A stretch of 64,000 bases of DNA. Source: Pseudosulfitobacter sp. DSM 107133 (GTDB taxonomy: Bacteria; Pseudomonadota; Alphaproteobacteria; Rhodobacterales; Rhodobacteraceae). The notes under the pieces were generated by a model. That model did not search any database, had not been told where the DNA came from, and saw only the letters and a program-made list of their open reading frames with translations. This document shows positions 1 to 64,000 of this stretch, piece by piece. The translations under genes and the position numbers were made by a program. The stretch covers positions 1 through 64,000 of the forward strand of contig NZ_CP085156.1 of the NCBI RefSeq assembly GCF_022788695.1, in the 5' to 3' direction. Numbering within the stretch: position 1 is the stretch's first letter; every line of letters begins with the position of its first letter.

Positions 1-1212
1 TTAATCCTCGGGCGCCATCTCGTCCCAGAACGCGACGATGGCGGTGTAGTTCAGCGCCGACATCCAGCCATGCCGCTCGAAATCATCCCGCGCCGCCGCA
101 CTTTCCAGTTGCGTCAGGAACAGCCGCTTGTCCGCATCGCGCTGCGTCGGCGTGCGCGCCGCCGCCAGATCGCGCACCCGCGCCAGCTTGGCGCCGCGTT
201 CGCTGGTCACAGGACGCGGCGCATCTGCCGGTTTGTAATCATCGCGCAGGGCTGCCGTCAGATAGCCGACCGGATTCTGGACAGCGCCCTGCCCCACCAC
301 ATAGGCCAGCTTCTGGCTGACATGTTCGGCCCCGTGTTCACTGACCCATTGCCGCGCCAACCGGTCACTGACCCCCAGATCGCGCAGCCGCCCGTACACC
401 GGCGTGTTGCGCAGCCCCTCGCCGTCGTCCAGATCAAGGATCGCCAGTTGCGGGTTCTCGGCAATATGAAACCGGATCTCCACCACCTCGCGCCCGCGCT
501 TGCGCACTTCGGGCGTCACCACGATGTTTGATGTCTTGTTTACCTCGGCCACGCTGGGTTTGATGACTTTGGCGTTCAGATGTTTGTAGCTTTGGTAATA
601 GGGGCTGTCGTCCACCCCCATCAGACGGCGGAACAGGTCCAGCGACCACCAGCCGGTGCTTTTGGTGCGCACAAAACGATAGCAATTCTCGTACAGCGCC
701 AGCGCGTGGCCACTGGTGAACCGCCGCTGGATGTTCAGATTGATCAGCGCAAAGACCTTGGGATCGTTCAGCTTGGCCGCCAGTGCGGGCGAATAGGCAT
801 ATTCGCACACGCCCGCCTTCAGCTTGGCATAGCTCAACAGGCTGGACACGCCCCATTCCTGCTGGCCCTTGTCGTCCAGCATGTCCCATTCGGCCACAGT
901 CTCTGCAAGGCCGCGCAGAGACTGTTTCAGCGTGTCCATATCGTTTGAATTATACCCGATCATCATGCACAGGGTGCGCGCATCAATCAGATGGGTCTGC
1001 TGGTCGGTCAGCGTGTCATAGGCGTTCAGCAACAGCACATTCGACAGCTTGCGCTGCAACAATGTCAATTTGCCCGACACATGGATCGCCGCCACATGTT
1101 TTTTCACCGCCCCGCGCCGCAAGGCACCGGTCAGCTGGTCGCGTGGAATATCTTCTGTTCTGCCTGTGCCTATGGCCAAAGGTTTGATTCCTTCTTGTGC
1201 CGCCTGCCCCAC
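1..1212 (-). CDS. plasmid replication initiator (Rep_3-like)
   Basis: Complete 403-residue protein whose TAA stop is the first three bases of the window. It resembles Rep_3-superfamily initiators, winged-helix proteins that bind iterons at a plasmid origin; this assignment is from overall pattern (for example the LLQRKLSNVLL helix near residue 53 and a C-terminal DNA-binding-like half) and from context. It is divergent from parA across a 460-bp gap, the usual arrangement for rep/par modules. The start is a GTG with no clear Shine-Dalgarno sequence, and no ATG offers a better start nearby, so the first residues are uncertain. The record probably begins at the replicon module. Confidence 0.75.
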   Translation of the reverse strand: MGQAAQEGIKPLAIGTGRTEDIPRDQLTGALRRGAVKKHVAAIHVSGKLTLLQRKLSNVLLLNAYDTLTDQQTHLIDARTLCMMIGYNSNDMDTLKQSLRGLAETVAEWDMLDDKGQQEWGVSSLLSYAKLKAGVCEYAYSPALAAKLNDPKVFALINLNIQRRFTSGHALALYENCYRFVRTKSTGWWSLDLFRRLMGVDDSPYYQSYKHLNAKVIKPSVAEVNKTSNIVVTPEVRKRGREVVEIRFHIAENPQLAILDLDDGEGLRNTPVYGRLRDLGVSDRLARQWVSEHGAEHVSQKLAYVVGQGAVQNPVGYLTAALRDDYKPADAPRPVTSERGAKLARVRDLAAARTPTQRDADKRLFLTQLESAAARDDFERHGWMSALNYTAIVAFWDEMAPED

Positions 1213-1673
1213 TATCGCGTGTTCCAGTACCCGTCGACAAGCATTTTCTGGATACCTTTGACAGACAGGCTTTCCACGGGCGCGCGTGATCTATAGGTAC
1301 CCGTTTACAGGCTTGGCTGACTCTGCTGGCAGGACGATCTGGTGGAATGTGACCCTAAACAGCCCAATACCGTGGTCGGACACCCCAAAACCCGCGAATC
1401 GCACCCCTTTATCCTGTATCTGGGTCCCCCTGGGCCTGTTTCCGGGCGCCTTTGAACCTGTATTCAGGCACCCATGTTTGCGTAAATCTTTGACTTCCTG
1501 TCTGAAATTAGGCGCAAAGATTCTAAATATCTAAAAGATTCTACAACTATCTGTGTCGTTTTCTCTGATATGAACAAGGAGAAGGGGCCGGAACAAAGTT
1601 GCGATTCACTTCGTACTCCTGATGTGCGATGATATGGGCAACATCGCGCAAACTTGCATACATCCGAGGGTTC
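1213..1673. other. origin-like intergenic region between rep and parA
   Basis: No gene is seen here. The stretch is richer in A and T than its surroundings near parA and holds short repeats: AAAGATTCTA occurs twice in direct orientation at 1516-1525 and 1534-1543 (18-bp period). A looser repeat of the form RGTACCCGTYNACARGC is at 1226-1242 and 1296-1312, with a weaker relative near 1250-1270. These could be iterons or Rep/Par operators. The position between a Rep gene and parAB fits an oriV, but the repeats are too degenerate to be certain. Confidence 0.4.
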
Positions 1674-3065
1674 ATGACAACTTCAGGCAAACCAACCCCA
1701 CCCCCCTATTTCAACATTGATCCGGCCACCGCCGCATCGCATCTGTCCGACCCTATCGACACGTTGCGATTCGCAAAAGCCGCGACCTTTGCCGCCAAGG
1801 GCCGCGACGATCTGGCCAAGCGTGGCTATTCCCCCGACGGGCGCAAACGTCTGCGCAAGTTTTCGACATGGGAAGTCTGCCGCTATCTGCTCGACATCGC
1901 CCCCGCCCACCTGCGCCGCGTGCTCAAGGCACACGAGGATCTGCCGCAGGGCACGGGTGAGGGCAACTCCAAATGGTTCACATTGGAAGAGGTGCTGGCG
2001 CTGCGCGAACATTTCGCCACCGAAGGGTCCGCCGCCAAGCAATACAAATCCTTCCGCCCCAAGGGGCAACCGGCCAAGGTCATCGCCGTTGCCAACTTCA
2101 AGGGCGGCGTTGGCAAGACTTCGACAGCGGCGCATCTGGCGATGTCCGCCGCTCTCGACGGCTACCGCGTTCTGGTGATCGACCTCGACAGCCAGGGCTC
2201 CATGACCTCGATCATGGGCGGCAAGGTCGAGGACGAATGGCAAACCGCCTTTCCCCTGCTGGCGCGCGACTATGCCCGCCATGTGCAGGCCGAGAATGCC
2301 AACCGACGCCTTGCGGGCACCACCGAACTGCCGCTTGACGAAACCTTAACCGAAAGCCTTGAGGTTTCGCCGCGAAACCTGATCCAGCCAACGCACTGGC
2401 CCAACATTGATCTGATCGGCGCGCAGCTGAACCTGTACTGGGCCGAATTCCAGGTGCCGGTCTGGCGGATGCAGGCGCGGTCATGGCCGCTGTGGGACGC
2501 GCTGACCAACGCCCTGCAATCGGACCAGATACTAGAGGACTATGACATCATCCTGCTCGATACGCCCCCTGCCCTTGGCTACCTGACGATCAACGCCCTG
2601 TCGGCGGCTGACATCCTGCTGGTGCCTTTGGGCGCGTCCTTCCTGGAGTTCGATTCGACGGGCCGGTTTTTTGACATGCTCTATTCCACCTTTGCCAGCA
2701 TCGAAGAGGGCGAAAACCGTCTGCGCCGTCAGGACGGGATGCCGGAAATGAAATTCGAATGGGACGCCGTGCGCGCCCTGATCACCCGTTTTGACGCCGC
2801 CCAGCAGACCGATCTGGCCAATGTGATTCAGGCCTATTTTGGCGACTTCATGACCACCTACCGGCAGGAACTGACCGCCATGGTCGGGCAGGCGGGCGAG
2901 CAGGTGAACGGCATTTACGAGGCGGATTACCGCGAGTTCAACCGCGATACCTATGTGCGGGGTCGCGAGACTTTTGACCGCACCTGGGCCGAGATCAAGG
3001 AGATCCTGTTGGGCACATGGTGGCGCGATATGCAGATGGAGGCACATGAGAATGGCAAAGCGTAG
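1674..3065 (+). CDS. parA: ParA-family partitioning ATPase
   Basis: 463-residue protein with a deviant Walker A motif (KGGVGKT, about residue 144) after a roughly 140-residue N-terminal region of the kind that carries a DNA-binding domain in plasmid ParA (type Ia) proteins. A Walker B-like IILLDTPP follows near residue 295. ParA moves plasmid copies apart by ATP-dependent nonspecific DNA binding and represses its own operon. The start chosen is the ATG of MTTSGK; an ATG 45 bases earlier is in frame but adds an unrelated leader. The 3' end overlaps parB by 14 bases. A parS-like palindrome lies inside the gene at 2363-2379. Confidence 0.92.
   Translation: MTTSGKPTPPPYFNIDPATAASHLSDPIDTLRFAKAATFAAKGRDDLAKRGYSPDGRKRLRKFSTWEVCRYLLDIAPAHLRRVLKAHEDLPQGTGEGNSKWFTLEEVLALREHFATEGSAAKQYKSFRPKGQPAKVIAVANFKGGVGKTSTAAHLAMSAALDGYRVLVIDLDSQGSMTSIMGGKVEDEWQTAFPLLARDYARHVQAENANRRLAGTTELPLDETLTESLEVSPRNLIQPTHWPNIDLIGAQLNLYWAEFQVPVWRMQARSWPLWDALTNALQSDQILEDYDIILLDTPPALGYLTINALSAADILLVPLGASFLEFDSTGRFFDMLYSTFASIEEGENRLRRQDGMPEMKFEWDAVRALITRFDAAQQTDLANVIQAYFGDFMTTYRQELTAMVGQAGEQVNGIYEADYREFNRDTYVRGRETFDRTWAEIKEILLGTWWRDMQMEAHENGKA
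2363..2379. promoter_or_regulatory. parS-like palindrome 1 (inside parA)
   Basis: GGTTTCGCCGCGAAACC, an inverted repeat around one central base. Two further copies lie within 1.8 kb. It resembles chromosomal and repABC parS sites (GTTTC...GAAAC arms), which is why a ParB-binding role is inferred. Confidence 0.6.
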
Positions 3066-4137
3066 ACGGCTGGAGGCACCCAGCACCGACGACCTGAGCA
3101 GGATCGAAGAAGAGTTTCGCCGCGAAACCTCACCCCGCAAAACCGGCGGCGCGCCCATCGCACAGGTCGCCGCAGAAAGCACCGAGGCGATGGTTGCAGG
3201 CGCACAGGCCCGCGATTCCTCTGACGCCAAAGCCATGCGCGAGGCGCGGGAAAAGGGGCTGGTGATCCTTGAAATTCCGCTGGACCAGATCCAGCCCGAC
3301 GCGATGATCCGCGACCGCACGGTGCTGATCGCGGAAGAGATGACCGAGCTTCAGGACTCGATCGCGCTAAACGGTCTGCGCCTGCCGATCGAGGTATTTG
3401 CCCTGCCAGATGCCCGGCCCGACGGTCCGCGCTATGGTGTGCTGTCCGGCTATCGCCGCATGAAGGCGGTGCAGCATCTTTTTGACCTGACCGAGCAGGA
3501 AAAATACGCCACCATCCGCGCCATCCTGCGCGACCCTGACCAGATGGGCGGCGCCTTTGCCGCGATGATCGAAGAGAACGAAATTCGTGCCTCGCTCAGC
3601 CATTTTGAACGGGGGCGGATCGTGGTGATCGCGGTGCATCAGGGATCGTTCGTCAACGTCGAAGAGGCGGTAAACGTGCTGTTCCCCTCGGCGTCCAAGG
3701 CCAAACGCAGCAAGATCCGGTCTTTTGCGCTGATCTTTGAAGAGCTGGGGGACATGCTGAAATTTCCCGAGACGCTGAAAGAGAAGGAAGGTCTGCGGCT
3801 GGCGCAGGCCTTGCGTCAGGGCGGCGAGGCGCGGTTGCGCGAGGTGCTGGCTTCGGATGAACCCGACACGCCGGCCGAGGAAGCCGCGTTGTTGGCGCTG
3901 GCGCTGAGTGCCTTTGATGACGTGCCAAAGGACAGCCGAAAGGGCGGGCGGCCGGTGGCAAAGCTGCCGGTGCCGGGCTGGCAGGATGCGCGGACGCTGA
4001 CCTTGTCCAGCGGCATCACCTTGCACCGCGCGTCGGATTCGCAGGGCTATCTGATCCGGTTTACGGGCAGGGGGCTAAGCTCTGATTTGATGGATTCGGT
4101 GATGGTCGAGTTGCAAAACCTGCTGGAGAAACCCTGA
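3052..4137 (+). CDS. parB: ParB-family centromere-binding protein
   Basis: 361-residue ParB/Spo0J-type protein encoded directly after and overlapping parA. It shows the N-terminal nuclease-like/CTPase core (IPLDQIQPDAMIRDRT, then GVLSGYRRMKA and MIEENEIRASLS near residue 180), followed by an HTH region and a C-terminal dimerisation part. It binds parS and connects the plasmid to ParA. MAKRRRL is taken as the start; an ATG six bases upstream (MRMAKRRRL) is equally possible. Two parS-like palindromes are in or next to the gene (3114-3128 and 4138-4154). Confidence 0.92.
   Translation: MAKRRRLEAPSTDDLSRIEEEFRRETSPRKTGGAPIAQVAAESTEAMVAGAQARDSSDAKAMREAREKGLVILEIPLDQIQPDAMIRDRTVLIAEEMTELQDSIALNGLRLPIEVFALPDARPDGPRYGVLSGYRRMKAVQHLFDLTEQEKYATIRAILRDPDQMGGAFAAMIEENEIRASLSHFERGRIVVIAVHQGSFVNVEEAVNVLFPSASKAKRSKIRSFALIFEELGDMLKFPETLKEKEGLRLAQALRQGGEARLREVLASDEPDTPAEEAALLALALSAFDDVPKDSRKGGRPVAKLPVPGWQDARTLTLSSGITLHRASDSQGYLIRFTGRGLSSDLMDSVMVELQNLLEKP
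3114..3128. promoter_or_regulatory. parS-like palindrome 2 (inside parB)
   Basis: GTTTCGCCGCGAAAC, identical in its 15-bp core to the copy inside parA. It lies about 62 bases into the parB coding sequence. Confidence 0.6.
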
Positions 4138-4154
4138 GGTTTCGCGGCGAAACC
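4138..4154. promoter_or_regulatory. parS-like palindrome 3 (abutting parB stop)
   Basis: GGTTTCGCGGCGAAACC starts on the base after the parB stop codon. Its arms equal those of the other two copies and only the central base is swapped. A centromere directly downstream of parB is the classic arrangement. Confidence 0.65.
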
Positions 4155-4948
4155 CAAAGCGCGCAGCCCGTCGCGGGCGTCGCGGATCGGAACGGGGCGG
4201 GGCAGGGCGGCCGGAATTCGGCCGGTCGGTCCCACAGTTCTTGGCCGTCGAGCAGGGACAGAGGGGCGCGGTGCCATCCGAAAGTTGCCCTTCGGGTCGC
4301 GGCGTTCAGAAAGCTTGAAATCAAGGGTGTTTCCCTGTTTGTCGATTGCCGGTTACAAATACGTTCCATCGCCTTTTACTTTTTCATAGGTTTCATCCAT
4401 TCGCCATGAATGGACGGAGCGCGCTTTCCGGCGATGGGTTTTTCGGCTTTCGCACCCGCAAGATTATTGGACATGATTGGATTGCGCATATCGAGGCGGT
4501 TTTCATATCATATCTGGGGAAAAAGCGCCGCCATGACATTTTCCCGGCCGGATCACACCGGGGTCATCAACATGTTACCCCGGACATCACCTGAACGGTC
4601 CTGACCCACGCGCAGGTTTCGAGCGATGACCGGCCCGAACGTGATGACCCGTCGCTGTATTGCAGCTCTGACGGCGTACGAGGTCGTGGCGCTCCCATGA
4701 CGAACTTGTCCCCTCTCGGGATCATGCTGCGCATAACCCTGCCGGGCAGGGCATAATGCTTCCTTCCATTCCTGAGAAAGGATCGCACCATCAAACCATG
4801 GGATCAAACACCTAGTTTGGACCCTGGCTGTCATGGCGGGTTTCTGGAATCTGTATCGTAGATTGTTTCGGCAATGCATAATTCTCTTGCCACGGGCGGA
4901 TTGCTGTCATTTATCTGGTATCTGTTAATGAATGATGGTGGGAGCCAC
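4155..4948. other. intergenic stretch, no supported gene
   Basis: About 790 bases with only short overlapping open frames lacking ribosome-binding sites and recognisable protein sequence. No RNA gene or IS end is recognised. The last part should hold the rpsU promoter. Confidence 0.5.
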
Positions 4949-5152
4949 ATGCAGGTTAGTGTTCGCGACAATAATGTTGATCAAGCCCTTCGGGTCTTGA
5001 AGAAAAAGCTTCAGGGCGAAGGCGTGTTCCGTGAAATGAAGCTGAAGCAGCATTTCGAGAAGCCGTCTGAGAAAAAAGCGCGACAGCAAGCTGAAGCGAT
5101 CCGTCGGGCGCGCAAGTTGGCGCGTAAGAAATTGGAACGTGAAGGCATGTAA
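4949..5152 (+). CDS. rpsU: 30S ribosomal protein S21
   Basis: 67-residue S21 starting [20 protein letters not shown] and ending in the usual Lys/Arg-rich helix ([16 protein letters not shown]), full length for the family. S21 sits near the anti-Shine-Dalgarno end of 16S rRNA and helps initiation on structured mRNAs. An ATG 75 bases upstream is in frame, but the family N-terminus and a GGGAG element six bases ahead fix the start here. It is a lone gene closed by a hairpin terminator. A ribosomal protein gene next to a plasmid partition locus is unusual; whether it is the only copy in the cell cannot be seen. Confidence 0.93.
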
Positions 5153-5180
5153 ATCATGCTTCATTTTGGTGAATGACGAA

Positions 5181-5215
5181 ACGCCCGCAGCCTTCTGGTT
5201 GCGGGCGTCTTGGTT
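5181..5215 (+). terminator. hairpin terminator after rpsU
   Basis: ACGCCCGCA (5181-5189) pairs perfectly with TGCGGGCGT (5200-5208) around a 10-base loop, followed by a T-rich stretch (CTTGGTTTGG). It lies 28 bases after the rpsU stop. Confidence 0.7.
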
Positions 5216-5384
5216 TGGCTTTGTCAGGTTGTTATGTCGCGCCTTGACCAAGATCCGCGTCCCGATCAGGCCAAGCAATCTTGGCCGCATAGTTGTTCCA
5301 AAGGCTGAACGCGTCAGCCCGAAATTGGCGGTAGGATGCTGCGGAAAAGCGGTGGCGCTTTGGACGTAAGATTAATGGGTCCAG

Positions 5385-5570
5385 ACCCTAATCGTGGACG
5401 GATAGAAAACGCTGCGCCTTGTGTAGAGATTTGAAACGACCCATGCATTGCCCGGCAGTGGTTTGCTTGCATACCATGAGAGGGATATTTTCTCTTCGTC
5501 GTGTGTGTCGATGCGACGCCTCTGATCGGTTGTTCAACCCTTTGTGGGAACGATGATCGACGCTTGGGCA
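5385..5570 (-). pseudogene. IS6-family transposase C-terminal remnant
   Basis: The minus strand encodes DHRSHKGLNNRSEASHRHTR and, further on, KQTTAGQCMGRFKS and QRFLSVHD. This is the same C-terminal catalytic segment as the IS6-type element at 54.7-55.5 kb (ADHRAHKGLNNRIEGSHRPT). The start of the gene and both element ends are missing, so only a decayed fragment remains downstream of sitD. Confidence 0.7.
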
Positions 5571-5593
5571 CGTCAATAACCTGACAAAGCCCC

Positions 5594-6430
5594 TTAGGCC
5601 CGCATCCGCGATGTTTTGCGGGTGGTGTGCAAGCGCCGCAGGAAGGCCAGAACAAAGATCGTTGTCAGGATCAGCACAATGGTCGGGGCCGGTGCGCTGT
5701 CGAGGAAAAAACTGGCATAGGTTCCCAGCAGCATCGACGCCGTACAGACCGCGACAGACACGGCCATCATCGGGCCAAAGCTGCGCACCGTCAGAAAGGC
5801 CACGGCCCCCGGTGTGATCAGCAGGGCAACGGCCAGGATCAGCCCCGTGGCGCTGAGCGTGGCGACGATGGTCAGCGACAGCACAGACAGCAGGCCATAG
5901 TGCAGCCAGCCGGTGCGCAACCCGCTGGCCTTGGCCTGTGCAGGGTCAAAGGCGTGCAGCAGCAGGTCTTTCCATTTCAGCAGCAAGAAGGCCGACACGC
6001 CGAGCGAGATTGATCCGGCGGTCCACATGTCTTGTGCGCCGACGCCCAGCATGTTGCCGAACAGGACATGGTCGAGGTGTTCATTGGTGGTGATCGAGGT
6101 GTACAGGATGATCCCGATGGCGAACATTCCCGAAAACACCACGCCCATGACGGTGTCCTGTTTCACGCGGCTGTTGTGCGACAGATAGCCGGTGAGCAGC
6201 GCGCAGGTCATGCCCGCGCCAAAGGCTCCCACGATCAATGGCAGGCCGGTCATCCACGCGAGCACAACGCCGGGCAGCACCGCATGGCTGACGGCATCGC
6301 CCATCAGCGCCCAACCCTTGAGCACCAGAAAGCAGGACAACAGCGCGGTCGGCGGCGCGACCAGAAGGCAGATCCAGAAGGCGTTCTGCATGAAAGGAAA
6401 CTGGAACGGCAGCAGGGCGGCGTCGATCAT
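5594..6430 (-). CDS. sitD: manganese/iron ABC transporter permease (SitD-type)
   Basis: 278-residue polytopic inner-membrane protein of the ABC-3 family, which moves Mn, Fe or Zn. It starts with a hydrophobic leader and contains the family stretch GWALMGDAVSHAVLPGVVLAW near residue 40. It overlaps the preceding permease gene by four bases (last gene of a sitABCD-ordered operon on the minus strand). The two permeases are paralogues and should form the heterodimeric channel. Metal choice (Mn versus Fe) rests on the binding protein. Confidence 0.88.
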   Translation of the reverse strand: MIDAALLPFQFPFMQNAFWICLLVAPPTALLSCFLVLKGWALMGDAVSHAVLPGVVLAWMTGLPLIVGAFGAGMTCALLTGYLSHNSRVKQDTVMGVVFSGMFAIGIILYTSITTNEHLDHVLFGNMLGVGAQDMWTAGSISLGVSAFLLLKWKDLLLHAFDPAQAKASGLRTGWLHYGLLSVLSLTIVATLSATGLILAVALLITPGAVAFLTVRSFGPMMAVSVAVCTASMLLGTYASFFLDSAPAPTIVLILTTIFVLAFLRRLHTTRKTSRMRA

Positions 6431-7323
6431 GGCAGCGCTTTCTTGTCGGATTGGGACTGGGGCAGGGGCACAGGGCGCAGGGCCTGTGCTGCCTTGCGGC
6501 GGGCTGCAAGGGTGCCGTGTTTGGGGGCAAAGACAAAAGCAGTCAGGAATATCACTGTTTGCAGCACCACAATGACACCGCCGGTGGCACCATCAAGAAA
6601 GTAGCTGATATAGGCACCAAGGAAGCTGGTCACCGTCCCGATCAGCACCGAAACGACAATCAGGCGTGGAAACCTGTCACACAGCAGATAGGCGGTGGCC
6701 CCCGGTGTCACCACCAGTGCAATCACCAGAAATGCGCCCACCGTCATCATCGCCGCGACGATGGCCGCCGACAGCAGCATGAAGAAAACAGAACGCAAAA
6801 GGTCGGGGTGCAGACCGATCGAGCGCGCGTGGTTTTCGTCAAAGAACACAACCATCAGGTCTTTCCATTTGGCCAGCAGGACAACCAGCGACACCGTGCC
6901 GATAATGGCCAGTTGCAGCGTGTCGTCGGGGGTAATGGCCAGGATATTGCCCATGATGATGGTCTGGATGCTGACCGCCATCGGCGACAGCGACACCATG
7001 AACAGCCCAAGTCCGAAGAAAGAGGTAAAGATGATGCCGATGATCACGTCGATTTTCAGACCCGAACGGCCCGATAGAAACAACATCGCCCCCGCCGCCA
7101 GCCCGCCCGAGATGAACGCGCCAAGGGCAAAGGGCAGGCCCAGCATATAGGCGCCCGCCACGCCGGGCACGACCGAGTGACTGAGGGCATCCCCGATCAG
7201 CGACCAGCCCTTGAGCATCAGATAGCAGGACAAGAAGGCGCAAACGCCCCCGACCAGCGCCGAGACCCACATGGCGTTGAACATATAGCCGTAGCTGAAG
7301 GGTTCGAGCAGGGTGTCGATCAT
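6427..7323 (-). CDS. sitC: manganese/iron ABC transporter permease (SitC-type)
   Basis: 298-residue ABC-3 family permease with the conserved [21 protein letters not shown] segment near residue 40 and about eight hydrophobic helices, ending in a charged cytoplasmic tail. Both ends overlap neighbours by four bases (the ATPase upstream, the second permease downstream), so the operon is translationally coupled. It is the partner of the 278-residue permease. Confidence 0.88.
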
Positions 7324-8237
7324 GCGTCTTCCTCGGCCGCTTTGCGTTCGCCGTAGTGGACAAAGGGGCGTTCGTCGTCGGTGATGATGCGGATTTCGCG
7401 CGGGTCGTCGTCGTCGTGCAGCTCTTGCCCGCCCAGTGTGAAATGGCGCAGCACGCCCCCGAAGGCTTTTTCAAGGTTCTCGCGGGTAAAGGTGGTTTCG
7501 GTCAGACCATAGGCCAGAACCGTGCCCTTGATCAGCACGGTGCGGTCGCAGAAATCAGGCACCGAGCCCAGATTGTGCGTCGAAACCAGCATGACGCGGC
7601 CCTCGTCGCGCAATTCGCGCAGCAGCTGGGTGATCTGGTCCTCGGTCTTGACATCAACGCCGGTGAACGGCTCGTCCAGCAGGATCACGCGGCCGTCCTG
7701 TGCCAATGCGCGGGCCAGAAACACGCGTTTGCGCTGGCCGCCGGACAATTCGCCAATCTGGCGGTGGCGAAATTCGGTCATGTTGACCCGTTCCAGCGCC
7801 TGCGCGACCCGCGCGTGATCCTCGCGGCTGGGGCGGCGCAGGAATCCCATGTGGCCATATCGGCCCATCATCACCACATCTTCGACAAGCACGGGAAAGG
7901 CCCAGTCGACCTCTTCGGATTGCGGCACATAGGCCACCAGATTTTCGCGCAGAGCATCCTTGACGGTGCGGCCCAACAGGCGGATTTCGCCGCGTGCGGC
8001 GGGGACAAACCCCATAATCGCCTTGAACAGGGTCGATTTGCCGGCCCCGTTCACCCCGACCAGCGCAGTGATGGTGCCGCGCGGAATTTCAAAGCTGGCG
8101 TCATGCAATGCCGTGTGGCCGTTGCGATAGGTCACCGTCACATTGCGCGCAGAGATGCCCGCGCCATCGGTTTCGTCCGGGGTTGTGCCGTCAGCAGATT
8201 TGTCGGCCAAGCGATGGTCCTCCGATAAGTTGCGCAA
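7320..8237 (-). CDS. sitB: manganese/iron ABC transporter ATPase (SitB-type)
   Basis: 305-residue ABC ATPase: Walker [10 protein letters not shown] near residue 60, Q-loop VPQSEEVDW, signature LSGGQRKRV and Walker [13 protein letters not shown]. The [12 protein letters not shown] segment is characteristic of the Mn/Zn/Fe chelate group. There is an N-terminal extension of about 30 residues and a C-terminal His/Asp-rich tail (ELHDDDD). It energises the two permeases downstream. A 95-bp gap separates it from sitA. Confidence 0.9.
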
Positions 8238-8332
8238 TTTGCGCTGTTATGTATTCCCTGCCCGTGGTCGGGATGCAAACCGTGCCGGGCGGCCCGTCGA
8301 CCACCCGGCTTGCTGAATCACCTGGCGCAGCG

Positions 8333-9247
8333 TCAGTTCATGTTTTGTGTCAGCCCGTCCGCGATGGTCTGTGCCGTGACTTTTAGCAGGTCGACATAGC
8401 TTGGCACGGCGCCATCGGCTTCGGTCAGGCTGTCGACATAAAGAACGCCGCCATAAGCGGCACCGGTTTCGCGGGCGACCTGTTCGGCGGGCGAAGTGTT
8501 AACCGTGCTTTCGCAGAACACCACAGGAATGTTGTTTTTCCTGACCCCGTCGATGACCGACCGCACCTGTTGCGGTGTGCCCACCTGATCGGCGTTGATC
8601 GGCCATAGGTACAGTTCCTTCATGCCAAAGTCGTGGGCAAGGTAGCTGAATGCGCCCTCGCAGGTGACCAGCCACCGCTGATCTTCGGGTACCTGCGCAA
8701 TCTCGTCGCGCAGCGGCCCGATGGCATCGCGGATTTCGGTTTTATAGGCCTCTGCATTCGCCAGATAGGTTTCGGCATTCTCCGGGTCATATTCGGCAAA
8801 AGCATCTGCGATATTGTCGACGTAGATCAGCGCGTTATCCAAACCCATCCACGCGTGCGGGTTGGCCTTGCCCTCGTAGGATCCGGCGGTGATTGCAATG
8901 GGTTCGATGCCGTCGGTCAGCGTCACGGACGGGATGTCGCCAAGGTTTGACAGGAACTGTTCGAACCACCGTTCCAGATTCAGCCCGTTCCACAGGATCA
9001 GATCGGCATCGCTGGCGCGCACGATGTCCTGAGGGGTTGGCTGGTAGCCGTGGATTTCGGCGCCCGGTTTGGTGATCGACACGACGTCGGCGGTGTCGCC
9101 TGCAACGTGCTGGGCCATGTCGGCCAGAACGGTAAAGGTGGTCACGGCCTTGAACTTTTTGTCAGCGGCCTGTGCGCCGGTGCTCAGCGCGAACACGGAT
9201 GTCGTCGCAAGTGCAATGGCAAGAGCGCGGGGAGCAAGTCGGATCAT
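8333..9247 (-). CDS. sitA: manganese/iron-binding periplasmic protein (SitA-type)
   Basis: 304-residue cluster A-I/ZnuA-like solute-binding protein with a Sec signal peptide (to about residue 27, ...STGAQA). Expected metal ligands are visible: His in EIHGYQPTP, His in NPHAWMGLD, Glu in CEGAFSYLAHDFG and a late Asp in YVDSLTEADG. The absence of the His-rich loop of ZnuA and the CEGAFSYLA segment favour Mn/Fe over Zn. It is the first gene of the operon, and two palindromes 30-75 bases upstream are probable repressor sites. Confidence 0.88.
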   Translation of the reverse strand: MIRLAPRALAIALATTSVFALSTGAQAADKKFKAVTTFTVLADMAQHVAGDTADVVSITKPGAEIHGYQPTPQDIVRASDADLILWNGLNLERWFEQFLSNLGDIPSVTLTDGIEPIAITAGSYEGKANPHAWMGLDNALIYVDNIADAFAEYDPENAETYLANAEAYKTEIRDAIGPLRDEIAQVPEDQRWLVTCEGAFSYLAHDFGMKELYLWPINADQVGTPQQVRSVIDGVRKNNIPVVFCESTVNTSPAEQVARETGAAYGGVLYVDSLTEADGAVPSYVDLLKVTAQTIADGLTQNMN

Positions 9248-9276
9248 GTATTACCTCTGAGTCGGGTTGATGAAAA

Positions 9277-9321
9277 TGCGAAGCACTCGCAACTTGTATT
9301 GCTATTGCGAAGCATTCGCAA
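9277..9321 (-). promoter_or_regulatory. tandem palindromes upstream of sitA (Mur/Fur-type operator)
   Basis: TGCGAAGCACTCGCAA (9277-9292) and TTGCGAAGCATTCGCAA (9305-9321) are two copies of one palindrome (TGCGAA-N-TTCGCA type) 28 bases apart, 30-75 bases before the sitA start. In alphaproteobacteria sit operons are commonly repressed by the Fur-family Mn sensor Mur. The site shape fits, but the regulator itself is not in the window. Confidence 0.65.
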
Positions 9322-9568
9322 GAGCGGATCGGGATTTGTTGTTTTACTGGCCCAAAGGCTGCACGCGGCGAAAATTGCAGCAAGGCGTGCGTCCTGTATT
9401 CGGGTCAAAATGTCCCGTGCAGGCGCGGCGGTTGAAAAAACAGCGGACAGCCTGTCCTGCGCAATAAATTTCCTGCGAACGGGGTCTGGCGCTGTGGAAA
9501 GTGACCTGACACTCTATGCGCGAGGACGGCTGGGTGTGCCCATCCGCAGGGGGAGGGGACCATACAGT

Positions 9569-10273
9569 ATGGTCGATTTATGGAGCGGTCTGGCGCAAGC
9601 GTTCTGGCTGGTCGTGACGCTGGATGGCGAATTGGTCGAGATCGCCTTGCGGTCGCTGCGCGTGACGCTGAGTGCGCTGGTCGTGGCCTGTGTGATTGCC
9701 TTGCCGCTGGCGGCCTTTGTCGCTGTCAAACGGTTTCGCGCGCGGCGGTTCGTGATTGCCATCCTGAACGCGCTGATGGGGCTGCCGCCGGTGGTGGTGG
9801 GGCTGATCGTCTATGTGTTCCTGTCGCGGTCGGGACCGCTGGGGGTCATGGGGCTGCTGTTCACGCCCACGGCGATGATCATCGCTCAGACCATCATCAT
9901 CGTGCCGCTGATCGCGTCGATTGCGCACCAGTCGATCCGCGACCTTTGGCAGGAATACCATGATCTTCTGATTTCGATGAACGTCACGCAGGGGCAAAAG
10001 ATCCGCACGCTGCTGTGGGATTGCCGCCGCGCCTTGTTGACGGCGGCGCTGGCCGGATTTGGACGCGCGATTGGCGAGGTGGGTGCGATCATGATTGTGG
10101 GGGGCAACATCGACCACGCCACGCGGGTGCTGACCACGGCGATTGCGCTGGAAACCGGCAAGGGCGAATTCGCGCTGGCGCTGGCCCTGGGGTTTGTGCT
10201 GATCGGGCTGGCTGTGGCGGTCAATCTGGCGATCCACTGGCTGGGCCGGACCGAACGCGAGGGGGCATGGTGA
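9569..10273 (+). CDS. tupB: tungstate ABC transporter permease
   Basis: 234-residue polytopic membrane protein of the TupB/ModB-like type, with five or six hydrophobic helices and the loop ALAGFGRAIGEVGAIMIVGG near residue 160 that docks the ATPase. The start is the ATG after a GGGGAGGGG stretch; a longer in-frame extension upstream is not protein-like. Its stop overlaps the ATG of tupC (TGATG). Gene order B-C-A matches known tup operons. The 247-bp gap upstream, shared with sitA, holds a perfect 13-bp palindrome at 9445-9457 of unknown role. Confidence 0.88.
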   Translation: MVDLWSGLAQAFWLVVTLDGELVEIALRSLRVTLSALVVACVIALPLAAFVAVKRFRARRFVIAILNALMGLPPVVVGLIVYVFLSRSGPLGVMGLLFTPTAMIIAQTIIIVPLIASIAHQSIRDLWQEYHDLLISMNVTQGQKIRTLLWDCRRALLTAALAGFGRAIGEVGAIMIVGGNIDHATRVLTTAIALETGKGEFALALALGFVLIGLAVAVNLAIHWLGRTEREGAW

Positions 10274-10983
10274 TGCAGCTGTTCCCGATGACGGCCAGGG
10301 GGATCGAAAGCCGCAGGCGCGGGCAGGTTCTGGTGGGGCCGATTGATCTGACACTGGACGGAACCGGCGCCTGTGTGGTGGTCGGGCCGAACGGTGCGGG
10401 CAAGACCACGCTGTTGCACCTGTTGCACGGCACTGCGCGGTTGTCGGCGGGGCGGATCGACTGGGCCTGTGACACCGAGGAAGCGCGCCACCATCAGGGG
10501 TTTGTGTTTCAGCGCCCGGTGATGTTGCGCCGCACGGTGATGCAGAACCTGATCTATCCGTTGCGCCTGCGCGGGATACCATTGGGCGAAGCGCGGGCCC
10601 GCGCGCGCGACTGGGCGGCACGGGTGGGGCTGGAGAAGTTTCTGGACCGCGCCGCGCCGGTGCTGTCGGGGGGCGAGCAGCAAAAGCTGGCGCTGGCGCG
10701 GGCGCTGATATCAGAGCCTAAAGTGCTGTTTCTTGACGAACCCTGTGCCGCGCTGGATGGCCGCGCCACCCGCGAGATCGAGGAAATTCTGACACATGCG
10801 AAATCCACCGGTACGCGGTTGATCCTGTCCACGCATGACATGGGACAGGCCCGGCGGCTGGCGGACGATGTGCTGTTCCTGCTGGGCGGGCGCATTCATG
10901 AAAGCGGCCCGGCAGAGACATTTTTCAACCGGCCCGAAACGCCACAGGCGCGGGCTTTTCTAAGAGGAGACATCGTGGAATGA
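10273..10983 (+). CDS. tupC: tungstate ABC transporter ATPase
   Basis: 236-residue ABC ATPase with Walker A GPNGAGKTT (about residue 41), Q-loop VFQRPVML, signature LSGGEQQKL, Walker B VLFLDEPCAALD and H-loop STHD. It is short, with no C-terminal TOBE regulatory domain, as in TupC. The start was picked from the overlap with the tupB stop; an ATG six bases upstream is also in frame. It overlaps tupA by four bases. Confidence 0.88.
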   Translation: MQLFPMTARGIESRRRGQVLVGPIDLTLDGTGACVVVGPNGAGKTTLLHLLHGTARLSAGRIDWACDTEEARHHQGFVFQRPVMLRRTVMQNLIYPLRLRGIPLGEARARARDWAARVGLEKFLDRAAPVLSGGEQQKLALARALISEPKVLFLDEPCAALDGRATREIEEILTHAKSTGTRLILSTHDMGQARRLADDVLFLLGGRIHESGPAETFFNRPETPQARAFLRGDIVE

Positions 10984-11792
10984 TGAAACGGATTGCATTG
11001 ACGCTGGCGGCGCTGGCCATCGGCACCGCCGCACAGGCGACGGACGTGATGAAAATGGCGGTGACGACGTCGTTCAACAACTCGGGACTGGCCGAGGTGC
11101 TGCTGCCCGAGATCAAGAAGGATCTGGATCTGGATGTTCAGTTGCTGGTTGTCGGCACCGGTCAGGCAATCAAACTGGGCGAGGCGGGCGATGTCGATGC
11201 CATTCTGGTCCATTCGCGCAAGGCCGAAGAAGCGTTTGTCGATGCCGGGTTTGGTACACATCGCACCGAGATTATGTACAATGATTTCGTGTTCATCGGC
11301 CCGTCGGAAGACCCAGCAGGCATCAAGGATGCCGACGCTGCCGCCACCGCGTTGACAGCGATTGCCGAGGCCGAGGCGCCTTTCGTCAGCCGTGGCGATG
11401 ACAGCGGGACGCACAAGAAAGAGCTGTCGCTGTGGAAAGCGGCGGGTCTGGACCCCACTGGCTTTGGTGACTGGTACAAGGCCGTCGGTGCCGGCATGGG
11501 GGCCGCGCTGAACACCGCGTCGGGCATTCCGGCCTACATCATGTCGGACCGCGCAAGCTGGCTGAACTTTGGCAACAAGGGCGATCTGGAACTGCTGTAT
11601 GCGGGCGATCCGGTGCTGTTCAACCAATACGCCTATCTGCCCGTGAACCCTGAAAAGCACGCCCATGTCAAAACCGAACTGGTCGACAAGCTTGAGGCGT
11701 GGCTGGTGTCGGACCGCGCGGCGACGTTGATCAACGATTACAAGATCAACGGCGAAACGCTGTTCGTGTTCAACGCCAAGGCGGCGGAATAA
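10980..11792 (+). CDS. tupA: tungstate-binding periplasmic protein
   Basis: 270-residue solute-binding protein with a signal peptide (MKRIALTLAALAIGTAAQA) and the TupA hallmarks: a TTTS-like VTTSFNNSG at the N-terminus of the mature protein, VHSRKAEE, and SRGDDSGTHKKE near residue 138. TupA proteins bind tungstate far better than molybdate. It is the last gene of the operon. Its location beside a formate dehydrogenase locus suggests that the imported tungsten goes to that enzyme (inference). Confidence 0.9.
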   Translation: MMKRIALTLAALAIGTAAQATDVMKMAVTTSFNNSGLAEVLLPEIKKDLDLDVQLLVVGTGQAIKLGEAGDVDAILVHSRKAEEAFVDAGFGTHRTEIMYNDFVFIGPSEDPAGIKDADAAATALTAIAEAEAPFVSRGDDSGTHKKELSLWKAAGLDPTGFGDWYKAVGAGMGAALNTASGIPAYIMSDRASWLNFGNKGDLELLYAGDPVLFNQYAYLPVNPEKHAHVKTELVDKLEAWLVSDRAATLINDYKINGETLFVFNAKAAE

Positions 11793-11839
11793 CCCCGCAT
11801 CAGTGACACATCGCGCCCCTGTAACGGGGCGCGGTGGCG

Positions 11840-12337
11840 CTATTCCGGCAGGTCGCCGTGAATGGCGAACTGTTCCAGCCCGGCATCCTGCGGCTGGATC
11901 ACGCGAAAGCTTTCGCGCACACCCGCGTCGGTCAGCTCGCGCGCCACGGTCAGCAGGGTGTTGGCGTCGTGGTCGGCGCACATGTCCATCATCTGCGCCA
12001 GCTCCTCGGCGGCGACGGGGCGGGCGGCGTCCACGTCCGGTGCGCCGTAATAGGTGACGAAATGCTGTGCCAGCATGTCGGTCAGCGTGGCAATCTCGGA
12101 CGGCTCAACTTGCGTCACCGCGACGAATGTCACGCGGCCAAAGGTTTCCAGCCCCAGCCAGCCGTTGGCAAAGGCCTGTCGCGCCTTGCCGGTCAGGTCG
12201 CCGTCGGTCCAGTCGGAAAACTCGAACCCGCCCGACACGCACCATTCCCCGGTCCGCGCGGGGCTGGAAAACACGTTCATGTCGCTTTCGTCGAAATGGA
12301 TCGCGCGCGCAAGTTTGCGCAGGTCGGGCTGGGTCAC
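11840..12337 (-). CDS. DUF6505-like protein of unknown function
   Basis: 165-residue soluble protein starting with GTG (VTQPDLRKLARAIHFDESD). The GTG overlaps the TGA of the preceding ligase-like gene (GTGA), so the two are co-translated. I recognise it only as a family that travels with formate dehydrogenase accessory genes in Rhodobacterales. The middle contains GEWCVSGGFEFSDW and the C-terminus is acidic. No catalytic motif is evident. It is convergent with tupA and is the last gene of the minus-strand accessory operon. Confidence 0.65.
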   Translation of the reverse strand: MTQPDLRKLARAIHFDESDMNVFSSPARTGEWCVSGGFEFSDWTDGDLTGKARQAFANGWLGLETFGRVTFVAVTQVEPSEIATLTDMLAQHFVTYYGAPDVDAARPVAAEELAQMMDMCADHDANTLLTVARELTDAGVRESFRVIQPQDAGLEQFAIHGDLPE

Positions 12338-13050
12338 GGGCTGGGCTCCAATATGGCGGTCAGCGGGATCAAGTGGGTGGTGTCGGCGTCGCGCAAGAGC
12401 AGGCCAAAGTGTTCGTCGACGCCAAGATAGGTGCCGGTTTTGCCGTCTTGGGTTGTTTCTTCGCCGATGCCGTAGGCCAGCCCGCGCCATTCGCTGTGCA
12501 GGGGGGCGACGCCCTCGCTGTCCCAGCGGTTGATCCAGTGCAGGCTGTGGCGGGCCCATGCCTCGACCAGTGCGGGCGGGGACACTTCGGAGCAGCCTTC
12601 GGCATAAAGCGCGGTCTGATCCGGGCGCAGGCCGGTTTCGGCAAGGTCGGGGTCGTCCAGCGGATAGAGCGGCAGGGTGAACCCCACGACCAGCCAGTCG
12701 GGCACCGCGTCGGGGTCGGTGGTCGAGGCGATGCAGCGGAACCGCCCGCACGCCGCGTTGTTGATGCGAATGCCGCCGTCCCAATCCAGATGCACGGCAA
12801 TCTCGGGCGGGGCCAGCGCGCCCAATGCGTTCTGAAAGCCGATGCCACACAGCGGCAGCATCGCCATGGCGTCGCGCAAGGGCACCTCGGGCGCAAAGAC
12901 CAATGCGGCCTGCACCATGTGACCGGCCAGCGCATAGACCACCAGCCCCGCGTCACAGCCCATCGCGGCGCGCATGGCGGCGTGTTCGAACGCATCCGTG
13001 GCCACGGGTTCCCCCCACAGCAGCGGCGGAAAGGTCAGCATTTCGGTCAT
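12334..13050 (-). CDS. biotin/lipoate protein ligase-like protein
   Basis: 238-residue protein that looks like the biotin/lipoate A/B ligase fold, in the version found next to formate dehydrogenase genes. Visible are FPPLLWGEPVATDAFEHA at the N-terminus, a central INNAACGRFRCIAS and GTYLGVDEHFGLLL near the C-terminus, the last resembling the C-terminal domain of BirA. Its substrate is unknown; the context suggests a role in metalloenzyme maturation rather than in lipoylation. It overlaps both neighbours by four bases. Confidence 0.65.
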   Translation of the reverse strand: MTEMLTFPPLLWGEPVATDAFEHAAMRAAMGCDAGLVVYALAGHMVQAALVFAPEVPLRDAMAMLPLCGIGFQNALGALAPPEIAVHLDWDGGIRINNAACGRFRCIASTTDPDAVPDWLVVGFTLPLYPLDDPDLAETGLRPDQTALYAEGCSEVSPPALVEAWARHSLHWINRWDSEGVAPLHSEWRGLAYGIGEETTQDGKTGTYLGVDEHFGLLLRDADTTHLIPLTAILEPSP

Positions 13051-14117
13051 GCGTGGCCGCCGTCGATCAGTTGGCGGGCGATGGCCTGAAAGCTGGCCGC
13101 CTGCGCGCTGTCGGGCTGGCTGACGGTGATCGGCGCGCCGCCGTCCGAGGCAAGGCGGATTTGCAGGTCCAGCGGCACCTCGGCCAGCAGGGGCACGCCC
13201 ATCTTGGCCGCTTCCGCCGCCACGCCGCCGTGGCCGAACACATGTTCCTCGTGGCCGCAGTTGGTGCAGATGTGCGTGGACATGTTTTCGATCATGCCGA
13301 TGATCGGCACCTTGAGCTGGTTGAACATATCAATGCCCTTGCGGGCGTCCAGCAGGGCGACATCCTGCGGGGTCGAGACGATGATCGCCCCGTCCACCTG
13401 CGCCTTTTGCGCCAGCGTCATCTGCACGTCGCCGGTGCCGGGGGGCAGGTCGACGATCAGCACATCCAGCGCGCCCCATTGCACCTGGGTCATCATCTGT
13501 TGCAGCGCGCCCATCAGCATCGGGCCGCGCCAGACCACGGCCTGATCCTCGTTGGTCATCAGGCCGATGGACATCATCGTGACACCGTGGTTGCGCATCG
13601 GCAGGATCGTCTTGCCATCGGGCGAGGCGGGCCGGCCGGACACGCCCAGCATCCGCGGCTGGCTGGGGCCGTAAACATCGGCGTCCAGCAGGCCGACACG
13701 CCGCCCCTGTTGCGCCAAGGCGCAGGCCAGGTTGGCGGATACGGTGGATTTGCCCACCCCGCCCTTGCCCGAGGCGACGGCCAGGATACGGTCGATGCCG
13801 GGGATTTTCTGCGGGCCTTTGGGTTCGGCGGCGCGTTGCGGTTTCAGGTCGGGGGGCGGGGCCTTTTCGCTGTGGCCGGTCAGCACGATGGACACTTTGC
13901 CGATGCCATCGACCTGCGCCAGCGCGGCCTCGGCCTGTGCTTTGGCCTCGCTGTAGGCGTCGGCCAGTGCGGGCGGGATTTCCATGACGAAACGCACCGC
14001 GCCGGTGTCATCGACGTTCAGCGCGCGCATCACGCCGCTGGCGACGATGTCGGTGTCGGTTGCCGGATCATTGACGGTCTTGAGCGCGGTCAGAACCGCC
14101 TCTCTGGTGGCTGCCAC
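13047..14117 (-). CDS. mrp: Mrp/ApbC Fe-S cluster carrier ATPase
   Basis: 356-residue NBP35/Mrp P-loop ATPase: an N-terminal MIP18-like domain (DPATDTDIVASGVMRALNVD), a deviant Walker A (ASGKGGVGKST, about residue 117), DVLIVDLPPGTGD and the C-terminal cluster-binding CTNCGHEE (CxxC, normally dimer-bridging). It transfers Fe-S clusters to apo-proteins. Placement between a ferredoxin and cofactor genes points to maturation of the formate dehydrogenase electron-transfer subunits. Its gene is followed by the ligase-like gene with a four-base overlap. Confidence 0.92.
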   Translation of the reverse strand: MAATREAVLTALKTVNDPATDTDIVASGVMRALNVDDTGAVRFVMEIPPALADAYSEAKAQAEAALAQVDGIGKVSIVLTGHSEKAPPPDLKPQRAAEPKGPQKIPGIDRILAVASGKGGVGKSTVSANLACALAQQGRRVGLLDADVYGPSQPRMLGVSGRPASPDGKTILPMRNHGVTMMSIGLMTNEDQAVVWRGPMLMGALQQMMTQVQWGALDVLIVDLPPGTGDVQMTLAQKAQVDGAIIVSTPQDVALLDARKGIDMFNQLKVPIIGMIENMSTHICTNCGHEEHVFGHGGVAAEAAKMGVPLLAEVPLDLQIRLASDGGAPITVSQPDSAQAASFQAIARQLIDGGHA

Positions 14118-14120
14118 GGT

Positions 14121-14324
14121 TTATTCCTGTTCTGCGTCTGGCGCGGTGATGGTGCCGGTGACCTCGTGGGTCATGCCCAGTTCGGGGATGGTGATGACGG
14201 CGCGCACCGGCACGGCCTGACCGGCGACGGCACCCTCGCGCATGGCCTTTTCGATGGCCTGCTGCGAGGTCACGCCGACCTGTTTGAGAAACTTGCGCAT
14301 CGACATGTTGAAGTCATCGCTCAT
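14121..14324 (-). CDS. small DUF6494-like protein
   Basis: 67-residue protein (MSDDFNMSMRKFLKQVGVTS...) with an N-terminal amphipathic helix and a beta-rich second half (VPVRAVITIPELGMTHEVTG). No membrane segment or cysteines. The family is known to me only as a small conserved companion of Mrp-type genes. Three bases separate it from mrp, so it belongs to the same operon. Confidence 0.65.
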   Translation of the reverse strand: MSDDFNMSMRKFLKQVGVTSQQAIEKAMREGAVAGQAVPVRAVITIPELGMTHEVTGTITAPDAEQE

Positions 14325-14351
14325 TGGGGTGGCTCCCTGTGTTCGGGCGGA

Positions 14352-16307
14352 TCAGTGATCGCGCCGCTTGCTAAGGTAATCGTCGGTTGTGCGGGGGCGG
14401 GGGCGCTCGGCGCCCGCCAGCGGGTTGTTGGCGCTGTGATACTGCGCGTTGATGCGGCAATCATCACACATCTGGATCATGCGCAACTTGCCCTCGTCCG
14501 CGAACATGGAATGGTTGCGCAGTTTGTCGGTGATCCGGTCGATGGTGGATTTCACGCCAAAGAGCGTGCCGCATTCGACGCAAGGGAACGGCTCTTCCTC
14601 GTGCAGCACGCGCTGTTCCAGTGCCGCGCCGGTCAGGTTCAGCTGCGGGGCAAGGGTGATCGCATCCTCGGGGCAGATGTTGGCGCACAGGCCGCATTGC
14701 AGACAGGCGTCTTCCTGAAAGCGCAGTTGCGGCAGGTCGGGATTGTCGCCCAATGCGCCCGAGGGGCACAGTGACACGCAGGACAGGCACAGGGTGCAGG
14801 CGTCACTGTCGACCAAAACGGCACCATAAGGCGCACCGGCGGGCAATGGCAGCACGTCGGCGTTGGGGTGCAGGGCGCGCGCAGCCTGACGGGTGATCTG
14901 GCGGCGGGTGCCCATGGGGCGCACGGGACTGGCCACGGGGGCGGGGGGCGTGCCGTTATACAGCGTGTCGGACATGGCGTCAGGGTCGGGCGTGTCGATC
15001 AGCTGCACGCGGGCGTCGCCACCGATGGCGCGGGCCAGTGCGATTTGGGTTTCGATCGCGTCGCGGTCCGATTTCGGCCCCAACAGCAGGCTGACGTCCG
15101 CGAAACCGGCGGCCAGCGCCGCCAGCGCCTCGGCATGGCCAAAGGCGGCGAGGGCGGGCAGGGCCATGGGGATCACATCGGCCGGCAAGCCGCGCCCGTG
15201 GCGGGCCGACAGGCGGATCATTTCGGAACCAAAGGTGTCGTCGTGGACCAGCAGGCGGGGGGCGGTGCCGCCCGCATCCAGATAGGCGCGCGCCAGCGTC
15301 TGCACCCGCAGCATGGTGAAATCGACGGGCGGCGCGTCATAGCTGATGGCACCGGACGGGCAGGCGGCAGAGCACGCCCCGCAGCCTGCGCAGATCATCG
15401 GATCAACGCTCACGTAGTCGCCGTCGGGGGTGATTGCGCCGGTCGGGCACAGGTCCAGACAGTTGGTGCAGGCGGTTTGCCCCGCGCGGCTGTGGGCGCA
15501 CAGCAGAGGTTCGGTGCGCACATACAAGGGTTGTTCAAACGTGCCGACCAGATGCGACGCGGCCAGCACGGCGGCGGCGACGGCAGGCGGGTGGGCCGGA
15601 TCGGCGCGCAGGTAGCCTTCGCGTTTTTCGTGGACGGGGAACAGCGGCTGCTGCGCGCCACGGAGATCAAGGATCACGTCGCAGTGGCTGATCGCGCCGT
15701 CTTGCGGGGCGGTATAGGTCAGGCCGCCACGGCCACCGGGCACGACCTGGCGCAGGGCGTCAATCGTGACCTCGAAGTGCCCCAGCGCGCCCTTGGCCTT
15801 GCGCAGGGTGCCGCCGATCACATCGAAATCACGGGTGTCGGGCAGGGGCTGCGACGGGTCGGTCAGCAGGGTGACGGCAAGGTGGTCTTTCAACTGGTAC
15901 GCCGCCTGCACCGCGGCCTCGCCATTGCCCAAAATCAGGCACAGCCCTTCGGATGTGACATCCAGCGACTTCTCCAGCGGGGCGTTCAGCAGCGCCTCGG
16001 ATGCGAGGGCGGACATTTTGGGCAGTTTCGACGCGGGGTCATCGGACCAACCGGCCCGATCGCGCAGGTCCAGCAGGGGGGGCGGGGCCACCCCCAGTTC
16101 CTCGGCCAGTTCGGTAAAAACACGCGATTCCTGGGTGCAGCAGAAAATTGCATCACCTGCGGTCAATGCAGCCGCAGCAAGGTCGATCTGGCGGGTGCAC
16201 AGGGCTGAACACGGGGGTGTGACCGCATGGCCAAGGGCGTTTGACAGCGCATCAGAGTCGATGCTTTGCGAACCCTCACAATCACATGTTATCAACGTCT
16301 TTGCCAT
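14352..16307 (-). CDS. multi-cluster 4Fe-4S ferredoxin-type protein
   Basis: 651-residue protein carrying four 4Fe-4S motifs in two pairs: CTNCLDLCP and CAGCGACSAACP around residues 290-330, then CTLCLSCVSLCP and CLQCGLCANICP around residues 510-560. A fifth cysteine group (CVECG ... CDDCR) near the C-terminus may bind zinc. The N-terminal 270 residues have a further set of cysteines and no clear family. The ATG of MAKTLITCDCEGS is the start; a longer frame upstream has no ribosome-binding site. It is first in the minus-strand operon and divergent from DUF3305. A role in electron delivery during formate dehydrogenase maturation is inferred from context. Confidence 0.85.
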   Translation of the reverse strand: MAKTLITCDCEGSQSIDSDALSNALGHAVTPPCSALCTRQIDLAAAALTAGDAIFCCTQESRVFTELAEELGVAPPPLLDLRDRAGWSDDPASKLPKMSALASEALLNAPLEKSLDVTSEGLCLILGNGEAAVQAAYQLKDHLAVTLLTDPSQPLPDTRDFDVIGGTLRKAKGALGHFEVTIDALRQVVPGGRGGLTYTAPQDGAISHCDVILDLRGAQQPLFPVHEKREGYLRADPAHPPAVAAAVLAASHLVGTFEQPLYVRTEPLLCAHSRAGQTACTNCLDLCPTGAITPDGDYVSVDPMICAGCGACSAACPSGAISYDAPPVDFTMLRVQTLARAYLDAGGTAPRLLVHDDTFGSEMIRLSARHGRGLPADVIPMALPALAAFGHAEALAALAAGFADVSLLLGPKSDRDAIETQIALARAIGGDARVQLIDTPDPDAMSDTLYNGTPPAPVASPVRPMGTRRQITRQAARALHPNADVLPLPAGAPYGAVLVDSDACTLCLSCVSLCPSGALGDNPDLPQLRFQEDACLQCGLCANICPEDAITLAPQLNLTGAALEQRVLHEEEPFPCVECGTLFGVKSTIDRITDKLRNHSMFADEGKLRMIQMCDDCRINAQYHSANNPLAGAERPRPRTTDDYLSKRRDH

Positions 16308-16674
16308 GATTTTTCCCTTGCTGGACACGCCGTTTCGGACGGTTGGCGGATGGCGGTCAGGCCCCAAGCTAGACGGCTTTCGGCCCCACTCACAACCGCA
16401 ATTCTGCGTGGTTGCACCGCAGGGTTGTACCCGCAGTGGATGCCGCAAAGCAGCATCCGCGTCAGGTGATTCGTTTTCAGGCGCAGCAAATTTTCCCTAT
16501 GAAAACAGTCGGGTTAGACAATTCGTCCGTCCGGGCGATTTCGCTGGCCGGGGAGTGGCCAAGTTGTCTGCCGACTTGGGTTTTTTGGGCATCGGGGGCG
16601 ATAGCGCTTTGCACCGGGGCGGCGGGCAAGTGAGGATAGGCTCAGGGAGGCCCGAGTTGATCTATAATCCGAAA
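16308..16674. promoter_or_regulatory. divergent promoter region with tandem repeats
   Basis: A 367-bp gap between the divergent ferredoxin and DUF3305 genes. It contains the direct repeat GGTTGCACCGCAG (16410-16422) immediately followed by GGTTGTACCCGCAG (16423-16436), and the inverse TGCGGTTGTG at 16391-16400. This is the only large control region in the formate dehydrogenase block, so these may be sites of the response regulator at 23.9 kb (inference). No clear sigma-54 -24/-12 element was found. Confidence 0.4.
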
Positions 16675-17226
16675 ATGTACCGGACGTTGCCCGTGGGCGT
16701 CGTGCTGCGGCGGACCCCCGGCGTGACCCGTTGGGCGCGCTGGAGCTGGAAGGCGACCGCGGTGCTGCCCGGTGCGTCGGACGCGCAATGGCGCGAGCTG
16801 CGCCGCGAGGGCGAGATCACCGAATACCACGCCGCCACCCTGCCGCTGGAGCTGCACGGGGCCGAGACCGAGGCCTATGTGCACGGGCTGGGCGCCGAGG
16901 TGCCGTGTGTCTATGTGGTGATGCGCCCGATTGCGGGGGCGACCGAGCGCCCGTTTGAAATGCTGCTGGTCACCGCGTCGCCCTACGAGGCGCAGGATTA
17001 TTGCGACAGCGCCGAAGAGGTGGTCGAGAAGGTCGCCATGCCACAGGGGTTGGAGGCGTGGGTGCGCGACTTTGTCGAGCAGTTCCACCAGGACGAGGTG
17101 TTCGTGAAACGTCGCCGCGACAAGCAGCGTACAGATCAACAGCAGGACGGCATCGGTGATCCGCGCGTGCAGACCAGCGCCGATGTCTATGCGTCGCCCA
17201 CGTTGAAACGCAGGCGGATGATATGA
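16675..17226 (+). CDS. DUF3305 protein, formate dehydrogenase accessory
   Basis: 183-residue soluble protein of the DUF3305 family (VGVVLRRTPGVTRWARWSWKA at the N-terminus, VYVVMRP and the DYCDSAEEVVEKVAMP stretch near residue 110). Function is unknown; the family is found next to DUF3306, TorD-like chaperones and periplasmic formate dehydrogenases. The stop overlaps the DUF3306 start (ATGA). First gene of the plus-strand fdh operon. Confidence 0.8.
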   Translation: MYRTLPVGVVLRRTPGVTRWARWSWKATAVLPGASDAQWRELRREGEITEYHAATLPLELHGAETEAYVHGLGAEVPCVYVVMRPIAGATERPFEMLLVTASPYEAQDYCDSAEEVVEKVAMPQGLEAWVRDFVEQFHQDEVFVKRRRDKQRTDQQQDGIGDPRVQTSADVYASPTLKRRRMI

Positions 17227-17816
17227 GCGGGTTCTGGGACCGCCGCCGCGCTGCCGTGGCCGCCGAGGCCGAAGGCGAGGCGCAAGCTGTTGCCGCCGCG
17301 GTGCAGGCGCAAGAGCAGGCCGAGCTGGAGGCGCGCGACGATGCGGAGCTGTTGGAAGAACTGGGCCTGCCGTCACCGGACAATCTGGTGGATGGCGCGC
17401 AGTTGCGGGAATTTCTGAAAGCGCAGTTGCCGCAACGGCTGAAAACACGGGCGCTGCGCGGGTTCTGGCGCAGCAATCCGGTTCTGGCCTGTCTGGACGG
17501 GCTGAACGATTACGACGACGATTACACGCTGGCGTCGACCGCCGGTCAGACGGTGAACACGCTGTATCAGGTCGGCAAGGGCATGGTGCAGCCGATCGCG
17601 GATATGCTTGAGGATGAAGCGCCGCAGGCTGAAGTGATCCTTGCGCAGACCACCGATGTGGACGTTCCCGAACCGCAGACCACGCAGATCGAAACCGCGC
17701 CGGCCTATGTTCACGAGGACAGCGAAGACGACGATGCACCGCTGACCGCCCCGACCCACCGCCGGATGCGTTTTCAATTAGCAGCGGCACCCGACGCAGA
17801 AAGCACAGGCGCATGA
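17223..17816 (+). CDS. DUF3306 protein, formate dehydrogenase accessory
   Basis: 197-residue acidic protein beginning MSGFWDRRRAAVAAEAEGEA, a typical DUF3306 N-terminus. It has a coiled-coil-prone Ala/Glu/Gln stretch (residues 14-45), then LGLPSPDNLVDGAQLREFL and RALRGFWRSNPVLACLDGLNDYDDDY, and a low-complexity acidic C-terminus ending in Arg. Overlaps of four bases at both ends tie it to DUF3305 and the chaperone. The exact role is not known. Confidence 0.8.
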   Translation: MSGFWDRRRAAVAAEAEGEAQAVAAAVQAQEQAELEARDDAELLEELGLPSPDNLVDGAQLREFLKAQLPQRLKTRALRGFWRSNPVLACLDGLNDYDDDYTLASTAGQTVNTLYQVGKGMVQPIADMLEDEAPQAEVILAQTTDVDVPEPQTTQIETAPAYVHEDSEDDDAPLTAPTHRRMRFQLAAAPDAESTGA

Positions 17817-18418
17817 ACCAGATGACCGGCACCCAGATCCCCGAAGAAGACCGCCTGCGCGCGGACCTGTACAACTTTATGGGTTTGATTCTGTCCGGCC
17901 CGCCGGATCGCATGTTGCTGGACCAGTGCGCGGGCCTGAACGGCGACGACACCGAGCTGGGGCAGGGGATTGCGACGCTGGCCAAACTGGCGCGGCTGAC
18001 CAAGCCCGCGACGGTCGAGGCCGAGTTCAACCGCCTGTTCATCGGGCTGGGGCGGGGCGAGCTGTTGCCCTATGCCAGCTATTACCTGACCGGCTTCCTG
18101 AACGAAAAGCCGCTGGCGCTGTTGCGTCAGGACATGGCGGCACGGGGGCTGGCGCGGGCCGATACGGTGTTCGAGCCCGAGGACAACATCGCATCGCTGA
18201 TGGAGATGATGGGCGCGATGATCGCGGGCCGCTTTGGCACGCCGGCCACGCTGGACCAGCAAAAGACGTTTTTCGGCAAACACATCGCCCCTTGGGCGGG
18301 ACATTTCTTTTCCGATCTGGAGGGGGCCAAAACGTCGGTCTTCTACGCGCCCGTGGGCAAGATCGGCCGCGCCTTCATGGAGGTCGAATCCGAGGCCTTC
18401 CGGCTGAGCGGCACCTGA
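17813..18418 (+). CDS. TorD/DmsD-family redox enzyme maturation chaperone
   Basis: 201-residue all-helical protein with the TorD-family pattern: LRADLYNFMGLILSGPPD, the EFNRLFIGLGRGELLPYASYYLTG segment with the conserved E-x-x-R-L-F-x-G and P-Y-x-S motifs, and APWAGHFFSDLE near the C-terminus. Such chaperones bind the Tat signal of molybdo/tungsto-enzymes and hold them for cofactor insertion. The probable client is FdhA encoded 0.4 kb downstream. Confidence 0.85.
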   Translation: MNQMTGTQIPEEDRLRADLYNFMGLILSGPPDRMLLDQCAGLNGDDTELGQGIATLAKLARLTKPATVEAEFNRLFIGLGRGELLPYASYYLTGFLNEKPLALLRQDMAARGLARADTVFEPEDNIASLMEMMGAMIAGRFGTPATLDQQKTFFGKHIAPWAGHFFSDLEGAKTSVFYAPVGKIGRAFMEVESEAFRLSGT

Positions 18419-18477
18419 CATTCACCCAAGCGGGCCACTGGTTCGCGCAACACTGATTTTACCAAGAGGAGGCAAAG

Positions 18478-18684
18478 ATGACCAAGCAATCCGACGCACC
18501 AAAGGTCCGCAAGGACCGGCGTGCGTTCCTGAAATTTGCGGGCACCGCCGCACCGCTGGCTGCGGTTGCCGTGGCCACCGGCACGACCGAGGCGCAGGCC
18601 GCCCCCGTCGAGGCAGACCTGTCATCGGACAAGATGCAGGACACCGCACACACCCGCGCCTATTACGCCAGCGCGCGGTTCTAG
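18478..18684 (+). CDS. small Tat-signal protein of the formate dehydrogenase region
   Basis: 68 residues, almost all a twin-arginine signal (KDRRAFLKFAGTAAPLAAVAVATG, Ala-rich, cleavage near AQAAP) followed by only about 25 residues. This matches the small 'formate dehydrogenase region TAT target' proteins commonly encoded before fdhA. A GAGG element lies a few bases upstream of the ATG. Function unknown; it might load the chaperone or Tat system. Confidence 0.8.
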   Translation: MTKQSDAPKVRKDRRAFLKFAGTAAPLAAVAVATGTTEAQAAPVEADLSSDKMQDTAHTRAYYASARF

Positions 18685-18831
18685 GCTTCGGCCCGGACCC
18701 AAGACACCGCACGGCCCGTTCCCGGACCTGCAACACCGGCAATAAGCGACTGGTTGCGTGACGCCCGACTGCGAATTGCCATCCATTAGCCACCAGATGC
18801 GGGCCAAGACCCGCGTTCAGGGAGTGAAGAT

Positions 18832-21819
18832 ATGTTGAGGAAAAAGACCAACGGGGTTGCGCGACGCCCCCAGCGGACAAGTATCCTGTCTGACGTGGCC
18901 CGGTCCAAGATCGACCGCCGTGCGTTTCTGCGCGGTTCAGGGCTGGCCATTGGCGGCCTTGCTGCCATTGCTGCGACAGGCGGCACCGTCCAACAAGCCA
19001 ATGCCGCAACGGCAGCGGCGACAGGCGCCATCGAAATCAAGAAATCCATTTGCACCCACTGTTCGGTGGGCTGCACGGTCATCGCCGAAGTGTCGGGCGG
19101 TGTCTGGGTCGGGCAGGAACCCGGCTGGGACAGCCCGTTCAACCTGGGCGCCCACTGCGCCAAAGGGGCGTCGGTGCGTGAACACGCCCACGGCGAACGC
19201 CGCCTGAAGTACCCGATGAAGAAAGTCGGCGGCGAATGGCAGCGCATCAGCTGGGAGCAGGCGATCAACGAGATCGGCGACAAGATGACGTCGATCCGTG
19301 ACACGTCCGGTCCCGACAGCGTTTATTGGCTGGGCTCGGCCAAGCATTCGAACGAACAGGCCTACCTGTTCCGCAAGTTCGCGGCCTATTGGGGCACCAA
19401 CAACGTCGATCACCAGGCGCGTATCTGCCACTCGACCACGGTTGCGGGTGTTGCGAACACATGGGGCTATGGCGCCATGACCAACAGCTATAACGACATC
19501 CACAATTCCAAGGCGATCTTCATCATCGGCGGCAACCCCGCCGAGGCGCACCCTGTTTCGCTTCAGCACCTGCTGAAAGCCAAGGAACAGAACAACGCGC
19601 CGCTGATCGTCTGCGATCCGCGCTTTACCCGTACGGCGGCCCATGCGGACGAATTCGTGCGCTTCCGGCCCGGGTCGGACGTGGCGCTGGTTTGGGGCAT
19701 TCTGTACCATATCTTCGACAACGGTTGGGAGGATCAGGAATTCATCCGCACCCGTGTCTGGGGCATGGACGAAATCCGCAAAGAGGTGGCCAACTGGACA
19801 CCGGACGAGGTCGAACGTGTGACAGGTGTGCCCGAAGCACAGTTGAAACGCGTGGCCCGCACGCTGGCCAACAACCGCCCCGGCACCGTGATCTGGTGCA
19901 TGGGTGGCACGCAGCACACCAACGGCAACAACAACACCCGCGCCTATTGCATCCTTCAGCTTGCGCTGGGGAACATGGGCACCGCCGGCGGTGGCACCAA
20001 CATCTTCCGCGGCCACGACAACGTGCAGGGGGCAACCGATCTGGGCGTTCTGGCGGATACGCTGCCGGGCTATTACGGTCTGTCTGCCGGATCGTGGGCC
20101 CACTGGGCGCGCGTCTGGGAGGAAGATCTGGATTGGCTCAAGGGCCGCTTTGGCACCATCAAGGGCGCCGATGGCAAGGACAAGCAGATGATGGGGCTGA
20201 CGGGCATTCCCGTTTCGCGCTGGATCGACGGTGTTCTTGAGGCACGCGAAAACCTTGAACAGCCCGACAACACCAAGGCGATGGTGCTGTGGGGTCACGC
20301 GCCCAATTCGCAGACCCGTCAGAAGGAAATGAAAACGGCGATGGAAAAACTCGACCTGCTGGTCGTGGTCGATCCCTATCCCACCGTTTCCGCCGTGCTG
20401 CACGACCGCACCGACAACACCTATCTGTTGCCCGCGTCGACGCAGTTCGAAACCTCTGGCTCGGTCACCGCGTCGAACCGGTCGCTGCAATGGCGGGAAA
20501 AGGTCGTCGAGCCGCTGTTTGAATCGCTGCCCGATCACACGATCCTGTACAAGTTCGCCACCAAGTTCGGCTTTGCGGATCGCATGTTCCGCAACATCGA
20601 GGTGAACGGAGAGGAGCCGCTGGTCGAGGATATCACCCGCGAGTTCAACCGCGGCATGTGGACCATCGGCTATACGGGGCAAAGCCCGGAACGGCTGAAG
20701 ATGCACATGGAAAACCAGCATACCTTTGACAAGACCACGCTGCGGGCCGTTGGCGGCCCGGCAGACGGGGATTTCTATGGCTTGCCCTGGCCCAGCTGGG
20801 GCACGCCTGAAATGAACCACCCCGGCACGGCAAACCTGTACGACATGTCGCTGCCGGTGGCCGAAGGTGGTCTGACATTCCGCGCACGTTTCGGTGTGGA
20901 ACGTGACGGTGAAAACCTGCTGGCCGAGGGTGTCTATTCTGTCGGGTCCGAGATTCAGGACGGCTATCCTGAATTCACCATGCAGATGCTGATTGACCTT
21001 GGTTGGGATGGTGATCTGACGGCGGAAGAACGCAAGTCCATCGAAATGGTCGCTGGCTATCAGCGCCCCGAGAACGCCGGGGAAGGCACCGAAGAAGTGG
21101 GGGAAACCTCGCAGCAGGGTGACATGCCCTCGGACTATGTCGAGGCAGTTGGCGGCGTGAACTGGAAGACCGATCTTTCGGGTGGCATCCAGCGCGTTGC
21201 GATTGCCCATGGCTGTGCGCCCTTTGGCAACGCCAAGGCACGTTGTGTGGTCTGGACCTTCCCCGATCCGGTCCCGCTGCACCGCGAACCGCTGTACACC
21301 AACCGTCGCGATCTGGTCGAAGACTATCCGACCTACGAGGACAAATCGTTCTGGCGGGTTCCGACGCTGTACGCGTCGATCCAGAAGAACGACTTTTCCA
21401 AGGAGTTTCCGATCATCCTGACCTCGGGCCGTCTGGTCGAATACGAGGGCGGCGGGGACGAAACGCGGTCGAACCCTTGGCTGGCCGAGCTTCAGCAGAC
21501 CATGTTCATCGAGATCAACACGCGCGATGCCAACAATCTGGGTGTGCGTGACGGGGCCGATGTCTGGGTCGAAGGGCCGGAAGGCGGGCGGATCAAGGTG
21601 CAGGCCATGGTCACCGAACGGGTCGGCGAAGGCGTTGCCTTTATGCCGTTCCACTTTGGCGGCCACATGGAAGGCGTCAGCCTGCGGGACAAATACCCCG
21701 TGGGTGCCGATCCGATCGTTCTGGGGGAAAGCACCAACACCGTGCAGACCTATGGCTACGATTCCGTCACACAGATGCAAGAGACCAAAGCGACTCTTTG
21801 CAAAATCATGCCCGCGTAA
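18832..21819 (+). CDS. fdhA: periplasmic formate dehydrogenase, catalytic subunit
   Basis: 995-residue DMSO-reductase-family enzyme oxidising formate to CO2. A Tat signal (DRRAFLRGSGLAIGG, residues 28-42) sends it to the periplasm. The proximal 4Fe-4S cluster ligands are Cys74, Cys77, Cys81 and Cys109. Metal ligand Cys199 sits in ARICHSTT, with the following His needed for catalysis, so this is the Cys form and not the selenocysteine form. Bis-MGD binding segments (GGNPAEAHPVS, HAPNSQTRQ) are present. Length is normal. The tungstate transporter 7 kb upstream hints at tungsten, but sequence alone cannot separate W from Mo. Confidence 0.95.
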   Translation: MLRKKTNGVARRPQRTSILSDVARSKIDRRAFLRGSGLAIGGLAAIAATGGTVQQANAATAAATGAIEIKKSICTHCSVGCTVIAEVSGGVWVGQEPGWDSPFNLGAHCAKGASVREHAHGERRLKYPMKKVGGEWQRISWEQAINEIGDKMTSIRDTSGPDSVYWLGSAKHSNEQAYLFRKFAAYWGTNNVDHQARICHSTTVAGVANTWGYGAMTNSYNDIHNSKAIFIIGGNPAEAHPVSLQHLLKAKEQNNAPLIVCDPRFTRTAAHADEFVRFRPGSDVALVWGILYHIFDNGWEDQEFIRTRVWGMDEIRKEVANWTPDEVERVTGVPEAQLKRVARTLANNRPGTVIWCMGGTQHTNGNNNTRAYCILQLALGNMGTAGGGTNIFRGHDNVQGATDLGVLADTLPGYYGLSAGSWAHWARVWEEDLDWLKGRFGTIKGADGKDKQMMGLTGIPVSRWIDGVLEARENLEQPDNTKAMVLWGHAPNSQTRQKEMKTAMEKLDLLVVVDPYPTVSAVLHDRTDNTYLLPASTQFETSGSVTASNRSLQWREKVVEPLFESLPDHTILYKFATKFGFADRMFRNIEVNGEEPLVEDITREFNRGMWTIGYTGQSPERLKMHMENQHTFDKTTLRAVGGPADGDFYGLPWPSWGTPEMNHPGTANLYDMSLPVAEGGLTFRARFGVERDGENLLAEGVYSVGSEIQDGYPEFTMQMLIDLGWDGDLTAEERKSIEMVAGYQRPENAGEGTEEVGETSQQGDMPSDYVEAVGGVNWKTDLSGGIQRVAIAHGCAPFGNAKARCVVWTFPDPVPLHREPLYTNRRDLVEDYPTYEDKSFWRVPTLYASIQKNDFSKEFPIILTSGRLVEYEGGGDETRSNPWLAELQQTMFIEINTRDANNLGVRDGADVWVEGPEGGRIKVQAMVTERVGEGVAFMPFHFGGHMEGVSLRDKYPVGADPIVLGESTNTVQTYGYDSVTQMQETKATLCKIMPA

Positions 21820-21831
21820 GGAGACAAGAGA

Positions 21832-22425
21832 ATGGCTAGATCAAAATTTCTCTGCGATGCCGAACGCTGCATCGAATGCAACGCCTGTGTTACGGCCTGT
21901 AAGAACGAGCACGAGGTGCCCTGGGGCATCAACCGCCGTCGGGTGGTGACCATTCAGGACGGCAAGCCGGGCGAACGCTCGATCTCGGTGGCCTGTATGC
22001 ACTGTTCGGACGCGCCCTGTATGGCCGTTTGTCCCGTGGACTGCTTTTACCAGACCGACGAAGGTGTGGTTCTGCACTCCAAGGATCTGTGCATCGGCTG
22101 TGGTTACTGTTTCTACGCGTGCCCCTTTGGCGCGCCGCAGTATCCGCAGGCGGGCAACTTTGGCTCGCGCGGCAAGATGGACAAGTGCACCTTCTGTGCC
22201 GGTGGCCCCGAGGAAAACAACTCGGCCGCCGAGTTCCAGAAGTACGGGCGCAACCGGATTGCGGAAGGCAAACTGCCGATCTGTGCCGAGATGTGTTCGA
22301 CCAAGGCCCTGTTGGCCGGTGACGGCGACATGGTGTCGGACATCTACCGCGAACGTGTGGTGGCCCGTGGTTTCGGGTCCGGCGCCTGGGGTTGGGGCAC
22401 TGCCTACGACCAGAAGGGTCAATAA
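21832..22425 (+). CDS. fdhB: formate dehydrogenase iron-sulfur subunit
   Basis: 197-residue electron-transfer subunit with four cysteine groups for 4Fe-4S clusters: CIECNACVTACK (residue 11 on), CMHCSDAPCMAVCP, CIGCGYCFYACP, and the split CTFC ... CAEMCSTKAL. It carries electrons from FdhA to the membrane cytochrome. It has no signal of its own and would be co-exported with FdhA. It starts 12 bases after the fdhA stop with AAGGAGA ahead. Confidence 0.95.
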   Translation: MARSKFLCDAERCIECNACVTACKNEHEVPWGINRRRVVTIQDGKPGERSISVACMHCSDAPCMAVCPVDCFYQTDEGVVLHSKDLCIGCGYCFYACPFGAPQYPQAGNFGSRGKMDKCTFCAGGPEENNSAAEFQKYGRNRIAEGKLPICAEMCSTKALLAGDGDMVSDIYRERVVARGFGSGAWGWGTAYDQKGQ

Positions 22426-22523
22426 CCCGGCGGCACGGGCTATGTGTCTGTGCCGATGACAGGTCTGGCGGCCCCCGTTGTGGCGGGCCGCCGCTTCACC
22501 GTTTTTCATGCGGGGGATTTCCC

Positions 22524-23726
22524 ATGCTGCGCCATCTGATGGCATTCATTATTCTTGCGATGCTGGCTGTGCCCGGTGTCGCCACTGCACAAGACGTGCG
22601 CCCGCCGGAAAACGCGGTGACCAACGACGTGCCGCGTGCTGCGACAGGCGGGGCGCAAACGCTGGACGACGTGCTGCGCCGCCAGCAGGGGCAGACGATC
22701 GACGACAGTTTCAGGCGCGACAACATCGGCGGCGATGCAGGTTCCGCGCCGGGCCTTGGCCCGTTGGGCGGCATATCGGACGCCGAACAATGGCGTGCGC
22801 TGCGCTATAACGAGGCTGATGTGACCGTGACCACCATGGACGAACGTGGCAAGGTTCTGGTGCAGGACGGCGGCATGTGGTGGCTCAACATCCGGCGCGG
22901 GCCGTTGCCCACCTATGGCGGCTGGTTGCTGCTGGGCACGCTGGCGGTTCTGGCGATCTTCTTTTTGCTGCGCGGGCGCGTGCGGGTCGAGGGTGGTCTG
23001 GCCGGGCGCACCGTGACGCGGTTCAAGGCCATCGAGCGCTTTGCCCACTGGATGCTCGCGGGGTCGTTCATTCTGCTGGCGCTGACCGGATTGCTGACCC
23101 TGTTCGGCCGCAAGGTTCTGGTGCCCTATCTGGGCCACGAATTCAATTCGGTGCTGCTGATCGGGTCAAAATTCATTCATAACAACGTGTCATGGGCGTT
23201 CATGATCGCGCTGGTGATGGTGTTTGCCATGTGGGTCTGGCACAACCTGCCCGACCGCACCGACCTGACATGGTTTCGCTATGGCGGCGGCATCATCGGC
23301 AAGAAACACCCGCCCGCCAAGAAATTCAATGCCGGTCAAAAGCTGATCTTCTGGTCGGTGATCGTGCTGGGGGCGTCGGTGTCGGCTTCGGGGTTGTCGC
23401 TGCTGTTTCCCTTTGATCTGCCGCTGTTCGGCCATACGTTCGCGGTGCTGAACGACAGCGGATTGTCGCAGGCTGCGGGTTTGGGCAGTTTGCCCGTCGA
23501 TCTGGCCCCGCAGGAAGAGATGCAATATGCGCAGCTGTGGCATGCTATTATCGGCTTTGTCATGATGGCGATCATCTTAGGCCACATCTATATCGGGACG
23601 CTGGGCATGGAAGGCGCCTATGATGCGATGGGCAGCGGCGAAGTTGACGTGAACTGGGCCGAGCAGCACCATTCGATCTGGCTGGAAAAGGTCAAAGAGA
23701 CCGAACGCCGGAATCCTGCGGAATGA
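22524..23726 (+). CDS. fdhC: formate dehydrogenase cytochrome b subunit
   Basis: 400-residue protein: signal peptide (MLRHLMAFIILAMLAVPGVATA), a periplasmic segment of about 110 residues (QGQTIDDSFRRDNIGGDAGS...), then a transmembrane helix near residue 135 and the four-helix cytochrome b gamma-type domain with the heme-ligand regions IERFAHWMLAGSF, HNNVSWAFM and LWHAIIGFVMMAIILGHIYIG. It anchors FdhAB and passes electrons to quinone. The ATG follows a GGGGG stretch 98 bases after fdhB. The long N-terminal periplasmic part is common in this alphaproteobacterial type. Confidence 0.92.
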   Translation: MLRHLMAFIILAMLAVPGVATAQDVRPPENAVTNDVPRAATGGAQTLDDVLRRQQGQTIDDSFRRDNIGGDAGSAPGLGPLGGISDAEQWRALRYNEADVTVTTMDERGKVLVQDGGMWWLNIRRGPLPTYGGWLLLGTLAVLAIFFLLRGRVRVEGGLAGRTVTRFKAIERFAHWMLAGSFILLALTGLLTLFGRKVLVPYLGHEFNSVLLIGSKFIHNNVSWAFMIALVMVFAMWVWHNLPDRTDLTWFRYGGGIIGKKHPPAKKFNAGQKLIFWSVIVLGASVSASGLSLLFPFDLPLFGHTFAVLNDSGLSQAAGLGSLPVDLAPQEEMQYAQLWHAIIGFVMMAIILGHIYIGTLGMEGAYDAMGSGEVDVNWAEQHHSIWLEKVKETERRNPAE

Positions 23727-23760
23727 CCGCCCCAAAGACGCACGCAAAAGGAAACAGGCC

Positions 23761-23886
23761 ATGAAAGTGATGTTTGCAGCCTTTGCCGGGATCATCGTGA
23801 TCGGCCTTGCGGCCTATTTCGGCCTGCACGAGATGGGCTTTTCCGCGCAACAGGTCTATTCTGGTGAAAACGTCAGGCTGGACTGA
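23761..23886 (+). CDS. 41-residue single-span membrane peptide
   Basis: MKVMFAAFAGIIVIGLAAYF then GLHEMGFSAQQVYSGENVRLD, stop. It starts 34 bases after fdhC with AAAGGAAA before the ATG and ends 8 bases before the regulator gene. There is one hydrophobic helix at the N-terminus and a short polar tail, which would be periplasmic. Similar short peptides are encoded after fdhC in related operons, as far as I recall; a stabilising subunit is possible but unproven. Confidence 0.65.
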   Translation: MKVMFAAFAGIIVIGLAAYFGLHEMGFSAQQVYSGENVRLD

Positions 23887-23894
23887 CGCAGGGG

Positions 23895-25241
23895 ATGCCG
23901 ATGGCGGGTGACGAATACGGCGGCACGCTGGAAGGCGCGTCGGTGCTGGTGATCGACGACGAACCCGGTATGCGCAATTTTCTGGTCAAGATGCTGGAAC
24001 CGCGGGTCAAGCGGGTGGCGCAGGCTGCCTCGCCTGCCGAGGCGACGCAAATGCTGGACAAGGCGCATTTCGATGTGGTGGTGCTGGACAACATCATGCC
24101 CGGAAAGACGGGTCTGGAATGGGTCGAGGAGCAGCGCCGCAAGGGGTTCTACGCCGATACCATCCTGATCACCGCCTATGCCGATCTGGAAACCGCCATT
24201 GCCGCACTGCGGGCAGGGGTCAGTGACTTTATCCTGAAACCCTTTCGCACCAACCAGATTTTGGGGGCTGTGTCGCGCACATTGGACCGCAAGAACCTGC
24301 GCCGCGACAACACGTTGCTGCGGCGTGAATTGCACGCGGGATCGACGGTGCGGATGCTGGGCAAGTCGCCCGCGCTGAACGCGGTGCGCGATCTGCTGAA
24401 ACGTCTGGCGCCACTGCCCACGCCGGTGCTGTTCACGGGGGGCAGCGGCACGGGCAAGGAACTGGCGGCGCGTCAGTTGCACCAGATGTCGGCGCGCGCC
24501 GACAAGGCATTTGTCGCGGTGAACTGTGCTGCCATCGCACCCGACCGGATTGTGCCCGAGCTGTTCGGCTCGGTCGAGGGCGACGCCACGCTGAAACCCG
24601 GTTTGCTGCTGCTGGCGGACGGTGGGACGTTGTTTCTGGACGAGGTGGCACAGATGCCCGAGCCCTTGCAGGCGGCGTTTCTGCGCGTGCTGGAAGACCA
24701 GCGCATTCGCCCGCAAGGGGCCGAACGCGAGATTCCGCTGGACCTGCGGTTTCTGTTCGCCACCAATGCCGATCTGGAGAAGGCCGTGGCCGAGGGGCGG
24801 TTCCGCGCCGACCTGTATCACCGCATCAACGTGATGAAGATCGAGATGCCCCCGCTAAAGGACCGCTCGGAAGATATTGTCGATCTGGCCGCACTGTTCA
24901 TGGAGCAGTTTTCGACCGCTTTGGGCATGCCTGCGCTGCGGCTGGATGCCGACACCCTGCTGAAACTGCGCCGCTACGACTGGCCCGGCAACGTGCGCGA
25001 ATTGCGCAACCTGATCGAACGCTCGGTGATCCTGGGGTTCTTTCCCGACGAATTTTCGGGGCAAGGATCGGTCGCGGGCGCCCGCGCTATCGAAGATCTG
25101 GAACTGGTGGTGCAACGGCACATGCTGCATATGCTGGACCTGTGTAACGGCAACCGCGCCGAAGCCGCGCGCCGGTTGGGCGTGTCGCGCAAGACCATCG
25201 ACCGCAAACTGCAAGCCTGGGGCGAGGTGGCGCCAGACTGA
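23895..25241 (+). CDS. NtrC-type response regulator lacking the GAFTGA loop
   Basis: 448 residues in three parts: receiver domain (DD at 21-22, phosphoacceptor Asp65 in VVLDNIMPG, Lys in LKPF), AAA+ domain (Walker A-like GGSGTGKE near residue 177, GGTLFLDEV), and a C-terminal Fis-type helix-turn-helix (NRAEAARRLGVSRKTIDRKL). The sequence between ELFG and LADGGTLFLDE reads SVEGDATLKPGLLL, so the GAFTGA motif that touches sigma-54 is not recognisable. HupR and R. capsulatus NtrC are known relatives that work without sigma-54. Eight bases after the 41-residue ORF, so co-transcribed with fdh. No partner kinase is in the window; IS debris follows directly. Confidence 0.88.
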   Translation: MPMAGDEYGGTLEGASVLVIDDEPGMRNFLVKMLEPRVKRVAQAASPAEATQMLDKAHFDVVVLDNIMPGKTGLEWVEEQRRKGFYADTILITAYADLETAIAALRAGVSDFILKPFRTNQILGAVSRTLDRKNLRRDNTLLRRELHAGSTVRMLGKSPALNAVRDLLKRLAPLPTPVLFTGGSGTGKELAARQLHQMSARADKAFVAVNCAAIAPDRIVPELFGSVEGDATLKPGLLLLADGGTLFLDEVAQMPEPLQAAFLRVLEDQRIRPQGAEREIPLDLRFLFATNADLEKAVAEGRFRADLYHRINVMKIEMPPLKDRSEDIVDLAALFMEQFSTALGMPALRLDADTLLKLRRYDWPGNVRELRNLIERSVILGFFPDEFSGQGSVAGARAIEDLELVVQRHMLHMLDLCNGNRAEAARRLGVSRKTIDRKLQAWGEVAPD

Positions 25242-25305
25242 CGCGGTTCCGGGTGGGGAAGTATATTACATAAGACAGATTATACGCCGACGGGTTGTAG
25301 GTGGG

Positions 25306-25617
25306 TGGATTCACAAACGAAGTGCAAATTCTTTACTAAAACAGAGAGTTGCACGGAGGATGAAGAATGGGAACCCACTACTGTCACCTGAAGCTGGACG
25401 AACGTCGCAAGCTTGCAAAGTGGCTTGAAGGCAAAATGCCGATTTCAGAGATCGCGGATCGACTGGGTCGCGACCCGTCCACGATCTACCGAGACATTAA
25501 GCGTAATCGGTACACGGACGACGAACTTCCTGAGCTAAACGGGTATCACGCGCTCGTCGCTCAGGACAAATATGAGCAGCGCCGCGCGATCCATCGCAAG
25601 ATGATCATTCACCCTGA
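25306..25617 (+). pseudogene. IS30-family transposase N-terminal fragment
   Basis: From the ATG at 25367 the frame reads MGTHYCHLKLDERRKLAKWL ... ISEIADRLGRDPSTIYRDIKRN, the helix-turn-helix N-terminus of IS30 transposases. It breaks off after about 83 residues where an IS3 fragment begins. The inverted-repeat-like TTCACAAACGAAGTGCAAA at about 25310 probably marks the left end of the element, 65 bases after the response regulator. The matching catalytic fragment lies at 26125-26211. Confidence 0.75.
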
Positions 25618-25780
25618 TCTTCGCGTGCAGTTCTTTGACTTGCTCCTCGTCGATCTCTTGGGGCTTCTTTCTGCCACGCTCGAACACGCCGGACGCGCCT
25701 TCCAGAAGCGCCCGTTTCCAGCTGTGGATCATCGTTGGGTGAACGTCAAACTGGCTCGCCAGCTCAGCAACAGTCCGCTC
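25617..25780 (-). pseudogene. IS3-family OrfA fragment
   Basis: On the minus strand: TVAELASQFDVHPTMIHSWK, then GASGVFERGRKKPQEIDEEQVKELHAKI, the HTH and start of the leucine-zipper region of IS3-type OrfA. Both the N-terminus and everything after AKI are missing, cut by an IS6 end on one side and IS30 sequence on the other. Confidence 0.7.
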
Positions 25781-25946
25781 GGTAGTGTCGCAAAATTTCG
25801 GCCATGCCGGAGGTAGTTCTGCTAGAGGACACACCTATCCTGCGAGTGCCGCGAACTGCGCGAAGCCAGACTGCTCTGACTGGTCAGACTGGCCTTTCCG
25901 GATCATGTGTGCTACTTCGATCCCCGCAAGAGTAGCATTCCAAGCC
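25781..25946 (-). pseudogene. IS6-family end and transposase C-terminus remnant
   Basis: GGTAGTGTCGCAAAATTTC at 25781 is nearly the terminal repeat of the intact IS6 element at 26.8-27.7 kb. The minus strand then encodes ATLAGIEVAHMIRKGQSDQS followed by EQSGFAQFAALAG and a stop, the same C-terminus as that element with three changes. It is the right end of a second, related copy. Confidence 0.75.
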
Positions 25947-26110
25947 GCTTCGCCCGCTCCAGCAACATCTTCACTGATGATGGCTGCCAGCTTGTCCGGC
26001 CGCAGGGTGTGCGCTCACGCATGTTCTCCAAGCGGGCGCAGATGGCCTGAAGCGTAATGTCGGGATCGGCGCCCTTGATACCGCAGGCACAACAGAACCC
26101 ACATATTCGA
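25947..26110 (-). pseudogene. possible site-specific recombinase fragment
   Basis: The minus strand reads CACGIKGADPDITLQAICAR followed by LENMRERTPCGRTSWQPSSVKMLLERAKRLG, which resembles the C-terminal helix-turn-helix part of large serine recombinases or invertases. Only about 55 residues are left, with no catalytic domain. The family assignment is weak. Confidence 0.35.
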
Positions 26111-26124
26111 CGTTCAAAGCCTGT

Positions 26125-26211
26125 CACACAGGCCTGAGCGCGTCTCAGAACGCCTGGAATTCGGCCATTGGGAGTGCGACTTGATGATGTTCCGCAAGGA
26201 GCATGGGAAGG
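26125..26211 (+). pseudogene. IS30-family transposase catalytic fragment
   Basis: ERVSERLEFGHWECDLMMFRKEHGKV, the first catalytic Asp region (GHWECDL) of IS30-type DDE transposases. Probably part of the same element as the N-terminal fragment at 25.3 kb, split by later insertions. Confidence 0.65.
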
Positions 26212-26282
26212 TATGATCCGAAAGGGGCAGCTCCATGCCTACGGCCCAACCGCATTTCGCAGTTTGCAGCGCTCTCAGCATA
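26211..26282 (+). pseudogene. third IS6-family transposase C-terminus fragment
   Basis: MIRKGQLHAYGPTAF and, after a one-base frame change, QFAALSA plus stop: the C-terminal end of an IS6 transposase (compare MIRKGQFDQS...FAQFAALAG in the intact copy). It is fused directly to the IS30 fragment. Confidence 0.55.
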
Positions 26283-26344
26283 GTTATGTCCGGGCGATGC
26301 CCGCACTCAAATTTCAACAAGATTTGCGACAGCAACTATAAGGC

Positions 26345-26837
26345 TTATGTATCTGAAAGCAGATTCCCGTTCATGTATTTTAGTCCGGTATCGCAGGCAA
26401 CGGTGACGACCGTCTTGCCTGGCCCCAACTCCTTCGCCAGGGCAATTGCAGCCGCAACATTGATGCCGGTGGAGGTACCGACCAGCAGTCCTTCCTCACG
26501 CGCTAACCGACGACACATGGCACGGGCATCTTCTTCGGGAACGCTGCGGGCTTCGTCATAGAGGTTTTGGTCGAGGAAGGGCGGTACGAACCCCACGCCG
26601 ATGCCCTCAATGTGATGGGTGCCAGCCTTGCCTTCCGTTATTACAGGGGAGGAGGCCGGTTCCAGAACGGCAATTCTGACCGTCTCGGAGCGCGCCTTCA
26701 AGACCCGTGCCACACCCATCGTCATTCCTGCCACCCCAACCGCGCCGCAAAAGGCGTCGATACCATCCGGGAACTGTGCGACCAACTCGTGACCGATGTC
26801 CTCATAACCGATCAAGGCATCGCGGTTGTTGAATTGG
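26345..26837 (-). pseudogene. cysteine synthase-like gene, 5' part removed by IS6
   Basis: The last roughly 163 residues of a PLP-dependent cysteine synthase family protein: NNRDALIGYEDIGHELVAQF, GAVGVAGMTMGVARVL, EGIGVGFVPPF, LLVGTSTGINVAAAIALAKE and the natural end TGLKYMNGNLLSDT. The frame is open up to the terminal repeat of the intact IS6 element at 26838, so the insertion or a linked deletion took the first half including the PLP lysine. It is not functional. Confidence 0.8.
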
Positions 26838-27667
26838 GGTAGTGTCGCAAAGTTTCTGGATTTTGTTGCGGTGCATTGCGCCGCAGTCTAGCAGCCTCGT
26901 TTTCCGAACACGGCAACAGGATGATAGATTTGATAAGCTTCAAAGGCGCGCAGTATCCGAAATCCGTGATCCTTTACGCCGTGTATTTCTACGTCCGCTT
27001 TCCCGTTTCGTATCGCGATCTTGAAGAGATCATGGCCGAACGCGGCGTCGAATTGGATCATGCGACTCTCCACCGGTGGGTCGAGAAATACGCTGGCGCA
27101 ATTGCTGAAGAAGCGCATCGCCGGAAAGCCGCCACTAGCCGCTCTTGGCGAATGGATGAGACATACGTCAAAGTAAAGGGCGAGTGGACATACTTATATC
27201 GCGCGATCGACAAGGAAGGCAAAACCCTTGATTTCATGCTATCGGAGCGCCGCGACGAGGCCGCAGCTACTGCGTTTTTCGTAAAAGCCATCGGCAGCAA
27301 TGGCTGGCCGGACAAAGTCGTTATCGACAAAAGTGGACCAAACACAGCTGGCCTGTTCAACATGAACTGCCTGCTCGTGATGTGCGGCTGGAGTTGGTTG
27401 ATCACTGTTCGGCGAACAAAATATCTCAACAATATCATTGAGCAGGATCACCGTTTCATCAAGAAACTAACCAAACCGATGCAGACTTTCAAATCGCTGA
27501 ACTCAGCTTCGGCTACTCTTGCGGGGATCGAAGTAGCACACATGATCCGGAAAGGTCAGTTTGACCAGTCGGGGCAGTCTGGCTTCGCGCAGTTTGCAGC
27601 ACTCGCTGGATAAGTGCGCCCAGCTAAACAGCTTTCTCAAACTGGCGGAAACTTTGCGACACTACCC
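26838..27667 (+). mobile_element. intact IS6-family insertion sequence
   Basis: About 830 bp bounded by near-perfect 19-20-bp inverted repeats: GGTAGTGTCGCAAAGTTTC at the left and its complement ending at 27666-27667 on the right. It contains one full transposase gene. No 8-bp target duplication is seen in the flanks, suggesting that flanking DNA was rearranged after insertion, as is common for replicative IS6 elements that form cointegrates and deletions. Confidence 0.85.
26921..27613 (+). CDS. IS6-family DDE transposase
   Basis: 230 residues from MIDLISFKGAQYPKSVILYA; an in-frame ATG 45 bases earlier is less likely. The catalytic triad is in place: Asp in MDETYVKVKGEW, Asp in VVIDKSGPN and Glu in NNIIEQDHRFIK. 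The HTH is SYRDLEEIMAERGVELDHATLHRW. It appears intact and could be active. Confidence 0.9.
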   Translation: MIDLISFKGAQYPKSVILYAVYFYVRFPVSYRDLEEIMAERGVELDHATLHRWVEKYAGAIAEEAHRRKAATSRSWRMDETYVKVKGEWTYLYRAIDKEGKTLDFMLSERRDEAAATAFFVKAIGSNGWPDKVVIDKSGPNTAGLFNMNCLLVMCGWSWLITVRRTKYLNNIIEQDHRFIKKLTKPMQTFKSLNSASATLAGIEVAHMIRKGQFDQSGQSGFAQFAALAG

Positions 27668-27681
27668 GCACACTTTGCCCA

Positions 27682-28461
27682 TCACCTGCGTCCGAGGTGA
27701 AAGGAAATAGCTCGGGCGCAGGATTCGACGGCCGCAATGACTTTTTCGTCCGGCGAAACTACCGTGTCAAAGGCGTGGGTGGCATTGATCGCCCCGACGA
27801 TCCCGCCTGACAGATCGCGGATCGGTGCCGCGACCGAGGCGATGCCGCGCTCGAAAATGCCCATGTGCACCACCACCGCGCGCGTGCAATCGCCGCGCCA
27901 TTGTTCGAGCAGCGCCGCCATGTTGCGCGGGGTGCCAAGCGGCGCGTGTTCGTAATGCTCGTCGCGGTAGAGCGCAATCAGGGATTCCTCGTCCAGATCG
28001 GTGAGCAAAACCCGACCCATGGTCGTCGCCGCCGCGGGCAGTCGGCTGCCCACGTGCACGATGCTGCCCATGCCCATCCGGCTTGCCACCCGCAGCATGT
28101 AAAGCACGCTGCGCCCGTCGCGCACGCCCAGATGGGTTGACCAGTCGGTCTGGTCCCGCAGCTTCTCGATCTCGGGCAGGGCAATCTGCACCAACTCGCG
28201 CGAGGCCATGTACCCATGCCCCAACCGCAGCACCGCAGGCCCCAGCGCATAGGTCTGGCGGCGCACGTCATGCAAAAGAAACCCCAGATGCGACAGGGTA
28301 TAGACCGTGCGGAACGCCGCCGACCGGCTGAGATCAAGCCGCCGCGCAATTTCGCTCAGGGTCAGTTCCTGATGCTCGGTGGTAAAGATGTCGAGCACCG
28401 CGAATCCCCGGATCAGCCCGGGAACCAGGTAACGGTCCTCATCTGATTCTGTTTCACCCAT
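27682..28461 (-). CDS. IclR-family transcriptional regulator (IclR-1)
   Basis: 259 residues: winged HTH at residues 15-75 (LTLSEIARRLDLSRSAAFRTVYTLSHLGFL) and a C-terminal effector domain (LREYQ-type segment HLGVRDGRSVLYM, GIASVAAPI, GGIVGAINATHAF). IclR proteins usually repress or activate a divergent catabolic gene and respond to a small acid. Here the divergent gene is the bicupin 84 bp away. The gene ends 15 bases before the IS6 right repeat. An inverted repeat covers its start codon region. Confidence 0.9.
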   Translation of the reverse strand: MGETESDEDRYLVPGLIRGFAVLDIFTTEHQELTLSEIARRLDLSRSAAFRTVYTLSHLGFLLHDVRRQTYALGPAVLRLGHGYMASRELVQIALPEIEKLRDQTDWSTHLGVRDGRSVLYMLRVASRMGMGSIVHVGSRLPAAATTMGRVLLTDLDEESLIALYRDEHYEHAPLGTPRNMAALLEQWRGDCTRAVVVHMGIFERGIASVAAPIRDLSGGIVGAINATHAFDTVVSPDEKVIAAVESCARAISFHLGRR

Positions 28462-28486
28462 AAAACGCAGCGTATCAGGTGAAACA
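28450..28486. promoter_or_regulatory. inverted repeat between IclR-1 and bicupin genes
   Basis: TGTTTCACC (28450-28458) and GGTGAAACA (28478-28486) form a perfect 9-bp inverted repeat with a 19-bp spacer in the divergent promoter region. One arm overlaps codons 2-4 of the IclR-1 gene. It is a candidate operator. Because one arm is coding, chance is not excluded. Confidence 0.4.
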
Positions 28487-28545
28487 TGCGGGCGCTACCT
28501 ACCTTTGCATCACAGCATGAACGACACGACGCAGGAGGACCCGAC

Positions 28546-29490
28546 ATGAACATGCGCGCAACCGCATCGCCGCTGGCAGCAGAACTCAAGGCCCATACCG
28601 GCCGCTTCACCGACAAGGAATTCGACTGGAACGCCTTTCCTTCGAATGCCGGTTTCGACGAACTGGCGCGAGCGCAGATGCGCTATATCGGGTCCGGCGG
28701 CTCCCCCAAGGTCGGCGATACCTCGACCCTCAAGTCCGACAATTTCACCGTCTCGCTGATCTATAAAGAGCCCGGCAAATATGCCGCCTGCCACAGCCAC
28801 GAGATCGAGGAGAGCTTCCTCATCATCGACGGCGCGCTGATCGTCGGCTGGGAAAAAGATGGCGAGGTCTGCGAGGTCAACCTCGGCCCCAAGGACATGA
28901 TTCTCAACGCCCGCGAAATCGGCCATGGCTTCCGCGTCGACGGGGTGGAGCCGGTGCTGATGTCGATCTCGGTCGACGTGGGCAAGCCGCTGCCGCCGGT
29001 CTATCACTATCACCCCAAGGAACATGCGCCGGAACTGGCGCGGGCCTTTGGCGCCAAGCCGGGCGAAACCATCAAGTTCGACCCGGCAGGCGACCACCCG
29101 CTGCAAAAGCTGATGGCGCAATACGTGATTCGCCACGTGGACCAGCCGACCATCTGGGAAGACGCGGGCTTTTCCCGCAAGGTCTATGTCGGCGAGGGCG
29201 GTCTGAGCCATGACACCTGCTGCAAGGAGATGTGGGGCGTGCCGTCGCGTGTCGGCCTCAAGGGCTTTACCCGCGACGTCGAAGACGCCTTCCTGGTGCT
29301 TGAAGGCAGCCTGACCGTCGGTTGGGAAGACAATGGCGAAACCGTCGAGGTGGAACTGGGGCCGCGTGACCTGGTCAAGACACCCGCGGGCCGCACACAC
29401 TGGATCCGCAACGACGGCGCAGGTGCCGCCACCGTCTGGCACGTGATTGGTTCTGCCAAAGAGGATGGCGTGGTCTACGAAGCCGCGTAA
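28546..29490 (+). CDS. bicupin protein, probable metal-dependent dioxygenase or isomerase
   Basis: 314 residues with two cupin barrels. The first keeps a metal-binding pattern (CHSHEIEESFLIIDGALIVGW, His/His/Glu, with a later His in EIGHGF). In the second the equivalent histidines are mostly replaced (SHDTCCKEM, VEDAFLVLEGSLTVGW). A GCAGGAGG ribosome site is 8 bases ahead of the ATG. Bicupins of this kind include gentisate-type ring-cleaving and oxalate-type enzymes; which one this is cannot be told. It is transcribed alone, divergent from IclR-1, and separated from the next operon by 297 bases. Confidence 0.75.
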   Translation: MNMRATASPLAAELKAHTGRFTDKEFDWNAFPSNAGFDELARAQMRYIGSGGSPKVGDTSTLKSDNFTVSLIYKEPGKYAACHSHEIEESFLIIDGALIVGWEKDGEVCEVNLGPKDMILNAREIGHGFRVDGVEPVLMSISVDVGKPLPPVYHYHPKEHAPELARAFGAKPGETIKFDPAGDHPLQKLMAQYVIRHVDQPTIWEDAGFSRKVYVGEGGLSHDTCCKEMWGVPSRVGLKGFTRDVEDAFLVLEGSLTVGWEDNGETVEVELGPRDLVKTPAGRTHWIRNDGAGAATVWHVIGSAKEDGVVYEAA

Positions 29491-29684
29491 GCGCCTGAAT
29501 CCCAATTGTTAACTGGTATGGCGGATTGCCCCGCCATACCTGAACGCGCCGCTTGCGCGTCACCAGATGGCTGCGCGCAACCCTTGCGTCGTCTTCTGAT
29601 TGTCATAACGATACCAGTGACTTGACCTGTTTACCGCGGCCGAAAATGCGATCGCGAGCCCCCGAAAAAAATTTTTGAAAAGAC

Positions 29685-29745
29685 TTGACACACCGGGGGT
29701 TATTGCAGCTACCATCAAAAGTGAACATATGGTTCAAATATGAAC
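29685..29745 (+). promoter_or_regulatory. promoter and IclR-type operator of the catabolic operon
   Basis: A -35-like TTGACA at 29685-29690 is followed 17-19 bases later by a weak -10 (GCTACC/TACCAT). Directly downstream lie three half-sites: TGAAC (29722-29726), GTTCA (29732-29736) and TGAAC (29741-29745). The last two form GTTCA-AATA-TGAAC, the same palindrome as at 44153-44166 in front of the IclR-2 gene. Placement after the -10 suggests repression by blocking. Confidence 0.65.
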
Positions 29746-29787
29746 ACTAACTAGACAAGACATCAAGCAACCGAGAGGAGCCACGTC

Positions 29788-30090
29788 ATGGATGCTTTCA
29801 AGGACAGACTTGCACAGCGGGCCGCGGACACCAGTCGCCCCGCGCTTGCGCATCAATGCCGGGGGCGGGAGCTGGAGCCGCAGGAAGCGGCCTTTGCGAC
29901 AACCCTGATGGAGGTCTATGCCGAGGCCGGCCATGACTGGGATGCCGTCGCCGCCGCCCTGACAGACCGCGGGTTCAAGGCGCCGGATTCCGGCCGCACC
30001 GACTGGACAGCTGACCTGGTTCACGAAGAACTGGCGACGATCAACGCCTCGCTCGACGCGGCCTATGCGGAGCATGGTTATGGCGCTTGA
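29788..30090 (+). CDS. small recombinase-like HTH protein of Rieske loci
   Basis: 100-residue protein with no cysteines or membrane segment. The part from ATTLMEVYAEAGHDWDAVAAALTDRGFKAPD to TADLVHEELATI looks like the short helix-turn-helix called recombinase-like that I recall as a frequent companion of Rieske oxygenase genes. It starts after AGAGGAGCC, is first in the operon and overlaps the ABC ATPase gene by 11 bases. Its role is unknown; it could be a regulator or a small component of the oxygenase. Confidence 0.5.
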   Translation: MDAFKDRLAQRAADTSRPALAHQCRGRELEPQEAAFATTLMEVYAEAGHDWDAVAAALTDRGFKAPDSGRTDWTADLVHEELATINASLDAAYAEHGYGA

Positions 30091-30850
30091 GTTCCGAGGC
30101 GTGACCAAGAAGTTCACCACCAACGCAGGCGACCGCCTGACTGCGGTGAATGACGTGAGCTTCAAGGTGAACGAAGGCGAATTCGTCTCGGTCGTCGGGC
30201 CTTCGGGCTGCGGCAAGTCGACGATCCTGTCGATGACCGCCGGGCTTTACCAACCCACCGAAGGCGAGGTCCTGGTCTCGGACGAGGCGGTCACCGGCCC
30301 CAATTCGCATGTCGGTTTCATGCTGCAGAAAGACCTGCTGCTGCCCTGGCGCTCGATCATCTCCAATATCGAGTTCGGGCTGGAAGCGCGCGGCGTGGCC
30401 AAGACCGAACGGCGCGAACGCGCCATGAAGGAACTGGCGCATTGCCAGCTTTCCGGCTTCGACAGCCACTATCCCTATCAGTTGTCCGGTGGGATGCGGC
30501 AGCGCGCGGCGCTGGCCCGAACGCTGGCCATCGACCCCGAGATCATCCTGCTGGACGAGCCCTTCTCGGCGCTGGACGCCCAGACCAAGCTGCTGCTGCA
30601 GAATTCCTTCGCGGGCACCATTGCCGAGTCGGGCAAGACAACGCTGCTGATCACCCACGATCTGGTGGAAGCGGTGCTGATGTCGGATCGCATCCTGGTG
30701 CTCTCGGAACGTCCCGGCACCATCGTGGCCGAGATCAAGGTCGACCTGCCAAAGCGTGACCGTCCGATCGAACGCCGCGTCTTGCCGGAGGTGTCGGAAT
30801 ATGCCGCACAGCTCTTCAAGCACCTGAAACTCGAAGAAAAGGCCGCCTGA
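30080..30850 (+). CDS. NitT/TauT-type ABC transporter ATPase
   Basis: 256 residues: Walker A GPSGCGKST, Q-loop LQKDLLLPWRS (typical of nitrate/taurine/sulfonate-type importers), signature LSGGMRQRA, Walker B IILLDEPFSALD and H-loop THDLVEA. The start is placed at MALEFRG; MVM six bases earlier is also in frame. It powers the importer formed with the next two genes. Confidence 0.92.
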   Translation: MALEFRGVTKKFTTNAGDRLTAVNDVSFKVNEGEFVSVVGPSGCGKSTILSMTAGLYQPTEGEVLVSDEAVTGPNSHVGFMLQKDLLLPWRSIISNIEFGLEARGVAKTERRERAMKELAHCQLSGFDSHYPYQLSGGMRQRAALARTLAIDPEIILLDEPFSALDAQTKLLLQNSFAGTIAESGKTTLLITHDLVEAVLMSDRILVLSERPGTIVAEIKVDLPKRDRPIERRVLPEVSEYAAQLFKHLKLEEKAA

Positions 30851-30881
30851 GGCCGCCGCTCGGAACAGGGAGTCCCGAACC

Positions 30882-31856
30882 ATGAAACATTCCATCCTAT
30901 CCACTTTTGCCGCCGTCGCTCTGGCCGTTTCCGCCAGTGCCGCCTTTGCCACCGACAAGGTCACATACCTGTTTCCGGCGCCCGATTTCCTTCCGGCCTT
31001 TGCGCCGTTCCAGCTTGCCAAGGGCAAGGGATATTTCGAGGATGCCGGGCTCGACGTCACCTTCCAGGTGGGCAAGGGCGGCGCCGACGTGGCGACCCAG
31101 GTCGCGCTTGGCAATGCTGATCTGGGCGGCGGCATCGGCGACACGCCGATCATCGTGCGCGCCAACGGGCTGAAAATCCGTGGCGTGGCGCTTTTGGGCG
31201 GGCGCGGGCTGACGCAGCTCGCCTGGCGCGCGGACACGGGCATTTCCGGCCCCGAGGACCTGAAAGGCAAGTCGGTCGGCGTGCTGTCGTTCCAGGACAC
31301 CACCTATTACAACCTGCTGGGCGTGCTTGCCTCGGTCGGGCTGACCAAGAACGACGTCGATATCCAGGCCGTGGGCCCCGGCGGCATCATCCAGCTGAGC
31401 ATCGCAGGCAAACTCGACGCCATGTCGGGTGTGCCGGAATGGATCGCCGCCATCGAGGCCGCGGGCGTTGCCATGGACCAGATGCCGGTCGACACCGTCT
31501 TCCCGGCCATGGCGCAGGCGATCATCGCCTCGGATGACACCATCGCCGCGCGCCCCGAGGTGGTGAGAGGTTTTGTCCAGGCGGTGCTGCGCGGCGTGCG
31601 CGATATCTCCGAAGACCCGGCGGCTGCTGCTGCCGACTACGTCAAGCTGGTGCCGCAACACGCTGAAAACCAGGCGGGCGTCGAGGCGATCCTGCGGGCC
31701 TATGCCGAGCTGATCTATCCCGAAGGCGAAAACCAGCCGCTGGGCACCTTCAACCCCGACCGAATCAAGGCGGTTCAGGACTTCTACCTCGACGCCGGCC
31801 TCGTCCGCACCGCCGTGCCGGTCGAGGAGCTTTACACCAACGAGTTCGCCAAATGA
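30882..31856 (+). CDS. NMT1/SsuA-like solute-binding protein
   Basis: 324-residue periplasmic protein with a Sec signal (MKHSILSTFAAVALAVSASA, cut near AFA) and the fold signature of NitT/TauT and pyrimidine-precursor binders (FQLAKGKGYFEDAGLDVTF, GNADLGGGIGDTP, LKGKSVGVLSFQDTTYY). The ligand should be the substrate or an early precursor of the catabolic pathway encoded downstream. A GGGAG element precedes the ATG, and the stop overlaps the permease start (ATGA). Confidence 0.88.
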   Translation: MKHSILSTFAAVALAVSASAAFATDKVTYLFPAPDFLPAFAPFQLAKGKGYFEDAGLDVTFQVGKGGADVATQVALGNADLGGGIGDTPIIVRANGLKIRGVALLGGRGLTQLAWRADTGISGPEDLKGKSVGVLSFQDTTYYNLLGVLASVGLTKNDVDIQAVGPGGIIQLSIAGKLDAMSGVPEWIAAIEAAGVAMDQMPVDTVFPAMAQAIIASDDTIAARPEVVRGFVQAVLRGVRDISEDPAAAAADYVKLVPQHAENQAGVEAILRAYAELIYPEGENQPLGTFNPDRIKAVQDFYLDAGLVRTAVPVEELYTNEFAK

Positions 31857-32695
31857 CCGACGCCACTCAGGCCGTGGCCGGGAAGACATCCCCGGCCGCC
31901 AAAGCCTCCGCTTCAAAGGGACCCCGCCTCATGCGCCTTGCCAATCCCCTCTATGCCAGCCTCGGGCTTCTGGTCCTCGTGCTTCTGGCCTGGGAAATCC
32001 TGCCCACCGCGCTGGATGTTCCCAAGTTCATCATCCCCACGCTGAGCGACTGCCTGTCCGAACTGGCGCGCATGTGGCAATTCGAAGGGCTGCTGGGTCA
32101 CTTCCTGTCCACCGCGCTTTATACCGTGCTTGGGTTCATCATCGGGTCGGCCCTCGGCGCCGTTCTGGGCTACCTGCTGGGCATGTCGGAGTTCTGGGAA
32201 AAGGTGCTCTCGCCCTACATTCTCGCGCTGCAGATCGCGCCGAAGGTGGCCTTCGCTCCGCTGTTCATCATGTGGTTCGGCTACAATTCGATACCCAAGC
32301 TTCTGGTCACCGTGCTGATCGTGTTCTTCCCGGTGCTGGTCAATGTGCTGCAGGCGATGCGCACTGTCGACCGCGACCTGGTGAACCTCGCCCGGGCCTA
32401 TAACCTCAGCCGCCTCGGCGTGTTCTGGAAGGTCGAGATGCCGTCGACCCTGCCCAACCTGATGGCCGGGCTGCGCATCGCCTCGACCCTTGCCGTGATT
32501 GGCGTGACCGTGGGTGAGCTTGTCGGCGGCAATACCGGGCTCGGCTTCCTGATCTCCTACGGTGGCGGCCAGGCCAATGCGGCCATGGTGTTCAACGCCA
32601 TCCTGCTGCTCACCGTGATCGGCTACGCCCTCTATGTCGCGCTCGTCCGGATCGAGACCCGCGTTCTGCATTACCTGCCCCGTGCCGACCACTGA
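31853..32695 (+). CDS. NitT/TauT-type ABC transporter permease
   Basis: 280-residue membrane protein with a soluble N-terminal stretch of about 35 residues, six predicted helices, and the EAA loop ARAYNLSRLGVFWKVEMPSTLPNLMAGLRIAS near residue 185 that contacts the ATPase. It completes the importer. The 4-base overlap with the binding-protein gene shows coupling. Confidence 0.9.
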   Translation: MTDATQAVAGKTSPAAKASASKGPRLMRLANPLYASLGLLVLVLLAWEILPTALDVPKFIIPTLSDCLSELARMWQFEGLLGHFLSTALYTVLGFIIGSALGAVLGYLLGMSEFWEKVLSPYILALQIAPKVAFAPLFIMWFGYNSIPKLLVTVLIVFFPVLVNVLQAMRTVDRDLVNLARAYNLSRLGVFWKVEMPSTLPNLMAGLRIASTLAVIGVTVGELVGGNTGLGFLISYGGGQANAAMVFNAILLLTVIGYALYVALVRIETRVLHYLPRADH

Positions 32696-32754
32696 CGCCA
32701 GGGCTATGACAACCGGCTGCCCGCACGGCGGCACCCCAGACTAGGGAGAAGAAA

Positions 32755-33801
32755 ATGACTGTCATCGACAAGAAAGCGCTGATCGAAAAGCGCGTGAACG
32801 AAGGCCTGAAGGGCCAGTGGTATCCGGTCGCCAAGTCGGTCGAGATCAAGGACTCGCGCCCCTTCGGCACCAAGCTCCTCGGCCAGAAGCTCGTGCTCTG
32901 GCGCGACGGCGCCGGCAATATCCGCTGCCTTGAGGATTTCTGCCCCCACCGCGGCGCGCCGCTGTCTTATGGCGAGGTGCATGATGGCCATGTCGCCTGC
33001 CGCTATCACGGCGTGGTGGTCGATGGCGAGGGCGTGGTCCAGCGGGTGCCCGCGATGCCGGAATGCGCCCTTGAGGGTCGCAAGGCACTGCAATCCTACA
33101 CCGTGCAGGAAAGCAACGACGCGGTCTTTGTCTATGTGCCTTCCGTCGACCGTCCCGAGGCGCCGGAACTGGTGCTGCCCAAGGAGATGACCTCCGACGA
33201 ATGGACCGGGTTCCTCTGCACTTCGGTCTGGGAATCGAACTACCGCTATGCACTCGACAACCTCGCCGACCCGATGCACGGCTGCTACCTGCACGCCGAC
33301 AGCTTTACCCTGGCCTTCGGGTCGAAACAGGACCTGATGCAGCTCAACAAGACCGACGAGGGTTTCCGCATCGAGCGTGTTGGCCAGACCGGCGAGAACT
33401 TCGACTGGACCGAGTTCGAAATCCATCCCGGCTCGATGTTCTGTTTCCTCGACATCCCCTATCCGCCCGCGGCGGGCCCCGGCGGCATCTTCCGCATCAT
33501 CGGCTTCACCACCCCAGTGGATGAAAACACCTGCCGCGTGTTCTTCTGGCGGATGCGCAAGGTCGAAGGCACGGCGCGTGAAAGCTGGCGTTTCCTCTAT
33601 CGCGCCATCCTCGAAACCAACCACTGGAACGTGCTGGAGCAGGACCGGGTGATGCTGGAGGGCATGCCGGACGACGCCCGCAAGCGCGAGATGCTGTACC
33701 AGCATGACCTGGGCGTGAGCCGCATTCGCCAGATCCTGACGCGTGCCGCCAAGGCGCAGATCGAGGCCGAGCTGAAATCCGAAACGGTGGCGGCGGAATG
33801 A
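32755..33801 (+). CDS. Rieske non-heme iron oxygenase, alpha subunit
   Basis: 348 residues. The Rieske 2Fe-2S ligands are Cys63, His65, Cys82 and His85 (CPH ... CRYH). The mononuclear iron ligands are His175 and His180 (DPMHGCYLH, with bridging Asp172), and the third is probably Asp297 in EQDRVMLEG. The size and layout fit the phthalate/vanillate-type single-subunit oxygenases, and no beta subunit is encoded nearby. Such enzymes hydroxylate or demethylate aromatic or heterocyclic compounds and need an electron donor; the FprA-type reductase and flavodoxin at 41-42.7 kb are the only candidates here. The ATG follows GGGAGAAG. Confidence 0.92.
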   Translation: MTVIDKKALIEKRVNEGLKGQWYPVAKSVEIKDSRPFGTKLLGQKLVLWRDGAGNIRCLEDFCPHRGAPLSYGEVHDGHVACRYHGVVVDGEGVVQRVPAMPECALEGRKALQSYTVQESNDAVFVYVPSVDRPEAPELVLPKEMTSDEWTGFLCTSVWESNYRYALDNLADPMHGCYLHADSFTLAFGSKQDLMQLNKTDEGFRIERVGQTGENFDWTEFEIHPGSMFCFLDIPYPPAAGPGGIFRIIGFTTPVDENTCRVFFWRMRKVEGTARESWRFLYRAILETNHWNVLEQDRVMLEGMPDDARKREMLYQHDLGVSRIRQILTRAAKAQIEAELKSETVAAE

Positions 33802-34538
33802 GCCTCGAGGACCGTCATATCCTTGTCACCGGCGCGGCGCGCGGTCTGGGCGCTGAAATCGCCCGGTCGCTCGCTGCCAAGGGGGCACGCCTGATCCTCG
33901 GCGATATCGCCGAGGAGGAAGGCCGCGCCACGGCAGAAGCGCTGGACGCGGCTTTCGTCAAGGTCGACCTGGGCGATCCGGCGTCGATCCAGGCCTGCGG
34001 CGCGGCGGTGGCGGAACTGACGGATGGCAAGTTGCACGGGCTGATCAACAACGGCGCCATTGCCACCGGGATCGGCGGCATTCCTTACGACGATATCGAG
34101 CTCGAAAGCTGGGACCTGGTGCAGCGCGTCAACGTGCGCGGCACCTGGCTGATGGTCCGCGCCTGCGCGCCTTTGCTCAAGGCATCCGGCTCTGGACGCA
34201 TCGTCAACATGGCATCCGACACCGCGCTTTGGGGCGCGCCCCGGCTGCTGTCCTATGTCGCCAGCAAGGGCGCGGTGATCGCCATGACCCGCTCGCTGGC
34301 GCGCGAACTGGGACCGGACCGGATCGGGGTGACGGCGGTGGCGCCGGGTATCCTGACCACGGAAAGCACCGACTATGTGCCCGAGGCGCGCCACCGGCAG
34401 TATTCCGAGGGCCGCGCCGTGCCCGGCCCGCAAGCGCCGCAGGACATCACCGATGTCGTGGCCTTCCTCGTCGAAGAAGGCGCGCTGACGCTCACCGGGC
34501 AGCTTCTGCCCGTCAACAACGGGTTCGTTTTCGCATGA
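33798..34538 (+). CDS. short-chain dehydrogenase/reductase (SDR-1)
   Basis: 246-residue classical SDR: the cofactor motif TGAARGLGAEIA, an acidic residue after the second strand (GDIAEEE) pointing to NAD, NNGA, and the active-site Ser ... LLSYVASKGAV with Tyr-x-x-x-Lys. It ends in the usual INNGF-like VNNGFVFA. Coupled by 4-base overlaps to the oxygenase before and the hydrolase after. A cis-diol or alcohol dehydrogenase step after the oxygenase is a reasonable inference. Confidence 0.88.
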   Translation: MSLEDRHILVTGAARGLGAEIARSLAAKGARLILGDIAEEEGRATAEALDAAFVKVDLGDPASIQACGAAVAELTDGKLHGLINNGAIATGIGGIPYDDIELESWDLVQRVNVRGTWLMVRACAPLLKASGSGRIVNMASDTALWGAPRLLSYVASKGAVIAMTRSLARELGPDRIGVTAVAPGILTTESTDYVPEARHRQYSEGRAVPGPQAPQDITDVVAFLVEEGALTLTGQLLPVNNGFVFA

Positions 34539-35344
34539 GCTGGGTTTCGCATATCTCCGAGGGCATCGCCTGGCTCGAACGTCCCGCCAGGGGCGAGACG
34601 CTGGTGCTGTTGCACGGCATCGGCTCCAACGCCGGATCGTTCGCGCCGCTGCTGCCGCATCTGCCCGAGACCACCCGGGTGATCGCCTGGAACGCGCCGG
34701 GCTATGGTGGCTCCGATCCGCTGGCGCAGGACTGGCCACAGGCGCAGGATTACGCCACCGCGCTGCGGGGTCTGCTCGACCGGCTCCACATCGGCACCTG
34801 CGCGCTGCTTGGACATTCGCTGGGCGCGCTCGTGGCGGCCGCCTTTGCTGCCGGGCATGCCGACAGGGTGACGCATCTGACCCTCGCCGCGCCCGCCATC
34901 GGCCATGGCGTCACCCCCGGCGAAGTGCTGAGCGCCGCGGCGCAGATCAGGATCGATGATCTGGAGCGTCAGGGCGCCAAGGCCTTTGCCGCCGCCCGCG
35001 CGCCGCGTCTGGTTTTTCGCCCCGAGGACAACCCCGAGTCGCTGGCGCTGGTTCAGACCGCCATGGGCCAGGTCACGATGCCCGGCTATGGCCAGGCCGC
35101 ACGGATGCTGGCCTCTGGCCGTCTTCTGGACGATGCCGAACGGCTTTGGTTGCCGACCGACGTGATTGTCGGCGCCGAGGATCGCGTGACCCCGCCCGAG
35201 GGCGCCCGGCGCGTCCATGGCGTGCTGCATGCCAATGCGCGGGGCCGCTACACCGAACTGCCCGATCTCGGGCATGCGCTTTATCAACAGGACCCGGCCC
35301 GCTTTGCGCGTGCGCTGGACCTGACGGCCGCTGCCGCGGCGTGA
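34535..35344 (+). CDS. alpha/beta hydrolase
   Basis: 269 residues with an oxyanion HGIGSNAGSF, nucleophile elbow GHSLG (Ser95), acid in GAEDRVTP and His in PDLGHALYQQ, giving the full triad. Meta-cleavage product hydrolases that act after extradiol dioxygenases have this form, and a ring-cleaving dioxygenase is the next gene, so C-C bond hydrolysis is inferred; an esterase is possible. It starts on the SDR-1 stop (ATGA). Confidence 0.85.
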   Translation: MSWVSHISEGIAWLERPARGETLVLLHGIGSNAGSFAPLLPHLPETTRVIAWNAPGYGGSDPLAQDWPQAQDYATALRGLLDRLHIGTCALLGHSLGALVAAAFAAGHADRVTHLTLAAPAIGHGVTPGEVLSAAAQIRIDDLERQGAKAFAAARAPRLVFRPEDNPESLALVQTAMGQVTMPGYGQAARMLASGRLLDDAERLWLPTDVIVGAEDRVTPPEGARRVHGVLHANARGRYTELPDLGHALYQQDPARFARALDLTAAAAA

Positions 35345-35364
35345 CGGAACAGGGAGAGGACGAG

Positions 35365-36294
35365 ATGACCGATATCATACGCACCGAACGGCTTCGCGGC
35401 ATCATGATGCGCGGCCCGGGCCTGACCCGGACATTGCCCTTCTACGAAGACATGTGGGGCCTGAAACTGGCTCATGCCGAGGACGGCACAGCGCTCTTGC
35501 GCGGCACCGGGGAGGAGGCGTTTCTCTACGGGCTGAAGGATGGGTCGGTGTTTGGCATCGAGTACATCCATTTCGCCATGCCCGACCGCGCCAGCATGGA
35601 TGCGCTTCACGCGCAGTGCCTGGCCAAGGGCGCGCCGGTTCTGGGCACGCCCGCGGAGTTCGACGACTGGTCCGGCGGCTATGGCTTCGAGGTGCTGGAT
35701 CCGGACAATCGCCGCCTGCGCTTTCGCTGTGACGCCCGTACGCTGGACGAAGAGCCGGAATGGGCCAAGCCGCGCAAAGTGAGCCACGTGGTTCTGAACG
35801 CGCCCGAAATGGAGGCGACGCAGGCGTTCTACGAAACCGTTCTGGGCTTCCGCGTGTCGGATTATTCCGCCGACCAGATGGTCTTTCTGCGCTGCAACAC
35901 CGATCACCACGCGATAGCGCTGGTGCGCGGTGACTATGCCAGTGTCAACCACGTGGCGTTCGAAATGCCGACGCTGAACGAATTCATGCGCGGCATCGGC
36001 CGGATGAAACAGAAGGGCCATGTGCCGACCTGGGGGCCGGGGCGGCACGGGCCGGGCGACAACCCGTTTGCCTATTTCGTCTCGCCCTCGGGCTTCGTGA
36101 TCGAGTTCACCTCGGAGGTGCAGCAGATCGACGAAGCGACCCACGAGGCGCAGGTCTGGCCGCGCGACGACCCCGAGAAGATGGATCAATGGATGACCGC
36201 AGGCCCGCCGACCCCGGCGCAGCGCGCGGTAATGCAGGGGCGGCCCGATCCGGGCTTTCCCGAACTTCGGACCAAGGCTGAAGGAGCCGCGTGA
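35365..36294 (+). CDS. type I extradiol ring-cleavage dioxygenase (VOC fold)
   Basis: 309 residues with two vicinal-oxygen-chelate modules. The C-terminal module has the three iron ligands of type I extradiol enzymes: His141 (VSHVVL), His196 (VNHVAFEM) and Glu247 (GFVIEFTSE), with Tyr237 and a preceding His in GRHGPGDNPFAY. It should cleave a catechol-like intermediate next to the diol. The last roughly 45 residues are an extension after the glutamate. A GGGAGAGGA ribosome site is present. Confidence 0.85.
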   Translation: MTDIIRTERLRGIMMRGPGLTRTLPFYEDMWGLKLAHAEDGTALLRGTGEEAFLYGLKDGSVFGIEYIHFAMPDRASMDALHAQCLAKGAPVLGTPAEFDDWSGGYGFEVLDPDNRRLRFRCDARTLDEEPEWAKPRKVSHVVLNAPEMEATQAFYETVLGFRVSDYSADQMVFLRCNTDHHAIALVRGDYASVNHVAFEMPTLNEFMRGIGRMKQKGHVPTWGPGRHGPGDNPFAYFVSPSGFVIEFTSEVQQIDEATHEAQVWPRDDPEKMDQWMTAGPPTPAQRAVMQGRPDPGFPELRTKAEGAA

Positions 36295-37082
36295 TGCGAT
36301 ACGATTACGACAAATGCGTGGCGGTGGTGACCGGGGGGTCCTCGGGCATCGGGCTGGCCACCGTCCGCCTGCTCTTGGAAAGCGGTGCGCGGGTGGCCTT
36401 CTGCGCCCGCAACGAGGCGCGGCTGAACGACGTGGTGGCGGTTCTGAAGCGCGACTTCGGCGACGACAACGTGCTGACGGCGGCGTTTTCGGTGCTCGAC
36501 AAGGACGCGGTCACCGGCTTTGCCGACCTGGTGCGCGACACCTGGGGGCGTTGCGACCTGCTGGTCAACAACGCGGGCCAGGGCCGGATCTCGACCTTCG
36601 AGGACACCACCGACGACGACTGGCGCGCCGAATACGAACTGAAGCTGTTTTCCCAGGTGCTGCCGATCCGTGCCTTCTTGCCGATGCTGCGCGAGGCCGA
36701 AGGCGCGATTGTCGCCGTCAACTCGCTGCTCGCCTACCAGCCCGAGCCGCACATGGTCTGCACCTCTTCGGCCCGTGCCGGGGTGCAGAACCTGCTGAAA
36801 TCGCTCTCGGTCGAACTGGCGCCCGAGGTGCGGGTCAACTCTGTGCTCATGGGTCTGATCGGCTCGGGCCAATGGACCCGCCGCTTTGCCGAGCGCGAAG
36901 ACCAATCCGTCAGCCGCGCCGAATGGTACGGCGCGCTGGCCGAGAAGAAAGGCATCCCGCTGCGCCGTCTGGGCGAGGCCGAGGAAGCCGCCAATGCCAT
37001 CGCCTTTCTGGGTTCCAGAGCGGCCAGCTACATCACCGGTGCCCAGCTCGAAGTTTCGGGCGGCCTGTCCCGGCATATTTGA
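36294..37082 (+). CDS. atypical SDR without the YxxxK motif (SDR-2)
   Basis: 262 residues with a normal cofactor site (TGGSSGIGLATV, NNAGQG) but the region where classical SDRs carry Tyr-x-x-x-Lys reads MVCTSSARAGVQNLLKSL, so both catalytic Tyr and Lys are missing (Thr and Arg in place). The C-terminus is normal (ITGAQLEVSGG). I recall a branch of SDRs with this TSxARAG form, so it is probably a real variant rather than a damaged gene. The ATG overlaps the preceding stop. Confidence 0.8.
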   Translation: MRYDYDKCVAVVTGGSSGIGLATVRLLLESGARVAFCARNEARLNDVVAVLKRDFGDDNVLTAAFSVLDKDAVTGFADLVRDTWGRCDLLVNNAGQGRISTFEDTTDDDWRAEYELKLFSQVLPIRAFLPMLREAEGAIVAVNSLLAYQPEPHMVCTSSARAGVQNLLKSLSVELAPEVRVNSVLMGLIGSGQWTRRFAEREDQSVSRAEWYGALAEKKGIPLRRLGEAEEAANAIAFLGSRAASYITGAQLEVSGGLSRHI

Positions 37083-37094
37083 GGAATGCGGACC

Positions 37095-38768
37095 ATGAAA
37101 CACGATACCATCAGCAAGACCGAAACCGTCGGCGATTTCATCGCGCATTATCTGGCCGAGGTCGGGGTGACCACGATGTTCGGCGTGATCTCGATCCATA
37201 ACATGCCCATTCTCGACGCCGTGGCGCGACAGGGCCGCATCCGTTTCGTCCCCGCCCGCGGCGAGGCCGGGGCGATGAACATGGCGGATGCCTATGCGCG
37301 GGTCTCCGGCGGACTTGGCGTCTGCATCACCTCGACCGGCACGGCGGCGGGCAATGCCGCCGGGGCTCAGGCCGAGGCGCTGACCGCGGGTAGCCGGGTG
37401 CTGCATATCACCACGCAGGTCGATCTCGGCTATGCCGACCGTGACCGCGCGGCGATCCATGACGTGCCGCGCCAGCCGGAAATGCTGCGCGGCGTGTCGA
37501 AGTCGGTGCACCGGATGTGGGATGCCAATGGCGCGGTCGGTGCTCTGACAGCGGCGGTATCGGATGCGCTCTCGGCGCCTTCGGGGCCGGTGAGCCTTGA
37601 AATCCCGGTGGATGTGCAACGCTCGCCCGCCGTGGTCATGGCGACGGTGCATGCGCCCGTGCCGACCCGGCCGGTTGCGCCGCAATCGGCGGTGGAAGAG
37701 ATGGCGCGGCTGATCGCACAGGCCAAGCGCCCGCTGGTCTGGCTGGGCGGCGGCGCGCGGGGTGCGGTGGCCGAGGCAACCGAACTGATGCGTCGTGGCG
37801 TGGGGGTCGTGACCTCGACCAACGGGCGCGGCGTGGTCTCCGAGGAAGACTCCGCCAACCTCGGCGCCTTCAACATGGGCCCCGACGCGATGGAGCTTTA
37901 CGGCTCTTGCGACCTGATGCTGGTGGTGGGCTCGCGCCTGCGCGGCAACGAGACCCGCAACAACAAGATGCCGCTGCCGCGTCCCCTGTTGCAGATCGAT
38001 GCCGACGCGGGGCAGGGCGGGCGCAACTACCCGGTGGATGTCTTCGCCCATGGCGATGCGGCGGATACCCTGCGGCGGATCCTCGACCTGCTGCCCGAAA
38101 AGCTCGACACGGACGAAAGCCTGCGCTTTGACATCGCACGCCTGCGGGCCCAGGCCGAAGGCCGTCTGCGCGATACCCTTGGGCCCTACACGGTGGTGGC
38201 CGAGGCGATCAGCGAAGCGGTCAGCAAGGGCGGCAACGCCTGGGTGCGCGACGTGACGATCTCGAATTCGACCTATGGCAACCGCTACGTGCGGCTCTCC
38301 GATCCGCGACAGGGCGTGCATGCGCTCGGCGGCGGCATCGGCCAGGGCGTGGCGATGGGCGTCGGCGCGGCGCTGGCCTCCGAGGGGCCCAAGGCGATCA
38401 CCCTTCTGGGCGATGGCGGCACCATGCTGGGGCTGGCCGAGATGATCACCGCGGTCGATGAAAACGCGCCGCTGGTCTACGTGCTGATGAACGATCAGGC
38501 CTATGGCGTGATCGAGAACATCCAGGATGCGCAATACGACAGCCGCCGACATTACTCCAAGGTCGCGGTGCCGGAGTTCGGGGCCTTCTGCGGCTCTATC
38601 AGGATGCCGCATGTCAAGGTCAGCGCGGTCGACGATTTCGAGGCTGCCCTGCAGGTGGCGCTTGCGGCCGAGGGTCCGCGCCTGATCGAGGTGGACATGT
38701 GCGCCATCGGCCCCTTTGCCGAAGCCTTCGCCGGTCCGCCCGCCGGGGCCGCAGGCAAGAAGGAGTAA
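37095..38768 (+). CDS. ThDP-dependent enzyme of the acetolactate synthase family
   Basis: 557 residues in the Pyr/central/PP order. The catalytic Glu is in ARGEAGAMNMADAYARV (about residue 57). The ThDP-Mg motif GDGGTMLGLAEM ... YVLMND is near residue 440. Members include acetolactate synthase, benzoylformate decarboxylase, oxalyl-CoA decarboxylase and C-C lyases. In this operon it could decarboxylate a 2-oxo acid from ring cleavage to an aldehyde for the ALDH downstream (inference). ATG at MKHDTI; another ATG 9 bases before is in frame. Confidence 0.85.
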   Translation: MKHDTISKTETVGDFIAHYLAEVGVTTMFGVISIHNMPILDAVARQGRIRFVPARGEAGAMNMADAYARVSGGLGVCITSTGTAAGNAAGAQAEALTAGSRVLHITTQVDLGYADRDRAAIHDVPRQPEMLRGVSKSVHRMWDANGAVGALTAAVSDALSAPSGPVSLEIPVDVQRSPAVVMATVHAPVPTRPVAPQSAVEEMARLIAQAKRPLVWLGGGARGAVAEATELMRRGVGVVTSTNGRGVVSEEDSANLGAFNMGPDAMELYGSCDLMLVVGSRLRGNETRNNKMPLPRPLLQIDADAGQGGRNYPVDVFAHGDAADTLRRILDLLPEKLDTDESLRFDIARLRAQAEGRLRDTLGPYTVVAEAISEAVSKGGNAWVRDVTISNSTYGNRYVRLSDPRQGVHALGGGIGQGVAMGVGAALASEGPKAITLLGDGGTMLGLAEMITAVDENAPLVYVLMNDQAYGVIENIQDAQYDSRRHYSKVAVPEFGAFCGSIRMPHVKVSAVDDFEAALQVALAAEGPRLIEVDMCAIGPFAEAFAGPPAGAAGKKE

Positions 38769-38771
38769 GCC

Positions 38772-39551
38772 ATGCATCTCGGCCTGGTTGGATACGGCAA
38801 TATCGGCAAATCGCTGCTCGATCTTCTGGGCGCGGAGGACCTCGCCCGGGTGACTGTGCTGGCGCGCCCGGGCAAGGCGGTGGCGCATCCGCGCGCCGAG
38901 GTGGCAGAGACCACCGAGGCCCTGATCGCCGCCCGCCCCGACCTGTTGGTCGAATGCGCCGGTCATGCGGCGGTGCGCGAAACGGTATTGCCTGCGCTGA
39001 AAGCCGGGATCGACGTCGTGCTGGTCTCTATCGGTGCGCTCAGCGATGCCGCGCTGGAGACCGCCCTGCACCGGGCGGCGCAAGACGGTGGCGCCATGCT
39101 GATCCTGCCTGCGGGCGCGATTGGCGGGATCGACCTTCTGGCCGCCATGGCGCCCGCCGGCGGGCTGGAGGTGCGCTACACCGGCACCAAGCCGCCCCAG
39201 GCCTGGCGGGGCACACCGGCGGAAGACCGGATCGACCTCGACGGCCTGACCGAAGCGACGGTGTTCTTTTCCGGCACCGCCCGCGACGTCGCACAGGCCT
39301 TTCCCAAGAATGCCAATGTCGCGGCAACGCTGGCGCTGGCAGGCGCGGGTATGGATGCGACGCAGGTGGAGCTGGTGGCGGACCCGACAGCGGCGGGCAA
39401 CCGGCACGCCTATGCCGTGACCTCCCCGCTGGGCGATTACGAGATCCGGATCGACAACCGGGCCTCGAACGGCAACGCCAAGACCAGCGCGGCAACGATC
39501 TATTCGGTGCTGCGCGAGATAAGAAACCGCAAAGGACCGGTGGTGATCTGA
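38772..39551 (+). CDS. L-aspartate dehydrogenase-like (NadX family) enzyme
   Basis: 259 residues: Rossmann motif GLVGYGNIGKSLL, LVECAGHAAVRETVLPALKAG, PAGAIGGIDLLAAM and NANVAATLALAGAGMDATQVELVADP, the pattern of the aspartate dehydrogenase/DUF108 family. Those enzymes oxidise aspartate to iminoaspartate with NAD(P) or catalyse the reverse amination. Such a gene in an aromatic-type operon suggests that an amino or imino acid intermediate is handled. Three bases after the ThDP gene. Confidence 0.85.
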   Translation: MHLGLVGYGNIGKSLLDLLGAEDLARVTVLARPGKAVAHPRAEVAETTEALIAARPDLLVECAGHAAVRETVLPALKAGIDVVLVSIGALSDAALETALHRAAQDGGAMLILPAGAIGGIDLLAAMAPAGGLEVRYTGTKPPQAWRGTPAEDRIDLDGLTEATVFFSGTARDVAQAFPKNANVAATLALAGAGMDATQVELVADPTAAGNRHAYAVTSPLGDYEIRIDNRASNGNAKTSAATIYSVLREIRNRKGPVVI

Positions 39552-39552
39552 G

Positions 39553-41052
39553 ATGAAAATGGAACGCGATATCCTGCCCTCCGGGGCGCTCTTCATCGGT
39601 GGCGACTGGCGCGAGGGCCGCGGGGCCGAGATCGCCTCGGTCTTTCCCGCCGATGGCACGTTGAACCGCACTCTCAAGGGGGCCTCTGCCGCGGATGGCG
39701 AAGAGGCGATTGCCCGCGCCAGGGCCGCGCAGCCCGCCTGGGGTGCCTTGAAACCGCATGAACGGGCGCGGGTGCTGCATGCGATTGCCGACGGGATCGA
39801 GGCCAACACGGGCCGCATCTCGCAGATCCAGTCCTGCGACACCGGCAAGACCCTCGCCGAAACCGCCGCACTGGCCGGGTCCGCCGCGGGAACCTTCCGC
39901 TATTTCGCCGCCGTGGCCGAGACCATGGACGACGACCTGACCGCGCAACGCGGCGGCGCGCTGACGCTCTCGGTGCATGAACCGATGGGCGTGGTGGGCG
40001 CGATCACGCCGTGGAATTCCCCTATCGCCTCGGATGCGCAGAAGCTGGCCCCGGCGCTGGCCGCGGGCAACGCCGTCATCCTCAAACCCGCCTCCTGGTC
40101 ACCACTCACGGCACTGGAACTGGCGCGGATCGTCGATGAGGCGGGGCTGCCCAAGGGCCTGCTTTCGGTGCTGCCCGGTTCGGGACGCGAGATCGGCAAC
40201 CTGCTGGTCGAGCATCCCGACATCGCCAAGATCAGCTTTACCGGCGGCACCGTCACCGGGCGCAACCTGGCGGAAAAGGCCGGGCGCAAGCTGATGCCGG
40301 TGAGCCTTGAGCTGGGCGGCAAGTCGCCCACCATCGTCTTCGACGATGCCGATATCGAGGTGGCTTTGGCGGGCATCCTCTTCGGGGTGTTTTCCTCCAC
40401 CGGGCAAAGCTGCATCGCCGGGTCGCGGCTGTTCGTGCAGCGCGGCATCTATGACGATTTCGTTTCCCGGTTGGTCGCGGCGACCAAGCGGTTGCGGGTC
40501 GGCCATTCCTTTGAGCCCGGCACCCAGGTCGGGCCGCTGATCCACGAGGACCACCGCCAGGAGGTCGCGGGCCATGTCGCCCGCGCGCTGGAGGACGGTG
40601 GCAGGCTGCTGTGCGGCGGGGCGGCGCCCGATGGGGCCGCGTTTGCCAATGGCAGCTTCTACCTGCCGACGATCATCGAAGGGTTGGACAATACCTCGCG
40701 CCTGTGCCGTGAAGAGGTCTTTGGCCCGGTGCTGGCCGTGCTGCCCTTTGACGACGAGGCAGACGTGATCGCCCAGGGCAACGACAACGACTATGGCCTC
40801 GCCTGCGGCATCTGGACCCGCGATTTCCCGCGGGCCTGGCGGCTGGCGCGGGCGATCCGGGCGGGCACCGTCTGGATCAACACCTACAAGCAATTCTCGA
40901 TCTCGACCCCGTTCGGCGGCGATGGCGCCAGCGGGATCGGGCGCGAAAAGGGCCGTCAGGGGCTGCGCGCCTATATGCGTCAGAAGGCGATCTATGCCGA
41001 TCTGACCGGCGAACCGCATCCATGGGCGGCAGATGTGGTGAGGGCAGAATGA
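39553..41052 (+). CDS. aldehyde dehydrogenase
   Basis: 499-residue NAD(P)-dependent ALDH, full length. General base Glu in LELGGKSPTIVF (about residue 255), catalytic Cys in GQSCIAGSRLF, PWNSPIASDAQKLAPAL and the C-terminal INTYKQFSISTPFGG. It resembles the betaine/hydroxymuconic semialdehyde type. The substrate is probably the aldehyde made by an upstream enzyme. Overlaps the reductase gene by four bases. Confidence 0.9.
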   Translation: MKMERDILPSGALFIGGDWREGRGAEIASVFPADGTLNRTLKGASAADGEEAIARARAAQPAWGALKPHERARVLHAIADGIEANTGRISQIQSCDTGKTLAETAALAGSAAGTFRYFAAVAETMDDDLTAQRGGALTLSVHEPMGVVGAITPWNSPIASDAQKLAPALAAGNAVILKPASWSPLTALELARIVDEAGLPKGLLSVLPGSGREIGNLLVEHPDIAKISFTGGTVTGRNLAEKAGRKLMPVSLELGGKSPTIVFDDADIEVALAGILFGVFSSTGQSCIAGSRLFVQRGIYDDFVSRLVAATKRLRVGHSFEPGTQVGPLIHEDHRQEVAGHVARALEDGGRLLCGGAAPDGAAFANGSFYLPTIIEGLDNTSRLCREEVFGPVLAVLPFDDEADVIAQGNDNDYGLACGIWTRDFPRAWRLARAIRAGTVWINTYKQFSISTPFGGDGASGIGREKGRQGLRAYMRQKAIYADLTGEPHPWAADVVRAE

Positions 41053-42266
41053 CCGGACAGATTGCAATCATCGGCGCCGGGCCTTCGGGCTGTTTCCTGG
41101 CGCAGGCCTTGCTCAAGGCGCAACCCGACCTGCGGGTTGACCTGATCGACCGGCTGCCGGTGCCTTACGGGCTGGTGCGCTATGGCGTGGCGGCGGACCA
41201 CCAGGGCACCAAGGCCGTCACGCGCCAGTTCGCCCGGCTGTTCGAGCGGCAGGGCGCGCGGTTTTTCGGAAACGTCGGTGTCGGCACGGCAGTAACGCTG
41301 GACGATCTGCGCGGCGCCTATGACGCGGTGGTGCTGGCCGCGGGCCTTTCGGCGGACCGGGCGCTTGGTATCCCCGGTGGCGATCTGCCCGGCGTGCATG
41401 GCGCGGGCAAGCTGACACGGGCGCTGTACGAACATCCCGAGGCCGAGGCGCTGCCGGAGCTGGGGCCGAACCCGCTGATCGTCGGCAATGGCAACGTGGC
41501 GATTGACCTGCTGCGGCTGCTGGCCAAGTCGCCCGAGGAGTTCGACGGATCGGACCTGGGCGCCGGCCCGAGCGACTGGCTGGCGGGCAGCGGTATCGAG
41601 GAAATCACTATCACCGGACGCTCGCCCGCGGCGGCGGCGAAATTCGACACGGTGATGATCAAGGAACTGGGCAAGCTGACAGGTGTCACCATCCGCGTCA
41701 TCGGCGCGGGCGACAGCGACGACCCCGAGGCGCAGAAGAAACTGGCTGCCCTGACCGCGCTGGAAGGCGGCGACGGGCCGCGGCGCATCACCTTCCGCTT
41801 CGGGCTGACGCCGCTGGCGGTCGAAGGCGAGGGACAGGCCGCAGCGGTGCGGTTTGACAGCGCCGAGGGCGAAGAGGTGCTGGCCTGCACCTCCGTTCTG
41901 ACCGCCATCGGCTTTGACACGCCGGGCGATCTGCCCCGCGATGCGCTTTTGCAGGACGAACAAGACGGCGGGCTGGCCGCGGGGCTCTACGCCACCGGCT
42001 GGTTCCGGCGCGGCCCGCGCGGCACCATCCCGGACAACCGGGCCGATGCCAAGGCGCTGGCCGACCGTATCCTGGGCGAGCTGACCCCCGATCCGGCGAA
42101 ACCAGGCGCCGCGATCCTGCAAGGTCTCGACGCGATTACCGATTACGACGGCTGGTGCCGCATCGACAGTGCCGAGACCGCAAATCCACCGCCCGGACGT
42201 TGCCGGGCCAAGATCACCACCCGCGAGGCCATGCTGACCCTCGCCCGACAGGAGGACATGCAATGA
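41049..42266 (+). CDS. FprA/adrenodoxin reductase-type NADPH reductase
   Basis: 405-residue FAD protein of the adrenodoxin-reductase branch: FAD motif IGAGPSGCFLA, PVPYGLVRYGVAADHQGTK, NADPH site GNGNVAIDLLRLL and the C-terminal ATGWFRRGPRGTIPDNRADA. Reductases of this type reduce ferredoxins or flavodoxins from NADPH. The gene overlaps the flavodoxin gene (ATGA), a strong sign of partnership. It also overlaps the ALDH stop. Confidence 0.88.
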   Translation: MTGQIAIIGAGPSGCFLAQALLKAQPDLRVDLIDRLPVPYGLVRYGVAADHQGTKAVTRQFARLFERQGARFFGNVGVGTAVTLDDLRGAYDAVVLAAGLSADRALGIPGGDLPGVHGAGKLTRALYEHPEAEALPELGPNPLIVGNGNVAIDLLRLLAKSPEEFDGSDLGAGPSDWLAGSGIEEITITGRSPAAAAKFDTVMIKELGKLTGVTIRVIGAGDSDDPEAQKKLAALTALEGGDGPRRITFRFGLTPLAVEGEGQAAAVRFDSAEGEEVLACTSVLTAIGFDTPGDLPRDALLQDEQDGGLAAGLYATGWFRRGPRGTIPDNRADAKALADRILGELTPDPAKPGAAILQGLDAITDYDGWCRIDSAETANPPPGRCRAKITTREAMLTLARQEDMQ

Positions 42267-42730
42267 ACATCCAGGTGCTTTACGGAACCGAAACCGGCAA
42301 TGCCGAAATGCTGGCCGAAGACATCGCCGCCGAACTGGAAGCGGAGCACGAGGTCACAGCGACCAACCTGTCGGATTTCGACCCTGCGGACTTCGATCGC
42401 GGCACGCTCTACCTGCTGGTCTGCTCGACCTATGGCGACGGCGAACTGCCCGCCTCGGCCCAGCCCTTTGCCGAGAAGATGGAAGCCGAACAGCCCGACC
42501 TGACCGGCGTGCATTTCGGCATCTTCGGCATGGGCGACAGCGAGTATGAAGAGACCTTCAACGGCGGTCCCGCGACCCTGGCCGAACTGATGATCGCGCG
42601 CGGGGCGACGCAACTGGGCGAGCGGATCGCGCATGATGCCTCGGGCGCGGACATGGCCGAGGACCTGGCCTTTCCCTGGGCCGAAGAGATCGTCGGCATG
42701 GCCAGCGACGCACTGGGACAGGCGGCATGA
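42263..42730 (+). CDS. flavodoxin (MioC/CysJ-like FMN protein)
   Basis: 155 residues: FMN phosphate loop YGTETGNAEMLA (residues 7-18), CSTYGDGELPASA and FGMGDSEYEETFNGG, all three FMN loops present. The protein is acidic. Short single-domain flavodoxins carry one or two electrons to an oxygenase. With no ferredoxin gene in the operon, it is the likely donor to the Rieske oxygenase 8.5 kb upstream (inference). Cindoxin of the cineole P450 is a known analogue for another oxygenase class. Confidence 0.88.
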   Translation: MNIQVLYGTETGNAEMLAEDIAAELEAEHEVTATNLSDFDPADFDRGTLYLLVCSTYGDGELPASAQPFAEKMEAEQPDLTGVHFGIFGMGDSEYEETFNGGPATLAELMIARGATQLGERIAHDASGADMAEDLAFPWAEEIVGMASDALGQAA

Positions 42731-43329
42731 CCACGGCGGCAGAGATCCGAGAGCGCCTGACCCGACCCTGGCAGCATGGCGCGCACGCGAATTTTCGCGG
42801 CGTGACCTGTGACGAGGCGCTGGACCTGTCGGGCCTGGCGCTGGATGGTGTTGATTTCACCGGGGCACAGTTCCGCGGCGGGATCGACGCCCGGGGCGCG
42901 CGGTTCGACGGGCTGGCGTGGTTTCGCGACGTGGGCATCGACGGCCCGGCGCGATTTGACGGCGCGGTCTTCATGAACGACGCGCGGTTCGAAGGGGCGC
43001 AGTTCAATGGCCCCGCGCAGTTCCACGAGGCCGAATTCCGCGGCATCGGGCGCTTCGACGGCGCGCGCTTTGCCGATGGTGCGGATTTCGCCGGCACGAC
43101 CTGTTACGGCAATTTCTCGCTGCAATCGGTCGAGAGCCGCGGCGCGGTCAGTTTCGAAGGCAGCGAGTGGCTGGGCGGGCTCTGGTGTGACAATGCCCGT
43201 CTGCCCGACACGGTCGATCTGTCCGGGACCCAGGTGCATGGACGGCTCTGGCTGCGCCGGGCGCGCAAAGGCAATGCGGCGCTGCAATCGACGGATTTTG
43301 GCATGTCTTTCGGCTATACCTACATCTGA
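42727..43329 (+). CDS. pentapeptide-repeat-like protein
   Basis: 200 residues; from about residue 25 to 160 a repeated five-residue pattern with Phe or Leu in the centre (ARFDG, AVFMN, ARFEG, AQFNG, AQFHE, AEFRG, ARFAD) which folds as a right-handed four-sided helix. No signal peptide. It overlaps flavodoxin by four bases and is the last operon gene, ending 10 bases inside the convergent IclR-2 gene. Function unknown; such proteins may be scaffolds. Confidence 0.75.
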   Translation: MTTAAEIRERLTRPWQHGAHANFRGVTCDEALDLSGLALDGVDFTGAQFRGGIDARGARFDGLAWFRDVGIDGPARFDGAVFMNDARFEGAQFNGPAQFHEAEFRGIGRFDGARFADGADFAGTTCYGNFSLQSVESRGAVSFEGSEWLGGLWCDNARLPDTVDLSGTQVHGRLWLRRARKGNAALQSTDFGMSFGYTYI

Positions 43330-44141
43330 TCGGCAGCCCAGCCGCGATAGCCCAGGGCTTCCGAGATCTCCTGCGCTGCGTCTTTCAGCGTGCGCTCGAT
43401 CAATGCCGCCTGCTCGGTGCCCTCGGTGAAGATACTGGCGTAGCCGGTGACGTTGATCGCTGCCACGGCCTCGCCCCGGTGATCATAGACCGGGGCGGCG
43501 GCGGATCCGATCTCGGGCTCGAAGTTGGCCATGCTCCAGGACACCCCCCGCGCGCGGTCGTCGGCTAGCTGGTCCATCAGCGCATCGAGCGTGGTGCGAG
43601 TCTTGGCGGTATAGGCTTCCAGTGGATAGTCGGCATAGAGCGCCTGCAACTCCTGGCGTTTCAGTTCGGCCAGGAGAATCCGGCCGATGGTGGTGGCATG
43701 GGCGGGCAGCCGGGTGCCTTCGCGCACCGTGCTGGCCAGATGCGACACCGGGGTTTCGCGCGCCAGATAGACGATCTCATGGCCTTCGCGCACCCCGAGA
43801 TGCGCCGACAGTTTCAGTTTTTCGACCAGCTTCGACAGCACCGGTCGTGCCGAGGGCACGATGCCGCGGTCATTCAACGCTTCTGCGGCGAGCGAGATCA
43901 GCCCGGTGCCCAGCCGGTAGCCGCCCTCGTCGGGCAGCGCCTCGATGATGCGTTCGGCCTCCAGCGTCGCAAGGATGCGGATCAAGGTGGTGCGGTTGAC
44001 GCCGGTGGCCTTGGCCGCGCCGCTGATCTTGCGGCAGCGGTTGCCAGCCGCAATATAGCGCAGGACCGCCAGAGCGCGCACCACGGGCTGCACGGAATAC
44101 TCCGGCCGCTTGGCCCCCTCGGTGACGGTTTTGTTCATCAT
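43320..44141 (-). CDS. IclR-family transcriptional regulator (IclR-2)
   Basis: 273 residues with HTH (CRKISGAAKATGVNRTTLIRILATLEAERII) and IclR effector domain (SAHLGVREGHEIVYLA, ARGVSWSMANFEPEIGSAAAPVYDHRGEAVAAINVTGY). Convergent with the end of the catabolic operon. A perfect palindrome, GTTCA-N4-TGAAC, 12 bases upstream of the start is shared with the operon promoter at 29.7 kb, so this protein probably controls both itself and the operon. Two ATGs in a row at the start. Confidence 0.9.
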   Translation of the reverse strand: MMNKTVTEGAKRPEYSVQPVVRALAVLRYIAAGNRCRKISGAAKATGVNRTTLIRILATLEAERIIEALPDEGGYRLGTGLISLAAEALNDRGIVPSARPVLSKLVEKLKLSAHLGVREGHEIVYLARETPVSHLASTVREGTRLPAHATTIGRILLAELKRQELQALYADYPLEAYTAKTRTTLDALMDQLADDRARGVSWSMANFEPEIGSAAAPVYDHRGEAVAAINVTGYASIFTEGTEQAALIERTLKDAAQEISEALGYRGWAADQM

Positions 44142-44152
44142 GGCTCCGCTTT

Positions 44153-44166
44153 GTTCAATTGTGAAC
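44153..44166 (-). promoter_or_regulatory. IclR-2 operator palindrome
   Basis: GTTCA-ATTG-TGAAC, an exact inverted repeat 12 bases before the IclR-2 start. Same half-sites and spacing as 29732-29745 at the catabolic operon promoter. Confidence 0.65.
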
Positions 44167-44352
44167 TACATACTCAACTCATCCGGGCGTGACAACAGTT
44201 GCCGGTCCAGTACCACGAGCCGAGGTTGCATCGCGGTTCTTGTTCTGCGTCAAGGCACTATCCGCATGAGTTCTACTGGCAAAACGTCAAATTATGTAGA
44301 TTCCGCACATCTTTACCTTCGGCGCATCCGGCCAGATCAGTGAGCCAACAGA

Positions 44353-44490
44353 TGATTCACTCCAGCCTTACCCGGCGGTCCTTTCCGGGCACATCGGCCG
44401 CCAGCATCGCCTGCCTGTCGGCCGGTGGTCCGGCGATGGCGCAGGGCAACACCTTCCGCTTCATCACGCTGTTCAGTTCTCAGTGGCAAT
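44353..44490 (+). pseudogene. remnant of a TctC/Bug-family binding protein gene
   Basis: The frame encodes a Tat-like signal peptide (LTRRSFPGTSAASIACLSAG, AMAQ) and then GNTFRFITLFSS, the start of a mature Bug-type protein, after which homology is lost and LysR-1 sequence follows. It is divergent from IclR-2. Probably the leftover of a transporter operon removed by a deletion. Assignment is by resemblance only. Confidence 0.4.
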
Positions 44491-44496
44491 CAACGT

Positions 44497-45393
44497 CTAT
44501 ATCCCTGCAAAGGATCGTTGCGCGTATGAACTGAATAGTTCTACCAAACAATTTGATCGCAGTCGCCCTGACCGCGCCAAGGCAATGCGGTGAGGTGCAA
44601 GTTTCCCAGTGAGAGGCATCCGAACAATGGGCCGTTGATCATACGCAGTACGATGCGGAATATCGGTCGCTAGAAGCCCAACGCCCAGACCATTTGCGAC
44701 CATCGAACGCAGCATCTCGACAGATCCAGTTTCGTGAGCAATTTGTGGGCTGATTCCATGCATTTGAGCTAACGTGAGAAAATAGCTGCGACTGTGTGGC
44801 AAGCTCATTAAGATCAGTGGTTCTTGCAGCAATTCTGCCATGCTGATGGCCTTTCGGCCTGCTAACGGATGGCCGCCGGGTAGAAGGCCATAGGGTCGGA
44901 TATCTGCAAGCGGCGTAATCTTGAGGCTTGAGGGGAGGCCCAAATCATAGATTAGGGCGACGTCAATTTGACCGGTCTCAAGCCATCCGGAGAGGGTTTC
45001 CAGATTTGCCTCATGCAGGCGCACTTGGTTGCCTGGGGATTCATCCTGAAATCCGCGCACCAGCCTTGGCGCATAACGGGGGCCAAGGGTTGAGAAAACT
45101 CCGAGATTCAAGATGGCATTTTCTGCATTGTTGGCATTCAATGTACGCTGAGCGTCTGTACGTAAGATTCTGAACTCACCAAGCTTTTGTCGCCCATAAT
45201 GCGTTAGAACGACCCCTTGGCCAGCGGTGCGCGCGAAGAGAGGACGGCCGAAGTGTTCCTCAACTTTCGCAATCGCCAAGGATACAGAGGGCTGCGAAAC
45301 GTTCAATATGCGCGCGGCGGCGGCTGTGCTGCCCCCATCCGCTGTGGCAATCACGTAGTCAATTTGCCGTAGGCTTATAGGTATAGGTTTCAT
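44497..45393 (-). CDS. LysR-family regulator (LysR-1)
   Basis: 298 residues: N-terminal HTH (GSTAAAARILNVSQPSVSLAIAKVEEHFG) and a periplasmic-binding-like effector domain (NLGVFSTLGPRYAPRLVRGF, GQIDVALIYDLG). It is divergent from the CoA-transferase gene across 81 bases, the classic layout for a LysR protein and its target operon. Confidence 0.9.
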   Translation of the reverse strand: MKPIPISLRQIDYVIATADGGSTAAAARILNVSQPSVSLAIAKVEEHFGRPLFARTAGQGVVLTHYGRQKLGEFRILRTDAQRTLNANNAENAILNLGVFSTLGPRYAPRLVRGFQDESPGNQVRLHEANLETLSGWLETGQIDVALIYDLGLPSSLKITPLADIRPYGLLPGGHPLAGRKAISMAELLQEPLILMSLPHSRSYFLTLAQMHGISPQIAHETGSVEMLRSMVANGLGVGLLATDIPHRTAYDQRPIVRMPLTGKLAPHRIALARSGRLRSNCLVELFSSYAQRSFAGI

Positions 45394-45474
45394 CTATCGC
45401 CATATGAGGATTCGATATTTCTGTATATACCTACCCTCGTAGTAAACTCCAGCCATTCAAGCCAGAGGTTCTAC

Positions 45475-46650
45475 ATGCAACAGACATCAGCCACGATAAA
45501 TGCGAAGCCACTTGACGGGGTGCGCGTGCTCGACTTCACGCGCGTGCTAGCTGGCCCTTATTGCACCGCGCTTATGGCCGATTTGGGCGCCGATGTCATC
45601 AAAGTGGAAGCCGCCCTCGGCGATGACTACCGCCATATCGGACCGTTCAAGCACGGCGAGAGCCTTCTGTTTCAATCGATAAACCGTGGCAAACGCTCGA
45701 TTGTTCTTAACCTAAAGTCTGCGGCGGATATTGCCAAAATCAAACAGCTGCTGGCAGATACGGATGTTCTTGTTGAGAACTTTCGCCCGGGCGTGATGGA
45801 AAAATTGGGCCTTGGGGTTAAGGCCCTGTCCACCGCATTTCCAAAGCTGGTCTATGTGTCGGTTTCCGGCTTTGGGCAGACAGGGAGTAACACGGCAAAA
45901 CCGGCTTATGACATCATCATTCAAGCCATGAGCGGCCTGATGGATGTGACGGGAGAGCAAACCGGCACACCAACGATGATTGGCGAAGCTTTGGGCGATG
46001 TGGCAGGCGGGCTTTTTGCGGCATGGGGTACTATGGTGGCCCTGTTTGACCGCAGCCGGACAGGAAAAGGGCGGCACGTGGATGTTGCGCTTTTTGATGC
46101 GCTGACATCGATGATGCCGCTGTTGGCCTGCCGCACCTTGATGGGCGGTGAAGCCCCCAAGCGAACCGGCAACCGGCACGCGCTGTCGGCGCCGTTCGGC
46201 ACCTATCCGGCAGGGGATGGGCATTTTGCTGTGGCGGTTCTGAACGATCGTTTGTTTGCAACTTTCTGTGAGGTTATCGAACTGCCAGAGCTGGCCAATG
46301 ATCCGCGCTTTCTCACGGATCCGCTGCGCCGCGAAAACGAACCCGCCCTTGCCGAACAGATCGCGCTCTGGGCTGGCACACGCAACGTGGCCGAAGTTGT
46401 TGCCAGCCTGTCCGTCCGCGGGATACCTGCATCTGAGATCCAGTCGGTTGCACAGGCCTGGGCCTCGTCGCAAGCCGTGGAGCGCGGCCTTGCGTCGGAG
46501 GTGGAGCACCCAGTTTTGGGGCGTCTGAACGTGCCAGAGCAACCAGTACATTTCGGTGGTGCCGTCCGTGGGGGCCGCTCTGCGGCACCGGGGTTGAACG
46601 CAAATGAAGCAGAAATTCTAGCGACACTGGCCAAAGGAGACAACAAATGA
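45475..46650 (+). CDS. CaiB/BaiF family III CoA-transferase
   Basis: 391 residues with the family start LDGVRVLDFTRVLAGPYCTALMADLGADVIKVE, FQSINRGKRSIVLNLKS, VENFRPGVMEKLGL and the active-site Asp region AYDIIIQAMSGLMDVTGEQTG (Asp near residue 164). It moves CoA from a donor such as succinyl-CoA to an organic acid. Overlap of four bases with the acyl-CoA dehydrogenase suggests a two-step pathway: activation, then alpha,beta-oxidation. Glutarate-type acids fit such pairs, but the substrate is not fixed by sequence. Confidence 0.9.
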   Translation: MQQTSATINAKPLDGVRVLDFTRVLAGPYCTALMADLGADVIKVEAALGDDYRHIGPFKHGESLLFQSINRGKRSIVLNLKSAADIAKIKQLLADTDVLVENFRPGVMEKLGLGVKALSTAFPKLVYVSVSGFGQTGSNTAKPAYDIIIQAMSGLMDVTGEQTGTPTMIGEALGDVAGGLFAAWGTMVALFDRSRTGKGRHVDVALFDALTSMMPLLACRTLMGGEAPKRTGNRHALSAPFGTYPAGDGHFAVAVLNDRLFATFCEVIELPELANDPRFLTDPLRRENEPALAEQIALWAGTRNVAEVVASLSVRGIPASEIQSVAQAWASSQAVERGLASEVEHPVLGRLNVPEQPVHFGGAVRGGRSAAPGLNANEAEILATLAKGDNK

Positions 46651-47783
46651 CCTATCCCATGCTTGAGGACGAACGTGCCGTGATCAACCAGATTGAGCGG
46701 TTCTCGCAAGAGGTTTTGGCCTCCAAGGCCGCGCAGATTGACGAAGAAGCGATCTTTGCGACCTATCATTTGCCCGCCATGGCCGAGATGGGCCTGATGG
46801 GGATGAACCTGCCCGAAGACGCAGGTGGCCTGGGCCTTTCCGGCCCGGCGCTTTATGCAGCGGTTGAGGCCGTCGCGGGGGCTTGTGGCTCGACTGCATC
46901 GATGCTGACAGCGCATTTTCTGGCAACGGATTCGGTCTTGTTGGGCGGGGATGCTGCCCTCAAGGCCCGTCTGTTGCCTGATGCAGCCGCGGGCAGCGCC
47001 TTGGGTGCATTCGCTTTGACTGAGCCTCAAGCCGGCTCCAACCCCGCGGATATGACAACCTACGCTGTGCGGGAAGGCTTAGGATACCGGATCAAGGGGA
47101 GCAAATGTTTCATTTCCAATGCCGGTGCGGCTGACTTCATTGTGGTTTATGCGAAGACAGATAGAACAGTCGGCGCGCCAGGTGTCAGCGCCTTTATCGT
47201 GGAGCCAAAGGCCATCACAGGTGTCGATATCGCCCCGAACGAGCGGACAATGGGGCTGAAAGGCGGGCATGTGTTTGGTATTACTTTCGACTGCTGGGTG
47301 CCGGAGGCGAACCGGCTTGGCGATGAAGGAACAGGGTTTCGCACTGCTATGAAGGTGCTGGACAACGGTCGCATTGAAGTTGCCGCGCAGGCCACCGGCA
47401 TAGCCGCTGCGGCGTTGAATGCAGCAATCTCTTATGCCAAGGAGCGCAAAGTCGGCGGCCATCCAATTGGTGATTTTCAAGGCTTGCAATTTATGCTGGC
47501 CGATTGCGCCACAGAACTGGCTGCGGCGCGGGCGCTCTCAATGCAGGCGGCCGCCAAACGTGGCACTTCTAGCCGATATTCGACCGAGTCTGCCTTTGCC
47601 AAACTATACGCAACCGAAGCCGCGTGGCGCATCGCGGACAGAGCTCTACAAATCCATGGCGGATATGGGTATACACGCGACTTCCCATTGGAACGCTACC
47701 TGCGAGACCTGCGCATTTTCCGGATATACGAAGGATCTTCAGAGATCCAACGCACCATAATCGCGCGTGGGCTGCTATCTTAA
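46647..47783 (+). CDS. acyl-CoA dehydrogenase
   Basis: 378-residue FAD enzyme with family motifs GAFALTEPQAGSNPADM, the substrate-binding SNAGAADFIVVYAKT and the C-terminal ALQIHGGYGYTRDFPLERYLRD. The catalytic Glu is in the IYEGSSEIQR segment near the C-terminus. Normal length and intact. The stop lies 12 bases before the terminal repeat of an IS6-type remnant. Confidence 0.92.
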   Translation: MTYPMLEDERAVINQIERFSQEVLASKAAQIDEEAIFATYHLPAMAEMGLMGMNLPEDAGGLGLSGPALYAAVEAVAGACGSTASMLTAHFLATDSVLLGGDAALKARLLPDAAAGSALGAFALTEPQAGSNPADMTTYAVREGLGYRIKGSKCFISNAGAADFIVVYAKTDRTVGAPGVSAFIVEPKAITGVDIAPNERTMGLKGGHVFGITFDCWVPEANRLGDEGTGFRTAMKVLDNGRIEVAAQATGIAAAALNAAISYAKERKVGGHPIGDFQGLQFMLADCATELAAARALSMQAAAKRGTSSRYSTESAFAKLYATEAAWRIADRALQIHGGYGYTRDFPLERYLRDLRIFRIYEGSSEIQRTIIARGLLS

Positions 47784-47794
47784 CGAAACACGAT

Positions 47795-48243
47795 GGCATT
47801 GCCAAGTTGTTTGTGTTTGTCGAAGCGGGTAGAGGCCGGGGCATGCGATCCCATCGTCCATGCCGCGCCTGAAGGGCTTTCGTTTTCCGCGTGAGGTGAT
47901 TTCCTATGCGGTTTGGGCTTACCATCGCTTTGCCCTGAGCAGCGCGGATGTGGAAGATCTCTTGGCGGAGCGAGGCGTCATCGTCAGCCGCGAGACCATC
48001 CGTCTTTGGGTCAACCGGTTTGGTGCGTATTTTGCCGCGTGTATCCGCCGCGATCGACCGCGCCCGAACGACAACTGGCACATGGACGAAGTGGTGATCC
48101 CGATCAATCGCGTGAAGCACTGGCTGTGGCGCGCGGTCGACGCCAAAGGTGACACGCTCGACATTCTGGTCCAGGCACGCCGCAATGCACGCCTCAAATT
48201 TCTCTGCTGCCACTTTGCCACGCTGACGGAGGATCGAAATTAA
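47795..48243 (+). pseudogene. IS6-type element, right half missing
   Basis: It starts with the terminal repeat GGCATTGCCAAGTTGTTTG at 47795. The frame from 47860 encodes LKGFRFPREVISYAVWAYHR, SSADVEDLLAERGVIVSRET and the first catalytic Asp in HMDEVVIPINR, and ends after VQARRNARLK with unrelated residues. The second Asp and Glu and the right repeat are gone. It is a different IS6 branch from the copy at 26.8 kb, and the same as 54.7 kb. Confidence 0.8.
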
Positions 48244-48297
48244 GAAACTCGAAGGCCAACGTGCAACGTAAAAACGCATCTGTTCATCCAGAATATG

Positions 48298-49203
48298 TCA
48301 ACCGCATCCAGTGTCCTGGTACCTTGAGCGGCTAAGTTCCACGAGTTGGCTCATAAAGGGCTCGAGGCACTCATGGGTTTTCTCAGCCTTGGGAAGAAAG
48401 AACGCAATTTCGAAACCAACATCCAAGTTGCACGGAACAAGCGCCACATCCCGTCGGATCTCTGACGTGACACTCGCCGGATCGGCGAACGTGAACCCCA
48501 TCCCGTTTCGGACAAACCAATAAGCGACATCTGAGGTCGAGACCTCATGAGTTACCTCCAGGCCATGTCCGTCACGCAACAGCGCCGCATCGACTGCGGT
48601 TCGAATGGCCGAATGCCTGTTCAAGGCGATGTACTGCTCAGTGCGCAGGTCGGCAATCGTGAGATTTTCGCGGTCAGCGAGCGGATTTTTTCTGGGAACC
48701 ATCACCTGAAGAACGGCACGCGCCAATCGGCGGGTTTCGAGCCCTTCCACCGGAATTGGCAAAGATGAAACCCCCACATCATAACCGCCGTACAGCAAGC
48801 GCCGACCGAATTCGCGGCGGGGACAGACATCGACGTTGAATCGTCGCGTTTGTTCCTCTTGGTGGACCCGCGCCAGGACAGGAAGTACGAGCCCGTCGAC
48901 GATCCTGGGCAGACACAGGACCCTAAGTGGGGCAATCTCTTTTCTACGACTTTGCGCCAACACAGCTGGCAGATTGTCGATGGATTGCAGAATGCGCACC
49001 GCCTCAGGCATCAGCGCCTCGGCTTCCGGAGTCGGGTGCAGTCTCTTGCGCTCCCGGGTGAAAAGCGGCTCGCCAAGCTCTTCTTCAAGCAACCTGATCA
49101 ACCGGCTTGCCGCAGGCTGACTGATGTTGAGTTTTTCCGACGCGCGCGACAGCGTCAGCCTGTCCATAATCTCCACGAACAAGCGCAAAGCCCGGATATT
49201 CAT
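48298..49203 (-). CDS. LysR-family regulator (LysR-2)
   Basis: 301 residues starting MNIRALRLFVEIMDRLTLSR, HTH to about residue 60 (ASEKLNISQPAASRLIRLLEEELG), then an effector domain. An ATG 18 bases earlier is in frame but the family N-terminus favours this one. Divergent from tctC across 120 bases, so it should control the transporter operon. Confidence 0.9.
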   Translation of the reverse strand: MNIRALRLFVEIMDRLTLSRASEKLNISQPAASRLIRLLEEELGEPLFTRERKRLHPTPEAEALMPEAVRILQSIDNLPAVLAQSRRKEIAPLRVLCLPRIVDGLVLPVLARVHQEEQTRRFNVDVCPRREFGRRLLYGGYDVGVSSLPIPVEGLETRRLARAVLQVMVPRKNPLADRENLTIADLRTEQYIALNRHSAIRTAVDAALLRDGHGLEVTHEVSTSDVAYWFVRNGMGFTFADPASVTSEIRRDVALVPCNLDVGFEIAFFLPKAEKTHECLEPFMSQLVELSRSRYQDTGCG

Positions 49204-49323
49204 ATCTTCCCATCCAATCATCCATTTTTTGGATTAGTACATCAGTTAATTCTAATTTTTTTATCATATGGTCTCGGTATATGGTCGAAAGCAACATCAA
49301 CTTTCCGTTCAAAGGACCGAGCC

Positions 49324-50280
49324 ATGAATAGACGCCACTTTCTAGCCGCCTCTGCTGCTTCCACCATTTCCCTGATTTCCGCCTCGCCTGCCTTGGCGGA
49401 GTGGACGCCGCGCCGGCCGATCAACGCCATCGTGCCCTATGATGCGGGCGGCGGCACTGATACAATTGCACGCGCGCTTGCAGCCTCGATGAGCGAGGCC
49501 TTGCCGGTTCCCGTGGTTGTTGTGAACCGTCCCGGCGCATCGGGGATTGTTGGTGCAACATCGGTTGCAAACGCCACGGCTGATGGCAGCACCATCATGA
49601 TCACCTCTGGCGGTTCATTCGTGCTGAACTCGGTCATGAAAGAGCTCGAAATTGATCCCTTTGAGGATTTCGTGACCATCGCGCAGATTGGGGATTTGAC
49701 GACCGCTTTGATGGTTCCCGTCAACAGCCCGTTCCAGACGGTTGAGGACCTGATCCAAGCCGGGCAGGCAGCACCGGGCAGCCTTCGTTGGTCCCACACG
49801 GGTCGCGGCAGTTTCCACCATGTGGCGGGGCAGGGTTTTCTGAATGCGATGGGGCTAACAGCGGTTGACGTGGCCTTCAAGGGCGGCTCGGCAACGCGTG
49901 CCGCCGTTATTGGCGGGCAAGTCGATTTTGGCATGATCGGAATCCAGCAATTGGCAGGTTTCACCCAAGAGCTTCGTCCGCTGGCTCTGGTTTCGAACGA
50001 GCGGGACATGTTCTCGCCTGACGTTCCCACCTTTGCCGAACTTGGGCTCGATGTCCCCGTGATCAGTTCACCGATTGCGGTCTTCGCCCCCAAAGATACG
50101 CCTGATGATGTGGTGTCTGCACTTCAGGAAACTGTCGCGGCCGCGGCTGCGACAGTTTCCTTCAAAGAGCTGATGGAGAATGGCAACAACGCGCCAAGTT
50201 ACCTTACCGGCGCCGACACCCGTGCAAAGCTCATGCAGATGCAGGAAGACGCGCGCGCGATCGTTGCGTCGTTGAACTGA
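49324..50280 (+). CDS. tctC: TctC/Bug-family solute-binding protein
   Basis: 318 residues with a Tat-type signal (MNRRHFLAASAASTISLISA, cut after ALA), then RPINAIVPYDAGGGTDTIARALA and NRPGASGIVGATSVANATADG, the two loops that hold a carboxylate ligand in Bug proteins. The export route through Tat rather than Sec is noteworthy but known in the family. First gene of a tctCBA operon; ligand unknown. Confidence 0.9.
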   Translation: MNRRHFLAASAASTISLISASPALAEWTPRRPINAIVPYDAGGGTDTIARALAASMSEALPVPVVVVNRPGASGIVGATSVANATADGSTIMITSGGSFVLNSVMKELEIDPFEDFVTIAQIGDLTTALMVPVNSPFQTVEDLIQAGQAAPGSLRWSHTGRGSFHHVAGQGFLNAMGLTAVDVAFKGGSATRAAVIGGQVDFGMIGIQQLAGFTQELRPLALVSNERDMFSPDVPTFAELGLDVPVISSPIAVFAPKDTPDDVVSALQETVAAAAATVSFKELMENGNNAPSYLTGADTRAKLMQMQEDARAIVASLN

Positions 50281-50305
50281 GGCAAGTCTATTAAAAGGGG
50301 CGATC

Positions 50306-50776
50306 ATGCCACTCAATTTGCATCAAACGGGTCCAGCGATCGCCCTTCTCGCCACGGGCGCGGTTGCTGTGACCGCCAGTTTCTGGATTCCGCTCGATTA
50401 CGACGGGTCCATGAGTGTGCGGGTTTTCCCCTTGATCAGCGCCGGGGTCCTCATTCTGCTTGGCGGGCTGATGCTTCGGCCCGTCAAAGCGGATGAGAAA
50501 ACCGAGGCCAGTCAGTTAAGCATTCCGGCCGGTCCGCTGATGCTTCTGGCCTTGGTCGTTCTCTATCTGTGGCTCATTGGCAAGCTGGGGTATCTGATCT
50601 CGACCGGCCTTGTCACTCCTGTCGCACTCTGGCTATTCGGGATACGCAATCCGACTGGACTGGCGGTTGGCGCGCTGACAGCGCCTGTCATCTTCCATCT
50701 GATCTTTTTCGAAGCGCTCGGGGTGTTCCCACCTTACGGCGCATGGTTCGACCTGCTCGACCTGATCGGAGGCTGA
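50306..50776 (+). CDS. tctB: TctB small membrane subunit
   Basis: 156 residues with four hydrophobic helices (IALLATGAVAVTASFWI, VFPLISAGVLILLGGLML, LMLLALVVLYLWLIG, LAVGALTAPVIFHLIFFEAL), the size and layout of TctB. It is the minor membrane component of the tripartite transporter. AAAGGGGCGATC precedes the ATG. Confidence 0.85.
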   Translation: MPLNLHQTGPAIALLATGAVAVTASFWIPLDYDGSMSVRVFPLISAGVLILLGGLMLRPVKADEKTEASQLSIPAGPLMLLALVVLYLWLIGKLGYLISTGLVTPVALWLFGIRNPTGLAVGALTAPVIFHLIFFEALGVFPPYGAWFDLLDLIGG

Positions 50777-50779
50777 ACC

Positions 50780-52294
50780 GTGGATATCTTAATCGGCCTC
50801 GCCAATGTCCTGACAGATCCGATCATCCTGGCGTGGGTATTTGCCGCAGCGATTGTGGGTATGATCGTGGGCGCAATACCCGGCCTCACGGCCTCGGCGG
50901 CTATCGCGATGCTGGTGCCGCTCACATTCTATATGGAGCCTCTTTCAGCGCTCGCCTTCCTTTATGTCATCGGCAAGTCGGGGCGTTATGGCGGGTCCAT
51001 TGCCGCAATCCTGTTCAATACGCCCGGCACAGCCGCATCAGCGGCAACCCAGCTTGACGGATATCCTTTGGCGCAAAAGGGGCAGGCGTCCAAGGCAATG
51101 AAGGTCGCGACGATTTCGTCGGTCATCGGCGATTTCTTCGGTGAAATCGTTCTGATCGTCGGCGTTGCCTGGATCGCTGCCGTAGCCTTGCATCTTGGCC
51201 CGCCAGAGCTTTTTGCCATCTACCTCACCGCATTTGTGGTGATCGGCTCGGTGATCGGCAAATCAGTCCTTAAGGGATTGGCCAGCGCGGCCTTGGGCGT
51301 TGTGATCAAAATGGTGGGGCTGGACCCTGTCACCGGCGCCGAAAGATTTACCTTCGGGATAACAGAACTGATGGACGGGGTATCGCTTGTCCCGTTGATG
51401 ATCGGGATTTTTGTTCTGGCCGAGGTTTTTGAACAGGTGGCCAAGCGGAGCGACCCGGTTCAGATGGTCGATGAACCAGACGATCAGACCGCCCGAGACC
51501 GCAACCGACTGACCTGGGTCGAATTCCGGCCTTGCCTGCCGCATATCTTACGGTCGTCGGTCATAGGAACCGTTATCGGTATATTGCCGGGACTTGGCTC
51601 TACGATCGCTGCATTTGTGGCCTATGGCGAAGGCAAACGTCGGGCGAAGAATCCCGAGGCATGGGGCAAAGGCGCGCTTGAAGGCGTGGCCGCACCAGAG
51701 GCCGCCAACAATGCCGTTTCGGGCCCTTCAATGGCACCGCTTTTGACACTTGGGATACCCGGCTCGACCATCGGTGCCATTCTTGTTGGCGTCTTCCTGA
51801 TCCATGGCATCCAGATCGGCCCCACGCTTTTCGTGACATCACGCGAGCTGATTTATTCGCTTTTCGCCTGCGGGCTGATCGGCATCGTCATGTACGGGTT
51901 GATCGGATATTATGGTGCGGCTTTTGTCGGGCGCTTTATCGCCCGGGTCCCGACCGATATTCTCTATCCGATCATCATGCTGACGTCTGTCATGTCAGCC
52001 TATGTGTCACGGGGCAGCCTGTTCGACGTCGGCGTCATGATCCTTTTCGGCATCGTTGGCTGGGGCATGAAGCGGTTCGACTTCAACCCGGCCGCCTTTG
52101 TGATCAGCTTCGTTCTGGCAGGCGGCGCCGAAGAGGCATTCCGCCAGTCTCTCCGGCTATCTGACGCCGGTATTCTGATATTCGTCACCCGCCCCATTGC
52201 GTTGGCTTTCCTGCTGATTGGCATCTTTGTGCTTGTTTCCCGCGTTCGGAGCCTCCGGGCCCGACCGGTGGATGCGGCCCTGGACGACGCCTGA
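50780..52294 (+). CDS. tctA: TctA large membrane subunit
   Basis: 504-residue polytopic protein with the TctA signature stretches: GAIPGLTASAAIAMLVPLTF, YGGSIAAILFNTPGTAASAAT and the second half GILPGLGSTIAAFVAYGEGKR and TLGIPGSTIGAILVGVFL. About twelve helices. It is the ion-coupled transport channel, using the tctC protein as receptor. Three bases after tctB. Confidence 0.92.
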   Translation: MDILIGLANVLTDPIILAWVFAAAIVGMIVGAIPGLTASAAIAMLVPLTFYMEPLSALAFLYVIGKSGRYGGSIAAILFNTPGTAASAATQLDGYPLAQKGQASKAMKVATISSVIGDFFGEIVLIVGVAWIAAVALHLGPPELFAIYLTAFVVIGSVIGKSVLKGLASAALGVVIKMVGLDPVTGAERFTFGITELMDGVSLVPLMIGIFVLAEVFEQVAKRSDPVQMVDEPDDQTARDRNRLTWVEFRPCLPHILRSSVIGTVIGILPGLGSTIAAFVAYGEGKRRAKNPEAWGKGALEGVAAPEAANNAVSGPSMAPLLTLGIPGSTIGAILVGVFLIHGIQIGPTLFVTSRELIYSLFACGLIGIVMYGLIGYYGAAFVGRFIARVPTDILYPIIMLTSVMSAYVSRGSLFDVGVMILFGIVGWGMKRFDFNPAAFVISFVLAGGAEEAFRQSLRLSDAGILIFVTRPIALAFLLIGIFVLVSRVRSLRARPVDAALDDA

Positions 52295-52312
52295 TAAACT
52301 CCGGAGATTAAA

Positions 52313-54553
52313 TTGCCTTTCAATAGCTACAGACCCGATCTTATGGGGCACGCTTGCCTCGACCAGTCAGGCCCCATTGTCTGCGGGTCGTGGAACAGTT
52401 TGACCCTGACCTACACCGCAGGCCATTTCGGTATAGATGACCTCGGCGGGATCAAGATCTCGATCCGCTCGGCTTCCGATCAGACTCCGCCGCAATTCGA
52501 CGATCCTGCGGCAGCGGGTTACACCACGATCACCGCCTCGAACGGGGCGCGATTGAAATACTGGTATCGCAAGAACAGCAATATCCGGCCATGGGGCAAC
52601 ACGCTCTACATTCAGTGTCTGAATTACCTGTCCGAAGGCGACACGATCACGGTTCGAATGGGTGATATGTCTCAAGGCTCACCCGGGATGCGGATGCAGA
52701 CCTTTGTAGAGCACGCTTATGAGTTCCGGGTTCATGTCGATGCTTTTTCAACCTACGATTACACGGTTTTGCCGGATGACCGGCAGCCAAAGATCCGGCT
52801 GATCCCCGGCCCGTCTGCGGTGCATCAGGCCGTGCTGCCGTCCCTGCGGGCCGTGGGAGACAGCTTTGCGCTCGGGTTCAAGGCCGAAGACCGCTGGGGA
52901 AACCCGACACCAGAGGATACGGGCACCTATACACTCCATCCCACGCGCCCCGTCGAAGGCCTGCCCGAAACGGTATCGATGAAGGACAGCAATGGCGGCG
53001 CCCTGCTGATCGAGGGCCTGTCCGTCGAAAGCCCTGGCGATCTGAGCGTCGAGATTAGGGATAACGAGGGCAAGACCGTTGCGACCACGAACACCCTCCG
53101 CATCGCCGAGGCCCCCGATTTTCGGCACTTCTGGTCCGATATGCATGGTCAAAGCGGCGAGACGATCGGAACGAACACCGCAAGGCAATATTTCGAATTT
53201 GGCCGCGACAAGGCTTTCCTGGATATCTGCGGCCACCAGGGTAACGATTTCCAGATCACCGATACCTTTTGGCAGGACTTGAACGAACTCACAGCGGAGC
53301 TCAACGATCCGGGCCGCTATGTGACTGTGCCGGGCTACGAATGGTCCGGCAACACGTCCGTTGGTGGCGACCACAACGTCTGGTACCGGACCGAAGGTCG
53401 GCCAATCTATCGGGCGCAGCGGTCATTGGTGATGGAGGATTCCACCGATGAGAATACCTGCATTGATGCTGCTGAACTGTTCGATCGCCTCAATGACGAA
53501 GATGCGCTTGTCGTCGCCCATGTGGGCGGGCGCTATGCGGATGTGTCATACGCGCATGACGCCAATCTGGAACCGTCAGTGGAAGTGCATTCCGCATGGG
53601 GCACCTTCGACTGGATTTTCGAAGATGCATACAAAGCCGGATACCGCGTGGGCATCGTATCTGCTTCCGACGGGCACAAGGGTCGCATCGGCGCCAGCTA
53701 TCCCGGTTCGGGTAAGTTCGGATCGCTCGGGGGACTGACTTGCCACTTGATGCCCTCTCTCGATCGCAACGACCTGTTTGAAGCCTTCCGCCACCGCCGT
53801 CATTACGCCACCACGGGGTGTCGACCCTTCATTGATGTTCGGATCGCCGGATTACAGAACGGTACGCGAAGACATTATTCAGGTGAGTGGGCCGCGACCG
53901 ACACGGCACTGATCGGTGATATTGTCACTTGTGAAAACACCGAGATCGCGCTCGACATCGACATCTCGGCCCATGCCGGTATCGAGCGCATTGAGATCAA
54001 GGATGGTCTTTCTGTCCTGACCCATATCCAAACCGAAGCTGAGGCCCGTCGATCTGGAAACCGGATCCGTGTCCAGTGTGAGGGCGCCGAATATCGCGGC
54101 CGTAGCCGCCGGGTGGACTGGGATGTCGTGCTCACCCTCGACAGTACCCCGCGCTCTACCCGAGCCGTGAATTTCTGGAATGCCGACTGCAATGTTGAGG
54201 TGGAAGGCAACACTGTGTCTTGGGGATATGTCACGACCGGCGGCGCTCACGCCGTCGACATCTGGATGGAGGATGGGTTCTCTGGAACGCTCAACTTCAA
54301 CAGCAATGTCACGGGTTTCGCGATTGACCTTGCCGAACTCGGGACAAAGGACATCGTCCACGATTGTGGCGGCCTCGGCAAAGCCGTTCGCCTGTCGCGG
54401 CTTCCCGACGAGATGCTGCCATCCAAACTGCAAACCCAGTTGAGTGTTCCGCTTTCATCAGACGAGGAGAGATGCCTGTTCGCGCGAATCGTGTTTGAGG
54501 ACGGCCACATAGCTTGGACCAGCCCGATCTATATCACGCGAACCAGCCAATAG
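52313..54553 (+). CDS. DUF3604 / PHP-like metallohydrolase
   Basis: 746 residues, TTG start with CCGGAG seven bases ahead. The N-terminal 270 residues are beta-rich (Ig-like). A PHP-type metal centre follows: SDMHGQSGET (about residue 276), DICGHQGND, VPGYEWSG, GGDHNVW, AHVGGRYADV, EVHSAWG and SASDGHKGRIG (about 450), giving many His/Asp/Glu ligands. The last 200 residues are again beta-rich. No signal peptide is seen, so it is probably cytoplasmic and processes what TctCBA imports (inference). The reaction is unknown. Confidence 0.75.
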   Translation: MPFNSYRPDLMGHACLDQSGPIVCGSWNSLTLTYTAGHFGIDDLGGIKISIRSASDQTPPQFDDPAAAGYTTITASNGARLKYWYRKNSNIRPWGNTLYIQCLNYLSEGDTITVRMGDMSQGSPGMRMQTFVEHAYEFRVHVDAFSTYDYTVLPDDRQPKIRLIPGPSAVHQAVLPSLRAVGDSFALGFKAEDRWGNPTPEDTGTYTLHPTRPVEGLPETVSMKDSNGGALLIEGLSVESPGDLSVEIRDNEGKTVATTNTLRIAEAPDFRHFWSDMHGQSGETIGTNTARQYFEFGRDKAFLDICGHQGNDFQITDTFWQDLNELTAELNDPGRYVTVPGYEWSGNTSVGGDHNVWYRTEGRPIYRAQRSLVMEDSTDENTCIDAAELFDRLNDEDALVVAHVGGRYADVSYAHDANLEPSVEVHSAWGTFDWIFEDAYKAGYRVGIVSASDGHKGRIGASYPGSGKFGSLGGLTCHLMPSLDRNDLFEAFRHRRHYATTGCRPFIDVRIAGLQNGTRRHYSGEWAATDTALIGDIVTCENTEIALDIDISAHAGIERIEIKDGLSVLTHIQTEAEARRSGNRIRVQCEGAEYRGRSRRVDWDVVLTLDSTPRSTRAVNFWNADCNVEVEGNTVSWGYVTTGGAHAVDIWMEDGFSGTLNFNSNVTGFAIDLAELGTKDIVHDCGGLGKAVRLSRLPDEMLPSKLQTQLSVPLSSDEERCLFARIVFEDGHIAWTSPIYITRTSQ

Positions 54554-54651
54554 CTTGTCAGGCGATCGCGTAAGATACGTGGTTGTGTCGCAAACTTTCC
54601 GGTTCCGTGAGGTTCTGTGATCTGTCAGCGTTGTCAGATAGTTGGCGAGGG

Positions 54652-55492
54652 GGCATTGCCAAGTTGTTGGCGTGCGCAGTTGAGGGTAGCAGGCGGAAAT
54701 GAAAATACCAGCCTCACTCCAGCGCCTCAAAGGCTTCCGTTATCCGCGTGCCGTGATCGCATATGCCGTTTGGGCCTACTATCGGTTTGCTCTGAGCACC
54801 GCAGATGTCGAGGATCTTCTCGCCGAACGCGGCGTGATTATCAGCCGGGAAGCGATCCGGCTCTGGGTCAATCGGTTTGGACGTCATTTTGCAGATTGCG
54901 TTCGGCGGAACCGGAATGTGCCAAAGGACAAGTGGCACCTGGATGAAGTCGTAATCGCAATCCGAGGTGAAAAATTCTGGCTCTGGCGGGCGGTGGATGC
55001 GGATGGCGATGTACTGGACATCCTGGTCCAGCGGCGCCGCAATGCAAAGCCGCGAAGCGATTTTTCCGACGGCTGATTATTAACTTCGGTGGGCCACGCG
55101 TCGTGATCACCGATAAGTTGCGCAGCTATATCAAACCGATCAAAGCTCTAGGCGCTGACCATCGGGCGCACAAAGGATTGAACAACCGGATCGAGGGTTC
55201 ACATCGCCCGACCCGAAAACGAGAAAAAATCCCTCTCACGATTTGCAAGCAAACCACTGCCGGACAATGCATGGGCCGCTTCAAGTCACATCGCCAAGCC
55301 CAGAGGTTTCTATCTGCACATGACCAGATCAACAATTTCTTCCGCCCCCGCCGATATCGCATGAGCGCCCAAAACCACCGCCAATCCCGCGCAACAGCCT
55401 TTGACATCGGGGCCAATTTCAGCGGCCAGATGACGGCATGAACCTTAGCCAATTCTCCGATCACAACCCTGATTAGCTAACTTGGCAATACC
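54652..55492 (+). mobile_element. IS6-type element with frameshifted transposase
   Basis: About 841 bp between GGCATTGCCAAGTTGTTGG at the left and a complementary GCTAACTTGGCAATACC at the right. A further GTGTCGCAAACTTTC-like end at about 54585 just before it is a stray end of the other IS6 type. Confidence 0.75.
54699..55441 (+). pseudogene. IS6-family transposase, one-base frameshift
   Basis: The first frame (from 54699) gives LQRLKGFRYPRAVIAYAVWA, the first catalytic Asp (KWHLDEVVIAIRG) and stops after RRRNAKPRSDFSDG. Adding one A in the AAA run near 55044 restores RRRNAKAAKRFFRRL and continues into the second frame, VVITDKLRSYIKPIKALGAD and NRIEGSHRPT with the other catalytic residues. 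Either a loss of one base or a programmed shift on an A-run; a decay mutation is likelier. Confidence 0.8.
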
Positions 55493-55551
55493 GCACAGAG
55501 AACTGTGGGGCAAAAAGCCATTTTTCAAGAACCATTCGGTTCGCGTTCCGA

Positions 55552-56754
55552 TCACTCAGGCAGATCGCCATTGCCAAACAAGTTCGGAAAAAGACGTTCC
55601 CGGTAGTCCAATGGAAACGCCAGCCGAACTGGCGTCTTCGGCGAGGCCGAGGTCAGGTATCCGGCGGCGGTCAGTTTGCTCAGCGTGTTGCGAGCCGTAC
55701 GCTCGGAGGTCTTGAGCACAATCTGCGCATCGCCTCGTTCCAGTGCGCCATGCCGAAGAACCGCCGAAATCAGTTCCGGCGCTCGTTTGTCATCGATGGT
55801 ATCTGCAACAAGACGACGATACCGTTGGTCCAGTCCGCCGAGGTCGAACAATCTTGCTGAGAAGGTGATCTGGTCGAGCGTCACCTTTAGGAACCATTCA
55901 CTGAACGTCTTCAGTGCCGCTTCTGACAGGTTCCCCCGTCCGTCGCGGTCTCCGCGGCGTGGACTGTCTGCCAGATCCATCATCCGTTTGTACTCGCCCC
56001 GATCGGTCAGCCCGCGGGCTAGTCCACGCGATACGGACCAAAGCCCTTGGCCACCAATCCCTGCGGTGAGGGCCATGGCATGAGACATCAGTCTGCTGAC
56101 GCGCCCGTTGCCATCCGGGAAAGGGTGGATATAGTTCAGCCGATGATGTGCAGAGGCGATCGCGATGATCCGTCCGCTCGAAGACCGCGCCGCAATCTGA
56201 AACCGTTTGTCGAAATGGTCCATGAATGCCGCGACGCGCGACGATGAAGGAGGTAGGTGGCGCCCGACCGCAACTTCCCGATCGTCATCCTGGCGCATGC
56301 GTCCTGGAACGATGGGCTCTTGTGTGCCGTCGGGATGTTCGATGACCCGAAACTCATCCGGCATCTCGTCGTAGAAGCTCTTGTGGACCCAAGCCAGGAA
56401 TTCGACGGATGTGGGGCGGGGCAGGGTGCCCTTGCGATGCATCTCGTCGATGGCCCGTTGCACGATGACGTGCGCCCGGGCCTCAAGGGCGAGAGGGCGG
56501 GTTTCTTCCTCAAGCTCGGCACCAGCCAGCGCCCTTTCGATGTCGCGGGGGCGCGTGTTGTGTCCTTCGATCAGGTTGGAGTAGTAGCAGTTCATCACAC
56601 GGACGAGATCGGCAAGTTCGGCTGCGCTGTCAGGATGCAACCCTTGTCCCAGCCCGGTGGCTTCCTTCTGGATGTCGACCGAAAGGTCTGCCAGTTCTGT
56701 AGGAATATGCTCCTCGAAGAAGCAGGGTTCGATTCTGGTGGGAGTTTCCAGCAT
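55552..56754 (-). CDS. Fic-domain protein, class II (N-terminal inhibitory helix)
   Basis: 400 residues from MLETPTRIEP. The AMP-transferase motif HPFPDGNGRVSR (about residue 210) is complete with catalytic His. The inhibitory motif S-x-x-x-E-G is seen near residue 58 (SNLIEGHNTRP), so activity is self-restrained by a Glu that blocks ATP. The C-terminal part (ARNTLSKLTAAGYLTSASPKTPVRL) is a winged HTH as in many stand-alone Fic proteins. It would AMPylate a protein target, unknown. No antitoxin partner gene is adjacent. Confidence 0.9.
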   Translation of the reverse strand: MLETPTRIEPCFFEEHIPTELADLSVDIQKEATGLGQGLHPDSAAELADLVRVMNCYYSNLIEGHNTRPRDIERALAGAELEEETRPLALEARAHVIVQRAIDEMHRKGTLPRPTSVEFLAWVHKSFYDEMPDEFRVIEHPDGTQEPIVPGRMRQDDDREVAVGRHLPPSSSRVAAFMDHFDKRFQIAARSSSGRIIAIASAHHRLNYIHPFPDGNGRVSRLMSHAMALTAGIGGQGLWSVSRGLARGLTDRGEYKRMMDLADSPRRGDRDGRGNLSEAALKTFSEWFLKVTLDQITFSARLFDLGGLDQRYRRLVADTIDDKRAPELISAVLRHGALERGDAQIVLKTSERTARNTLSKLTAAGYLTSASPKTPVRLAFPLDYRERLFPNLFGNGDLPE

Positions 56755-57179
56755 TTTTGCCGATCTTCCATGTTTGCAAAGTAATTGAAAAACATACACA
56801 TTTCGGAGCCGCGGACAAGGTTTTGCCGATATCTGTTGCCGATCTTGGGTGCCGACCTGGAATTGCTACATGAATTCAATGGCTTCGGCAGATGTCCCGG
56901 GCTTTCAGTTTTGTTTTGTGCCCATAGGGACCGGGGAAAGTGAAAGTGTCCTTCGGGTTTTGTGACTGACGGATGAGGGCCTTTGGGGTCCCTCGGATGG
57001 GTCCGGGCCGGGTTCCGGTCTGCCGTTCCTGATGAAGGGCATTCCCATGCAAACAGGTGTCTTGCGCGTGCTGCGCGCAATCGCTGCCTCGTGGTGGCGA
57101 CACAAGGAACTGCGCCGAACCGGCTAGTCGGCGCAGGCGCGGCAGATCGAACGCGAGACCGTCCTGCGTGATTTCGGCT
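56755..57179. other. intergenic stretch, no supported gene
   Basis: About 425 bases between the Fic gene and the resolvase remnant. Open frames on both strands are short, rich in rare-looking composition and have no recognisable domain. The upstream side should hold the fic promoter. Confidence 0.4.
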
Positions 57180-57607
57180 AGGCGCGGGTTCCCGCCGCCC
57201 CGGCCCTTGGTACGGGCGCTCGCCAGCCCCGCCTTGGTACGTTCGCGGATCAGCGCACGCTCGAACTAGGCCGCGGCGCTCAACACCTGCAACGTGAACT
57301 TGCCTTGCGGGGACCCGGTGTCGATCGGGTCCTGAATGGAACGAAAGAACGCCCCCTTGGCCTCCAGCCGTTCGATCACCTCCAGCAGATGTGAGAGAGA
57401 CCGCGCCAGCCGGTCGATCCGAACGACCACCAGCGTGTCGCCCTTGCTAATGCGCTCCAGCACGCGGGCAAGCACCGGCCGCGCACGATTGCCGCCCGAG
57501 GCCTGTTCTTCATGGATCTCGGCGCAGCCCGCGGATTTCAGGGCCTGCGTCTGGGGCAGGGGGGTCTGATCCTCGGTCGAGACCCGAGCGTAACCTATCA
57601 GGGGCAT
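57180..57607 (-). pseudogene. serine resolvase broken by a nonsense codon
   Basis: From MPLIGYARVSTEDQTP (catalytic Ser in RVST) the frame runs through VVVRIDRLARSLSHLLEVIE to LSAAA and then TAG at 57266-57268. After the stop the same frame continues FERALIRERTKAGLASARTK, exactly where resolvases have E-F-E-R; a GAG-to-TAG change explains it. The DNA-binding end is also degraded. Tn3/Tn402 resolvases look like this. The remains are not active. Confidence 0.8.
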
Positions 57608-57765
57608 CAAAACAGTCTTTTTGCAATTTAAGGTATCGTCACTAAACGACTGATTGATAGCGACGAGAAAAGAGGCTGCATCATGGGCAGTTCGCGGACC
57701 AGAAACAGATTCCATTGATCGAAATCGCGCATTGGCATATATTGCCAATAGAGGAGATCTAACCC

Positions 57766-58023
57766 ATGGTGACACGCAATGTTGTCCTGACTGAAACCCA
57801 GGACCATCTGATCCAAGCATTGGTGGCGTCCGGGCGCTACCAGAATGTGAGCGAAGCGATGCGCGCTGGCCTGAGGCTGCTCGAGCAGGAAGAAGCACAG
57901 CTGGCCGGGATCCGGAAGGATCTACTTGAAGGTCTGGCGCAGGCTAAAGCGGGTGATCTTGCGGAAGGCAGCGGCAAAGATGCGATCCGTAGGGCCTTTG
58001 CGACTGCGCGCGCTCGTACATGA
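57766..58023 (+). CDS. parD: ParD-family antitoxin
   Basis: 85 residues: ribbon-helix-helix N-terminus (RNVVLTETQDHLIQALVASGRYQNVSEAMRAGLRLL) and a charged C-terminal tail that would wrap the toxin. It overlaps the toxin gene by four bases, antitoxin first. A GGAG element lies before the ATG. Probably a plasmid stabilisation module. Confidence 0.88.
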   Translation: MVTRNVVLTETQDHLIQALVASGRYQNVSEAMRAGLRLLEQEEAQLAGIRKDLLEGLAQAKAGDLAEGSGKDAIRRAFATARART

Positions 58024-58355
58024 GCCGATCCTTCCGGCTGACCCGTCGTGCCGAAGCCAGTCTCACCGAAATCGCCAGATGGACGATCGAGAAATTTGGG
58101 CTGCGCCAAGCAGAACTTTATGAGGCAGAATTGCTATTGCGCTGTGAAGGGATTCTGAGCGGGCAGGCGCATAGCCGGAGTTGCGCAGTCCTCGTGGATG
58201 AGGCCGATGACCTGCGGTTCGTAAGGGCAGGGGAGCATTTTCTGGTTTTTCTGGACCAGCCCGACGAAGTCATCATCGTGGATATGCTGCATTCCCGCAG
58301 TGATCTTCCGCGTCACCTGGCAGCGCTGACGGTGTTGAAAAACGAAGGTGCCTGA
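58020..58355 (+). CDS. parE: ParE/RelE-superfamily toxin
   Basis: 111 residues, ParE-like: FRLTRRAEASLTEIARWTIEKFG, then a strand region DDLRFVRAGEHFLVFLDQ and VIIVDMLHSRSDLPRHL. ParE toxins poison DNA gyrase. The protein is complete, with the start overlapping the parD stop. Confidence 0.88.
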   Translation: MSRSFRLTRRAEASLTEIARWTIEKFGLRQAELYEAELLLRCEGILSGQAHSRSCAVLVDEADDLRFVRAGEHFLVFLDQPDEVIIVDMLHSRSDLPRHLAALTVLKNEGA

Positions 58356-58545
58356 TCCGCGTCACAACCCCGCCGCCTTGGTATGATTCACCCGGAATTG
58401 GTCGCAGCGGCGCTGATAGCGGCGGGTCATTTCGGCCGGGGCGCGTCCGAGCGGCCTTTGGATGCGGAGACCTTCTGGTCATGCTCGTTGAAAGAAGACC
58501 CGATTGCCGCCTCAGAGCGGGCATTTGTCGGTCTGCCGGAATTTC

Positions 58546-58651
58546 TGAGACTGTGGTCCATTTGTTTTCAATATCTTGCCTGTGTCGCATTTCTGAAACC
58601 GATTCAGGGTAAGTGAGACTGGAAGCGATTTGAGTCGCTATTGATGAGACT
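58546..58651. repeat. left-end TGAGACT repeats of the Tni transposon
   Basis: TGAGACT at 58546-58552, 58614-58620 and 58645-58651, upstream of tniA. The outermost sits in CCGGAATTTCTGAGACTG, matching the right-end repeats in inverse orientation. Probable TniA binding sites. Confidence 0.65.
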
Positions 58652-58679
58652 CTCCAGCATCCGCACGTTGAGCAACATT

Positions 58680-60326
58680 ATGTCCGATAATTTTCCAGCT
58701 GACAAGGATTGGGAAGAGGCGGAGTTTCGCGCCCGGGTGCTGGCGGAATTACCGATCCAGCTCAGCCCAGGCGCTGTCGAATGGGCCATGCATCAGCTGA
58801 ATGTCAGCCGATCCACGCTCTTTCGCCTGGTGAAGCAGTTCCGCGAGGATGGGCGGACCTCTGCATTGCTCCGGGATACACGGGGCCCTAAACCGGGCAT
58901 GCAGCCCTTGGACCCGTTGGTGGAAACGATCGTGTCCCGCCATTTCAAGGGGTTTTATGCTTCCCGTCGTAAGCCCACCAGGACACGGTTCTGGCGCGAA
59001 GTTGCTGCCGATTGTCGGGCGCAAGGGCTGGCCCCACCCTCGATCCGCCGTCTGGGGCGCTGGCTGGAGCAACATGACCAAGCTAAACTGATGGCCCGAC
59101 GAGAGGGCAAGGACAAGGCCGAGCGGCGCTATCTGGCCACGCCTGGGGGGCTGGTCGCCAACGATCCGCTGGATATCGTCCAGATCGACCACACCAAGGC
59201 TGATGTGACAGTGGTAGATCCGGTGACACGACGTCCGCTCGGCAGGCCAACGCTGACGGTCGCGACCGACGTGAATACCCGCATGGTTCTGGGGTTTTAC
59301 CTGTCTCTGGAACCGCCATCGCTACTGGCCGTCGCACTGTGTCTGACCCATACGGTAATGGACAAATCGCATTGGCTCACCGCGCGAGGTATCAGCACGG
59401 ATTGGCCAACGCGGGGCATCCCGAACGCGATTTATGTGGACAACGGCGCGGAATTCCATGCCCGCGCCTTCGGGCTCGCCTGTGCAGAGTACCAGATCGA
59501 ACTGCGGTACCGTCCGCCAGGTACACCGCGCTATGGCGGCCATATCGAGCGCCTGATCGGCACAATGATGGGGGCGGTTCACCTGCTGCCGGGGTCGCAT
59601 TTCTCGAACATCTTCGAGCGCGGCGATCTCGATGCCGAGGCCGAGGCGGTGATGACGCTCGGCGAACTGGAAACCTGGCTCGCTCTCGAGATCACCGGCT
59701 CCTACCATGTGCGGGTCCACTCTGCGCTGGAAACCACACCTGCGGCGGCTTGGGCGGCCCGGGTGGATGAGGCCCGGCTTCGCATGCCGACCGATCTCAG
59801 GCAGTTTTTGGTCGATTTTCTGCCTTCCGAGAGCCGTGTCTTGCAGCGTGACGGGCTGCATCTCTTCCACATCCGCTACTGGGCGGACGAGTTGCGCTGG
59901 CTGATGGGCCGGGAAAGCCGCAAGTTCACGCTTAAATACGACCCGCGCGATCTCTCTCGCATTTTCGTGCTGACTGAGAACGGGATCATCGAAGCGAGAC
60001 CCGCGGATATGACACGGCCTGCGATCACGCTCTGGGAGCACCGCGCGGCGCGGCGCGCCTTGCGCGAGGCCGGGCGCCGGTCGGTAGATGAGGAGCTGAT
60101 TTTCAGGACGATCGAGGCGCAGCGCGACCTCGTCGACAGCGCCGAGCGGCAGACGAAGGCGATACGGCGCCATCAGGCTCGGCGGTTGCATCTCGCCCCT
60201 CTGCCGATGATCGATGTAACACCGGATGCCGCACCGCGAGATGCCCTGCCTGCGCCGGACGGAGAGGGGAGCCCGTTCCTCAGCCACCCCGGCTTCAAGG
60301 TCGAGGAGTGGTACGAGGATGACTGA
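58680..60326 (+). CDS. tniA: TniA transposase (Mu/Tn7 TnsB type)
   Basis: 548 residues from MSDNFPADKDWEEAEF; an ATG at 58644 would add 12 residues but would overlap the end repeat. HTH segments (LNVSRSTLFRLVKQF) are followed by a retroviral-type integrase core with Asp (DIVQIDHTK), Asp (IYVDNGAEFH) and Glu (GHIERLIGT). The C-terminal part has Mu-type beta-barrel and basic regions. It cuts and joins the ends with TniB and TniQ. The stop overlaps tniB by eight bases. Confidence 0.92.
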   Translation: MSDNFPADKDWEEAEFRARVLAELPIQLSPGAVEWAMHQLNVSRSTLFRLVKQFREDGRTSALLRDTRGPKPGMQPLDPLVETIVSRHFKGFYASRRKPTRTRFWREVAADCRAQGLAPPSIRRLGRWLEQHDQAKLMARREGKDKAERRYLATPGGLVANDPLDIVQIDHTKADVTVVDPVTRRPLGRPTLTVATDVNTRMVLGFYLSLEPPSLLAVALCLTHTVMDKSHWLTARGISTDWPTRGIPNAIYVDNGAEFHARAFGLACAEYQIELRYRPPGTPRYGGHIERLIGTMMGAVHLLPGSHFSNIFERGDLDAEAEAVMTLGELETWLALEITGSYHVRVHSALETTPAAAWAARVDEARLRMPTDLRQFLVDFLPSESRVLQRDGLHLFHIRYWADELRWLMGRESRKFTLKYDPRDLSRIFVLTENGIIEARPADMTRPAITLWEHRAARRALREAGRRSVDEELIFRTIEAQRDLVDSAERQTKAIRRHQARRLHLAPLPMIDVTPDAAPRDALPAPDGEGSPFLSHPGFKVEEWYEDD

Positions 60327-61197
60327 GTTCCCGCATCTCTATCCGGGAGCGTGCAAGATCGCCGCGCTCAGCGCCGAGGAGCGCATTCACCGGATTCGCG
60401 CCGACCGCTGGATCTCCTATCCCAGGGCCGAGGCCGCCTTGGAGAAGCTGGAAACGTTGATGTCGTTTCCCAATCGCGCCCGCATGCCGAACCTGCTCAT
60501 TGTCGGTGACAGCGGCATGGGCAAGACGATGATCATCGAGAAGTTCACCCGCGATCACGCATCGAGCTTCGACGAGACCAGCGGACGGCTGCATATGCCG
60601 GTCGTCGCCGTGCAGATGGTGTCTGGGCCTGATGAATCGCGCTTCTACCGCCGGATCCTGGCGGCGATTGGTGCCCCGGAGCCGCCGCGGGCGACACTGT
60701 CTGTGCTGGAAAGCCTGGCCTTGCGTCTGCTCGCCGAATTGCGTCCGGGGATGCTGGTCATCGACGAGATTCACAGCCTGCAGGCCGGCACGGTCCGCGA
60801 ACAGGCGCGATTCCTGAACATGCTGCGCTTTCTGGGCAACGAGCTGCGCGTCCCTCTGGTTTGCGTCGGCACCGCCCAAGCCCGCAACGCGTTGCGTACC
60901 GATGATCAACTGGTGCGCCGTTTCGAGGCCTTCGCGTTGCCGCCCTGGCGGGAGGGCGAGGATCTGAACGGGCTGATGAGCACGCTCACCCGCACACTGC
61001 CGCTTCGGCACCAAAGCGAGATCGACGGCCACGCGCTCGCGCGGATCATCAAGGTGACCGGCGGCATCACCTCGGGCATCTTTTCGATCCTGTCGCAGCT
61101 GGCGATCGCCGCCATCGAAAGCGGCGAGGAACGCATTCTCTCGCGCGATATTCTGGGCGGCGACCGGTTGCAGGCGGTCTTGGGAGAGCCGGTGTGA
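60319..61197 (+). CDS. tniB: TniB AAA+ ATPase
   Basis: 292 residues with Walker A GDSGMGKT (about residue 64), Walker B MLVIDEIHSL and arginine-finger region QLVRRFEAFALPPW. It selects the target DNA and activates TniA, like TnsC. Overlaps both tniA and tniQ. Confidence 0.92.
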   Translation: MTEFPHLYPGACKIAALSAEERIHRIRADRWISYPRAEAALEKLETLMSFPNRARMPNLLIVGDSGMGKTMIIEKFTRDHASSFDETSGRLHMPVVAVQMVSGPDESRFYRRILAAIGAPEPPRATLSVLESLALRLLAELRPGMLVIDEIHSLQAGTVREQARFLNMLRFLGNELRVPLVCVGTAQARNALRTDDQLVRRFEAFALPPWREGEDLNGLMSTLTRTLPLRHQSEIDGHALARIIKVTGGITSGIFSILSQLAIAAIESGEERILSRDILGGDRLQAVLGEPV

Positions 61198-62213
61198 CGG
61201 GGTGCGGGCGCCTGCCGGTTGTTTACGCCCCCGAGGTCGATGAACGACTGTCTTCCTGGGCCGCGCGCATGGCCCCGTTCTACGCGATGACGGTTTCGGA
61301 ATTCGTCACAGCACTTGGCCTGCAGGGGCAGGGCGTGTTCGACCTGGAATGGCGGCTTTCAGAAGGGCAGGGGGCTCTGATCGCGGCTCGGACCGGCCTT
61401 TCGCCCGAAGCGGTGCAGTCCATGACTTTCCGGGAGTTGGGGGCGGCGGCGCGCATGATGATCGCGCGGAAGAACCGGTCTCCATGCCCGCACTGTCCCG
61501 AAGACCTGCATCGCAAAGCCGCCGCGCTGCCGTGGCGATTTCGCTGCCCGGTGCATGGTGTGGAGTTTCGGGACGCCACCGGCGAGACCCTGTCCGACCG
61601 GTTCGGTACGGATCGCTTCAAGAAACTTGAAGGGCATGCCGAGATTGGTGCCGCGCATCTCGATGCCTGGGCGCGCGGCGCGGGGCAGGAAGACCTGGAA
61701 GCGCCCGAAGTGCTTCAGGTTCTGACGGCACGGCATCGCCAGGCCTCGCCGCCGAACGTCTCTGAGCAGCCACGCATGTCTCTGAAAGACCGACGGGACT
61801 ACCATGATTTTCTGACCACGCCGATCCTCCGGCAGGCGCTGACGGTCGTTGTCCCCGAATACGATCAGGTGGCGCCAGTGCTTGCTAAGCCAGTGCGTCC
61901 CGGTCTCCACGCCCTGGCGCAAGGCTCGCTCTTGCAGTGTTTCGCGCTGACGGTCGGCATCGGCCGGATCGTCGAAGATCCCGTGGCCCGAGCGATTGAC
62001 GTGCTGCTCGCAAGTGACATGAACGGACAAGTGCGGGTCCGGGAGGCGCTCCGCTCATGGCCTCTCTCGTTGAGGAGACGCATCTCGGCCCGGTTCTGGC
62101 GCGCTGAGCGCGAAGAGAGAGCACGTCAGACTGCCGAAAAAGCCGCACGACAGCGCCAGTCTCACAAATACCGACTCATCCAGTCTCATAAATACCGGTA
62201 CAGAGTCTCATGA
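61194..62213 (+). CDS. tniQ: TniQ protein
   Basis: 339 residues, GTG start overlapping the tniB stop (GTGA). It has the TniQ N-terminal part (DERLSSWAARMAPFYAMTVSEF), a zinc-type CPHC ... CPVHG motif around residue 100, and the C-terminal region. The last 18 residues (QSHKYRLIQSHKYRYRVS) are a translation of the right-end repeats of the transposon and so are dictated by the DNA sites. Long relative to TniQ of Tn402 but normal for Rhodobacterales. Confidence 0.85.
   Translation: MTGCGRLPVVYAPEVDERLSSWAARMAPFYAMTVSEFVTALGLQGQGVFDLEWRLSEGQGALIAARTGLSPEAVQSMTFRELGAAARMMIARKNRSPCPHCPEDLHRKAAALPWRFRCPVHGVEFRDATGETLSDRFGTDRFKKLEGHAEIGAAHLDAWARGAGQEDLEAPEVLQVLTARHRQASPPNVSEQPRMSLKDRRDYHDFLTTPILRQALTVVVPEYDQVAPVLAKPVRPGLHALAQGSLLQCFALTVGIGRIVEDPVARAIDVLLASDMNGQVRVREALRSWPLSLRRRISARFWRAEREERARQTAEKAARQRQSHKYRLIQSHKYRYRVS
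62158..62210. repeat. right-end repeats of the Tni transposon
   Basis: AGTCTCA (rc of TGAGACT) at 62158-62164, 62182-62188 and 62204-62210. Two lie in a repeated CAGTCTCAYAAATACCG unit. All three lie within the tniQ 3' end. Confidence 0.65.
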
Positions 62214-62247
62214 ACCCCGGTTCGTTTTTCAGGGAAGTGCTTGAATC

Positions 62248-64000
62248 TTGTCGGTCTGCCGGAATTTCTGAGACTGTGGTCCATTTGTTTTCAATATCTT
62301 GCCTGTGTCGCATTTCTGAAACCGATTCAGGGTAAGTGAGACTGGAAGCGATTTGAGTCGCTATTGATGAGACTCTCCAGCATCCGCACGTTGAGCAACA
62401 TTATGTCCGATAATTTTCCAGCTGACAAGGATTGGGAAGAGGCGGAGTTTCGCGCCCGGGTGCTGGCGGAATTACCGATCCAGCTCAGCCCAGGCGCTGT
62501 CGAATGGGCCATGCATCAGCTGAATGTCAGCCGATCCACGCTCTTTCGCCTGGTGAAGCAGTTCCGCGAGGATGGGCGGACCTCTGCATTGCTCCGGGAT
62601 ACACGGGGCCCTAAACCGGGCATGCAGCCCTTGGACCCGTTGGTGGAAACGATCGTGTCCCGCCATTTCAAGGGGTTTTATGCTTCCCGTCGTAAGCCCA
62701 CCAGGACACGGTTCTGGCGCGAAGTTGCTGCCGATTGTCGGGCGCAAGGGCTGGCCCCACCCTCGATCCGCCGTCTGGGGCGCTGGCTGGAGCAACATGA
62801 CCAAGCTAAACTGATGGCCCGACGAGAGGGCAAGGACAAGGCCGAGCGGCGCTATCTGGCCACGCCTGGGGGGCTGGTCGCCAACGATCCGCTGGATATC
62901 GTCCAGATCGACCACACCAAGGCTGATGTGACAGTGGTAGATCCGGTGACACGACGTCCGCTCGGCAGGCCAACGCTGACGGTCGCGACCGACGTGAATA
63001 CCCGCATGGTTCTGGGGTTTTACCTGTCTCTGGAACCGCCATCGCTACTGGCCGTCGCACTGTGTCTGACCCATACGGTAATGGACAAATCGCATTGGCT
63101 CACCGCGCGAGGTATCAGCACGGATTGGCCAACGCGGGGCATCCCGAACGCGATTTATGTGGACAACGGCGCGGAATTCCATGCCCGCGCCTTCGGGCTC
63201 GCCTGTGCAGAGTACCAGATCGAACTGCGGTACCGTCCGCCAGGTACACCGCGCTATGGCGGCCATATCGAGCGCCTGATCGGCACAATGATGGGGGCGG
63301 TTCACCTGCTGCCGGGGTCGCATTTCTCGAACATCTTCGAGCGCGGCGATCTCGATGCCGAGGCCGAGGCGGTGATGACGCTCGGCGAACTGGAAACCTG
63401 GCTCGCTCTCGAGATCACCGGCTCCTACCATGTGCGGGTCCACTCTGCGCTGGAAACCACACCTGCGGCGGCTTGGGCGGCCCGGGTGGATGAGGCCCGG
63501 CTTCGCATGCCGACCGATCTCAGGCAGTTTTTGGTCGATTTTCTGCCTTCCGAGAGCCGTGTCTTGCAGCGTGACGGGCTGCATCTCTTCCACATCCGCT
63601 ACTGGGCGGACGAGTTGCGCTGGCTGATGGGCCGGGAAAGCCGCAAGTTCACGCTTAAATACGACCCGCGCGATCTCTCTCGCATTTTCGTGCTGACTGA
63701 GAACGGGATCATCGAAGCGAGACCCGCGGATATGACACGGCCTGCGATCACGCTCTGGGAGCACCGCGCGGCGCGGCGCGCCTTGCGCGAGGCCGGGCGC
63801 CGGTCGGTAGATGAGGAGCTGATTTTCAGGACGATCGAGGCGCAGCGCGACCTCGTCGACAGCGCCGAGCGGCAGACGAAGGCGATACGGCGCCATCAGG
63901 CTCGGCGGTTGCATCTCGCCCCTCTGCCGATGATCGATGTAACACCGGATGCCGCACCGCGAGATGCCCTGCCTGCGCCGGACGGAGAGGGGAGCCCGTT
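62248..64000 (+). repeat. tandem second copy of the Tni transposon (partial)
   Basis: From 62248 on the sequence repeats 58525-60277 with a constant offset of 3723 bp and no difference that I could find. It begins 17 bases after the right end of the first copy and continues past the window end. Confidence 0.9.
62403..64000 (+). CDS. tniA: TniA transposase, second copy (cut by the window end)
   Basis: Same product as the first copy as far as it goes (532 of 548 codons). Catalytic residues DIDH-type Asp, VDNG Asp and Glu are all present. The remaining codons lie beyond position 64000. With both copies identical, recombination between them would delete or multiply the 3.7-kb unit. Confidence 0.9.
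   Translation, partial: MSDNFPADKDWEEAEFRARVLAELPIQLSPGAVEWAMHQLNVSRSTLFRLVKQFREDGRTSALLRDTRGPKPGMQPLDPLVETIVSRHFKGFYASRRKPTRTRFWREVAADCRAQGLAPPSIRRLGRWLEQHDQAKLMARREGKDKAERRYLATPGGLVANDPLDIVQIDHTKADVTVVDPVTRRPLGRPTLTVATDVNTRMVLGFYLSLEPPSLLAVALCLTHTVMDKSHWLTARGISTDWPTRGIPNAIYVDNGAEFHARAFGLACAEYQIELRYRPPGTPRYGGHIERLIGTMMGAVHLLPGSHFSNIFERGDLDAEAEAVMTLGELETWLALEITGSYHVRVHSALETTPAAAWAARVDEARLRMPTDLRQFLVDFLPSESRVLQRDGLHLFHIRYWADELRWLMGRESRKFTLKYDPRDLSRIFVLTENGIIEARPADMTRPAITLWEHRAARRALREAGRRSVDEELIFRTIEAQRDLVDSAERQTKAIRRHQARRLHLAPLPMIDVTPDAAPRDALPAPDGEGSP

Follow-up and report, generated by a model that had tools for sequence, protein, structure and literature searches.

In a 64,000-nt window of the Pseudosulfitobacter sp. 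DSM 107133 genome (contig NZ_CP085156.1), 15 genes run on the plus strand from 29788 to 43329, the largest gap between them being the 59 bases from an importer permease gene to a Rieske oxygenase gene. The block and its flanks comprise the following features.

27682..28461, minus strand: IclRn, IclR-family regulator, divergent from the cupin gene (Pfam IclR_C and HTH_IclR over cut-off)
28546..29490, plus strand (ORF start possible at 28486): bicupin (Pfam Cupin_2); proposed O2-dependent step on the opened pyridone
29722..29745, no strand: predicted IclR operator, TGAACATATGGTTCAAATATGAAC, made up of three half-sites and lying 5′ of the operon (palindrome search)
29788..30090, plus strand: HTH_62 protein (PF20552), first gene of the operon
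30065..30850, plus strand: importer ATPase (PF00005)
30882..31856, plus strand: NMT1/SsuA-type binding protein (PF09084)
31853..32695, plus strand: importer permease (PF00528)
32755..33801, plus strand: Rieske oxygenase, alpha subunit only (Rieske and VanA_C); proposed 7,8-dioxygenase
33798..34538, plus strand: SDR1, canonical YxxxK (SDR family, alignment); proposed cis-dihydrodiol dehydrogenase
34535..35344, plus strand: alpha/beta hydrolase (S95, D216, H247 conserved); proposed lactam (or C-C) hydrolase
35365..36294, plus strand: type I extradiol dioxygenase, VOC (H141, H196, E247 conserved)
36291..37082, plus strand: SDR2, YxxxK replaced by TxxxR (NF005468 over cut-off); proposed C=C reductase
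37086..38768, plus strand: ThDP enzyme (NF005470, 749 bits, cut-off 495); proposed 2-oxo acid decarboxylase
38772..39551, plus strand: aspartate dehydrogenase, NadX type (NF009827, 257.9 bits, cut-off 226); proposed iminosuccinate reductase
39553..41052, plus strand: aldehyde dehydrogenase, ALDH (PF00171)
41049..42266, plus strand: FprA/adrenodoxin-reductase-type NAD(P)H reductase (best solved relative FprA, 171.8 bits)
42263..42730, plus strand: flavodoxin (PF00258; best solved relative cindoxin, 4oxx, 94.3 bits)
42727..43329, plus strand: pentapeptide-repeat protein (PF13576)
43320..44141, minus strand: IclRc, IclR-family regulator (PcaR/PcaU/PobR model, 152 bits, below the cut-off of 284.75)
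44153..44166, no strand: second predicted operator, GTTCAATTGTGAAC, upstream of the IclRc gene (palindrome search)

The eleven genes from 32755 to 43329 have open, co-directional reading frames that meet at junctions of −4, −4, +20, −4, +3, +3, +1, −4, −4 and −4 bases; six of the ten overlap by four, in keeping with the initial annotation, which had described such overlaps at most junctions. It had also counted eleven enzymes and carriers, a description that holds for ten, the eleventh being the pentapeptide-repeat protein, which is neither. The gene families it had read were confirmed (as Rieske with VanA_C, SDR, alpha/beta hydrolase, VOC dioxygenase, ThDP enzyme, aspartate dehydrogenase and ALDH), as were the adjoining ABC importer (30065–32695), which precedes these genes in the same direction and follows the HTH_62 gene, and the frame formed by the two IclR genes. 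The reading as a single catabolic locus that includes a dedicated importer is supported. The block is real, but the left end assigned to it, 28546, belongs to the bicupin gene, which lies outside the main operon and flanks the 15 genes, as do the two IclR genes. The operon probably starts just 5′ of 29788, near an exact palindrome, GTTCAAATATGAAC, at 29732, ahead of its first gene; another copy of this palindrome, at 44153–44166, lies upstream of the IclRc gene.

All eleven genes occur in the same order in Nitratireductor sp. OM-1 and Paracoccus sp. MA, where they are plasmid-borne; the eleventh gene of the latter is annotated as hypothetical, yet shows a 47% match to the pentapeptide-repeat protein. 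The set of oxygenase, VOC, ThDP, NadX and flavodoxin genes, for which a genome search had been suggested, recurs in these two strains and in many family loci and, because the order is also the same there, the arrangement is not due to chance.

Catalytic residues and electron supply

The Rieske oxygenase matches its Pfam family and carries conserved C-x-H, C-x2-H and D-x2-H-x4-H stretches, in which C63-P64-H65, C82 and H85, and D172, H175 and H180, are retained by 92% or more of 72 sequences; we take the Cys/His residues and the D172/H175/H180 set to be the ligands of the Rieske cluster and the mononuclear iron. The 2-His-1-Glu iron site of the extradiol enzyme (H141, H196, E247) is present in at least 92% of 84 sequences, and N210 and H212 of NadX in at least 92% of 91. 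Both SDRs belong to that family as first annotated, but SDR2 is not an ordinary member: its catalytic YxxxK reads TxxxR in 9/9 aligned SDR2 rows, and 92% or more of 102 sequences have T158 and R162. It is 56% identical to P. aeruginosa Q9HYA2 (3lf1/3lf2), whose PDB title, in the part available (‘Containing an Atypical Catalyt...’), names no function. The cupin H-x-H and E-E residues are invariant in 37/37 sequences, and at the second-motif residue 21 bicupins have H and 16 single cupins have R. An AlphaFold model of the bicupin (mean pLDDT 93.3) finds its nearest folds in MncA, oxalate decarboxylase, vicilins, and quercetin and salicylate dioxygenases, matches that are generic.

Neither a ferredoxin nor a VanB-type (FMN/2Fe-2S) reductase gene lies beside the Rieske gene in the window; an FprA-type reductase and a flavodoxin are encoded instead. 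Other loci of the family have VanB-type genes (16 of the 60 loci with a Rieske gene) or ferredoxin reductase genes (6 of the 60). The P450cin system uses cindoxin and a reductase, and the operon likewise encodes a cindoxin-like flavodoxin and a flavin reductase with the oxygenase, differing in that the oxygenase is of Rieske type and the reductase of FprA/adrenodoxin-reductase type. Feeding of a Rieske oxygenase by a flavodoxin seems to be a new variation in electron supply.

The cluster family, its entry genes and a shared palindrome

The gene combination is not singular: the operon is one variant of an apparently uncharacterised cluster family that occurs, in modified forms, in many alpha-, beta- and gammaproteobacteria, including Klebsiella and Acinetobacter. 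In a comparison of 74 loci (60 with a Rieske gene and 14 without), SDR1 is present in 57/60 Rieske loci vs 1/14 Rieske-less loci, and the pentapeptide-repeat gene in 26/60 vs 1/14. The HTH_62 gene, single-copy in the Pseudosulfitobacter genome, also travels with the Rieske gene, being found in at least 29/60 vs 1/14 (a lower bound, as an annotated HTH_62 gene in locus L008, for example, was missed). All 14 Rieske-less loci encode a flavin monooxygenase. This pattern, expected if dioxygenation followed by dihydrodiol oxidation and hydroxylation of a phenol both lead to one catechol, suggests two interchangeable entries: Rieske oxygenase with SDR1, or flavin monooxygenase. The best solved relatives of the latter are tropone 2-monooxygenase and 6-hydroxynicotinate 3-monooxygenase; its nearest curated model is 3-hydroxybenzoate 6-monooxygenase (282 bits, below the cut-off of 459).

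NadX is kept in 52/60 Rieske and 14/14 Rieske-less loci, which points to nitrogen in the substrate. Recognisable VOC, NadX and ALDH genes are missing from 8, 8 and 11 of the 60 Rieske loci, respectively, so not every relative can run the exact route from these genes alone. RidA-family genes occur in 7/60 Rieske loci (family confirmed for two members), and a molybdenum hydroxylase beside one relative cluster is nearest to 4-hydroxybenzoyl-CoA reductase, not to quinoline oxidoreductase. Sulfatase-family genes were seen in 6/14 Rieske-less and 4/60 Rieske loci.

The palindrome GTTCA-N4-TGAAC occurs 49 times in the family loci vs 0.78 expected, and ten control palindromes gave 0–4 sites each; 46 of the 49 sites are no more than 250 bases away from a labelled ORF's 5′ end. 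This one palindrome is found ahead of three kinds of unit (importer/Rieske operons, flavin-monooxygenase genes and Rieske-less core operons), suggesting that both entries belong to one regulon marked by an operator-like element. IclRc probably controls the operon.

Candidate substrate, proposed route and rival readings

Kynurenic acid is a tryptophan product, and its classical degradation in Pseudomonas proceeds by ring dihydroxylation, extradiol opening and oxidative decarboxylation of the side chain. To our knowledge, no genes are assigned to this pathway, which is reported as 1960s enzymology: a 1961 study reportedly dealt with Pseudomonas extracts that make glutamic acid from kynurenic acid, and a 1963 study with formation of 7,8-dihydroxykynurenic acid. 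Compared by reaction type and not by sequence, the operon has the right enzyme type for each classical stage: linked genes for a candidate 7,8-dioxygenase and a candidate dihydrodiol dehydrogenase, then a VOC enzyme with its H-H-E site, a ThDP enzyme and an ALDH, matching the intermediates through oxidative decarboxylation. This weakens the initial statement that the combination matched no nameable pathway. Of the course first proposed, hydroxylation, extradiol cleavage, decarboxylation and aldehyde oxidation fit the enzyme types, and C-C hydrolysis may or may not follow ring cleavage directly. The database entries available include 5-(3′-carboxy-3′-oxopropyl)- and 5-(2′-carboxyethyl)-4,6-dihydroxypicolinate, which differ by one oxidative decarboxylation that the ThDP enzyme and ALDH would perform. 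According to a 2017 paper, Pseudomonas fluorescens had been suggested to have a pathway for degrading kynurenic acid; our literature search found no paper tying kynurenate to such genes and no described genes for its breakdown.

Our preferred reading, tentative and slightly short of an even chance, is that the operon serves for the uptake and nine-step breakdown of a quinoline-2-carboxylate, with kynurenate (4-hydroxyquinoline-2-carboxylate) the likeliest candidate; it is a strong, testable lead and not a solved pathway. What the data show are the gene families, the conservation of catalytic residues, the layout of the operon, the exchange of entry genes and the common operator-like palindrome; we infer every substrate and reaction assignment. 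Electrons from NAD(P)H would reach the Rieske oxygenase by way of the FprA-type reductase and cindoxin-like flavodoxin, giving the 7,8-cis-dihydrodiol (step 1), which SDR1 would oxidise to 7,8-dihydroxykynurenate (step 2). The VOC enzyme would cut C8-C8a to yield an oxopropenyl-dihydroxypicolinate (step 3), SDR2 would reduce the side-chain double bond (step 4), the ThDP enzyme would decarboxylate the 2-oxo acid (step 5) and ALDH would give 5-(2-carboxyethyl)-4,6-dihydroxypicolinate (step 6). Beyond this point the steps are our own proposal, drawn from the carbon balance: the alpha/beta hydrolase would open the pyridone ring (step 7), the cupin would split the beta-dicarbonyl at C4-C5 into 2-oxoglutarate and iminosuccinate (step 8) and NadX would reduce the latter to aspartate (step 9), so that ten carbons end as CO2, 2-oxoglutarate and aspartate (10 = 1 + 5 + 4). 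In relatives with a flavin monooxygenase, the route would begin from xanthurenate, the 8-hydroxy analogue, and join at step 3. That a flavodoxin-driven Rieske dioxygenase opens this complete, so far gene-less route for kynurenate (and for xanthurenate by the flavin monooxygenase entry) in every particular, with cupin cleavage releasing iminosuccinate, an enoyl-reducing SDR lacking YxxxK and a NadX that traps the ring nitrogen in aspartate, is a bolder claim that we consider unlikely to hold in full.

Linkage to kynurenine genes would support kynurenate but is not required. In its favour, a kynureninase gene (TIGR01814, 338 bits, cut-off 246.4) sits some 5 kb away from the cluster in locus L043, with a near-identical gene in L049; these near-identical ocean gammaproteobacteria represent one event, and among the family loci examined kynureninase was near the cluster only there. 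In one family sample, 12/14 ThDP-positive genomes have tryptophan 2,3-dioxygenase, as do 84 of the other 136, and in none of the 12 genomes with both genes is it near the ThDP gene (on another contig in 11, 1.3 Mb away in one). Also against kynurenate stand the incomplete gene sets of some Rieske loci, the 3-hydroxybenzoate 6-monooxygenase kinship of the flavin monooxygenase, which does not favour an N-heterocycle, the lack of the usual catalytic Tyr and Lys in SDR2, the generic cupin matches, the kinship of the molybdenum hydroxylase in one relative and the sulfatase-family genes of some loci, for which kynurenate does not account.

If the kynurenate reading is right, genes can be assigned to a branch of tryptophan metabolism that enzymologists have studied since the 1960s, and the Rieske oxygenases gain a variant fed by a flavodoxin. 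It would also indicate the bacteria (soil, ocean, Klebsiella, Acinetobacter) that may live on or take up kynurenate or xanthurenate as food, both of them signalling molecules in animals. Even with another substrate, the two-entry module, palindrome and atypical SDR define a widespread, apparently uncharacterised and testable pathway.

The same chemistry and modules could serve a different benzo-fused N-heteroaromatic acid, be it quinaldate, a sulfated hydroxyquinoline or an acid derived from indole or isoquinoline, with kynurenate at most one intermediate. Any such compound would agree with NadX, RidA and the presence of two entry oxygenases, and both the molybdenum hydroxylase and the sulfatase-family genes (6/14 and 4/60 loci) would find a place; we nevertheless think it somewhat doubtful, as carbon balances best, and NadX best fits the N1-C2(COOH)-C3-C4 fragment, for a 2-carboxylate with a C4 oxygen, and no other matching pathway was recognised among the literature and database matches listed.

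The bph, mhp and nah meta-cleavage pathways combine a Rieske or flavin entry, an SDR dihydrodiol dehydrogenase, a type I extradiol enzyme and an alpha/beta hydrolase, types that the operon shares, and their hydratase/aldolase is replaced in the operon by the ThDP enzyme, ALDH and NadX. The substrate could also have no ring nitrogen: a substituted catechol would be cleaved, the hydrolase would remove an acid (HOPDA type), the ThDP enzyme would act as decarboxylase or lyase on a C5 fragment and NadX would only balance aspartate or NAD(P)H. The BphD/HsaD- and HpaD-like hydrolase and VOC enzyme and the nearest curated model of the flavin monooxygenase agree with this, but we judge it improbable, since Pfam and curated-model annotation places none of the operon genes in the 2-oxopent-4-enoate hydratase/aldolase families of the usual meta pathway, NadX is nearly always kept and some loci carry RidA genes. 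Least probable is a mosaic in which the importer, the Rieske block and the ThDP-NadX-ALDH block each act on a different compound and have only a regulator in common: the Rieske block (HTH_62, Rieske oxygenase, SDR1, pentapeptide) can sit apart from the core, as in L058, but four-base overlaps span the block borders, one palindrome is shared and the core is near-constant in the 74 loci.

The lum riboflavin/lumichrome pathway also applies a Rieske oxygenase, an extradiol dioxygenase and a ThDP decarboxylase to an N-heterocycle (PMC12746152). The main text of that account does not use the term ‘aspartate dehydrogenase’ (PMC12746152). As described there, lum has an alpha/beta Rieske enzyme with a ferredoxin, a two-subunit ThDP enzyme acting before ring opening and a xanthine oxidase, whereas the operon, with a single alpha Rieske gene and a single ThDP gene, is not of the lum type (PMC12746152).

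Conservation of the operon and its relatives

Fifteen plus-strand genes follow one another from 29788 to 43329 with spacings of −26 to +59 bases, and six of the ten junctions among the last eleven genes are four-base overlaps, bearing out the initial annotation, which had placed such overlaps at most junctions. The operon and its flanking genes are as follows:

27682–28461 (−), left IclR gene (IclRn)
28546–29490, bicupin gene
29788–43329 (+), operon: HTH_62, three importer genes, Rieske oxygenase, SDR1, hydrolase, VOC (type I extradiol dioxygenase), SDR2, ThDP enzyme (putative 2-oxo acid decarboxylase), NadX, ALDH, FprA-type reductase, flavodoxin, pentapeptide
43320–44141 (−), right IclR gene (IclRc)

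The operon is real and conserved and, as judged from openly accessible papers, apparently uncharacterised as a catabolic unit. Three of its proteins exceed curated NCBIfam cut-offs:

SDR2, NF005468, above cut-off
ThDP enzyme, NF005470, 749 bits against a cut-off of 495
NadX, NF009827, 257.9 bits against a cut-off of 226

Active-site residues are maintained across the relatives, with VOC residues H141, H196 and E247 kept in at least 92% of 84 sequences, and with comparable conservation of the cluster and iron stretches of the Rieske enzyme among 72 sequences and of hydrolase residues S95, D216 and H247 as well as NadX H212 among 91 sequences each. SDR1 carries YxxxK, and SDR2 has TxxxR in all nine aligned rows (T158 and R162 in at least 92% of 102 sequences); the SDR2 model (pLDDT 90.8) is closest to the structure of P. 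aeruginosa Q9HYA2 (56% identity), which was deposited in the PDB under a title that includes ‘Containing an Atypical Catalyt’. The cupin motifs H-x-H and E-E occur in 37 of 37 sequences; at the second-motif residue, the 21 bicupins have H and the 16 single cupins have R. The cupin fold matches are generic.

Scanning named genomes with the ThDP enzyme gave at least 580 relatives; among the best 80, which were retained, the nearest is from Sulfitobacter sp. HI0040 (90%). Of 398 genomes sampled evenly across the phylum, 15 have a ThDP match at E ≤ 1e-90. On plasmids, Nitratireductor sp. OM-1 and Paracoccus sp. MA carry all eleven genes in the same order, together with the importer, HTH_62, bicupin and IclR genes, and a Novosphingobium plasmid has the gene set split into two blocks. 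The Caballeronia, Klebsiella pneumoniae and Acinetobacter baumannii versions all have MFS transporters and a gene for an FAD-dependent reductase; the Klebsiella locus adjoins tkt-epd-pgk, and a ferredoxin gene is present in Caballeronia and absent from the stretches covered in the other two. Homologue names were generic for the 120 of 1593 VOC homologues considered, a Ring_hydroxyl_A genome search misses the Rieske enzyme of the window, whose C-terminal domain is VanA_C, and PA3505 is not mentioned among the literature matches listed. From their annotations, we infer that A1S_0954 and A1S_0956-0958, which an Acinetobacter mucin study gives as up 2.2 to 3.7-fold on mucin (PMC5757984), are the Acinetobacter copy of the cluster.

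Alternative entry enzymes and electron supply

We compared 74 related stretches of at least 17 kb, with duplicates and one edge-cut locus taken out. The core is nearly constant (SDR2 in 73, hydrolase in 71, VOC and NadX in 66 each, ALDH in 63, cupin in 59), and variation falls on the entry enzymes. The Rieske gene is present in 60 loci, 57 of which also have SDR1; the 14 Rieske-less loci have SDR1 once and, in every case, the flavin monooxygenase FMO-B, with TRAP binding-protein genes in 11 of them. FMO-B is additionally present in 25 of the 60 Rieske loci, and the genome of the window lacks a close copy (best match 32%). The plain reading is that the same catechol is supplied to the VOC enzyme either by a dioxygenase with its dihydrodiol dehydrogenase or by a phenol hydroxylase. 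The best solved relatives of FMO-B are tropone 2-monooxygenase and 6-hydroxynicotinate 3-monooxygenase, and among curated models it scores highest, below cut-off, against 3-hydroxybenzoate 6-monooxygenase.

The ThDP tree shows at least five changes of the Rieske state. SDR1 goes alongside the Rieske gene in 2.4 of the three supported independent pairs and never opposite to it, and FMO is opposite in 0.8 of the three; with only three such pairs, this pattern is consistent support and does not carry the weight of a significance test, and the Fisher p-values of the locus comparison overstate independence for the same reason.

Genes for an FprA/adrenodoxin-reductase-type enzyme and flavodoxin occur in 24 of the 60 Rieske loci; the 14 Rieske-less ones all lack this pair. 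The best solved relative of the flavodoxin is cindoxin, the electron donor of P450cin, at 94.3 bits (runner-up MioC, 66.0), and the natural reading is that the flavodoxin donates electrons to the Rieske oxygenase. Of the other Rieske loci, 16 have VanB-type reductases and six have ferredoxin reductases, with one locus having both, and 15 have no such electron-supply gene nearby. A flavodoxin-supplied Rieske oxygenase, which is not known to have a precedent, would be the operon's most unusual feature.

Sulfatase-family genes, two of them Pfam-confirmed, were found in 6 of 14 Rieske-less against 4 of 60 Rieske loci, and from these neighbours the natural substrate might perhaps arrive as a sulfate ester. 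The loci concerned are L043, L044, L046, L049, L052, L054, L056, L057, L064, L065, L089 and L120 (handles for related loci from other genomes), some of which carry a second flavin monooxygenase type, FMO-A. RidA-family genes lie inside the clusters of L014, L038, L042, L071, L073, L078, L085, L093 and L094, with Pfam confirmation for the L014 and L093 genes; their presence would fit an imine or enamine intermediate. Close to the Rieske gene, three loci have a small conserved ORF of about 110 aa (LLTVxLxHDQSxNL), whose L038 copy matched no Pfam family:

L038, 2248–2577 (−), small conserved ORF
L066, 8070–8426 (−), small conserved ORF
L094, 14844–15311 (+), small conserved ORF

A candidate pathway for kynurenate

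We propose for the operon a specific and testable pathway of kynurenate catabolism, which we hold tentatively, with slightly less than even confidence. The classical route leads from the 7,8-dihydrodiol through 7,8-dihydroxykynurenate to carboxy-oxopropenyl-dihydroxypicolinate, and then through the carboxy-oxopropyl and formylethyl derivatives to carboxyethyl-dihydroxypicolinate; 7,8-dihydroxykynurenate, the oxopropyl compound and the carboxyethyl compound are named in the literature. Strains reported to grow on kynurenate include Pseudomonas/Delftia acidovorans. The operon would offer one enzyme per step, in order: the Rieske oxygenase would convert kynurenate to the dihydrodiol, SDR1 would form the dihydroxy compound, VOC the oxopropenyl, SDR2 the oxopropyl, the ThDP enzyme the formylethyl and ALDH the carboxyethyl compound. 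NadX suggests that the ring nitrogen exits as aspartate, and in quinoline-2-carboxylates the aspartate skeleton is made up of N1 and carbons C2 to C4, including the carboxyl on C2. For the remaining steps, we propose that the hydrolase could hydrolyse the pyridone, the cupin could cleave C4-C5 oxygenatively to 2-oxoglutarate and iminosuccinate, and NadX could turn the latter into aspartate. All nine enzymes would thereby be employed, with a carbon balance of 10 = 1 + 5 + 4. Papers of 1961 and 1963 are cited as sources on the classical route, and the title of the former refers to glutamic acid synthesis, for which 2-oxoglutarate as a product would account. Xanthurenate, the 8-hydroxy analogue, would enter via FMO-B.

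Several observations count against the kynurenate pathway. VOC, NadX or ALDH is missing from some loci, and among the matches listed from the open literature, in the parts available, we recognised no paper that joins kynurenate to a Rieske gene, under specific kynurenate-pathway terms as well; the corresponding parts of an Acinetobacter kyn paper deal with KynU and do not mention the cluster (PMC9162365). Tryptophan dioxygenase is at most mildly commoner in module-bearing genomes (12 of 14 against 84 of 136 others) and lies near the module in none of the 12 genomes with both, a count in which contig breaks in fragmented assemblies could mask linkage; its co-occurrence is not informative as a link to kynurenine. 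A kynureninase gene lies about 5 kb from the cluster, on the opposite strand, in L043 (where it exceeds the curated cut-off) and L049; these are near-identical ocean genomes, and the linkage is one event. The molybdenum hydroxylase adjoining the NK8 cluster gave an unspecific match. As identities of the operon, the auxin iad pathway with its IadD/E Rieske pair, as described in two papers (PMC10374108, PMC12633357), the lumichrome pathway and the standard meta pathway were rejected.

Regulation and genomic setting

Across 1.96 Mb from 104 loci, there are 49 copies of the palindrome GTTCA-N4-TGAAC, against 0.78 expected from base composition and 0–4 matches for each of ten scrambled controls. 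With ORFs delimited from stop to stop, 46 of the 49 sites are no more than 250 bases away from the 5′ end of a labelled one. With duplicates removed, 48 sites remain in 39 of 102 loci; 19 of 60 Rieske and 11 of 14 Rieske-less loci have the palindrome. Since the palindrome lies upstream of FMO-B genes as well as of Rieske/importer operons and Rieske-less core operons, both entry types seem to be part of one regulon. The window has exactly two copies, at 29732 before the operon and at 44153 before IclRc, which we infer to bind this predicted operator. Counting against the operator reading, 21 of 32 HTH_62 upstream regions, including those of close relatives, have no copy even with a looser pattern. 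In several lineages HTH_62 (PF20552; 29788–30090 in the window) directly precedes Rieske or importer genes; it is single-copy in the genome of the window and was not found in 14 control genomes; it is possibly an oxygenase accessory instead of a regulator. No RNA family was matched in Rfam, and a promoter scan gave one match against 2.3 expected.

The window, part of a 5.21 Mb assembly (contig C3), has a GC content of 0.63–0.68 at 28–44 kb, against 0.58 at 24–28 kb and 0.57–0.60 at 44–60 kb; values likewise reach 0.67 at 12–16 kb. An IS6-family transposase ORF (26876–27613), matched in the plasmid collection by two Rhodobacteraceae records only (84–90% DNA identity), ends 68 bases before IclRn. 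Together with the GC step from 0.67–0.68 at 36–44 kb to 0.57 on its right, this hints at an acquired island, which is a plausible origin of the locus. Elsewhere in the window, a large molybdopterin oxidoreductase gene (18832–21819, 995 aa) has no visible tie to the cluster, and a tandem of CaiB-type CoA transferase and acyl-CoA dehydrogenase genes (45475–47783) adjoins a LysR gene, the nearest models of the CaiB-type gene being oxalate, mesaconate and glutarate CoA-transferases, each below cut-off.
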